This document shows, piece after piece, positions 1-47,953 of a stretch of 47,953 bases of DNA (its first letter is position 1; every line of letters begins with the position of its first letter). The stretch comes from Cytauxzoon felis (taxonomy: Eukaryota > Apicomplexa > Aconoidasida > Piroplasmida > Theileriidae), in the NCBI GenBank assembly GCA_020283715.1, contig JAIQCW010000179.1:1-47953 (forward strand), read 5' to 3'. Both the position numbers and the translations under genes were made by a program. The notes below the pieces were generated by a model. That model did no database searches, was not told where the DNA came from, and worked only from the letters and a program-made list of their open reading frames with translations.

Positions 1-120
1 AAAGGTGGAGGTAATGGGGATGTAACCTCGAGTGGAGATACCCGAAAGTGATCTATGGGAGCTGGAGGGGGAAGTAAATAGAAGAAGCTCTCTGCAAGAG
101 AAGGAGAGGTTGATTGAAAC
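1..120. repeat. Modular element 1 (right part, gene 1 intron)
   Basis: ACCTCGAGTGG, a GATC module, ggggaagtaaatagaag arm, CTCT-TGC-AGAG hairpin. Left part outside the window; precedes the acceptor at 181. Confidence 0.8.
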
Positions 121-181
121 TCTGTGTATTAGATAAAATATCAATTATGTTGTTTTATATATGAAATAATATGATGTATAG

Positions 182-1995
182 AGGACGAGTGATGAGATGG
201 AGTTATTGCGTACATTGGTTGAGATGTATATGGAGAAGACATCTGTGATAGATTTACCGGGTATAAATATAGGTGATGGATTATTGACGGATCGTAGTGT
301 TGTTGTTGTAGATGATTATGATAGATTATTTGTAAATAAAGAATATAAATTATTGGATATATTAGGTTATTTAGAGGTTATATTTAATTTAATAACTAAA
401 GAATATTATGATTTGATATTAAATTTAGAAATTGATACACAATATAATAAAAGTAATACCGAACAAGTACTTACAAATGCATATTATCTTATACTTTATA
501 TACATCAATTATTAATAGAAATGAATAAACCATTATATGAAATTAATGTATGTTTATATTATCTTATTATTTATTATTATTTAGTCATTCGATCGAGATT
601 ATAATTTACAATTCCAAATCTGTATCTATTATCGTTGCAAAATCATCATACTTAAACTATTACTCAATATCATCAAATTCAATATCGCAAATAATATCAA
701 TGATTCCGCAGATTACTGCTTCAATTGGCTCATCATTTTCACCAAGGTATCCTATACATATCCACTCCACTCGAGGTCCATCCACCTGAGGTCGTCCTGC
801 CGTCAGCTCTTCTATTTACATCCCCTCGGATTCCCAAAGATCATCCTCGGTATTTGTCTACCCGGAAGAACGTAAATATGTTAACCCCTAAGAACAAGAA
901 TTCTACCCGGAGGAACAGACCCCCACCTGAGGTCCAATCAACCTTATCTTCCACTCGGTGTGGAGCCTCTTCCAATTACTTATCTCTAAAGAGTAAAGCC
1001 ACTCCCGGAGATCGTGGCGACAATAGTACAGGACCTCAAGTGGAATACCCGTAGCTGATCTCAGGGAAGCGGAGGGGGAGGTAAATAGAAGAGCTGACGG
1101 CAGGACGAAGAGAGTTGGTTGTAACCTCAGGTGGAGTAGATATCATTTCATTGATTGATTATATAGATGGGTGGTGAGCCTTATAATATAGATCGTAGTG
1201 TAATATTGGAGGATTTGGAGGATGTGAATTTTAATGTCCATGTTGATGAATGGTATAAGATTAATAATAATTGGTATAATGAATTGTTATATTTATGATT
1301 ATAAATTCAGGTTGAAATCTGAGATTACACAGATTAAATCTGTTGTTATCACTAATGAATCTGTATGTTGATTTATTATATAATTATAATTAATATTAGA
1401 ATAAACAAGTTAATCAGAATATATTGTAAGTGATTTATATAATATTATAAAATATTATTGTTCAATTAGGAAAATAAAAGAGGTTACTGGTATAGATGAT
1501 ATACAATTGATTAAAAAATATTTATCAATACATGAGAATGATATAGATTCTACTATAATAGATTTAATAAAAAATCATCCAAGTGAGTTTAATATAATGA
1601 AATATTTCTTTTTAACAATTCCATTAGATAAAAATGTTAATGTTATAAGTTCTATAAAAAAACCTGTAGAAGGATTTTCATTATCATATTTACCAAATAA
1701 AAATAAACAAGTTATAATGAATTATTGGTTAGTTGAATTAAGAATTATTATTAATAGATATAGGGATTTTATAAATAAAGAAGAAGAAGAACAAATGTAT
1801 AATGATGATATGGATGATGATATAGATAATATATCACCATTTAATATAAATAATAATGAATTATTAACATCAGATGATGAAGGTATTATAAAAAATAATG
1901 ATATATCGCAACAACGTGGTAAAAAATATTATAAAAATAAAGAATATAATAAATCACATTATGATAATCATCATAGAAGAGATAGGTTAGTATAA
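182..1995 (+). CDS. CUE-domain protein, possibly ASCC2-like (5' end outside window)
   Basis: Exons inferred at 182-547, 585-746, 1167-1285, 1311-1362, perhaps an 8-nt exon at 1418-1425, and 1470-1995; the frame is kept across each junction. The first visible exon follows an acceptor at 179-181 and an element (1-120), so earlier exons lie outside the window. The last exon begins with a segment that looks like a CUE ubiquitin-binding fold (KIKEVTGIDDIQLIKKYL, then a helix ending STIIDLI), followed by an acidic tail and a basic end (HHRRDRLV). In ASCC2, a ribosome-quality-control/DNA-alkylation-repair cofactor, a CUE domain is likewise followed by an acidic and then a basic tail; that is my best guess, but the N-terminal part is not recognised. 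A 368-bp element fills the intron 747-1166. The 25-nt intron at 1286-1310 is among the shortest here. Confidence 0.5.
767..1134 (+). repeat. Modular element 2 (intron 747-1166)
   Basis: The fullest copy: CCACTCGAGGT start, CTG-CCGT-CAG hairpin, GATC arm, accgggaagaac-type core, second CCACCTGAGGT, CTCT-aa-AGAG hairpin, GCCAC...GTGGC hairpin, second arm, ACCTCAGGTGG end. The left and right outer blocks form a 27-nt perfect inverted repeat (tcgtcctgccgtcagctctt...). Confidence 0.9.
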
Positions 1996-2165
1996 TAATT
2001 ATAACTATATATTATTAATAGACATCGTAAAAAAATGCAATCTGGTATGTAATGTTTAATACAACTTATAAATAAATATGGTGTATTATATATATAATTA
2101 CTATAAATTAATATAAAATTTATTTAATTTTGTACAATAATTAATTATTATTTTATAAATTGGTT

Positions 2166-4527
<2,362 letters not shown>

Positions 4528-5224
4528 AAATTTTTCATTCGCCTGATTTTACACCACATGCCACATAATAGTGGGGCTAATGTATAAATTCCATAAATGG
4601 AATAGAATCTAGATAATATGTATTTAATAATTTCTAATATCATATAATATTTATTTATATATAATTTATTTAATGTTTAAAGTTGAGAATTACAAGATAC
4701 AATTTATTGACTTGAGATGTATAGAAGTTTGGTGTAGTAATTATAAAATATTATATGAATATAAATGTTCCTAGTACATTTTCCATTGATTGTCCTTCAT
4801 TTCCATTTAGATTTACAACAGATTTTACAAAAAAAATTCTCCATCATTAAAATGATGAAATGTCTGTAGTAATGATTGAATTATTGAATGATATTTCTAT
4901 AAACACTTGTATACCTTCCTACAACTATATATCATCCTTCAATAGTATTATTGTAATAGTATAAACCTATTTTTTATTTATATTATATTAATAGTAAATT
5001 AATACCATGTTACAACTAGTCTTACAGTATAGAAATATTATTATATAATTAAACTTGAGATTATAATATATAAATATATAATAAATTCACTTGTAAATAA
5101 ACTAAACTATCATTTGTTTATATTTTAAAGGAATATTAATAATAAATTTATTGGTAACATATTTAAAAGTTGAGGTGCATTATGGTGGATTATAAAAATA
5201 GTATTTCAAATTTACAAAATTTCT
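4528..5224. other. Intergenic, convergent 3' ends
   Basis: AT-rich spacer between the stops of ADSL (+) and the uS9 gene (-). No supported ORF, no tRNA-like cloverleaf and no copy of the modular element. Presumably both 3' untranslated regions. Confidence 0.6.
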
Positions 5225-6232
5225 TCATCTTTTAACCCATTTACGTTGTGCTCTAGCGCCTGTTCTTCCGGGCATTTTTGGCATTCGTTGTCTTGTATCT
5301 TCATAAAGTGCATCTGAATTGTAATTTATACCTTTCCACAATTCATACCTTTAAGTTGATAATGTAAAACTGGATTAGCATCAACAAGTGCTCTAGCAAC
5401 AGCTAATCTTGTAGCACGAGATTGACCAGTTGTACCACCACCATGTGTTTGAATGTATAAATCATAAACACCAGCACATCCTGCTAGATAAAATGGTTCC
5501 AAGACATCCATGCTGAGAATGAAATTACATCTAATTCTAGTATAAATTATATCTTACCGATTATAAAAAAGTGGCCAACGTTTATATACATCTTCTTCTT
5601 TATTAACTTTAACCTAATTTGAAAATGATATGTTAATTTCGTTAATAACGTACAATTCCTGAACCTCGTTGAATAATCACATGTGAAGTTGACCTCATAC
5701 ATGTACCATACGCCTCGGAATAAACTTTCCACCAATTATTATTATGCCAAAATACCTATATTATAATGTGTAAAGAATATCAGTCATTCGAGTCTCATAG
5801 CAATGATCCAGAGAGTAAGAGAAGTAAAAACATACATTTAAATTCTCAGGATTGATTGTAGATGCGATAATTTTATCAATTTTAGTAATGTTTTCCTGGT
5901 TAGCAGTTATTATTTTATCATCTTGAGTCGTATGTTCAACTTCAACACTGTCTTCCTCATCATCCTCAACCTTCACTTTGCGATAGATGTTATTTATTAA
6001 AAAGGGAGATTTATCCTATGAATTTGGTATAATTAAAGGTGTATAAAGTACCGGTGAGAATGGAGGAGAAAGCACAATTAGACGTTGTAACTCCGCCTTG
6101 GTAGTTATACCAACTTCCTTAGCCAAATATAAAGCCTATATTGAAATTGTGAATAAATAATCAAATACAAACTTCATCAATTGAAAGTAATGGTTTTTTA
6201 ATGCAATCGTATAAAATTTTGGAAAAAAACAT
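5225..6232 (-). CDS. Ribosomal protein uS9, probably mitochondrial
   Basis: Component of the small subunit of an organellar ribosome. Multi-exon minus-strand gene; from the start: MFFSKILYDC at 6232, an exon with ALYLAKEVG, an acidic insert (VEDDEEDSVEVEH), then the uS9 fold: EAYGT, GSGI, YKRWPLFYNR, VLEPFYLAGCAGVYD, the hallmark THGGGTTGQSRATRLAVARA, and the basic tail ending RKWVKR. The last intron is about 30 nt. The long N-terminal extension and lack of an obvious signal peptide favour mitochondria over the apicoplast, but a transit peptide cannot be proved by eye. ATG 6232 is the first in-frame ATG; a further upstream exon is possible, since the Rab1 stop is only about 75 bp upstream. 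Confidence 0.85.
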
Positions 6233-6306
6233 CTTCTGTCTCTACCATGGGAAAGCTGAGCATGTAAAGCACATAATGCACATGTAAACATAATAAAAAT
6301 AAAATA

Positions 6307-7685
6307 TTAGCAAAACTTATTGAAACCTTGACATGGTTCTAGTAAAGGATTTCCGCCAACTCTAGTTGATGTGTTTATATTTAGAGACGTTGTCATTGGA
6401 TTTGCGGTATACTGAGTTGCTTTATCTTTCAATGATTTTGCAATCGTTAAAAATGCCTAGAAATTTGAATATAAGAATAATTAATATATATAATAGCGAC
6501 ATTAACACAAAACAAAACTCAAGGATAACCAAGGAATGAACGACTCTCCACTTGAGGTCCAATCCACCTCTCTTCCTCTTGCAGACAGCTCTTCCAATTA
6601 CCTATCTCTAAAGAGTATAGCCACTCCCAGAGATCGTGGCGGTGAGAAGTGTAGTACTGGACCTCAAGTGGAACACCCGCAGCTGATCTCAGGGAAGCGA
6701 ATGGGGAAGTAATTGGAAGAGCTGTCTGCAAGACGACCTCAAGTGGAGTGTTCACTACGTTAGTTCGGGTATGAGTATACCTTTTCAACATTACTGGCGG
6801 TTTTGGCTGAAACTTCGATATAGTTCATGTTATTTGAATCAGCGAGTGCTCTTGCCTCTTCGGTGGAGACAACACGGCTATCGGTAAGATCGACTTTATT
6901 ACCAATTAACAATTTACTGACACTAGAAGTAGCTTGTCTGAATAGTATTTATAAATTTTATAATTAAATTTAAATATACTTTTCAATATCTTGTAACCAA
7001 ATTTTAGAAACATTTTCAAATGATAATCTATTTGTAACATCATATACACATAATATACCATGAGCACCACGATAATAAGTCGATGTTATCGTACGAAACC
7101 TCTCCTGCCTATAAATATAAATACAATAATAAGAAATATAAAGATAACCAATCTCATCCACCTGAGGTTACCTCTACCAAAAGTCCAATCCAACTCATTT
7201 TCCCATTGCATGGAGCTCTTCCAATTACCTATCTCTAAAGAGTAAAGCCACTCCCAGAGATCGTGGCGAGGATGGAAGTCATGAGGATGTAACCTCAAGT
7301 GGATTACCCGTAGCTGATCTCAGGGAAGCGGAGGGGGAAGTAAATAGAAGAGGCGCCACGCCTAGTGGAGAGACCTCAGGTGTAGAAGATAGAGATTGGA
7401 CCTCAGATGTGGTATTTGGATGATTGGTTGATTTTGGGATGTGATAGTCATACCCTGCGGTGTCCCAGATTTGTAGTTTGATAGTAACATCATCAATTTT
7501 GACGGTTTTTATTTTGAAGTCGACGCCGATAGTACTCATAAAATTTTCGCTGAAGCTATCATCCTATATGGGTATGAGTTGTTTGAATGATGTGTACTTA
7601 CGGCAAATCTGAGTAGTAGTGAAGATTTACCGGTACCGCTATCACCAATGACTATAATTTTAAATAAATAATTATATTCCTTCAT
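6307..7685 (-). CDS. Rab1: Rab1-type small GTPase
   Basis: Controls ER-to-Golgi vesicle traffic on the cytosolic face of membranes. Exons (minus) 7602-7685, 7454-7563, 6980-7108, 6781-6936, 6307-6456. All GTPase motifs are present: P-loop GDSGTGKSS, switch I with [20 protein letters not shown] (the Q codon is created by splicing 7454 to 7108), GNKVDL and ETSAK-type VSAKTASN. The RabF segment [15 protein letters not shown] points to Rab1/Rab8, and the sequence fits Rab1 best. Introns 7109-7453 and 6457-6780 carry modular elements, both antisense to the gene. The C-terminus reads [10 protein letters not shown], an unusual prenylation end with one terminal cysteine rather than CC; a missed last exon could explain this. 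Confidence 0.92.
6548..6746 (+). repeat. Modular element 5 (Rab1 intron)
   Basis: CCACTTGAGGT ... ACCTCAAGTGG; both outer slots carry the GTCT-TGC-AGAC hairpin and the same CCAATTAC/GTAATTGG spacer, so left and right match. Confidence 0.9.
7158..7412 (+). repeat. Modular element 6 (Rab1 intron)
   Basis: CCACCTGAGGT start, CCAT-TGC-ATGG slot on the left, CCAC-TAGGC-GTGG type on the right; antisense to Rab1. Confidence 0.9.
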
Positions 7686-7925
7686 ATTTTAATAGATGAT
7701 TGAACAAGATTGATTAGAATTTATTTTTATAATTTGTACTTGTAGGGTGATGAGTACTAGGTGGATATAAGAGGTGTATGTTGATGGATATGTATATAAT
7801 TTTTCTTTGAAAAATATTATTTAAAATTATAAAAATAATTTTAGTAATAAATTTAGAATAATAATTTTTCAAGAAAAAAAAATATTTTTTTTAATACATG
7901 TTGATGTAAAATTTATATTAAAAAG

Positions 7926-10900
7926 ATGAAATTTAGTTCAAATGAATATAAAAAAATAGATGATGATCAAAATTTATCAAATAATATATATAATTTATTA
8001 AAATCAACACCATTAGTTAGTGTATTACAATCACATACAAAGGTTTGTCTAATTATAATTAATATATATAATTTATAGATATTGACAATAGATTCTACAT
8101 TACCATTACATGTATGCTTACAAGCATTATCGCATTATAGTATGTATTATCTATATCTAATATCTATATTTATATATTAGATAAAGACTTTGTTCTTGTA
8201 TACAATGTCAAATCCATGAAAATTATCGGTTATATTGATGATATATCTATAGTTAATTTTATTAAAAATTTTAAAAAATATTCTAATAATATAACATGCC
8301 ATGAATTCATTAGTTTGTTATCAATTATTTTCACACATCCAATATAACAGATATCTTCGGTAATCATACCTTTCCTACCACACCCGAAGATACCAACGCA
8401 CTAGAAGCATTCAAAACCATACATAATGGAAGGTAAGATAATACCAAAATTGAAGGTCTCACACCTGAGGTCCAATCCAACTCCACCTGAGGTTACAACC
8501 ACTGTTCCACTAGGCGTGGTGCCTCTCCTATTTACCTATCTCTAAAGAGTATAGCCGCTCCCGGAGATCGTGGCGAATATTATGTCTGTTCTTCCGGGTT
8601 AACATCATTTGTTCCTCCGGGTAGAATTCCTGTTCTTAGGGGTTAACATTAAACCGAGGATGATCTACGGGAATCCGAGGGGAAATAAATAGAAGAGCTG
8701 ACGGCAGGACCAAAAGAGTTGGATTGGACTTCATGTAGAATGAATGACAATAATCTTCTGAATAGACTTTATTTTATTTTATTATTTATTTGTTGTAGAT
8801 ATATATTTATATTTTAGGTTATCTCGTTTATTTGTATGGTCTGGTGTTCGTGGAATACCTATTGGTTATGTAACGATATCTTGTTTTTTAAATTTTATAG
8901 TAAAAAATTTATGTGGTAATTTCGATAAATTCGATTATTTAGTTGAATCTATATTAATTAAAGATGAATTTATTAAAATCCCAGCCTATACAACACTCAA
9001 AGAGGTATAATCTATATCATATCATCATATAATCATCATTAGGCAATTGATATCCTAATCAAATGTGATAATGTTCCCGTCATCGATGATCATGGTTTGT
9101 TATTGCCAACATCCACCAGGTCCAATCCAACTCTTCTTCCACTTCCAACTCTCTTCGTCTTGCAGACAGCTCTTCTAATTACCTATCTCTAAAGAGTATA
9201 GCCACTCCCGGAGATCGTGGCGAATATTATGTCTGTTATTCCGGGTTGACGAATTCTGTTCCTCCGGGTAGAATTCTCTGTTCTTATGGGTTAACATATT
9301 TACGTTCTTCCGGGTAAACATACCGAGGATGATCTACGGGAATCCGAGGGGAGGTAAATAAAAGAGGCTCCACGCCTAGTGGCAACGTCAGGAATGTAAC
9401 CTCAAGTGGAGAGCTCTCTGCAGGGGAATTAGAGGTGTACTAAAGGATATTTATTTTCCTTTGTCGTGTAAAGAATAATTATTACAGATAAGATAATTGG
9501 TATATTGACGTGTAGAAAGGTTGTTTATTTTATATTAAGTTATTTTAAGGATAAGGTATGTATAGATTGATCAATTTCTTTAATTACTCTTAGAATCCTA
9601 TCAAATATTCAATAACTGTGGGTGAAGTTATAAATAAAATTGATAGTCAGTTTAAAAGGACTGATTATTCATCATATGTAAGTTGTAGATTTAAATTTTT
9701 AATGTCTTTTATACAGGTTGATGGCAATTTACTCATTAAAAATGCCATGGTTAACTTACTCCTTTCCAATGATCGCATGTTAATATATAATACGTATGTT
9801 TATGAACTTTTATTTATTTTTCAAATGATATGATCATTTGACTTTTATATTTCCCCAATCAATCCCACTCGCACATTTCTGAAAGCTTCCGAATATAATG
9901 ATACATCTCCGTTTTTATCGATGCAAGTGTTACACCTACAGAACAGACTCCTGATAAGGGTGCTTTATATGGATCTGGATCTTCCCAAATTAAAGTTGAG
10001 AGGAAAAATGGTGACGGTACTGAAAATAATCCAGTACCACAATATTATGTAAGATATAAGCATTCACTTAGCGATGGAACTTCTACATTCAAATTAGGTC
10101 TTGTTAGGTATAATGATATTCCATTGAAATTTGCTGAAGAGGCTTCGGGAACTGTTGAAGCAGCATATGTATATTATAGTCAAACTGGAGATGATGATCA
10201 TCAATTTCCTCTAATAGTTTGTGTTAAAGTATCTGATACTGATATTAGATATTATGAAAGGGGGAACCAATGGACACGTATAACAGATCCCAAACTTGAT
10301 AATAAAAACCCGGAAACTTTAACCACTGGTAATGGCCTCGATACACTTGAAACTAATCTTAATGCTGTTAAAGCGAAATTTGAGGTTAAGCTCGAGAATA
10401 CTAGTCAATACCCAGCAAATCCTTCTGGCAATCAAATTACTGTTACAGCAGTAAATGAAAGCAATACACAGGGTACTCCTCAATTTAAAGGTTTTAAACA
10501 CGATGTTGGTAATGGCAATACTATAAATCTTGTTACTATACACAATCAACCTATAGTGGCAACACCAGAAATTGATGCAACTGTACTTTCTGGTAAAAAA
10601 TTTGTATTTGTATATTTTGCAATGGCGGATGCTAATGATAAACGTGAGAAACCTCTATTGATATGTTTGGCTGTGAGTGATAGAACGGCTGATCCTGGCA
10701 ATATTTGGTATAAGCGGACTTATGATAACGCAAAGAGGATATATAAGTGGGAGAAGGAAGAATCTCTATTTGAAACTATATCACCAGGTGGATCAAATGG
10801 TGCGACAATTGAACAAAACCTTAAAGATCAACTCACTTCAATTAATGGGAAACTTGCTGGTGATCCAGGTTATATTAAACCACAATATATTGTAAAATTG

Positions 10901-13352
10901 GATTATGTTCCTGCAGGCACTGATAATATTACATATGTAACGGGTGATAATAATGATCCTAGCAAGAGAGTAATTACTGTTTCTAAAGTTGAGAGTGACA
11001 CAACTAAAGGAGTACCACAAGATTATATTCGATATAAGCATGCACCAAGTAGTGGTACATTCACATTAGGCTCAGTTAGGTATAATGATATTCCATTGAC
11101 ATTTAAAGAGCCTCATCCAACTGATGATGTTACAGCAGTTTTTGTATATTATAAACAAAATGATGACCCTAAGCATGAGTTTCCATTAATTGTTTGTGTT
11201 GATACGGGTACCTCTACTAGGAAATATTATAAGAGGGGGAACAAGTGGACAGAAGTTACTGGTGAACTTGCTAAAAAAGACCCGGAAAGTGCTGAAGTTG
11301 CTCCTCTACTTAGCGGTCAATTTACTACACTCATCCAACAATACGAAGTTAAACTTGGGGAAACTAGTCAATACAAAGCACGTCCCGATACAAGTGGCAG
11401 CGGTCAAGATATTACTCCTCAAAAACTAGCTGCAAGCGACGGTTTTAAAGGTTATAAACATCTGATTCCTGGAGCTAGTGGTGGAAAAATAAATTATATT
11501 TCAATATACAATCAACCAATAAGGGGTGTTACCGATGTACAGAATGGTAAAGGATTTCCAACTCAGACCGGAGGAGGCTTGTTCGTATATTATGTTGAAA
11601 TAAATAAGCCTTTATTGATATGTTTATCTCCAACCGGTGGAGCTAGTGGAGATAATATATGGTATAAACGTATGGGGAATACTACATGGCAAAAAATCAA
11701 TGGTGATAAAAGTTATGAAAGTATAAATCCAGGTACAAGCCCAATTGATTCTACACTTGTGACGAAACTCCAAGGAATTAAAACTGAACTTGGTGATAAA
11801 GATGAAGGTTATAAAAAACCAGATTACGTATTAAAATTAGATTATGTTGCCAAGAGTGATAGAAATCCTATTAAATATATAACGGGTAATAATCCTACAC
11901 CTTCTAATAGGGTAATTAATGTTGAGAAGACAGAGGGTAGTAGTGATCCTGAAAGTAAAGTACCCGAAGGATATGTGAGGTATCAACATAGTTTTTCTAC
12001 TATTAATGAAACTATTATATACAAACACAATGGAATTCAATTGACATTCGATCAAGCTCCTCCAGCTACAGGTGTTACAGCAGTTTATGTATATTATAAG
12101 GATGGTACAGACAGTAATCATCAATTCCCATTAATTGTATGTGTCGTGACTGGAACAACTACTAGGAAATATTATACTAGAGGTCAAACGTGGGCTATAG
12201 GTGACCAAAAACTTAACAATGTAGATCCAGATGATGCAGCTACAGCTGGTAGTTCCAATGGTCAACTTGCAATTGAACTTAATGAGCTCAAAGATATACA
12301 TGAAATTTTACTTGATAACACCGGGTCTGGATACAAAGCTAATGCGGGTGGCACAGACATTACTGTTGCGAAGCAGGTTGGAAGTAGTTCTGATAAAAAG
12401 GTACCTGAAGGATATGTGGCATATAAACATAGCAGTACTAATGCCATCAGTACAGTCAAATTTAAACATAACGGTATGGAACTTAAGGGATTACCTACTT
12501 CAGATGTAACTATTGATAATTGTGATAAAAAATTATGGGTATATTATGAGCTAGAAAATGGTAATCCTATTATCGAGAAACCATTATTAATATATGTTAA
12601 AGAGGGTAGTACTGATACATGGTATCATAGGGGTCTTGAATGGAAAGAAACTACAAAAGTTACAGGAAATCCAAATACTTCTACTCCTAATGGCCATGAA
12701 GCTGGACTTGATAATTATATTAGACAATTTGATTTTAATGAATTGAGATTTAGTAAATATAAAACCCTACAATGGCTTCCCATTTTAATACTACAACACC
12801 AAAATTATTACCGAATGTATTTGATTTGCAGGAGCAGGAGCGCAAATACAATCAGACGCAGATAATAGTATAAGGGCAACATCCCCTAGTGTAACACCTA
12901 CAACTAAAAAAGGCAGATACACCGATCCAAAGGATAAAAGTTATCATGCTACTGAAACTACTGACGGTGAACACAAGCCGTTTTTAGTTGATGGTAGAAC
13001 ATCTGGTAGAATAAATTTCAACATTCCAACCTTCAACGATGATATTCCTTAACCATTTTTCGTTCTTCTGAGTATACATACCGAGGATGATCTACGGGAA
13101 TCCGAGGGGAAATAAATAGAAGAGCTGACGGTAGGACCAAGACAAGGTGGTTGTAACCTCGAGTGGAAAGGCAAGAAGACAAGGTAGAGAAGACAGAGAT
13201 TATATTTCGGTAGAAAAGCGAGTGGAATTGAATTGTAGGAATTGACAATTACATTTTTTTATTTTTGATATTAATAAATTTATATTTATAGGGGTGGGAG
13301 GGATCGTGTATTGACGGTATGGGATATGGTAGATTATATGATTGTAAAATAG
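7926..13352 (+). CDS. CBS-domain protein (AMPK gamma-like) with an antigen-bearing intron
   Basis: Repeated CBS motifs, which in this family bind adenine nucleotides: exon 7926-8042; exon with TIDSTLPLHVCLQAL then VLVYNVKSMKIIGYID; the exon from 8818 (GVRGIPIGYVTIS); LKEAIDILIKCDNVPVIDD joined to KIIGILTCRKVV; ITVGEVINK; and finally LLSNDRMLIYNT joined to GGRDRVLTVWDMVDYMIVK at 13292-13352. At least three CBS units are visible and four are likely, as in AMPK gamma/SNF4. Introns 8433-8817 and 9095-9487 hold elements. The last intron, about 9799-13291 (3.5 kb), holds the antigen-like ORF; the splice from ...AAT AC to G GGT restores an exact CBS beta-strand, so the final exon belongs to this gene. 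Orthology to AMPK gamma is inferred. Confidence 0.85.
8460..8738 (+). repeat. Modular element 7 (CBS gene intron 8433-8817)
   Basis: Contains the core direct repeats (TGTTCTTCCGGGTTAACAT, TGTTCCTCCGGGTAGAATTC) after the GCCGC...GTGGC hairpin, then the GATGATCTACGGG arm. Confidence 0.9.
9113..9440 (+). repeat. Modular element 8 (CBS gene intron 9095-9487)
   Basis: Positions 9181-9351 are identical to 40921-41091 in element 31. Sense to the host. Confidence 0.9.
9902..13052 (+). pseudogene. Antigen-like repeat ORF lying inside a CBS-gene intron
   Basis: Open from 9902 (stop just upstream, no ATG until 10124) to 12865, then continuing in a shifted frame to a stop at 13050-13052. Two related units alternate about three times. 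Unit A has YNDIPL, VYVYYK, FPLIVCV, RKYY.RG..W; unit B has YNQPI, FVYF, KPLLICL, IWYKR. The tyrosine/tryptophan pattern resembles secreted repeat proteins of Theileria (FAINT/DUF529-like), a resemblance only. The end, FAGAGAQIQ...SGRINFNIPTFNDDI, also occurs in the minus-strand copy at 16137-17966. No start codon or signal peptide, and a frame break near 12830-12850, so this looks like a 5'-truncated fragment rather than an expressed gene. It is followed at once by an element arm at 13061. Same strand as the host gene. Confidence 0.75.
13061..13213. repeat. Modular element 9 (arm after the CBS-intron antigen)
   Basis: Starts nine bases after the antigen stop with cgttcttctgagtatacat, then GATGATCTACGGG arm, CTG-CCGT-CAG slot and ACCTCGAGTGG. 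No clear left arm was found upstream of 9902. Confidence 0.8.
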
Positions 13353-13416
13353 TGTAATAATTTCAATTGTTGATGTTGTATAAAAATTTTCTTGATATAA
13401 GAAAATAATAGTTAAT

Positions 13417-15006
13417 ATGATAGTAATAATTTATATATATATATTATTAGAGTGTGTAGATGGTGATGTTGTATCTAATGATAAGAATGTAGTATCAAGA
13501 GGCGGTGTATCTATACCGTCATTGACATTAGTTCCAAATTCATCTAATAATCCAATGATATTATTTTCTGGTGATAATTTATATTCAATGGGTGTAGATT
13601 CAATAGGGAATTTTTCAATTAATGCTCATGACACACCAATGATAATAATTGATAATAATCAAACGATTTCAATGCATATGGAAAAATTATCTGTAAAGTA
13701 TAATGATAAATTATGATATATAATAATTAATATTAATCTTAGGAATATCGACCTTGATGGAGATTTAATAGTACAAGGTGTATCACAATTCCGTATGATT
13801 TGGCGTGAAGATTTCGAAAATACTAGAGGTTGGACTGGAACAGGTATTAATTATATGAAGTATTCCTCATTAATTCTATAATAGTTGAAAAAATGGATGT
13901 GTCTAAATGCTCAGGAATACAAATGCTAGGTGGTCATAAACTATTCGGACGGGTATTCAATATACTCCTACACATTAATAATTTAACCATAGGGACATGT
14001 ACAAAAAACTTTTATCGAACTTCCCGTACATAAAGAACTCAAAATCAAAGCCAACTTTCACTTCATAGATGAATGGGTATGTTATCCACCGAAAGTTATA
14101 CAGCCTCTCCACTCGAGGTCCAATTCACCTTCCTTTCCACTCGCCGTGGTGGCCTTTCTATTTACTTCCCCCTACGCTTCCCTGAGATCAGCTACGGGTA
14201 ATTATGTTAGCTACATATGACTTATACCGCATGTGTTTCCATCTTTTAATGTATTGGTTCCATCTGACCCACAGCATGGGCAATATATCACTGTAAGGTA
14301 TTGACCATAGCCTATCCTTTTGCCATTTGCGGATTCAAGAACATAATAATATTCAACTTTTGTCACGTCAGGTCTACATTTATATTCATTCTTATTCAAC
14401 TTCTCCGTATACTCCTCAACGAGTTTGATAAAACCTCATGACCTGGAAGCGATCTACGGGAGCTGGAAGGGGAGGTAAATAGAAGAGCCACCACGGCGAG
14501 TGGAACAGACTTGGATTGGACCTCAAGTGGAGTGTTCACTACGTTGATTCTGGTTGGCATATGTATAAATTTAGGTTGGTGAGTCTGGGTATATGAAATT
14601 GGATTTAATACCGAGTGGTCCAATGGAGTATGTATGGACTGAGAGGTGAGTGGATTAATGAATGATATGAATAGGACTATAGGCATTTCCATAGAGGTGA
14701 TTTTAATATAAATATTTGTGGTGGTATATTGAATGTATTTATAATATATAATTATAATTTAGGTGATGTTGGTGATGATAAATTTTCAGTACCAATTGTA
14801 AGTTGAAGTTTAATAATGGAAATTTTATGTAACATTAAAAATTAAAATAGGATATTACAATATCTCATACTTTAGATAAATTTACAATTTGTAAGTTTTA
14901 AATTTTATTTTAAATTATTTTTTTCCTAGTATTTGGTAGTACTTTAATCGGTAATTCCGAACAACAATCCTGGGGTATCTCCGGACTTGAAATACATGTT
15001 AGATAA
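13417..15006 (+). CDS. Secreted protein with ciliate/apicomplexan SWGI-type domain
   Basis: ATG 13417 opens a hydrophobic signal-peptide-like start (MIVIIYIYILLECVDG). Exons then give SVK|NIDLDGDLIVQG, WREDFENTRGWTG, CSGIQMLGGHKLFG, FIELPVHKELKIK...FIDEW, a GESGYMKLDL exon from 14575, GDFNINICGGILN, ISHTLDKFTI and SEQQSWGISGLEIHVR at the end. The order W-G-W, C..LGG..FG, F.LP.H...K, F.DSW-like, SWGI matches a secreted domain common in ciliates and apicomplexans, known to me only as an unnamed family; its function is unknown. The intron 14077-14574 contains an antigen-like fragment between element arms. The stop is four bases from the stop of the convergent gene at 15011. Confidence 0.75.
14109..14200. 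repeat. Modular element 10, left arm
   Basis: CCACTCGAGGT, CCAC-TCGCC-GTGG slot, arm ending gatcagctacgggta, directly followed by antigen-like DNA. Confidence 0.85.
14201..14440 (-). pseudogene. Cysteine-rich antigen C-terminal fragment inside an intron
   Basis: On the minus strand this reads KLVEEYTEKLNKNEYKC, SANGKRIGYGQYL, then CPCCG and LKDGNTCGIS, matching the end of the 36953-38755 ORF (KFVEAYTKKLNEE, CPCCG, LKDGEHCGIS) and the fragment in the ESF1 intron. It has no start, is opposite in strand to its host gene, and is flush at both ends with element arms (14109-14200 and 14441-14530). Confidence 0.8.
14441..14530. repeat. Modular element 10, right arm
   Basis: Begins acctggaagcgatctacggg flush with the cargo; CCAC...GTGG-type slot matching the left arm; ends ACCTCAAGTGG. 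Confidence 0.85.
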
Positions 15007-15010
15007 TCAT

Positions 15011-18000
15011 CTAATTTATCGGCTCTATCCTAAATCTCTTTGTACCCGCCCTCAATCTTGTACCAATATTCTCACCTATACATTTATATATATATTAAAC
15101 ATATATAATTATCCCAAGTATCATAACTCGAATGTAATGAACACTCCACCTGAGGTTACAACCAACTCTCTTCGTCCTGCCGTCAGCTCCTCTATTTACC
15201 TCCCCTCGGATTCCCGTAGATCATCCTCGGTATAATGTCTACCCGGAAGAACAGACCTCCACTTGAGGTTACAACATTGTCTTCCACTAGGCGTGGAGGC
15301 CTCTTCCAATTACCTATCCATAAAGGGTGAAGCCACTCCCGGAGATCGTGGCGGTAGAGAAGGTATGGATTGGACCTCAATGGAACCCGCAGCTGATCTC
15401 AGGGAAGCGGAGGGGGAAGTAAATAGAAGAGCTGACGGCAGTCAAATAGAGTTGGTTGTAACCTCAGGTGGACTATAATTCTTGATATGTTTGTTATATT
15501 TCTGTAAAAGATACCTTCGAGTACGAGTGAGACTCTTCCCATGGATTGAGGTGAGATATATTCGACTCTCTGTATAATGTTGATTGATGAATATAAATGA
15601 TTAAACCTTCCAAGCTTCAGACATTGCGGATGCTAGAATTGCAACAAGTGTTATACATGTTGTATTACTTGATGCTTCATCTTTTCCTGGTACATTTCTT
15701 AATACGATTAAAATTTCATTCTTGGCCATTTCCAATAAAATTTTCCGGGCTAAAAAATTAATGATTACTATAAGAAATAATTTTTAAAATTTACCATTTC
15801 TACGCAAATTATGTAATTCACGCATCTCACTTGGATCAACAGTTATTGATAATAACGCTTATAAATGTATAAATTTAAATTATATAAAATTCCAAACTTA
15901 CAAGTCAATTCCTCCAATAATGATATCCACATGTTCTCCTATAAAGAATTATAATGATTTTATATACAATAAATGTAAATCATCATTACATGTCCACTCC
16001 ACCTCTCTTTTCCACTCGCCGTTCCACCTGAGGTCCAATCCACCTTTCCTTCGTCTTGCAGACAGCACTTCTATTTAGTTGTCCCTCCGCTTCCCTGAGA
16101 TCAGCTACGGGTTCAACTCGGAAGAACAAAAATGTTAAGAAATATCATCGTTGAAGGTTGGAATGTTGAAATTAATTCTACCAGTTCTATCTCCATCATC
16201 TAAAAATGGTTTATTTGCAGGGGTAGAATTATACGTTTGATCATATGGTTGTGGATTTGTATATGTTACTTTAGCTAAGAATGCTGTACGAATAGTACCA
16301 TCAGAATCTCTAGCGCTATCTTGAGGAGTATTGTTGGCATCCTTTTTTTTCTGTATTGGTCGCATCATGCTGTATTTGGGCACCTGCTCCTGCAAATCCA
16401 ACGGAATCCATAAAAATACAAATGCCGAATGTACAACCAATTAAATTCCAATGCCATCTTTTACCCTCGGTAGAAGTAATATTATTATTCCAGTTTCTAG
16501 CTTTAGGAACAGCTGTAGCAGGAGTTTTATGATCACCAACTTCATTATCACCAGCACTTGTAAATTTGCCTATAGCTGCAGTTATAGGTGTTGTAATATT
16601 TGCGGCTGCAATTGTTTTATTATTTCCATAAGTAATAGGTTCTGTAATTTGTGAAGTAGCTGTTGAATTAACTGCGTCAAGAGCAGCCTTAGCATGTCCA
16701 CCTTTACCAGGTGAATTGTCAGTGATATTTTTAAAATCCGCAGCCGTACTTATTGCAGTAACCGAAGTTCTAGCATCACCAATTTTAGTTTTAACTGCAT
16801 TAAGTTTAGTTATTTTAGTTTGATCAGGAGATGGAGCAGCTTTAAGGGCGGATATAGCTTTGTCAATATTTCCTTCTGCTTCATTAAGTTTAGCAAGTAC
16901 GAAATTTTTAACATCCAATCCTGTGTTATCTACAAATTCTCCCCAATTCCCTGGACCTGTTCCTCCAGGCCCTAACCCAATACTATGTTCAGTTACATTG
17001 TCAATCTCATCCAATAACAGTGATGAAGCCAACATGATACCACCAAATATCTTTATATTGATCCCTTAATATTTTAGGTAGTCTATTTTTATTATTTGCA
17101 TGCGTAGGATGTTGACCTTCATCAAGTTTACCATTTCCAGTGGTACTATTTTGTATCGCTGTCCAGGTAGTTTTCGGCTCAAATGGATGATTATATACAG
17201 CATTAGGTTTAAAGTATTTGTATTTCCCATCATTTTGTGCAACACAAACTAAAATCGGTATACCACCGAAATGATACACGTAGACATATTTGACATCACT
17301 TGCAGTTATACCACTAATTGGGCTTCCTCTATTTTTAAATGAAACAGTACCAGTCATCTTCTTATATTTATGAGTATTATCACTAGTGTCAAAATGATGA
17401 GAATAATGTGTATAAACTCTAATGGGATGCATTGGGTTGTCATTGGTTACATGTATAGCGACATTATCCGTAGTACTAGGAGAAGAATCCTTAGGATAGC
17501 CTTGTAATTTGTCTATTTGTATTTCAATGGTACCACTATCATCCTGACTATGCTTAGATTTCGCTATACCAGGTTTGGTAGCATTTAATTCTACTGGTTT
17601 ACAATGAGATCACTTCCGTCAGTTATAACAGCATCTTCATGACTTCCAGTAAAACCATCATAATTATGTGTATCATTAGCACCACCACCAGATTTTTGAT
17701 ATTTATCTCTAATATCTTCAGGAAGTTGTCCATTATCTATCAAAAGATTGTGGCTCGTTCCACCAGCTTTATATTGAGCAATTGTAGTAGCACTTTCAGC
17801 AACATTTTTACCTGACTGCAATGTTATCGTTAAAGTACAATTCGTTGGTGGTGTGCTTGTTACTTTAAATGTTGATCCATTATGATTTGTATGATTAATC
17901 CAATCACTTGCTTTATGATTAGGAGCTAATGCATCTTTAACATCTCCAATAGTTGACATAATACATTACCCGTAGCTGATCTCAGGGAAGCGGAGGGGGA

Positions 18001-18636
18001 AGTAAATAGAGAAGGCCACCACGCCTAGTGGAAGGAGAGTTGGACTAGACCTCAGGTAGAGAGGCTGGACCTACGGTAGGGGTAACCTCAGGTGGAGACT
18101 TAACGGTCATCGATTGAGCATTGGGTATAGTATTTACTAGATTTTTTCATATCAACAAACCTCTCTGATCCATGTGGAGACATCTAGTTCGACGGTATTA
18201 TTGGGATGGAATTCGAGTAGAACTTGTAGAGCAGAGAGTGGTGTACCGGCCTGTATATATGAATAATATGATTGTTTGTATATACTTGACATGAGAATAG
18301 CCATGGTAATGTGAGTGATGATTCATCTTCGATGACATTTAATTCATCTGAGTTGATAAGAGTATGGAATGAGATGATTAATTACTTGGTACGGTGAATT
18401 CTTCATTATTATCATTATTTTTATTAAGGATATATTGTTCGAGATTAATAATTCTTCTTTCTAGTCTTAATTTTTCTATATGGATAAAAAATGTGTAGAG
18501 ATTTTTGTTGTCTATAGTAACCTTTTTCAAGATTTTGTAGACCATCATTAAGTTCTTTAACAATAGTGAGTAAAGGATCATATTTTGTGATTATAAATGA
18601 TTCTAAATCATTAGTAGTAGAATTATCATTAGTCAT
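15011..18636 (-). CDS. Conserved protein of unknown function, coiled-coil N-terminus
   Basis: ATG 18636 gives MTNDNSTTNDLESF, then a coiled-coil-like stretch (LNDGLQNLEKEKLRLERRI) formed by splicing out a 45-nt intron. Later exons give ELNVIEDESSLTLPWLF, AGTPLSALQVLLEFHP, ENMWISLLEELT, SLLSITVDPSEMRELHNL, ARKILLEMAKNEILIVLRNV, ASAMSEAWK, SMGRVSLVLEG and, after an element-bearing intron (15076-15514), ENIGTRLRAGTKRF. I do not recognise the family. The intron 15939-18170 (2.2 kb) contains antigen-like DNA between two element arms; the phase on both sides is compatible with splicing it out. Its stop (15011-15013) is four bases from the stop of the facing gene. Confidence 0.6.
15146..15471 (+). 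repeat. Modular element 11 (intron 15076-15514)
   Basis: Two nested halves: CCGT-slot arm then CCAC-TAGGC-GTGG slot; its internal hairpin is CCAT-aa-AGGG, an unpaired intermediate variant. Ends ACCTCAGGTGG. Confidence 0.9.
15994..16136. repeat. Modular element 12, left arm
   Basis: CCACTC start, GTCT-TGC-AGAC slot, arm ending gatcagctacgggtt, then the core motif caactcggaagaac abutting the antigen end. Confidence 0.85.
16137..17966 (-). pseudogene. Antigen-like gene fragment with frameshifts, inside an intron
   Basis: Reading on the minus strand from 17966: an ORF to about 17591 (ATG at 17959), a frame change, a segment with VKYVYVYHFGGIPILVCV and YKYFKP (like the units of the 9902-13052 ORF), another frame change near 17070, an alanine-rich stretch, then FAGAGAQIQHDA, a third change at an A8 run near 16350, and the end GRINFNIPTFNDDIS. 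The three frame breaks make an expressed product unlikely unless the homopolymers are misread. It lies between element arms 15994-16136 and 17967-18095, on the same strand as its host gene. Confidence 0.75.
17967..18095. repeat. Modular element 12, right arm
   Basis: Starts tacccgtagctgatctc flush with cargo, then a CCAC-TAGGC-GTGG-type slot and ACCTCAGGTGG. Confidence 0.85.
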
Positions 18637-18683
18637 TGATATGAAAAATTTTTTATATATATATAAAAAAATTAATGTGATTA

Positions 18684-20537
18684 TTATAGTGGTTCAAGTG
18701 TATCACCATTGATTTCAGATTTTAAATATCTAATATTGGCTATAAATTTATCTTTTATAATAGGATTAGTAAATTGTATAGCAACTGAATTTGTAAAATT
18801 GGCTGCATTAAATGCCATCATACAATCAAGTTTAATTAATGGATCATCATTAATTTGTTCTTGAAATTCATTTAAAATAATATTTTTTGAAATAATAATT
18901 TTATTTATTAATTTAATTGGAAAGAATCTTGAAATATTTTTCTTTGTTAAATAAATTACATTCTTATTATTATCTATACTTAAATATAATAATGTTGGTA
19001 CGATACGTGATTTTGTATAAAATAATACATTTACACCTACAGTTTTAAATATATTATCTTCCATATTATAATCTACTTCTAATCCAAATTTCTCTAGACG
19101 TATTTCATCTGAAGTCTTAAATTTTGGTGCTGATATACCATCATCATTAAATGATGGTGATGATGATACTATACCATCCGATACGTGTATTATTGTACTT
19201 ATTGATGATAATTTAGTCTCTAATGAACTATCACCATTACCAGATACACTATAAAATACAGATGTAGCCTCACCATCTAAAGTTACATTCCTGTCGTCTC
19301 CACCGTTCATCCACTCGCCGTGGTGGCCTTCTCTATTTACCTCCCCCTTCGCTTCCCTGAGATCAGCTGCGGGTAATCCATCTCCATTTGAGGTCCAACC
19401 ACTACCTTCTCTACCGCCACGATCTCCGGGAGTGGTTCTACTCTTTAGAGATAGGTAATTGGAAGAGGCTCCACGTCTAGTGGAAGAAGAGTTGGATTGG
19501 ACCTCGAGTGGAGAGCTGACGGCAGGAGTAACTGTGGAAGTCTGTTCTTCCGGGTTGACACTCTCTGTTCCTCCGGGTAGAATTCCTGTTCTTAGGGATT
19601 GGCGACCTTTGTTCTTCCGGGTTAAATGTTCTTGTTCTTCCGGGTTGACATTAAAATCTGATGTTTTATCAGTATATAATATGGATCCTGGGAATAATTC
19701 ATTATAATAATCTTCATCAACATAACAGATATATTTACATGCTTTTAGGAAATAATCTGAAGTATATTTATAAATTAAACTTAATTTAGAGGTCAAACTA
19801 TTATCAACGATAGATTTTTTATCATTCTCTAATACCATTGGCATTATACCCTCGTCCAATACCATACCCAATCTTTCATATTTATCAGATGATAATCTTC
19901 GAATATTAGAATTAGAACAACAATTACACAATAACATATCACATTTTACAACATCTTCACCACCAATATGAAGCTTACATGATGCTTTATTGTCCATCCT
20001 TCCATCAGATTCTCCACCTGAGGTCTTCCACTCGCCGTGGAGGCCTTCTCTATTTACTTCCCCCTCCGCTTCCCTGAGATCAGCTGCGGGTAGTCCACTT
20101 GAGGCTACATTACCACCATCACCTCTGCCACGATCTCTGGGAGTGGCTCTACTCTTTAGAGATAGGTAATTAGAAGAGCTGTCTGCAAGACCAACCTCAG
20201 GTGGAGAGTTGTCTTCATGACTTTCGTCAGGGTATAAATCAGCATTACCATTGCAGCATGTGAATAATCCGGTTCTTTTATTATTACCGAATGTGGCTGT
20301 TGGATGGTAATATGAGTAATCTTCTAGCTTGTTATCACTTTTATTATAATCATTATATACTGGGGTGTTGAAGATTCCGGAAACTGAATTTGGATAGTCG
20401 GTACTATCATTACTATATGATCCTTCTTCGTAAATAGTACTATCATCTACACAATATGGTATTTTTGGATCGACTACTCGGCGGTAATGTCCATTTTTAA
20501 GAGGTAGTAATTTAGCATAGGGTCCACCATTAACCAT
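18684..20537 (-). CDS. PH-like-fold protein with two in-frame element insertions
   Basis: Single open exon of 617 codons; ATG 20537. N-terminal part (GGPYAKLLPLKNGHYRRVV) is unrecognised. The C-terminal 150 residues look PH-like: a run of short strands (VNVLFYTKSRIVPTLLYLS, VIYLTKKNISRFFPI, VAIQFTN) closed by a helix (KDKFIANIRYL), reminiscent of apicomplexan inner-membrane-complex ISP proteins, but this is a guess. Two modular elements are translated within the ORF (20013-20204, about 64 codons, and about 19300-19652, about 118 codons), giving peptide such as [16 protein letters not shown] and [16 protein letters not shown], plus repeated NPEEQ. Neither introduces a stop or a frame change. 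No splice is needed, though removal as an intron cannot be excluded. Confidence 0.75.
   Translation of the reverse strand: MVNGGPYAKLLPLKNGHYRRVVDPKIPYCVDDSTIYEEGSYSNDSTDYPNSVSGIFNTPVYNDYNKSDNKLEDYSYYHPTATFGNNKRTGLFTCCNGNADLYPDESHEDNSPPEVGLADSSSNYLSLKSRATPRDRGRGDGGNVASSGLPAADLREAEGEVNREGLHGEWKTSGGESDGRMDNKASCKLHIGGEDVVKCDMLLCNCCSNSNIRRLSSDKYERLGMVLDEGIMPMVLENDKKSIVDNSLTSKLSLIYKYTSDYFLKACKYICYVDEDYYNELFPGSILYTDKTSDFNVNPEEQEHLTRKNKGRQSLRTGILPGGTESVNPEEQTSTVTPAVSSPLEVQSNSSSTRRGASSNYLSLKSRTTPGDRGGREGSGWTSNGDGLPAADLREAKGEVNREGHHGEWMNGGDDRNVTLDGEATSVFYSVSGNGDSSLETKLSSISTIIHVSDGIVSSSPSFNDDGISAPKFKTSDEIRLEKFGLEVDYNMEDNIFKTVGVNVLFYTKSRIVPTLLYLSIDNNKNVIYLTKKNISRFFPIKLINKIIISKNIILNEFQEQINDDPLIKLDCMMAFNAANFTNSVAIQFTNPIIKDKFIANIRYLKSEINGDTLEPL
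19300..19652 (-). repeat. Modular element 13, translated in frame (PH-like gene)
   Basis: Full element plus four or five tandem core repeats (TGTTCTTCCGGGTTGACA) that encode NPEEQ motifs on the gene strand. No stop in frame. Confidence 0.9.
20013..20204 (-). repeat. Modular element 14, translated in frame (PH-like gene)
   Basis: 192 bp (64 codons) from CCACCTGAGGT to ACCTCAGGTGG; encodes [16 protein letters not shown] and [16 protein letters not shown] in sense orientation. Confidence 0.9.
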
Positions 20538-20921
20538 TTTTTTTAATCATTAAAAATTAAAAATGGCAATGATAATAATTGCTATATCATAAATTTAAAG
20601 ATGATAATAACTAAATTATATATAAATTTATACATTTAATGCTAGTATTTATATACCTGGAAGGTACGACTGTTATATGCAAATAGATGCATAATATAAC
20701 TTTTCATAAAATATTTCATGTCCAATTAGCATTTTAACTATAAAATAAATATTATAATTTATATTATTTCTATATACTATCATTAAACAATTTATAAATC
20801 CATCCTTCACTTATATACTTCTACACATCCCCCATCCATCCAAATAAAAATTCTCTGAAATACTACGCGACTATATATATTAACTCTATAAATTTATTCA
20901 TATTATAAATTTTTATATATT
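20538..20921. other. Divergent intergenic region
   Basis: AT-rich spacer between the starts of the PH-like gene (-) and the putative secreted protein (+). Presumably holds both promoters; no element copy and no motif I can name. Confidence 0.5.
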
Positions 20922-22268
20922 ATGCCTTCATGGCTATACTTTTATCTCATTCTCACAGTGATTATCAATACACATCAAATACAAAATGATAAAACAACAT
21001 CAAGACTATTACAAATTAAAAATTACACAGTAATTCCGGTAATTTAACATTATAAACACCAAATCCCATATACAAATAGGATGTTGAACCAATACCTAAA
21101 ATACGATTGTATGTCTATAATAAACCAAACACATTCAACCCTACCAATACAATGTAAGATCAGTTTTCATCTACACATTTAAAATTTAAAGGTTTAGCAA
21201 TAGAATTCTATACGAATTAGAAGATAAAAAACAAAAAGATGATGTAAGTTCTCTCATATCACCATCATTGAACAGTTCTGTTCTTCCGGGTTGACATGAA
21301 CGAACATTATAACTGAGGTGTTGTCAACTCCACTTGAGGTCTACTATACCTCTTCTCCCACTGCCGTGGTGGCTTCTCCACCTGAGGTCCAATCCAACTC
21401 TCCTTCTCTTGCAGAGAGCTCCTTTATTTACCTCACCTCGACTCCCATAGATCGTCTCGGATACCTCAGCCACGATCTCTGGGAGTGGCATTACTCTTTA
21501 GAGATAGGTAAATAGAAGAGCTGACGGCAGGATATACCTCGAGTGGAGAAGCCACCACGGCAGTGGGAGAAGAGGTATAGTAGACCTCAAGTGGAGTTGA
21601 CAACATCTGATCTTGGAATCTTTTAATATAAAATTTAATTCCTATTATACTTTTTATTATCCATATATTACATTTATTTCCTGATATTTCGGTTGTTTTT
21701 AAGTGTAGTTTTTCAAGTTTACTTACGCTTCTTTTTCCAACTGGTCCAACATACAATGACCATTTCGATTATTATAATGAGAATATATATTTGATATTAT
21801 GTGTACTTCTTATTAATATTAAATTATTAAATGTTGTTATTCCTTTTGTAATGAATTTATGACTGGGATTTCTTTGGAAATCAAACGCACCTCGACCTGT
21901 GCATCACCTATACATGTGTAGATGAATTATACCTCAATTCTCTTGCACATTCTGGGTATGATAAAATTTCCTCAATAATACAAACCCCTGTATAACAACT
22001 AAGGAAAAACAGTGGTGTGGATGATGTTACAGGAAGTATAGGATAGGAATTTAATTTATAGACTTTAAAATCACATTTAAATTAATATTTCATTTACAGA
22101 TTATAAAATTGCAACGTGAATATAATAAGCTGCATCAAATACAGGTAATTTTGGGGGTGGATTTTTTAAATAATTCAAATAACATATTTATAGAAGAGGC
22201 AATTATCAATGATAATGGGTAATGATTGAAAATAATTTTAATTATTTTATATTTATAGATGGTCTTGA
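20922..22268 (+). CDS. Putative small secreted or membrane protein
   Basis: ATG 20922 starts a clear signal peptide (MPSWLYFYLILTVIINTHQ). Further exons give DVEPIPKIRLYVYNKPN, then FSNRILYELEDKKQKDD, and after a long intron IIKLQREYNKLHQIQ running to IFIEEAIINDNGWS, stop at 22266-22268. The region 21620-22080 may hold one or two further exons that I could not place: there is an open plus frame with a hydrophobic stretch near 21790-21860, and the minus strand has a credible donor/acceptor pair there too. The intron from about 21245 contains an element with a 62-bp perfect inverted repeat. No family recognised. Confidence 0.45.
21276..21604 (-). repeat. Modular element 15 with 62-bp perfect inverted repeat
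   Basis: Left 21320-21381 and right 21543-21604 are exact reverse complements; the inner part is a normal element. Preceded by a core motif (TGTTCTTCCGGGTTGACAT). Confidence 0.92.
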
Positions 22269-22622
22269 AAAATCTCAATGTTGTAAAGTATGATATGTTA
22301 ATGTTGTTTAATTGATGTTTGTTATGATGGTGGTGTTGGTAATAATAGAATTAGAAATAAAAAATATATATAATTTCATATATGGATTATATCTAATATA
22401 ATTTTAAATATATTAATTTAATAAAAATGCTAGCGCTAGTTCGGTATTAGGATTTTTAAATGTTAGTAAATAAGTTGATTAGAAGATGCTCTAATTACGC
22501 AATTTACAAATGTATTATAAATTTATTTTAACTTTTGATTCCTATGGATTCCTATTATAATTTCAATTTTTTAAAATTACTATAATCGTCAAACGATTCC
22601 TAATACAATGTATTGGTAAAAG
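22269..22622. other. Intergenic
   Basis: AT-rich spacer between two plus-strand genes; no ORF, RNA gene or element recognised. Confidence 0.5.
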
Positions 22623-24453
22623 ATGGATGAGCAATACCATTCAAATGTTGAAGACGTCTTCATTAATTCCGCCAACCTCAATAATTCGCAAATAAATGCA
22701 CTTGTAAGTTGATGTTTTATCAGTTGAATGAATATCATTGATGTATGAAGTTGTTATTATTATGAAATGATATTGAAGAGTGATGAAGTTACCATCAATC
22801 TCATCATTTTTAATTTCATTCATACATCATTGACCTTTTTATTAGCTGAAAGTGTTATGTAGTCACCACTTTCTCCATGTATAATACATCACTACTTTCA
22901 ACACCTCAAATTTCACACACATTAATTCATTTCATTTTCTAGAGCCAATTATTACAATTTCAATGTGCAAGATTAGAAAAAAAACTATCCGCTCTACAAT
23001 TTAAACGGAAAATGTTAATGGAAGGAAAGGGTATCAACGTCAGTCTAAATGAACTCGTATCGCGAGAATTAATCGAAGCCGCCGAACATCTTTTTACAAA
23101 CAAACTAAATCAATCCTATGCATTCAATAATGAAGATAATAATACCAACATGAATACCACACATGATCAAGTTTGTTTATCAATCTATATTTTAAATTTA
23201 TTATACAGGATAATAATCTAACTACCAAAGTATGTCTAACAAGAATTTTTACTTTTAACCAAGATTATCACCACCTGAGGTTTAGTCCTCCTCTCCTTGT
23301 CCTGCAGACAGCCTCTCTATTTACCTCACCTTCCAGCTCCCGTAGATCGCTTCCAGGTATTCCACTTGAGGTTACATCCATACATTCTCGTTCCTCCGAG
23401 TTGAACTTATTTTGTTCCTCCGGGTAGAATTTCTGTTCTTAGGGGTTGAACATCTACGTTCTTCCGGGTTAACATTATACCGAGGATGATCTACGGAAAT
23501 CCGGGGGGAGATAACTAGTAGAGGCTCCACGCCAAGTGGAAGACAAGGAGGTAACCTCAAGTGAACGGCAGGACCAAGAGAGGTCGATTGAACCTCGGAT
23601 GGAACGAAGTCTGTTGAGCTTTGATATTCTATTAATTACAGGAGGAGATATCTCGTATAATAAATGTGATTAATACAAGAAACACTAAACATGTTCAATT
23701 TGTGAATGTAAATGATGAAAATGAAGATGGAAATATAGAATATAAAAGACCCAATCGACGGTCAACCACTCTTCCAAATTATAATGATAATATGGAAATT
23801 AGTAAGTTTAATCACTACAACAACACATGGTGTCTATAAATCATGTTTTTCCATTGAAGATCTTCCACTCTATCATCCACTAGTCTATACCGCTTGTCCT
23901 GCAGACAGCTCTCCACATGAGATCCAATCCACCTTGCATTCTCTTGCAGAGAGCTCTCCTAATTACATATCTCTAAAGAGTAAAGCCACTCCCGTAGATC
24001 GTGGCGAAGATGGAGAGGGTAGTGGTTGTAACCTCGAGTGGAGAGAAGGCTCCACGCCGAGTGGGATCAGAGTTGGAATGGACCTCGGGTGTTCTGGGGG
24101 ATTAAAACTATAATCTTTATCATGTTTCTACATTAAACCCTATTTATTCCTTTAATTAACACTTCTATAGCTGGTGAAATTCAGTTGATATTGCACAGTC
24201 AGGGTAATTGTAAACCTTGTGCATTTTTTTACAATAAGAAAAAGGGTTGTCGTAATGGCCCTAGCTGTGGTTTTTGCCACCATGAAGATCATTCATTGTG
24301 TTCTCTTAAGCAATGGAAGAAACAACACAAATTATTTACGGTAAATTTAATGTAATCATTTTATTAAAATTAATTCAGAGCCAAAGCTTCAATGACACTA
24401 ATGAAGAAATTAGGCGATGTAGTTCAGAAAATTTTGCTAATTTAAAAGGCTAA
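22623..24453 (+). CDS. CCCH zinc-finger protein
   Basis: Probable RNA-binding regulator. Exons: 22623-22703 (MDEQYHSNVEDVF), 22943-about 23169 (SQLLQFQCARLEKKLSALQ, coiled-coil-like), a 21-nt exon ending at 23229 (DNNLTTK), 23642-23811 (EEISRIINVINTRNTKHV), 24171-about 24341, and a last exon ending FANLKG at 24453. The fifth carries a CCCH finger of the alveolate type: GNCKPCAFF, C.NGPSCGFCH, where the C-x8-C-x5-C-x3-H ligands are C in PCAFF, C in GCRNG, C in PSCGF and the H in FCHH. Introns 23230-23641 and 23812-24170 contain elements; the first intron (22704-22942) is long but has only a short unrelated inverted repeat. Confidence 0.75.
23271..23602. repeat. Modular element 16 (CCCH gene intron)
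   Basis: Ccagctcccgtagatcgctt arm, core repeats, GATGATCTACGG arm; lacks the CTCT-aa-AGAG hairpin. Confidence 0.85.
23893..24092 (+). repeat. Modular element 17 (CCCH gene intron)
   Basis: CTCT-TGC-AGAG and CCAC-type slots, CTCT-aa-AGAG and GCCAC...GTGGC hairpins, sense. Confidence 0.85.
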
Positions 24454-24543
24454 TATGCTTATCAAAATTTATACACTTAACATATTTATACCCATCTGAA
24501 CAATGAATTGATATGTTTCCTCTACCAAATGTTATACAGCCAA

Positions 24544-24780
24544 CCACCTGAGGCCTAATCCTACTCTTCTCCACTCGCCGTGGTGGCCTTCTCATTTACC
24601 TGTCCCTGAAGGGTGAAGCCACTCCCAGAGATTGTGGCGGAGAGAATGTAGTAGATCTAACCTCAAGTGGACTACCCGCAGCTGATCTCAGGGAAGCGAA
24701 GGGGGAGGTAAATAGAAGAGCTCCATGCAATGGGAAAGGACGGCTAATGGAAAGGAGAGTTTGTCGTGAGTTCATGTGGA
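24544..24780 (+). repeat. Modular element 18 (upstream of ESF1)
   Basis: Between the CCCH gene stop (24453) and the ESF1 ATG (24987), so intergenic or in a 5' UTR intron. Carries the CCCT-ga-AGGG hairpin variant and a CCAT-TGC-ATGG slot. Confidence 0.85.
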
Positions 24781-24986
24781 GGAAGTAATGTATAGAGGGT
24801 AAGATCTTCAGTTAATAAAAAATCAAGAATAGAGCATATAGACAGTTATATCTGCAGATTATAATGTATATTATTTTTGTATTTAATCAATGTATATGTG
24901 TTTGGTTTATTTAATTTTACCAGTTGATCATTTCCTTATATTGCCTGATTTATGTTGTATTGATAGTATATTTAAATTATTATAAG

Positions 24987-27757
24987 ATGGCGGTTGAAGA
25001 GGATGATAGATTTAAATTAAGTGCTAGATTTAAGAAGAAGAAGGATAAACCTATTGAAAAGGATGAAAGATTTCGTAAAGTATTTGAAGATGATACAGTT
25101 GATGTTGTATCAAAAGATGGACCAAAAGTTGATCCATTTGGACGTCCATTAGGTAAAACAAAATTTTAATTTATTAATTTACTTTAGACAATATCGCAAT
25201 TGATGAAATCGGTTCATCATCTGAGGAGGAGTTAGATGATGATGTTATAATAGAGGAAGAGAAAGAAAATATAGAATATGTACATTTAATTGTCTATATT
25301 ATATCATATTGATAATATTTAGGGTGATATATCTGATCGTTTAGCTGTGGTTGGATGCGATTGGGATAATATAAGTGCTGATGACTTATTTGTTTTATTT
25401 GAAACCATGTATAAATCTATAAAGAATAATAACTATGCTAAAGCTATAAGAAGAACTGCAATTTATTTATCGGATTTTGGCCATGAAAAAATAACAGAAG
25501 AGCAAATCAAGGGTCCTTCAATCGTTAGTTTATATCATCAACTAAATATTTATCACCTAGGAAACAATAGATGGAATAGACGATGGTAAGATTAAGCCCA
25601 CAACTTATTATTAATACTCCAAGATGAAGATAAAAAAAGAGAACTCATAAGAAAATACCAAAAAGAAAGATCAAGGTTAGTACTCAATCATTACAGCTCC
25701 CAGCTACGAAGGTATCTGTTACCTAGATGTTCTCCGTCCAACTATAGGTTAAAACTCTATCTTCTTCCACCTTCTCCACGTCCTGCCGTCAGCTCTTCCA
25801 TTGCATGGAGCTCTTCTATTTACCTTCCCTCCGCCTACCATTAGTCGGCTGCGGACGAGTAATATATTTTTAACACTTCTAGAGTATACGGAGGAGTTGA
25901 AGAATGGTGCATACGTATGTGTACCTAAGATCAAATTTACTATGTTTTATTATGTTCATGGATCTGCAAATGGCAAAAGGATACGGATGTATAGTGAATA
26001 CCTTACATTGATATATTGCCCATGCTGTGGAGAAGATGGAGCCAATACGTTGAAAGATGGAAACACATGCGGTATAAGTCATGTTATGAAATATTTCTTC
26101 GCTGCCTCTAATTGTAATTGCTTAAATTTGCCTGAAAATGGTGGGGCGAATGGTGGTGATAGTGATGAGAAAAAACATAAGGCTGAAATACAAGACAAGG
26201 GTAAATTATGTAAATGCTTAGTGAAGTTATTTAAAGAAGAAACTAAAATCTTATTTGATTTGGAATTGACACCAAATGACAACATCATCACCTGTAGCTG
26301 ATCTCAGGGAAGCGGAGGGAAAAGTAAATAGAAGAGGCCACCACGGCGAGTGGAAGATAAGGCTGTAACCTCAAGTGGAATGTTGTATGTAATATTTGAT
26401 GAGTTTGATATATGTATAATACTTCATTTTATTTGATAGGTATTATTATGGTGTTGTTGAATGTGAAGATGCTGATAAGGCTAAAGTATTATATGATGAA
26501 TTGGATGGCGTTGAAATATCTTATGCATTGGATGGTTTAGATTTGCGTTTTATACCTCCTGATGTTCAATTTACTCGTGAACCGAAATCAGAATCATTTA
26601 GTATACCTGATAATTATGAACCACCAGTTCCTACACAATCGGCTCTTCGTCATTCAAATGTTGAATGTAAATGGGATATGACTAATGAAAAGAGATTTAA
26701 AACACTTACAAAAAGGTAAGAACGTAGAAGGAGAATTAAATATTACAACTTTTAGATTTACTGAGAAAGAACTCGCCTCTTTAGATCTTTCTGAATATTT
26801 AGCTTCAGATTCTGATAATGAGAATAGTAATAATGCCAAAGAGTATATGAAATTAGTAAAAGGGTATAGAGATCAAATCGATGATGAAGGATGGGTAGAA
26901 CAAGATAGTGATGACGAAGGTGAAACTGAAACTGATGGAGAAGGCAGTGATTATACATCAGAAGAGGAAGATAATAAATTTATTTTAAAAAAAAATTCGA
27001 ATCCACAAACAATTAGTGCTAAAGTTGGAAACTTTAAAATCTCATTCGGATCAAACTTAGAATTCGATAATTATAATCACTCCACAACTGAAAGTCCAAC
27101 CACTGTGCATGGAGCCTCTCCACCTAAGGTCCAATCCAACTCTCCTTCCACTAGGCGTTCCACCGTAAGTCCTGCCGTCAGCTCTTCCAATTACTTCCCC
27201 GTAAACGGTAAAGCCACTCCCAGAGATCGTGGCAAAGGTGAAGGTTTAGATGTAATGACGAGTAGTACCGGACCTCGAGTGGAACCCGCAGCTGATCTCA
27301 GGGAAGCGAAGGGACAACTAAATAAAGAAGGCCGTCTGCAAGACAATGATAGGACCTCAGGTGGAAAACCATCAATAAAGGATAAAAGTAAGACAAAGGA
27401 GGTATTTACTAAGGGTCAGAGTAATAAGAGAGGACTTCAAACAGACGATGTAAGTATGATAAGATTTAAATTTAATAATAAAATAGGAACGTCATTTCGA
27501 TATGAGAAGTAAAAAGGTACAACAAATAGGTTTTGAGGTTTGTTAATGTCAATTTTATTCCTCTATATACTTTTTATAGAGTAATTTCGATGATAAACGT
27601 ATAGAGCGTATTTTCAAGGATCCTAAATTTGCGATTGATACTACAGATCCTAATTATAAAGTAAGAACGAATTTATTTTCAATTCTCATTATACATTTAT
27701 TAATAGAAAACTGAATTCAATAAGAAATTATTGGAGCAAAAATCGAGACGTAGATAA
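24987..27757 (+). CDS. ESF1: ESF1 pre-rRNA processing factor
   Basis: Nucleolar protein needed for early 18S rRNA maturation. ATG 24987; exons follow ESF1 throughout: DDRF and DERF motifs; SDRLAVVGCDWDNISADDLF; IYLSDFGHEKITEEQ; GIDDDEDKKRELIRKYQKE joined to RYYYGVVECEDADKAK; DGLDLRFIPPDVQF; ALRHSNVECKWD; and the C-terminal RIERIFKDPKFAIDTTDPNYK and KLLEQKSRRR. The intron 25676-26439 splits the RKYQ..R-YYYGV block, which aligns without gap once removed, and contains an antigen fragment between element arms. A further element (27082-27364) is read in frame inside the acidic region before the final ESF1 motifs. Small introns are about 35-40 nt. Confidence 0.92.
25767..25854. repeat. Modular element 19, left arm (ESF1 intron)
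   Basis: CCGT slot, CCAT-TGC-ATGG slot and a diverged arm ending ggctgcgga, directly followed by the cysteine-rich fragment. Confidence 0.8.
25855..26290 (+). pseudogene. Cysteine-rich antigen C-terminal fragment inside the ESF1 intron
   Basis: Open frame reading LEYTEELKNGAYVC, HGSANGKRI, YLTLIYCPCCG, LKDGNTCGISHVMKYFF and a tail with NCNCLNL and CKCLVKLF. Homologous to the fragment at 14201-14440 and to the end of the 36953-38755 ORF, but without a start. Bracketed by element arms 25767-25854 and 26291-26379; same strand as ESF1. Confidence 0.8.
26291..26379. repeat. Modular element 19, right arm (ESF1 intron)
   Basis: Begins cctgtagctgatctcaggg flush with the cargo; CCAC...GTGG slot; ends ACCTCAAGTGG. 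Confidence 0.85.
27082..27364 (+). repeat. Modular element 20, translated in frame (ESF1)
   Basis: CCGT-aa-ACGG hairpin variant; encodes [16 protein letters not shown] and [16 protein letters not shown] between ESF1 segments. Confidence 0.9.
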
Positions 27758-27804
27758 CACCACTGAATAATTTCACATTATAAAATAATTCTATTTTAAA
27801 TATA

Positions 27805-30277
27805 ATGGCATATTTAATTACTGAAAAAATTGATTTATTTCGTAAATATATATTATCAGTATGTCTATTTTTTATATTCAATTTTATATATGACTTTAGG
27901 GTAATGATCCTAATGTGGCTAAGGAAATTTTAAATAAGGTATGATTTTTTTTGTAATTTATATTACATCATTCTATTAGATCGCAATAGAAGATATAATC
28001 TTCCAGTTATCTCGACTACCTTCAGAATCATTCATCACTACTGATGATGAATACGATGGATTATTGGATGATTATTCTACACTCGATGAGAAATACATTG
28101 GAAACATCATTGTTAGAGTTTTAGATTCATTAATAACCCCAAGTCATTATGAAAGAATCTTCAGTAATGATGAAGTAAGTAGGAAGGATGATTCAGACAT
28201 GTGTCTTATGTTCATCAATTCTTCACACGAATGTCTATAGGTTATAGAGATTATTAGAAAATGTATTGAAGATGGTGTAACATATTATGTAAGGAAGATG
28301 ATCTCAAGACATATTAAAAATTACTTTGTGCAAGGTATGCTTATACTTTACAAGTAATACTTCATCGATTTACAGGTGGACAAAATGTTATATTAGAAGA
28401 ATTAGTCTGGTCTATGTTATTCGATGAAAGTTATCCAATTTTTGATTTTTCAGCTCAAGCCATACGTGCCGTACGTCCATTTTATAGAAATTCATAATGT
28501 CACAGATTGTTCAAAGAAACCCTAAATACCTCAATGATAAACGAATCAATGATGTTATCAATAAAACACATGTATGTCTATAACAATAAATGTAATTATC
28601 CAGTCTTCCACTCGAGGTCCAATCCACCTGAAGTCAGTCCTGCCGTCAGCTCTTCTAATTACCTATCTCTAAAGAGTATAGCCACTCCCAGAGATCGTGG
28701 CGAAGATGGAGATGGAGATGAATGTAGAGTTAAGGATGTAACCTCAAGTGGACTACCCGCAGCTGATCTCAGGGAAGCGGAGGGGGAGGTAAATAGAAGA
28801 GGCCACCACGGCGAGTGGAACAGAGGTTGTAACCTCGGGTGGATTGGATGTTGAGTTGAAGGTCTTATATTTCATTTAATATATGATTATATAGGATCCT
28901 GAGATGGGATATGTTCTTCGTATGTTTGAGTTTGTGATAATGTTGGGTAGGATGGATATGGTATTATTTGATAGATTTAATGATATTGGTATATATGATA
29001 TGATATTTACATCATATTTGGATGGTGATGAGTTGACAAGATTGACATGTTTGGAGGTAATGGAGATGATGTTGGATTTATTGGATAGATTGAGATTAGA
29101 ATCAGAGAGTGCTAAAGGTTTTATATTGAATACAATGGAATTATTTAAGAGGAATGAGGTAAATGATTTTGTAGTACCATCATTGATACAATTTTTTGTA
29201 AGTTTAATAAAGATTCCTAATATATTATCATATGATAATATAAATAATTTTATAAATTATATATCAAATATAATATTAAATACAAATCATAATAAATCTG
29301 ATACATATTTTATTGTTACATTATCATGTTTTGGTCCATTATATATTGGAAATTATATTAAAGATAAATCTGTTATACAAAGATTTTTATTTATATTGAA
29401 TCATTCTACTAGTGAAGCTGTTATTATTAATTCTATTGATTCATTATTATTTATATTAGAAGGTAAAACTATACCCAAATCTAATGATGATTTCTTTTTC
29501 AATAAAAGATTAGGTATGAAAGGTAGATTTAATGATGATTCACAATATGATGATGTACCACTCAACTATCCAGAAGAACCATCCAATTTTGTCTTCAATA
29601 AAAATATTTCCAATGAAACACCTGCTGTATCACCCGATATATTACAAACTATACACAACAAATGTCATACAACCAATCCACCTGAGGTCCATCCTGCCGT
29701 CAGCTCTTCCAATTGCCTCCCCGTAAACGGTAATGCCACTCCCGGAGATCGTGGCGATGATGGAGGTGTAGTAGATCTAACCTCAAGTGGAGAACCCGCA
29801 GCTGATCTCAGGGAAGCGAAGGGGGAAGTAAATAGGAAGGCCTCCACGGCTAGTGGAAAGACCTCAGGTGGAGAAGCTGACGGCAGGAATGTAACCTCGA
29901 GTGTAACAGAAGGATGTGAATCTGTTGAGCAAAATTTATGTCGTGAATCTTCATTGGGATTTTCATTGAGATGTGATGAGATGTTTATTTATAAAAGTAC
30001 GATGATAGTTGTAGGATTATTGAATAAATTTCCATTTGCTAATGTTCGTGTACATTGTTATTTATATTTTACATTATTGATGGATTTTATTAATGAAGAT
30101 TTATTAAATCTATTAATTAAGGAAGAATTAAATAATAAATTGTTTAGTAAAAGTGAAGATGATTATAATGTCACCAATACCAAAAAGAAATTCCTTAAAA
30201 AATTAAAAGATGCCAGCAAAAGATATTTTAAAGATAAATGCCCACTCGCCAATATACACGCATTTAAAGTATTGTAA
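27805..30277 (+). CDS. PSMD5-like proteasome assembly chaperone
   Basis: HEAT/ARM-type helical protein. ATG 27805 (MAYLITEKIDLFRKYIL), only 47 bp after ESF1. Exons give GNDPNVAKEILNK, IAIEDIIFQLSRLPSES, VIEIIRKCIEDGVTYYVRKM, NVILEELVWSMLFDES, then the large exon 28895-30277. This has GDELTRLTCLEVMEMMLDLL and VPSLIQFFVSLIKIP, which fit the helical repeats of PSMD5 (a chaperone of the 26S base) in spacing and character; the assignment is moderate. The intron 28572-28894 holds an element. A second element (29678-29903) is translated in frame between two helical segments (peptide SNCLPVNGNATPGDRG, then [15 protein letters not shown]), adding about 75 residues. Confidence 0.6.
28608..28842 (+). 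repeat. Modular element 21 (PSMD5-like intron)
   Basis: CCACTCGAGGT start to ACCTCGGGTGG end; CCGT slot left, CCAC-TCGCC-GTGG type right; sense. Confidence 0.9.
29678..29903 (+). repeat. Modular element 22, translated in frame (PSMD5-like)
   Basis: CCGT-aa-ACGG hairpin variant; ends ACCTCGAGTGT; continuous reading frame. Confidence 0.9.
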
Positions 30278-30330
30278 TCTAATCACTCTATACGTACATG
30301 CTCACATTAACTAACCGAATTCTATCAACT

Positions 30331-30635
30331 CCACTCGAGGTCCAATCCAACTCTTTTCGTCCTGCCGTCAGCTCTCCACCTGATGTTACAGCCTCTGATC
30401 CCACTCGGCGTGGAGCCTCTTCCAATTACTTATCTCTAAAGAGTAGAGCTACTCCCATAGATTTTTGCTTGTGGTCCTCCCGGAGATCGGACCGTCAACT
30501 ATTAAGTACTGGACCTTGAGTGGAACCCGTAGCTGATCTCAGGGAAGCGAAGGGGGAACTAAATAGAGAAGCTGACGGCAGGATGAAATAAGGTGGAGGA
30601 GAGTGGATAAAGTATAGTGTTTGGACCTCGAGTGG
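30331..30635 (+). repeat. Modular element 23 (intergenic)
   Basis: Lies between the convergent PSMD5-like (+) and ACSL (-) stops; the GCCAC...GTGGC hairpin is interrupted by about 20 bases. The rest of 30278-30781 is AT-rich spacer. Confidence 0.85.
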
Positions 30636-30781
30636 ATAAGCTAAAGATAAGTGTGGATATAATTAATTATGAGATTATGGGTTTAATTTAAAATTATAAT
30701 TAGAGAATATTAATTATTTTCATCATATAATTGATCGATTATTGATGAATATTTCTATAATTAATAATATAAAGTTAAATT

Positions 30782-33700
30782 TCAATATGATAAACAAACT
30801 TTATGTGCAATATTCCTACGTAATTTATTAGTGGTAGTTAATAAATTATTTTCTATAGTAAATGGTTCAGGTTCTATATAAACCCTTTTACAACATTCAA
30901 AACCTTTCAATGATGCATTTTCAAATGCAACTTTAATTTGCTAAAAATAAATTAATTCATAAATAATTTTAACATACCTTCATAATCGCCTTATTCAATT
31001 CTGGTAATTTACAAACTTCAGTTAATGTCAAATGACCAAATCCATTCGATTTCATCCAAAATAATAATTCATTTTCATCCGGTACAATTATAGCCACTGG
31101 ATACGCCTGTAAAAATTCATTAGTATTATATACATTACATAACACTTTCATATCATTAATCAGATCTCCACCTGAGGTTACATCCTGCTGTTGCCACTCG
31201 CCGTGGTGGCTTCATCTATTTATTTCCCCCTCAAGCTCCCGTAGATCACTTTCGGGTTCCACTTGAGGTTATATCATCACTACCTTTACTTCCGCCACGA
31301 TCTCCGGGAGTGGCTTTACTCTTTAGAGATAGGTAATTGGAAGAGGCTCCACGCCGAGTGGAAGAGTTGAAGGTGGTGATTGGACCTCATGTGGAACGAG
31401 TGGATGAAGAGTTGTATTGGTTAGTTTGTACATACTTGAACGGGTCTTCCAGTGACAAATGCTTGTGAAACAAGTGAGCATGTGAGTATAGCGGATTCGA
31501 CTTTTTCGGGTGAAATATATTCTCCTTGTAATAATTTGAAAAGACTTCGACGTCTATCTATGATTCTAATGGCACCATTCGGTAATAATTCAACAATATC
31601 ACCTGTACAAAACCTGTATTGAATTATGAATTCGTTTGATATAAATCAATTCACCATCCATTTTCAAATGATTCTTTAGTAGCTTTATCATCTTTAAAGT
31701 ATCCAAATGTCATATTTGTCCCTCTAAGTAATAATTCACCTCTAATAATAATAAAATAATATAATAAAAAAATATACCTTGGCAGAAAATCAGTTACATA
31801 ATATTCAAATTCTGGAAGTGATTTTATACGGAATTCTACACATGGTATTGGACCTCCCACATGTGATGGGTCAGGATCATCTATTCTTGTATGAAATCCA
31901 CTCGCAACATTCTCAGTAGAACCATAAGCCTAAAATATAAAATCAATAATGAACACTTAAATCAAAGATAATTCCTTATATATCATCCACCTGAGGTCCA
32001 ATCCAACTTTTCTTCCACTCGCCGTGGAGGCCTCCTCTAATTATTCATCTCTAAAGAGTATAGCCACTCCCAGAGATCGTGGCGAAGGTATTGATGTAAC
32101 CTCAAGTGGAACCCGTAGCTGATCTCAGGGAAGCGGAGGGGGAAGTAAATAGAGAAGGCTCCACGCCTAGTGTAACAGAGGTTGTAACCTCAGGTGTAAA
32201 GCTGATGATGGAAGAAGTTCTTCAAGGGTAAACATACGTTGATTAATGGAATTGAGAAGATGCATCTGATTCGATCGAATACGATTGATGGTAGTGGTGC
32301 AGATCCTGTCATCATCCAAAGAACATTGCCTCCTAGCAATGATGGGAATCTTTTGAAGAGAACTTTATCCCATATAGGGTGTTTTACAGTACCGGTTTCA
32401 TTTAGATGTTTAAGTTTAGAATTTAAAGCAAAATTGAATAATGATCTTATGAGAAAAAATTTTTGATTAACATTAGACATAACTTTGTCGTGTATACGTA
32501 AAAATAATCTTGGAACACTAGGGAATACAGTAGGCCCTAATGTTTTAAGATCATCAAGAATATTTTTAACATCTCCACTATATACACCAATCTTAGAACC
32601 AACAAATAAAGTTGAATTTATATAAATACGCTCATATAAATGCGCCAATGGCAAATAACTCAAATATGATGTAGGTGCACGCATATGTTTGGGGTCAAGA
32701 ACTATATTATAATAAATATAAATGAAGGAAAAAGTAATGTTCCACATGAAGTTCTATCCACCTTCTTTCGTCTTGCAGACAGCTCTTCCAATTACCTATC
32801 CGTAAACGGTATAGCCACTCCCGGAGATCGTGGCGAATGTAAGGAATGGACCTCAGGTGAAACCCGCAGCTGACCTCAGGGAAGCGGAGGGGGAGGTAAA
32901 TAGAGAAGGCCTCCACGGCGAGTGGGAAACAAGGTTGTAACCTCAGGTGGAGAGCTGTCTGCAAGGCGAAGGAAGGTGAATAGAACTTCATGTATAGGTC
33001 GTAGAGTAGACATCTCAATCGGTACGCTCTTCGGGTTATTGTGGAAGATTTATGTATAATTTCAACATACCGCATTCTCCGATAACAGTGATGGCTGTTG
33101 CAAGTTGGAATTGTGTGATAAATACACCTTTGGGTATACCGGTGGTTCCTGATGTATATGATATGGTGTTTATTTGTTCAGGTTTCGCAGGTGTAAAATT
33201 CAAAGTATTTTCTGTACCAGAATTTAATATTTCATTCCATGTATAAAAACTGGTTGAATTAAATGTCAAATCATCAGGTATTTTATCAACACCCGTAACA
33301 ACAACACTCTTAATATTAGATTCATTGGCCTTTGGTAATATTTTTACCAAACTTTTAGCGCACGATAAATTACAAACAACTAAATTTATACCTATATATA
33401 CATGTATCGAAGGAGTATGCAACTGAGATTCAATCCAACTTGTATTCCATTGCATGGTGCCTCTTCTATTTACTTCCCCTCCGCTTCCCTGAGATCATCC
33501 TCGGTAAATGTAAATGTGGGGTTTAGTATTATGTGGTAAATGTGGATAATTAAGACTAATCAAGTAATTACCGTATAATACTATATCATTCGCCACGATC
33601 TCCGGGAGTGGCTTCACCCTTCAGGGATAGATAATTAGGAGAGCTGTCTGCAAGACCAACGGTGGAGGCAAATGGAAGAGATGTGGATTAGACATCGTTG

Positions 33701-34421
33701 GAGGAGCTGATAGAATTTGGTTTGCAAATTTTACTTAATGCATTGCTTTGGTATCACATACTAGAGGTATTTAGTATATAAACGATGGATTCTTCACCGA
33801 GTGTGTCATAGAGTGGTACGAGTGTTAGTCCAAATCCATTACAAACTTGTTCCGTAACGAGCCATTCAACACTGTTTGGTGAGTAAATACCAACCATTTT
33901 AGTTTTTACTGGGCCATTTGGTGTGTCTATTTGTAGATCTTCCATTACATTTAAGTTTAGAAAACCACTTCCGATTTTGAGTACAAGACTTTCAACTTCA
34001 TTATATGACATGTATGTAAAATCTCCATATGTATTGTTTTGATTACGTATACGATATCCGAAACAGGGTGATTCTGGTTTCAATGATAATCCACGCTGAA
34101 ATATATCCCACCTATATACATGGAATGTCAATATTGGAAAATGTGTAATGAATTGGATTTATGGGTGAATAGGGTATGGAGAACAAAATGGTATCCTCTT
34201 CAGGAAAAATTCCCCCCCTAAACAATTTAAACTCACCCTGTTTTTATTTTCCCATCATATAGGTCATTTGCAGAAAGCAATCTATCAGCATATTTTGGAC
34301 AACGTCTAATAGCGGTATAACCTATAGAAAATAATAGAGAATATAATTTTTGAAAAATACCTTCTTCTTCTGTACCATCAATTGGTACAGAGTATAAATG
34401 CTTGTCAATAGGCACATCCAT
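30782..34421 (-). CDS. Long-chain acyl-CoA synthetase
   Basis: ATP-dependent activation of fatty acids to acyl-CoA. ATG 34421. Exons in order: MDVPIDKHLYSVPID; RWDIFQRGLSLKP...CFGYR; VGIYSPNSVEWLVTEQ; INLVVCNLSCAKSL; the AMP-binding P-loop ISYTSGTTGIPKGV; SYLPLAHLYERI; VFPSVPRLFLRIHDK; MMTGSAPL; AYGSTENVASG; GELLLRGTNMTFGYF; CTGDIVELLPNGAIRIIDRR followed by KLLQGEYISPEKVE; and YPVAIIVPDENE, ending AHKVCLSY. All core adenylation motifs of the ACSL family are present. Introns near 31144-31435, at 31930-32237, at 32702-33070 and 33392-33761 each contain an element, two in each orientation, the highest load of any gene in the window along with TrpRS. Confidence 0.92.
31168..31394 (-). repeat. Modular element 24 (ACSL intron)
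   Basis: Sense to ACSL; CCAC-TCGCC-GTGG slot left, CCAC-TCGGC-GTGG type right. Confidence 0.9.
31987..32198 (+). repeat. Modular element 25 (ACSL intron)
   Basis: Antisense to ACSL; CCAC-TCGCC-GTGG slot, CTCT-aa-AGAG and GCCAC...GTGGC hairpins. Confidence 0.9.
32742..32993 (+). repeat. Modular element 26 (ACSL intron)
   Basis: CCGT-aa-ACGG hairpin; outer ends CCACATGAAGTTC and GAACTTCATGT pair although both differ from consensus. Confidence 0.9.
33427..33703 (-). repeat. Modular element 27 (ACSL intron)
   Basis: CCAT-TGC-ATGG slot; CCCT-ga-AGGG hairpin on the minus strand; sense to ACSL. Confidence 0.85.
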
Positions 34422-34885
34422 TGTGGTATATATTTATATACTATACAGAGCTTTCCAAGATAATAAATCAATCAAAATATTCTACCAATAAAATTAATTG
34501 TATATAATTTATATATAGTACACGATTATATTTATATAATTATACACATAATAAAAGACAATATTTAAAGTCCCAAACTGCCTTTCGTATTTCTTATTAA
34601 CTATTAAATTGCCATACCCCATTTATCAATTCTAGATTTTATTTGTAACTCATTTGAATACGTCGTTTATGTGCCTTGAAGATTACATTACTCAGCCTTT
34701 ATAATTTCGTAGTCTATATTTTAATCGGACGGATGTAAACCTGTATGAACCCCTTCCTCGCATACCTCCCATGACTTCATATTCTTAAATACATCGCAAA
34801 AATCATAGTTTAAATGCAATGTGTAATTTAAATACACTTTTAAATTAATATAATTAATGAATAATTCTGTATCTAATCTTTGGGG
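34422..34885. other. Divergent intergenic region
   Basis: AT-rich spacer between ACSL (-) and the small acidic protein (+). One weak minus-strand ORF overlaps it but has no recognisable content. No element copy. Confidence 0.5.
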
Positions 34886-35323
34886 ATGAATTCTGACTTC
34901 CCAAGTCAATTTTATGAACGACTATCCAAGAGTAACATCGCCAGGGAGTTTCCAAGCAGTGATGACGATGATAAAACAATATCCTCGTCATCTGAATTAG
35001 CATATAGTCTATTTGATGATTATTGTTCATCAGATGCTGATGATGTGTATAAATACATGAATAGAAAATACGGTTTCCGATATAACATATTAGGTGAAGG
35101 TAGTCTAAATAGAATAGCCCTAGTAAATTACCTCAACAAAATCAAACATGAGAAAGGCAATGTCATGGAATCATACCTAAGTTTAATGAAGAACCCTAGA
35201 ATTATACTGGATAATATAGAAGAGTATATAAAACCACCATACTATAATGATAAATTAATTTGGGGCTTCATAGATTCCGGTGATGAATCAGATGATATAA
35301 CTCTATCCAATTTTATAAAATAA
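34886..35323 (+). CDS. Small acidic hypothetical protein
   Basis: Single-exon ORF of 145 codons from ATG 34886 (MNSDFPSQFYERLSKSN); the TTG two codons upstream is not a credible start. Asp/Ser-rich N-terminal region (FPSSDDDDKTISSSS), then a helix-rich middle (RIALVNYLNKIKHEKGN) and an acidic C-terminus. No signal peptide, membrane segment or known motif. It ends 34 bp before NudC on the same strand. Confidence 0.55.
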   Translation: MNSDFPSQFYERLSKSNIAREFPSSDDDDKTISSSSELAYSLFDDYCSSDADDVYKYMNRKYGFRYNILGEGSLNRIALVNYLNKIKHEKGNVMESYLSLMKNPRIILDNIEEYIKPPYYNDKLIWGFIDSGDESDDITLSNFIK

Positions 35324-35357
35324 TTTATTTTTAATTTTCATTCATTTATTATTAAAA

Positions 35358-36756
35358 ATGACATCAGATAATGAGGTTTTGGATAATTTAATGTTAATGT
35401 TAATCCAGAAGGCTGGAGGTGTTGAGGAATTACTGGAGACATTCTTCTCATTCTTGGGTAGAAGGACGGATTTTTTTTAAGCCTCCCGATCATATCAATC
35501 CGAATCATTCACTGGATCACTGCATCAAGCTAGTTACAAAGTATTGCAGACAGGCTGGTGCTATCGCTATAGAAAAAAGGAGGAAAGAGGAAGAGGAAAA
35601 TAAAAATAGGTTAATGACAACAACAAATGGAACCAAAAAATTATCAGATAATGATTGTTGTTCAGTTCAACATCCCAATGGTTCATTACCGATGCATGAT
35701 AGATCGTCGGCTCATACTAAATCCGATATTCACTCCTCCTCATCCTCTAAAAGTGACAAAGACACTGTTATTGATGGTAATGATGATGTAGATAGTGAAG
35801 TTAATGATGTGCCTGATAGCGAAGACGGATCTCCACCATTAGGTAATGGAGGATCCACCGAATGGTATGTTTGATGTTTAGCGCATATTGAATTAAATTC
35901 CACAGGTATACATGGACTCAAACATTAACATCATTAGAAGTAATGGCTAAAGTACCACCAGGAACATCAAGTAAAAGCGTTAAATTAAATGTTACACCGA
36001 GTAAATTACACGTTTTTGTCGATGGTGTTGAATTGTTCGGTACGTTTTACATACGTTAAACCAATCTCTAACATATTTCAACCCTGTCTTTACTAGCCTT
36101 GGAGGCTCTACACCTGAGGTCCAATCCACCTCTATTCCACTGGCCGTGGTGGCTTCTTCCAATTACCTATCTCTAAAGAGTAAAGCCACTCCCGGAGATC
36201 GTGGCGATAAACCCGTAGCTGATCTCTGGGAAGCGAAGGGGGAGATGAATATAAGAGCTGACGGCAGGACCTCAAGTGGAGTGGCAAGTAGAAGGAGAGG
36301 CGTTTGACTTTCGGTAGACAATTATTTCGATGATATTTCTATTGATGTGTTTGTTATATGAATTTATAGGTGGTGAATTGCATGATTTGATTAAGAGTGA
36401 TGAGTGTTTATGGGTATTGGTTGATGGTAAGACATTACAAATATCATTGGAGAAGAGGAATGGTATGCATTGGTGGCCATGTGTAATTAAGGGTCATGCT
36501 GAGATTGATGTTAAAACTATAGTACCAGAGGTATGTATATATATGAATTGATGATAACATATTAATATAGAACTCTAAATTAGAGGATTTAGATCCTGAA
36601 ACTCGTGCTACTGTCGAACGTATGATGTTTGACCAAAGGCAAAAAGCTGCTGGATTACCAACTAGTTCACAAAGTTCACAATATGAAGCGTTTCAAAAAT
36701 TCAAAGCTGCACATCCAGAATTAGATTTTTCTAAAGCAAATATAACGTATTCTTAA
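35358..36756 (+). CDS. NUDC: NudC, with an apparent frameshift at a T8 run
   Basis: Dynein/HSP90-associated cochaperone with a CS domain. ATG 35358: the N-terminal motif GGVEELLETFFSFLGRRTDFF is the NudC signature. The frame then stops at TAA just after eight Ts (35471-35478); the +1 frame continues with KPPDHINPNHSLDH, a charged linker, YTWTQTL, HVFVDGVELF joined to GGELHDLI, WVLVDGKTLQISLEK, MHWWPC, and the NudC tail (SKLEDLDPETRATVERMMF, DQRQKAAGLPTS, DFSKANI). One T too many or too few explains everything; either a sequencing error or a real lesion. The intron 36040-36369 holds an element in sense orientation. Confidence 0.9.
36108..36318 (+). repeat. Modular element 28 (NudC intron)
   Basis: Sense; CCAC-TGGCC-GTGG slot left, CCGT slot right. 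Confidence 0.88.
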
Positions 36757-36952
36757 ATTTATTTAAGAAAATTATGGAATCATATTACGAATTTAATAAT
36801 AAAATTATTCGGATTCCAATGTCTAATCGAAGGTCCATTCTCCACCTCCATTGAAGAATCCATTTCCTCATTTTATGTTTGTACTTTATAACCGAGAATG
36901 TAGTAAATTGTATTTAGAAAGTACATGTACATATATAAGCGTCAGTTGATGA
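36757..36952. other. Intergenic
   Basis: Between NudC and the cysteine-rich ORF. Short match to element ends near 36833 (ggtccattctccacctcc) may be a decayed copy; too weak to call. Confidence 0.3.
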
Positions 36953-38755
36953 ACATCCCATACACTCCAGGAGATTATCAATATATGCAATGAAAAGGTG
37001 GAGATTAAGTGTCCTGGGACTACCTGTACTGGAAGTGGTTCTAGTTCGAGTACTGCTAATTGCTGTGTCAAGTTGGAATCCGCAAATAGTTGCCTCATAA
37101 GTCCTAGTATTACTACACTTTTGAAAAGCATAGAAGTTAAAGATTGTAACTGTTGTAGTGAAACTTCCCACATGAATGATTTCGTAAAGGAATCTATAAC
37201 ATCTCTAAAGACATCAGGGAAGGACTTGATAAAGGAGATACAGAAGGTTCTGTTAAATGACAATGAAAATATAATTGATGATGTAAAATTGTTAAAGGGA
37301 TATACACATCAAGTCTTGTGGTTCCTACTCTCTCATGTAGCAGTTGAGGAATACATTCTAATTTGCAATTGGTTGTGTAAACTTACGAAGTATTTGTGTG
37401 AAATTCTTGAATGTGTGAAGAAGCAGGAGAATGGTGAAGGTAAAAAGTGTTGTGGACACTTGAGTGGCACTGCGAATAATGATGATTGTATATGTAGGAT
37501 ATTATATGAAATTATCTGTCTACTTGTAAAATCTATAAAGAGGTTACATGAACATAAAAGGGAGATTATTTTAAGGAAGAATGAGAAAAAAAAATGTGGA
37601 TGTGGTTGTAAATGTAATGGTGAAGCCGGTACAACGTGCAACTGCCTTGAGAATTTAAAGGAAATGAAGGATGAATTTTTTACTGTATCGACGAAATCTT
37701 TGGATAATATAAGATCAACTATTCTAATATTTTATGGTATGGAAAAGATAATTGACAAATGCAAAGATAAAATATGCAACAATGGTGAATGCGCATGTAA
37801 GGAGAAGCCTGATAAGTATACAGAATGTCTATCGTTATTTTCAGTATGTTATAGTATCCTGGTCGATCTTTCTTCAATGAAGGACGGTACCCTACTCACA
37901 GCCGTCACTTGGTTATCTAATTGCTTGAAGTTTGTCTGTGAGCAGGAGACAAAGAAATGTGAGGTGAAAGTGTTCGATACAAAATATGAAACTCGTAATA
38001 AGAATTATGTATGTCGATCCAAGGAGAATAAGGACCAGGTCGATAAGGTGGCTGGTAAATATACGGATATGATTAAAGAGGCTGAGAAATTGAGTGGAGT
38101 TACAGATAATATAAATAATGCAGGTAGTTGTAAAACTATTGCCACAGCATGTACTACAACTCCTGAATGTTCAAGTACTGAAACTTGTTCAGGTGAGAAA
38201 TGTAATTGCAGTAGTGACTGTGGATGTCCACCTCCTACTCCCTCTAATGATAACGTATTCAAGGATTTATGCGGAATTATGTGTTGCAATGGAAGTGGAA
38301 ATTGTAATTGTAATACAGGTGGCAAGAATTGTCAATCTATAAAAACATTTTGTAAGGAAGTTAATAATTTTATCGCATTAGTGGATAGTGTTAAGAAAAA
38401 TGCAACAACAACCTCTGCTGAATCTACTCCTCCTCCGACATGTAACTGTAATGATAAGAATTGTGATTACTGTAAAACCCGTCGCTTCATCAAATTCGTT
38501 GAGGCGTATACGAAGAAGTTGAACGAGGAACGTGAATGTGAATGTAAGGATTTTGTCGATAAGATCTTTGGTCAACTTTCAATTATTATAAAGACACCCT
38601 TTAGATTTTTTGGAATGGACTGGGTATGCCCCTGCTGTGGCTATGATTATCAAAACTGCCTAAAGGATGGAGAACATTGTGGAATCTCTAATATTATGAA
38701 AGACTGGTTTTGTCTCAAAGGTCCAAGATTGATTTATGGGAACTTTAATATTTAA
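36953..38755 (+). CDS. Cysteine-rich antigen-like protein, no visible start
   Basis: Open frame of about 600 codons from 36953 (after a TGA) to a stop at 38753-38755, with no ATG at the N-terminus; a likely acceptor (actccag) precedes EIINICNEKVEIKCPG at 36971, so a short upstream exon may exist, but I could not place it in frame. The protein is full of Cys pairs (CKCN, CNCLENL, CGCGCKC, CGCPPP), the helix-rich segments between them suggest a disulfide-tied ectodomain, and it ends KFVEAYTKKLNEE, CPCCG, LKDGEHCGIS and RLIYGNF. The C-terminal block recurs at 14201-14440 and 25855-26290. No signal peptide or transmembrane helix is visible. Variant-antigen role is inferred from composition and fragment dispersal. 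Confidence 0.6.
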   Translation, partial: TSHTLQEIINICNEKVEIKCPGTTCTGSGSSSSTANCCVKLESANSCLISPSITTLLKSIEVKDCNCCSETSHMNDFVKESITSLKTSGKDLIKEIQKVLLNDNENIIDDVKLLKGYTHQVLWFLLSHVAVEEYILICNWLCKLTKYLCEILECVKKQENGEGKKCCGHLSGTANNDDCICRILYEIICLLVKSIKRLHEHKREIILRKNEKKKCGCGCKCNGEAGTTCNCLENLKEMKDEFFTVSTKSLDNIRSTILIFYGMEKIIDKCKDKICNNGECACKEKPDKYTECLSLFSVCYSILVDLSSMKDGTLLTAVTWLSNCLKFVCEQETKKCEVKVFDTKYETRNKNYVCRSKENKDQVDKVAGKYTDMIKEAEKLSGVTDNINNAGSCKTIATACTTTPECSSTETCSGEKCNCSSDCGCPPPTPSNDNVFKDLCGIMCCNGSGNCNCNTGGKNCQSIKTFCKEVNNFIALVDSVKKNATTTSAESTPPPTCNCNDKNCDYCKTRRFIKFVEAYTKKLNEERECECKDFVDKIFGQLSIIIKTPFRFFGMDWVCPCCGYDYQNCLKDGEHCGISNIMKDWFCLKGPRLIYGNFNI

Positions 38756-38818
38756 GAAATAAATTGTACATACCATTAATGATATAAACATATAATACAA
38801 CATTAAGATTTAATTCAT

Positions 38819-41800
38819 CTAAAACTTAAAGTGATTTGGACACATGAATTTTTCTAATACTTTATCATCAACTTTTTTTCTACATTCCTAAAATTATAAA
38901 AATTTTCTATATAAAATTTTTTATAAAAAAAGTACCTGATGATTTAATATAATTGGAGTAATTAAATCTATTAATTTATTTTTAACTTCACCGGTTAACA
39001 TTTCACCAGATGAATATTTTTTTGTAATTTCATCAAGTAATTCATCATCATCTAATAGATAATATAAATATTGATATGATACATCAACATCTAAATTAGC
39101 ACCTAAACGTCTATGTTCTTCTGCTGTATCACGACCACCTATTTAATAATATAAATTTATAAAATATAAAACAACACACCACTAAATGCATATTTATTTA
39201 TCTTCTTACGTATCATCTCTGGTGTATCAGTAACAGATATTACAGAACCCTCAAATGATGAACTCATCTTAGTAGATACACCCAATAATGATGGTATAAA
39301 TTTAGAATGTATCAACGCTGGCTTATGAAAACCTAATTTAGGAGCCAATCCACGAGTCAAACGAAAAAATGGATCCTGATCAATACCCTAAAAAATTATA
39401 TGTATATCAAATATATACATCTTCCACTCGAGGTCCAATCCGCCTTTCGTTCCACTCGCCGTGGAGCCTCTTCTAATTATCTATCCCTAAAGAGTATAGC
39501 CACTCCCGGAGATCGTGGCGGAGGTGTGGATTGGACCTCAAGTGGAATACCCGCAGCTGATCTCAGGGAAGCGGAGGGGAAAGTAAATAGAAGAGGCGCC
39601 ACGCCTAGTGGGAAGAATGTGTAGTGGATTGGACCTCGGTGGATCAGTCATATACTTTTTCGTATAAATTCGTGGTATTTGTATGTTATAACAAACCTGT
39701 GGTATGAGGCACATCATATTTTGATCATCGAAGAGTGTTGGGAATGATTGGCTGAATGCGGCGGCTCCTTCGATGGTTGGGAATGCGATCATGCCGATAT
39801 TGGTGGATAAATCGAAACCGAATGTACCTTTGACTTGATTAAATGGTGTTTTCTTTTGCATTAATAATGATGTTTTATAAAGATGAGTAATATAATCGGT
39901 ATTACGGAATATGAAAGTAAGATCAGGATCAAATCCACAAGCGATAATATCTTTAGCATTTTCAAGTGATAAATTACGTACATATTCGAGATCTAATTCT
40001 TCTCTAAATAGAAATTTTTCATCGTCCGATAACATAATTACTACTGGTACTTTAAATGCTTTTTGTAACCAACATGTAAATATAAATGGTATTAAATGAC
40101 CCAAATGTAATGCTTCCGATGATGGACCACGACCAGTATAAATATAAAATTTAGAACCCCTCTCATACATATCCAACATCTCATCCAAACCACGATGACA
40201 AAAAAATAAGCCACGACGTAAAAATGGATGCAATGGCATACCAACCAACCTTTCCATGCTATAATTTTAAATTTATAATTATATAAACAATAAGTACACA
40301 ACAAGAAGTTAACTCCACCTGGGGTTACAATCATCCCCTCTTTCCCACTCGCCGTGGAGGCTTCTTCATTTATTCATCTCTAAAGAGTAAAGCCACTCCC
40401 AGAGATCGTGGCGGAGGTAATGATGTAACCTCAAGTGGAAAACCCGCAGCTGATCTCAGGGAAGCGGAGGGGGAAGTAAATAGAAGAGGCGCCACGCCTA
40501 GTGGAAGACAAGGAAGTAACCTCAGGTGGGAACGATGTTTTATAATTTGTGGATAAACGTACCGATCGAGTAGTTGTTTATTGATGGGTGTACAACCGAA
40601 TTTTTTGATAAGTTTGTCATAGTTGATTGTTTGTGCAGATCTGCCTTCACCTTTACCGATATTGAATAGACTTTCAAATTCTTCATAATCTAAATCAACT
40701 TCACCAGGTGGTAATACATTTACTTTAGTAGGGCAATTTTCCGGATCAAATACCTCTAATTCATCACATAATACCTCTTCACCAGGAACAACTTTAAAAT
40801 TCAATATCAGCTAGAAAATTATAAATTGATGTTAATAAAAATTAATTTATATATCTGTACTCGAGGTCCATCCTTCTCTTCTACATCATTGTCTTTGTCT
40901 TGCAGACAGCTCTTCCAATTACCTATCTCTAAAGAGTATAGCCACTCCCGGAGATCGTGGCGAATATTATGTCTGTTATTCCGGGTTGACGAATTCTGTT
41001 CCTCCGGGTAGAATTCTCTGTTCTTATGGGTTAACATATTTACGTTCTTCCGGGTAAACATACCGAGGATGATCTACGGGAATCCGAGGGGAAGTAAATA
41101 TAAGAGCTGACGGCAGGACCAAAAGAGTTGGATCGGACCTCGAGTGGAGGGTAGATGTAAAAACATACGAATTTTTGGTGTGGATCGTATTGTATTTTAT
41201 CGATTGATATGGTTTTAATATGTCCAGTGCTTTTTAATATTTTACCAGAGGTTGAACTAATAGTCCATTCATCTAAAATAACTAATTTCAGCCTAATTTT
41301 AGAAATTTTAATGATAATTTATGTATTTTTATAATAAAATATACATGTTAACTGAGCTTTTAGCTGTATAATCATCTAAAAATGAGTCTCCATAAATGGA
41401 TTCTGCTAATTCACGATTCATATTTAAGACCCTAAAATTAGCATTTTCTGCAATCTAATGATAATAATATATAAGTTTTACTAAAATATTCTAACCTTTT
41501 GGTCTATTAATTGTTTCAATAATGTGTACTGATTGTCTGACGGTTGTTTGTCTAATTTACCAATGGTCAATGAAGCCATGTAATTACCCTAAAAAGAATT
41601 AATATCACATAGGGAAAATTCTACAGTTAAGGTCCTTTGCTTGTCTTCCACTCGATGTCCAATCTACCTTTCTTCGTCTTGCAGACAGCTCTTCTAATTA
41701 CCTATCTCTAAAGAGTGAAACCACTCCCAGAGATCGTGGCGGTGAAGAAGGTAGTGAGTACATGACCTCGAGTGGAGTACCCGGAGCTGATCTCAGGGAA

Positions 41801-42099
41801 GCGGAGGGGGAGGTAAATAGAGGAGCACCACGGCGAGTGGAAAGAAAGGACCTCAGGTGGATCGAGTGGAAGACAGGAAGGAAAATTCGGGATATGGATC
41901 ATTAATGGAAATTGTGTTATTTAACATTCCTTCTAGAATTAAATTTAGAGATCAGATAGTATTGATCGTAAATAGAGTGACTTACAAGTTTTTTTACATG
42001 TTTGGTGGCTCTAGCAGTAGGTATACTGAAGGTTGTGCATACAGCACCTTTAACAATTTGGAGTGAGCTCTCTAAAAAAGAGCAACATAATTCCGCCAT
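38819..42099 (-). CDS. WARS: Tryptophanyl-tRNA synthetase with AlaX-like N-terminal domain
   Basis: Charges tRNA-Trp in the cytosol. ATG 42099 ([16 protein letters not shown]). The first four exons form an extension with [20 protein letters not shown], resembling the AlaX-like domain fused to Plasmodium TrpRS. Then [43 protein letters not shown], the class I signature [52 protein letters not shown], the KMSSS loop ([10 protein letters not shown]), [11 protein letters not shown] and [15 protein letters not shown], ending FMCPNHFKF. Four introns hold elements, all antisense: 39388-39696, 40259-40562, 40811-41168 and 41589-41985. Splicing LLDR|MERLV restores the conserved helix before FLRRG. The divergent ASC-1 gene starts 171 bp upstream. 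Confidence 0.93.
39424..39643 (+). repeat. Modular element 29 (TrpRS intron)
   Basis: Antisense; hairpin CCCT-aa-AGAG, one mismatch, between the CTCT/AGAG and CCCT/AGGG states. Confidence 0.9.
40315..40529 (+). repeat. Modular element 30 (TrpRS intron)
   Basis: CCACCTGGGGT start, ACCTCAGGTGG end; antisense to TrpRS. Confidence 0.9.
40857..41147 (+). repeat. Modular element 31 (TrpRS intron)
   Basis: Contains the 171-bp block 40921-41091 identical to 9181-9351 of element 8; otherwise differs at its ends. Confidence 0.92.
41648..41860 (+). repeat. Modular element 32 (TrpRS intron)
   Basis: GTCT-TGC-AGAC slot left, CCAC...GTGG slot right; antisense. Confidence 0.9.
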
Positions 42100-42269
42100 A
42101 TTTGAGAATTATAAACGGAATAACAAAAAGCAACGTATATTCAATTAAACATTAATCTATTACAAGTGAACATGCTTATATGCTCCTTCATTTTTATGAT
42201 TACCATGGGGTTATATTTATGGTATATTACATGTATAAATCTACAGATCGAAGATGATATATAGTATAA

Positions 42270-43284
42270 ATGGAGGTAAAAGAGCCTAAACTTATCGCAT
42301 ATCGCAAAGAATCTAAAGAAAAAATTTTAAAGGTTGAAAAAAAGGTAAATAAATCCGAGCAAAATGTGTTGAAGACAAATAAAGTTACACATCAGAAGGA
42401 AATCATCAAAGGTAACGTCAATATAATAAATAATAATTTCTGCATTATATTATAGAACGTGTTAGATGTAATTGTAATGGATATGAGCATGCAACTTTCA
42501 ATAATTGCATGGGATGTGGTAGAATTTTATGTATCCTAGAGGGCGAAGGGAAGTGCCTTAACTGTGGCCATGATGTATTCCCACCTACAATAGAAAAAAT
42601 ACCGAAAGAATATCTCAATGATCCAGAATTCAAAAAAGGTTTGTCTACCATACATATTATCAGATAGCTCTCCACTTGAGGTCCAATCACTACTTTCACC
42701 TCTTCCACTCGGCGTGGAGCCTCTTCTCCACTTGAGGTCCGATTCTCAAGTTTGTCTTGCAGACAGCCTTCTTTATTTACTTCCCCCTCCGCTTCCCTGA
42801 GATCAGCTACGGGTTCCACTTGAGGTCCAATCACTACCATCTCCACCGCCACGATCTCCGGGAGTGGATCTCCTCTTTAGAGATAGGTAAATAAAGAAGC
42901 TGTCTGCAAGACCAACCTCAGGTGAATCGGCGAGTGGTAAGGAATTGTATTGGATCTCACGTAGAACACTCTTTATGTTCCTTTTGACAATATTTCAGCG
43001 TTATTATTGAAGGATCGTTTATTATTATTGGATAAGGAATATATTTCGGAGGGTATGCGTGTGAATAATTTGCGTGGTGGTTGGTTTGAGGATAGTAGAA
43101 ATGTATTTAATGAGAAAAGAGAAGAATCAGAATTAAAATGGAAAGAAGAAGAGATTAAAGAGAAATTAGAATCGGGTTTGTATAATTTTTTACTAAATTT
43201 TTTATTAATTTTAAATTTATAGAAATCAAAAAATACGATCTCGATCTTACTACTGGTACATTTAGTATGACAACTAAACAATAA
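42270..43284 (+). CDS. TRIP4: ASC-1/TRIP4-type zinc-finger protein
   Basis: Homologue of activating signal cointegrator 1. Exon 1 from ATG 42270 is Lys/Glu-rich; exon 2 carries the C2HC5 finger: RCNCNGYEHATFNNC, MGCGRILCI, GEGKCLNCG, i.e. all Cys/His ligands of the ASC-1 family. After the element-bearing intron 42639-42998 follow ALLLKDRLLLLDKEY, GGWFEDSR and a KWKEEEIKEKLE helix, ending DLTTGTFSMTTKQ. The C-terminal ASCH domain of animal ASC-1 is absent. The stop (43282-43284) lies beyond the stop of the convergent DXS gene, so the two coding regions overlap by 11 bp. Confidence 0.85.
42672..42964 (-). repeat. Modular element 33 (ASC-1 intron)
   Basis: Antisense; its right end is mutated (gatctcacgtag); the acceptor used is downstream at 42998. 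Confidence 0.88.
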
Positions 43285-46038
43285 TTTCATCTAATATACA
43301 CTTTATACGCCTAGATAAACCCTCAACATCATATTCCACCAATTCCTTCTGCTCAGATTGAGATGCATGATGAACTATTCTAGATGGATATCTTATCGTC
43401 CTCACCTATATTAATTGTTATACAAAAACAAACACTCCATTTGATATTATAACACTATCTTCCACTCGATGTTACACCTGAGGTCCAATCACACCTCCCT
43501 ATTCCACTCGCCGTGGTGGCCTTTTCATTTACTTCCCCTCGGATTCCCGTAGATCATCCTCGGTATTTGTCTACCGGTAAGGACTGACCTCAAGTGGAAA
43601 ACCCGCAGCTGATCTATGGGAAGCGGAGGGGGAACTAAATAGAGAAGCTGTCTGCAAGACGACCTCAGGTGGAAGAGCTGTCTGCAAGACGGAAGAGAAT
43701 TGGATTGGACCTCGGATGGAAGACTAGTTAATTTCATTATCTAGGGTAAACATACACGTGTATTGATGTTATTATCACTGATATATTCGAGTATGGCTGA
43801 TCCTAGCCCTCCGGTGAGTCCATCTTCTGCGGTGATTATGATTTTATGATTATGTGCGATGTAGTTGATGAGTTTTTCATCTAGAGGTTTGAGGAATCTA
43901 ATATCGACTAATGTACAATTCAAATGATTTAATTCTATAGCGGTTAACATATCGTATAAAATTGTTCCTAATGTTAATATTGCAGCTTTACCATCACCAT
44001 ATCTAATAATACGACCTTTAAATGATTCAATTTCCAACATCAGGTTATTTATAAATTCATTATCAAATTTATTATCCAATAATAAACCATCATCGTTATA
44101 TATCATTATATCCTTAATATCCTCATTGCCGACTAAAATTGTTCCACCAATCGGCGGATATAATGAAACATTATGTGAATATATACCAGGAGAGGAATGA
44201 GACATATATTCATCTTCTTTTCCACTGGCTGTTACACCTGATGTTGTCCTGCCGTCAGCTATTCCACTCGAGATACGATTCTCAACTTTGTCTTGCAGAC
44301 GGCCTTCTCTATTTACTTCCCCCTCCGCTTCCCGTAGATCAGCTGCGGGTCGTCCACTTGAGGTCCAATCACTACCATCACCATCGCCACGATCTCTGGG
44401 AGTGGCATTACCCTTCAGGGATAGGTAATTGGAAGAGGGCTCCACGCCGAGTGGAACAGAGGTTGTAACCTCAAGTGGAGAGCTGTCTGCAAGACGAAGA
44501 GAGTTGGATTGTACATCAGGTGGAACAGCGAGTGGGTGACAGGTATTATTATGATAGATATGTAGTAATTTTTTGTATCCTAGTATATTTGATTTGGGGA
44601 ATCTGATGGCGCAAGGTGAATGATTGATTTTATTTGAGAATTTGATCATGAGTTGTAATTCTAATTCATTACTTGGTGCCATGATGATGAAATTTGGTAT
44701 TGGTCTAAGATAAGAGAGATCATATAATCCATGATGTGATGATCCATCGGTTCCAACATAACCTGCTCGATCTATTATAAATTTAACGGGTGCATTTTGT
44801 AATGATACATCATGTATAACTTGATCATATGATCTTTGTAGAAATGTTGAATATATACAGCAATATGGTTTAATACCACCTAATGCTAGACCAGCAGAGA
44901 ATGTAACAGCATGTTGTTCAGCAATTCCAACATCAAATGTACGATTGGGGTATACTTTTCCAAATTTACCAACACCTGTACCACCAGGCATGGCTGCCGT
45001 AATGGCAACAATTTTATTATCATATTTGGCCATATTAATTAAAGTATTAGAGAATATATCAGTATATGTTAATTTATTAGACTTATTATATACAGAATGT
45101 AAACGATCTAATGAATTTAAAGATAAATTACAATCTTTACCTTTAACAGTCTTTAAATGTATTATGATAGGTCCAATATTTTTATTTTTATTTATAATAA
45201 TGTCATCCTGTATAGCTTTAACTCTTAATAATACCTCATTCAATTCATTTAAATCATGACCATTTATTGGTCCAATTATATTTGGATTTTTAAATTTATA
45301 TATATTTTCATCATTCATAATAAATGAAACTATAGGATTTGTACCACTCACTGATGGTAAACCTGTTGGTAATGATGATTGTTCATTGTCATTATAAATT
45401 ATAATCAATGGACTATTTATACAACAACTATAATTTAATGATTCATAAGCTAATCCAGCAGTCATACCACCATCACCAATTATACAAATATAATTTCTAC
45501 CAATATTATTATTCAATAATAAATCTGCTTCATATAAACCTTGTAAACCACCTATTGATGTTGATGAATGTCCAGCACCAAATTGATCATGTATACTTTC
45601 ATAACGTCTACAATAACCAGATATACCATCTTTTTGTCTAATTGTATTCAATAAATCTCTTCTACCCGTTAATATCTTATGAATATATGCTTGATGACCT
45701 ATATCCCATATTATACGATCATTTGGTGAATTAAATATACGATGTAACATTACAGTCAACTCAACAACACCTAATGAACTAGAATAATGACCACCTACTT
45801 TAAATAATACATCCTTCATATATCTACGCAATTCATTACATAATAATGGCAAATGTCCTTCATCCAATGATTTCAAATCATCCAAACTATTAACTCTTGA
45901 TAAAATCTCATAAGATTTCATATCATTATTATGCATCGATCCATATATACTCATCGGTGCTCTACCAATTTTATATGATTCTATCATCACTGTTAACAAT
46001 AATAATGCGATAATCAATAATTTTCCTACAATCAACAT
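43274..46038 (-). CDS. DXS: 1-deoxy-D-xylulose-5-phosphate synthase, apicoplast
   Basis: First, ThDP-dependent step of the non-mevalonate isoprenoid pathway in the apicoplast. Exons 43756-46038 and 43274-43405. ATG 46038 is chosen: it opens a classical signal peptide (MLIVGKLLIIALLLLTVMIE); the open frame further upstream has no ATG. Motifs: GHYSSSLGVVELT, DIGHQAYIHKILTGR, the ThDP motif GDGGMTAGLAYESLN...NDN, MPGGTGVGKFGK, GIAEQHAVTFSAGLA, DRAGYVGTDGSSHHG, then the C-terminal domain (VDIRFLKPLDE, AEDGLTGGLGSAILEY; last exon RYPSRIVHHASQSEQ). Between the PYR and C-terminal domains a modular element (44222-44537) is read in frame, about 105 residues absent from other DXS. The intron 43406-43755 holds another element. 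Confidence 0.95.
43462..43719. repeat. Modular element 34 (DXS intron)
   Basis: Lacks the CTCT-aa-AGAG part; two GTCT-TGC-AGAC slots in a row at the right end. Confidence 0.85.
44222..44537 (-). repeat. Modular element 35, translated in frame (DXS)
   Basis: CCCT-ga-AGGG hairpin on the minus strand; encodes SNYLSLKGNATPRDRG and [16 protein letters not shown], inserted between enzyme domains. Confidence 0.92.
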
Positions 46039-46216
46039 TAGTAAACTTACTGCATTAATAATCTCTCTCCATTCTACAAAAAAAAATGATATATAAATGA
46101 TACAACACAATAATGAATACCATGAAAAAATCACAACACAATAATATAGACGATGATCAAAATTCCACAACACATTACATTATTCATTATATAATTAATT
46201 TCAATTAATCCATATA
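46039..46216. promoter_or_regulatory. Shared divergent upstream region, DXS and MIP
   Basis: Only 178 bp separates the inferred starts of an apicoplast gene (-) and a mitochondrial peptidase gene (+), so both promoters must lie here or overlap coding DNA. No named motif seen. Confidence 0.4.
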
Positions 46217-47953
46217 ATGTTAAATTTATATCGTAAGCAGATCTGTAATACCATACAGAGGTGTAATTTCACAGTCGGTTCAAGATTATCGCAAATTTAC
46301 AACTGCAGACATATCTCAGTTTTAATTTCAATAAATAATAAATTTTCAAAGTCATATTTTTATTTCAATTTTAATAGACATTATGAAACATCCAGAATTA
46401 TTGATCGCCAAAATGTAGTCGGACTACCTGTAAAGACACCCGAAGATATATCAAATTTAACGACCTATGTCATCAAAGAATCCGAATTAATGATCAAAGA
46501 ATTGATCATCAATTATAATGAAAGTGGAATAATCTCCAAAAATATACTAACAGTCGTCGATAGAATCTCCAACTTACTCTGCTCCATCGCAGACCCCGCT
46601 GAACTCCTAAGGTAAAAACACAAAAAATAACCACGACTGATATTTTGTTCTCCACCTGAGGTTAGAACTATTGTTCCACTCGCCGTGGAGGCCTCTTCTT
46701 ATTTACTTCCCCCTCGGATTCCCGTAGATCATCCTCGGTATTCCACTTGAGGTCCAATCACTACCTTCTCCACCATCGCCACGATCTCTGGGAGTGGCTC
46801 TACTCTTTAGAGATAGGTAAATAGAAGAGCTGGCGGAGGACTGACCTCTAGTGGAGAGCTCCATGCAATGGAAAATATGGATTCAAGTGCAAGACACCGT
46901 TTCAGTTATTAATTAAATATTTATAGACATGTTCATGTTGAAGAGGATTGGAGAGTTGCTGCGAGTGCTTGTGTAGAACGTATATCTGAGTTTATAGGTC
47001 ATGTTAATATAAATGAGGAGGTACGTTTATGTTTTTATGTATTGATTAAAATGAATTTTAGTTGTATAAACTTTTAACTGAGAATTATGAAAAGGATTAT
47101 CAATCATTAAATTATGAAGAACGTTTAGTATTAAAGCATATGATAGAATCCATGAAACATCAAGGTGTAGGATTACCTGCCAATGAAAAAGTAAGTCCAA
47201 ATAAAAAACTCACTGAATCCGATGTGAAGTAAACATGAAGTAATCCATGCCTATTGGAAAGGATTTACAATCACTCATCACCCTTCTTTCCACTCGACTC
47301 CACCTGAGGTTACATTCCTGCCGTCAGCTCTTCTATTTACTTCCCCCTCCGCTTCCCTGAGATCAGCTGCGGGTTCCACTTGAGGTCCAATATACAACAT
47401 TATCGCCACGATCTCAGGGAGTGGCTCTACTCTTTAGAGATAGGTAATTGGGAGAGCTGACGGCAGGACCAAGAGAGTTGGATTGGACCTCAGGTGGAGG
47501 TCTGTTCTTCCGGGTTAATATATTTTTTTAGGAGCGGTATTTGTCTTTACAAGGTGAAGAATTATCTTTATCATTTGAAATTTCAAGTACAACGGCATTG
47601 AAACATCTAGCAATTCCGGAGTTTCCAGCGAATCCTCTAATTTACATTCATACATTGAGGTTGTTTGAATTGATCATATCATTTCTATTATTCCCTTAGA
47701 TATTCACCTGATTCAAGGCTTAGGGAATATGTTTGGTATTCACAAAGAAGAAGCAACGTGGTTTGTTATTGTATAAGTAATATCGATATATTATAGGAAC
47801 TATTGGATAAAATTTTAAACCTTAAAAATGTCAGAACTGAACTTGCCCAAATGAGGAATTTTAATACTTACACAGAATACTCACAAAAGTTTGTTTTTTT
47901 CACAACTATAGTAATAATTCTAGCTCACAATCCACCCGAAGTCCAATCCAACC
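46217..47953 (+). CDS. Mitochondrial intermediate peptidase-like (M3), 3' end outside window
   Basis: Metallopeptidase that trims a few residues from imported mitochondrial proteins. ATG 46217; Arg/Lys-rich, Asn/Ser-rich N-terminus (MLNLYRKQICNTIQRC) fits a transit peptide. Family matches: VGLPVKTPEDISNL, VDRISNLLCSIADPAELLR joined to HVHVEEDWRVAAS, LYKLLTENYEKDYQSL, ERLVLKHMIESMKHQGVGLP, LSLQGEELSLSFEIS. The HEXXH catalytic exon would lie beyond the window. Introns 46612-46926 and 47191-47531 hold elements, both antisense to the gene; a third begins at about 47930. Some thimet-oligopeptidase relatives share these motifs, so MIP rather than another M3 member is likely but not certain. Confidence 0.75.
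46652..46871 (-). repeat. Modular element 36 (MIP intron)
   Basis: CCACCTGAGGT start; ends with an extra CCAT-TGC-ATGG slot; antisense. Confidence 0.88.
47290..47519 (-). repeat. Modular element 37 (MIP intron)
   Basis: CCGT slots match on both sides; ACCTCAGGTGG then a single core motif (tctgttcttccgggtt). Antisense. Confidence 0.9.
47930..47953. repeat. Modular element 38 (start only)
   Basis: CCACCCGAAGTCCAATCCAA at the window end matches the start of other copies. Confidence 0.7.

Follow-up and report, generated by a model that had tools for sequence, protein, structure and literature searches.

A dispersed family of modular palindromic elements in introns and, apparently in frame, in exons of Cytauxzoon felis

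The window analyzed here, a stretch of 47,953 nucleotides from the apicomplexan cat parasite Cytauxzoon felis, contains genes for tryptophanyl-tRNA synthetase (TrpRS) and DXS together with 39 clusters of a palindromic repeat delineated by motif clustering, that is, one cluster per 1.23 kb, or 16.6% of the window (Table 1). This bears out the initial annotation, which had counted about 38 modular palindromic loci, and the end motifs, GATC-centred arms (M1, CCACTCCCRGAGATCGTGG; M2, CCCGYAGCTGATCTCAGGGAAGCG) and short hairpins that it described are all present. The sequence CCACCTGAGGT, allowing at most one mismatch, has 76 matches in the window versus 0.31 expected, and none of 100 shuffles reached this number. 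Across the C. felis genome, the exact 19-nt M1 core occurs 2,489 times and the end motif, likewise without mismatch, 3,508 times, with 0 and 1 occurrences, respectively, of the backwards-pattern controls, and in a 240 kb sample 164 clusters make up 12% of the sequence. The repeat family is thus confirmed as real and is larger than first described. In the literature searched, we found neither an earlier description of this repeat family nor, as the initial annotation had suspected, any piroplasm element of this layout.

Table 1. Repeat clusters and host exons in the window. T and t, end motif and inverted end motif; M1 and M2, GATC-centred cores.
Feature	Position	Strand	Basis
Cluster 1, t + GATC module, partial	25..65	.	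motif clustering
Cluster 2, double element (T T t G T M1 t M2 t)	767..1134	+	motif clustering
Cluster 3	2573..2811	-	motif clustering
Cluster 4, M1+M2	3749..4032	-	motif clustering
Cluster 5, complete T-M1-t-M2-t	6548..6746	+	motif clustering
Cluster 6, complete + one additional t	7158..7410	+	motif clustering
Cluster 7, nested CCGGGT/AACCCGG module	8461..8680	+	motif clustering
Cluster 8, nested CCGGGT/AACCCGG module	9202..9409	+	motif clustering
Cluster 9, partial	13083..13166	.	motif clustering
Cluster 10, M2 only	14109..14198	-	motif clustering
Cluster 11, partial	14442..14530	.	motif clustering
Cluster 12, double element	15146..15471	+	motif clustering
Cluster 13, M2 only	16024..16111	-	motif clustering
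Cluster 14, M2 only	17969..18095	+	motif clustering
Cluster 15, probably exonic, in frame in ORF 18687-20546(-)	19350..19511	-	flank/frame tests
Cluster 16, probably exonic, in frame in ORF 18687-20546(-); peptide used in the search that retrieved cf76	20014..20204	-	frame tests
Cluster 17, flanks inverted-complementary 14 nt past ends	21330..21594	-	motif clustering
Cluster 18, two alternative GATC modules	23271..23602	.	motif clustering
Cluster 19, M1 only	23913..24092	+	motif clustering
Cluster 20	24544..24698	+	motif clustering
Cluster 21, M2 only	26291..26378	+	motif clustering
Cluster 22, probably exonic, in frame in ORF 26685-27512(+)	27120..27364	+	frame tests
Cluster 23	28608..28842	+	motif clustering
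Cluster 24, probably exonic, in frame in ORF 28895-30274(+)	29678..29904	+	flank/frame tests
Cluster 25	30331..30635	+	motif clustering
Cluster 26	31168..31394	-	motif clustering
Cluster 27, complete, antisense to its (-) coding flanks	31987..32197	+	motif clustering, codon usage of flanks
Cluster 28, complete, antisense to its (-) coding flanks	32742..32950	+	motif clustering, codon usage of flanks
Cluster 29	33478..33611	-	motif clustering
Cluster 30, form with a short gap (7 nt) between M1 and M2	36110..36279	+	motif clustering
Cluster 31, TrpRS intron, antisense; acceptor TTTTTTAG-GG (cut before GG) outside element	39424..39573	+	splice sites read by eye
Cluster 32, complete, TrpRS intron, antisense; GTACGT...TATAG outside element	40315..40529	+	splice sites read by eye
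Cluster 33, nested CCGGGT/AACCCGG module	40942..41147	+	motif clustering
Cluster 34, complete	41648..41860	+	motif clustering
Cluster 35, additional end motifs	42672..42925	-	motif clustering
Cluster 36, DXS intron, antisense	43462..43719	+	motif clustering; intron read by eye
Cluster 37, probably exonic, in frame in DXS between Transket_pyr and Transketolase_C	44234..44523	-	homology, frame tests
Cluster 38	46652..46854	-	motif clustering
Cluster 39, complete	47300..47497	-	motif clustering
Host DXS exon with cluster 37 in frame	43741..46173	-	homology
Host TrpRS exon; ORF end runs into cluster-31 intron	39538..40257	-	homology

A single complete unit spans about 200-280 nt (198-282 nt in the 13 measured) and doubled clusters reach 478 nt. 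The order of parts is T (CCACYTGAGGT), a small hairpin cassette, a covarying hairpin (CTCTAAAGAG and variants), M1, a variable linker, the inverted end motif t, M2, a second hairpin cassette and t; 75 of the 164 clusters in the 240 kb start with T and finish with t. M1-M2 gaps range from 7 to 104 nt and the two cores are almost invariant, in non-exonic copies too: 85 of the 108 M1 cores found at up to four mismatches are exact, a proportion inflated by the fact that copies were found through their cores. A second, nested module (CCGGGT/AACCCGG) is present in 63 exact copies; a search of the protein collection with its peptide yielded 1 candidate and no match. At the junctions of the 75 complete copies there are no direct repeats of at least 4 nt (about 4 expected by chance), and inverted flanks at score 10 are in mild excess (13 copies versus 5.5 expected). 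In one hairpin, 433 of 444 stem cells are paired, compared with a mean of 375 and a maximum of 391 after shuffling; this hairpin appears to be maintained through compensatory change. The two copies that were folded gave z-scores of -3.7 (as DNA, 44233-44523) and -6.1 (as RNA, 40315-40529). Within a copy, the two hairpin cassettes agree in type no more often than chance predicts (21 of 88 copies versus 19.6 expected), and the cassettes are independent of one another.

Copies in open reading frames follow a distinct pattern. Among 100 M1 copies in the 240 kb, 19 are open in one particular sense frame for 300 nt or more to either side, and none in the other five frames. Two further tests start from the flanks and do not rest on the openness of the element itself. 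Of 19 copies chosen because each flank has an open sense frame, 15 had both flanks in the frame of the element and 14 were open throughout, with about 2 expected if the frames were unrelated. By codon usage, both flanks are coding on one strand in 51 of 135 clusters; 22 of these are exonic, all 22 in sense, whereas the remaining 29 are divided between sense (14) and antisense (15), non-exonic copies occurring in either orientation. This classification yields 25 exonic-looking clusters among the 135. The M1-M2 spacing is in frame in all 10 exonic copies with both cores versus 24 of 45 others. Stops within 66 nt are found in none of 36 exonic and 7 of 86 other copies, a comparison that is circular because openness defines the exonic set. 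Within the 240 kb sampled, exonic copies thus obey a rule of both frame and orientation. Copies that fail frame continuity are presumed to be intronic: of the 19 with open sense flanks, 4 do not have both flanks in frame, and of the 36 clusters flanked by coding sequence in sense, 14 are not open through. In the window, 5 of 35 classified clusters sit in continuous open frames and are probably exonic, a placement absent from the initial annotation.

The initial annotation had assigned the copies largely to introns and denied them coding capacity. Intronic placement stands for the three copies read against conserved genes (two in TrpRS, one in DXS), but not as the whole picture, for about one-fifth of the sampled copies look exonic, sense and in frame, and the family is therefore partly protein-coding. 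Likewise, coding capacity is absent as far as mobility enzymes are concerned, yet one sense frame of the element contains no built-in stops, and in five window clusters this frame is open through the host ORF. The initial interpretation is thus partly supported.

A Pfam search with 20 exonic ORFs (from 29 rows) left 13 without any family. In DXS and in glutamate-cysteine ligase (GCL), conserved segments recognized by homology lie on either side of the insert within one ORF and the frame is intact; the same arrangement is seen in a weakly matching GTPase (pieces 0.099 and 0.0056), where the insert separates the G1 motif from the next conserved stretch. The splice sites of the two TrpRS introns, as read by eye, lie outside the antisense copies and appear to be native rather than supplied by the element.

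Of particular interest is the surface antigen cf76, which the C. felis genome encodes with 723/723 identity and which contains two element copies. A 66-residue element peptide was compared with 5.8 billion proteins, the search being limited to word-sharing proteins of 0.55-1.75 times the query length (107 candidates), and matched only C. felis cf76, in two entries. The published cf76 ORF of 2,172 bp was amplified from cDNA, with two fragment primers falling inside an element copy, and equals the genomic ORF. This published experiment supports the presence of the element in cf76 cDNA, the only exonic case with such support. Element-derived peptide accounts for an estimated one-quarter to one-third of the length of cf76 and recurs in other ORFs. 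Between the proteins of two isolates, 50 of 61 differing columns lie within copy 1, and copy 2 is without differences.

As the initial annotation had reported, no reverse transcriptase or transposase of the element's own was seen. Genome-wide, there is no REP-type Y1 transposase (Y1_Tnp), and the only reverse transcriptase (RVT_1) is telomerase, with neither core nor end motif in the surrounding 3.3 kb; no mobilizing enzyme was found in these searches, which covered the Y1_Tnp and RVT_1 families. A COX1 search for the mitochondrion gave no match. Among known RNA families, six Rfam matches up to E 1 were obtained in the window, none at the gathering score, and with 0 tRNAs found a tRNA origin was rejected.

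Collectively, these results make it very probable that the repeats belong to one family of modular palindromic DNA elements, dispersed in C. felis and non-autonomous, of which intronic copies are spliced out and exonic sense copies are read through in frame. Intronic copies would be removed by native splice sites irrespective of orientation, whereas exonic copies, with their single stop-free frame, would be read through as an additional polypeptide segment between conserved host parts; for exonic copies other than cf76, translation is presumed. Spread and module exchange would involve DNA itself, with hairpin-primed copying or gene conversion by enzymes acting in trans as the probable mechanism, and frame-breaking exonic insertions would be purged by selection. 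We infer mobility from copy number because no empty site or new insertion was seen.

The inverted ends, high number and lack of coding capacity for mobility enzymes would also suit ordinary MITEs of an undetected DNA transposon, with an accidental exonic frame; this differs from the main reading in mechanism and is compatible with its exonic facts. However, the junctions lack direct repeats, cassettes and linkers vary while most M1 cores are exact, unlike plain copies of one master, and a survey of 64 apicomplexan genomes recorded neither Class II transposons nor any TE in C. felis, so that we consider MITEs unlikely. The near-invariance of the cores across widely differing gaps, also outside exons, and the compensatory change in one hairpin might instead reflect a functional chromosomal element, such as a protein-binding or recombination-hotspot array, selected at each site and not mobile. 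Yet insertions lie within enzymes and introns at no common position that we could see, about one-fifth would alter a protein, and core conservation is overstated by the way copies were found; this explanation seems rather improbable.

Two further readings concern gene expression. Translational bypassing, in which the ribosome skips a transcribed insert, is known from mitochondrial byps, and hairpin structure, location within genes and insertion near a conserved fold, as in the GTPase, would fit it; bypassing requires no open frame, however, and the continuity of 14 of the 19 flank-chosen copies renders it extremely unlikely. Nor is it at all likely that the elements are introners, mobile introns with their own splice sites, the copies in ORFs being introns of a length divisible by three. 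Copies do occur in introns, the end motifs hold AG/GT-like letters (CTGAG, GT; CTCAG, GT), and introners, some with TIRs, are known from many eukaryotes. Against this stand the native splice sites and antisense copies of the TrpRS introns, the sense orientation and frame shared with both flanks of all exonic copies, which splicing would not require, and the identical length of the cf76 ORF in cDNA and genome. Removal by splicing would apply to the intronic copies; those in cf76, by the published cDNA, contradict it.

Among known systems, Rickettsia palindromic elements (RPE) and Wolbachia palindromic repeats come closest, these being palindromic, stem-loop forming, dispersed and located in frame in conserved genes. 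The C. felis element likewise lies in frame in DXS, GCL and, weakly, a GTPase, and forms stem-loops in the two folded copies. Its single units are longer than the 105-146 bp given for RPE, although partial clusters can be shorter, and unlike RPE and Wolbachia repeats it is eukaryotic nuclear, modular, present in thousands of copies and also intronic, in both orientations. No sequence relationship to RPE emerged from the 66-residue peptide search of proteins, which involved no direct comparison with RPE sequences. Introners (Micromonas, Aureococcus, Amoebophrya and others) are similar in having many short intronic copies, in some families with inverted ends or hairpins, but differ in that the C. 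felis element has native splice sites in the introns checked (n = 2), no visible TSD and exonic members. MITEs share inverted ends, non-autonomy and high number, but here TSDs were not seen, internal cassettes are shuffled and the phylum has no reported DNA transposon. Palindromic amphipathic repeat coding sequences (PARCEL) are palindromic coding repeats spread in genomes, including some eukaryotes (diatoms, prasinophyte algae); their hallmark is a 25-residue unit repeated in tandem in ORFs of unassigned function, a layout distinct from that in C. felis, where insertions are single or double and lie in proteins unrelated to one another and in introns. By analogy, the C. felis element would work like RPE, without a detected sequence relationship, and does not match introners or typical MITEs.

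In the literature consulted, in-frame palindromes in housekeeping genes have been reported only from bacteria and an archaeon. We give even chances to the proposal that the nuclear genome of a eukaryote here shows its first family of RPE type, with palindromes lying singly and in frame in conserved proteins unrelated to one another. It would be a parasite at the level of DNA, keeping one stop-free frame and orientation in exons and shuffling hairpin cassettes between loci. If so, one extra peptide would be shared and re-edited among unrelated proteins of a single apicomplexan, including a surface antigen, and if exonic hairpin arms change together despite amino-acid change, DNA structure rather than protein function would dictate the inserted peptide. 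According to the survey, apicomplexans are poor in mobile DNA and C. felis has none, yet about one-eighth of the sampled sequence belongs to one repeat family. Gene models that treat inserts as introns, or vice versa, will be wrong. Several C. felis proteins appear to contain element pieces, and as cf76 is a vaccine-candidate antigen whose element-derived peptide recurs in other ORFs, antibody cross-reactivity is worth checking. More generally, a eukaryotic family present in both introns and exons lets one ask how selfish DNA moves and persists in coding sequence.

The end motif of the element (CCACCTGAGGT) occurs 76 times in the window with at most one mismatch, against 0.31 expected. Clustering of end motifs with the GATC-centred cores M1 and M2 yielded 39 clusters, one per 1.23 kb and 16.6% of the window, which bears out the initial annotation of about 38 modular palindromic elements in 48 kb; across 240 kb (the window, contig C4 and 70 kb of contig C8), 164 clusters give 12.3% coverage. 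Across the genome (8.62 Mb, 181 contigs) there are 3,508 exact end motifs, 2,489 exact M1 cores and 1,853 exact M2 cores, compared to 1, 0 and 0 for the same patterns written backwards; because a unit carries several end motifs, copy number is readable from the core counts alone, as lower bounds. The published assembly comprises 9.1 Mb in 361 contigs (PMC3748084) and is not identical in extent to the one searched. An Apicomplexa mobilome survey is reported to list no transposable elements for C. felis, its own MITE candidates having been discarded as likely false positives.

In the M1 orientation, a full unit consists of the end motif, a linker, a hairpin cassette, CTCTTCCAATTACC, a covarying hairpin, M1, a variable linker, the inverted end motif, M2, GAGGGGGAAGTAAATAGAAGAG, a second hairpin cassette, a linker and the inverted end motif. 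Single complete units span 198-282 nt (n = 13) and the longest cluster 478 nt; other units are halved, doubled or fitted with alternative GATC modules, and the M1-M2 gap ranges from 7 to 104 nt. The 5′ cassette comes in seven types and the 3′ cassette in six, and the two cassettes of one copy agree no more often than by chance (21 of 88 versus 19.6 expected). M1 is exact in 85 of 108 cores found with up to four mismatches, a conservation that is partly ascertained because the cores define the search. The hairpin CTCTAAAGAG is swapped in other copies for CCGTAAACGG, CCCTGAAGGG or CCCAAATGGG, such that 433 of 444 stem cells pair, compared to 375 (maximum 391) with the 3′ arms redealt and 208-271 when slid; relatedness of the copies inflates these counts, yet there are four stem types distinct in both arms. 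Given that the hairpin changes alter the peptide in the coding frame (SLKS to PVNG), the covariation points to nucleic acid as the level at which a constraint or a copying process acts. Two copies were folded, and each did better than its shuffles (z −3.7 for DNA, −6.1 for RNA). The hairpin variant CCGT/ACGG is favoured by exonic copies (13 of 36, 15 of the 36 being from selected loci), and CTCT/AGAG is present in 65 of 86 non-exonic ones. A second nested hairpin module, TCTACCCGGAGGAACAG / GTTCTTCCGGGTTAAC, lies at window positions 8555-8680, 9202-9400, 19565-19581 and 40942-41100; its first string has 63 exact copies genome-wide, the module likewise stays open and in frame within ORF 18684-20537, and its peptide had no match in a protein search.

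The elements had been described as non-coding, a view left incomplete by copies that lie in sense orientation and in frame, open through host ORFs. Among 100 M1 copies (at most one mismatch, 240 kb), one sense frame is open on both sides for at least 150, 300 and 450 nt in 23, 19 and 14 cases, respectively, the other two sense frames in none, and the three antisense frames in three altogether at 150 nt and none at 300, although openness alone is an unfair frame test because the other frames hold stops inside the element. When only flanks outside the element were considered, 19 of 100 copies (at most two mismatches) had flanks open for 240 nt in at least one sense frame. In 15 of these (about 2 expected) the two flanks shared the frame of the element, 14 copies being open throughout, and of the remaining four, the upstream flank alone was in frame in one, the downstream alone in one and neither in two. 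Both antisense flanks were open in five copies and shared a frame in two of these. A codon-usage measure trained on 37 long ORFs placed coding sequence on both sides, on one strand, in 51 of 135 clusters (36 sense, 15 antisense); 22 of the 36 are open through and were called exonic, a status scored in the sense frame only. Since the other 29 comprise 14 sense and 15 antisense clusters and the exonic ones are all sense, orientation looks free outside exons and fixed within them. Three of the other 84 clusters are exonic by openness, bringing the exonic total to 25 of 135. Where both cores are present, M1 and M2 are spaced in frame in all 10 exonic copies, versus 24 of 45 others.

Several exonic copies interrupt conserved proteins (see table). 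In DXS, the aligned stretches end at residues 534 and 715, which lie opposite positions 523 and 533 in the chain of a solved DXS, and the insert is absent from the five piroplasm relatives aligned. In the GTPase ORF, residues 92 and 398 face 187 and 192, either piece alone scoring weakly. Pfam domains were found in 7 of 20 exonic ORFs (LCCL, WD40, Beta-lactamase, GCS, G-patch, GTPase, DXS) and none in the other 13, the 20 being drawn from 29 rows, some of them duplicates.

Element copies in conserved host genes of C. felis
Gene	Position	Strand	Element and surroundings	Basis
DXS	window 43741-46173	minus	insert between Transket_pyr and Transketolase_C	Pfam
DXS, further intron			contains cluster 36	read from sequence
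TrpRS, intron with cluster 31			splice sites GTTTGT...TTTTTTAG around element	read from sequence
TrpRS, intron with cluster 32			splice sites GTACGT...TATAG around element	read from sequence
Glutamate-cysteine ligase	L025:8066-10000		residues 229 and 385 lie opposite chain positions 222 and 252	
GTPase ORF	L026:5392-6744	minus	two elements between G1 motif and next conserved stretch	

A search of 5.8 billion proteins (107 candidates inside the length limits) with the peptide of one window copy matched only cf76, a surface antigen of C. felis (two entries, E about 2e-17), which is encoded in the same genome with 100% identity over 723/723 residues; on this basis the genome was taken to be that of C. 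felis. The published cf76 has 723 aa, the isolate chosen for genome sequencing being said to have the slightly larger form, and is termed a single-exon gene; its 2,172-bp ORF and fragments were amplified from cDNA made of RNA that had been DNase-treated and checked by PCR for DNA (Tarigo et al. 2013, PMC3748084). The genomic ORF is likewise 2,172 bp including the stop and holds two elements, and the reverse primer of fragment 1 and the forward primer of fragment 2 map inside element 1. The C-terminal fragment is the most seroreactive of the three (PMC3748084), and by our mapping it contains element 2; because the less reactive N-terminal and central fragments contain parts of element 1, the element peptide is at most a candidate epitope. 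An alignment of the 723-aa with the 706-aa form has 61 differing columns, of which 50 lie in element 1 (122 columns long), none in element 2 (113 columns) and 11 elsewhere (495 columns), with element bounds of our own. Near the C terminus, a 30-bp unit is reported as tandemly repeated, with a single copy of it in one of eleven samples (PMC3748084); copy 2 contains a repeated EADGRNVTSGG. Two large ORFs of the window with repeated or cysteine-rich stretches, 9929-12865(+) (one weak match, DUF4973) and 36998-38755(+) (no family match), might perhaps, as a guess, encode lineage-specific surface proteins.

Intronic placement, first proposed for most copies, holds for the three in TrpRS and DXS introns, as read from the sequence, and does not extend to the clusters called exonic. 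Two TrpRS introns were checked, and each carries one antisense element with donors and acceptors outside it. Such native splice sites, together with the exonic copies, speak against introners as the main reading; neither Apicomplexa nor Theileria nor Cytauxzoon came up in a term search of one introner survey's main text. No direct repeats of at least 4 nt flank the junctions of 75 complete copies, no Y1 transposase was found in the genome, and the sole reverse transcriptase match there is telomerase (locus L038, G000:C56; domains RBD and RVT_1). Because of these three results, we favour spread or exchange at the DNA level, which would proceed via hairpin-primed copying or gene conversion with enzymes supplied in trans, after which selection would retain sense, in-frame copies in exons. 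In a few copies (window 21330-21594, C4:101255, C8:27271), the host flanks beyond the end motifs are inverted-complementary over 14-31 nt, with a mild excess overall.

Rickettsia palindromic elements behave similarly, although their length and host are different, and one peptide search of the protein collection found no relationship to them. PARCEL, as described, shares palindromic coding repeats and reaches some algae but, unlike the C. felis element, forms tandem arrays. No earlier description of the element appears in the titles, abstract openings and passages of the literature searched, a collection with most subscription journals outside it. The family is real, undescribed within that literature and more unusual than first annotated: it is a novel, eukaryotic form of protein-coding palindromic element.
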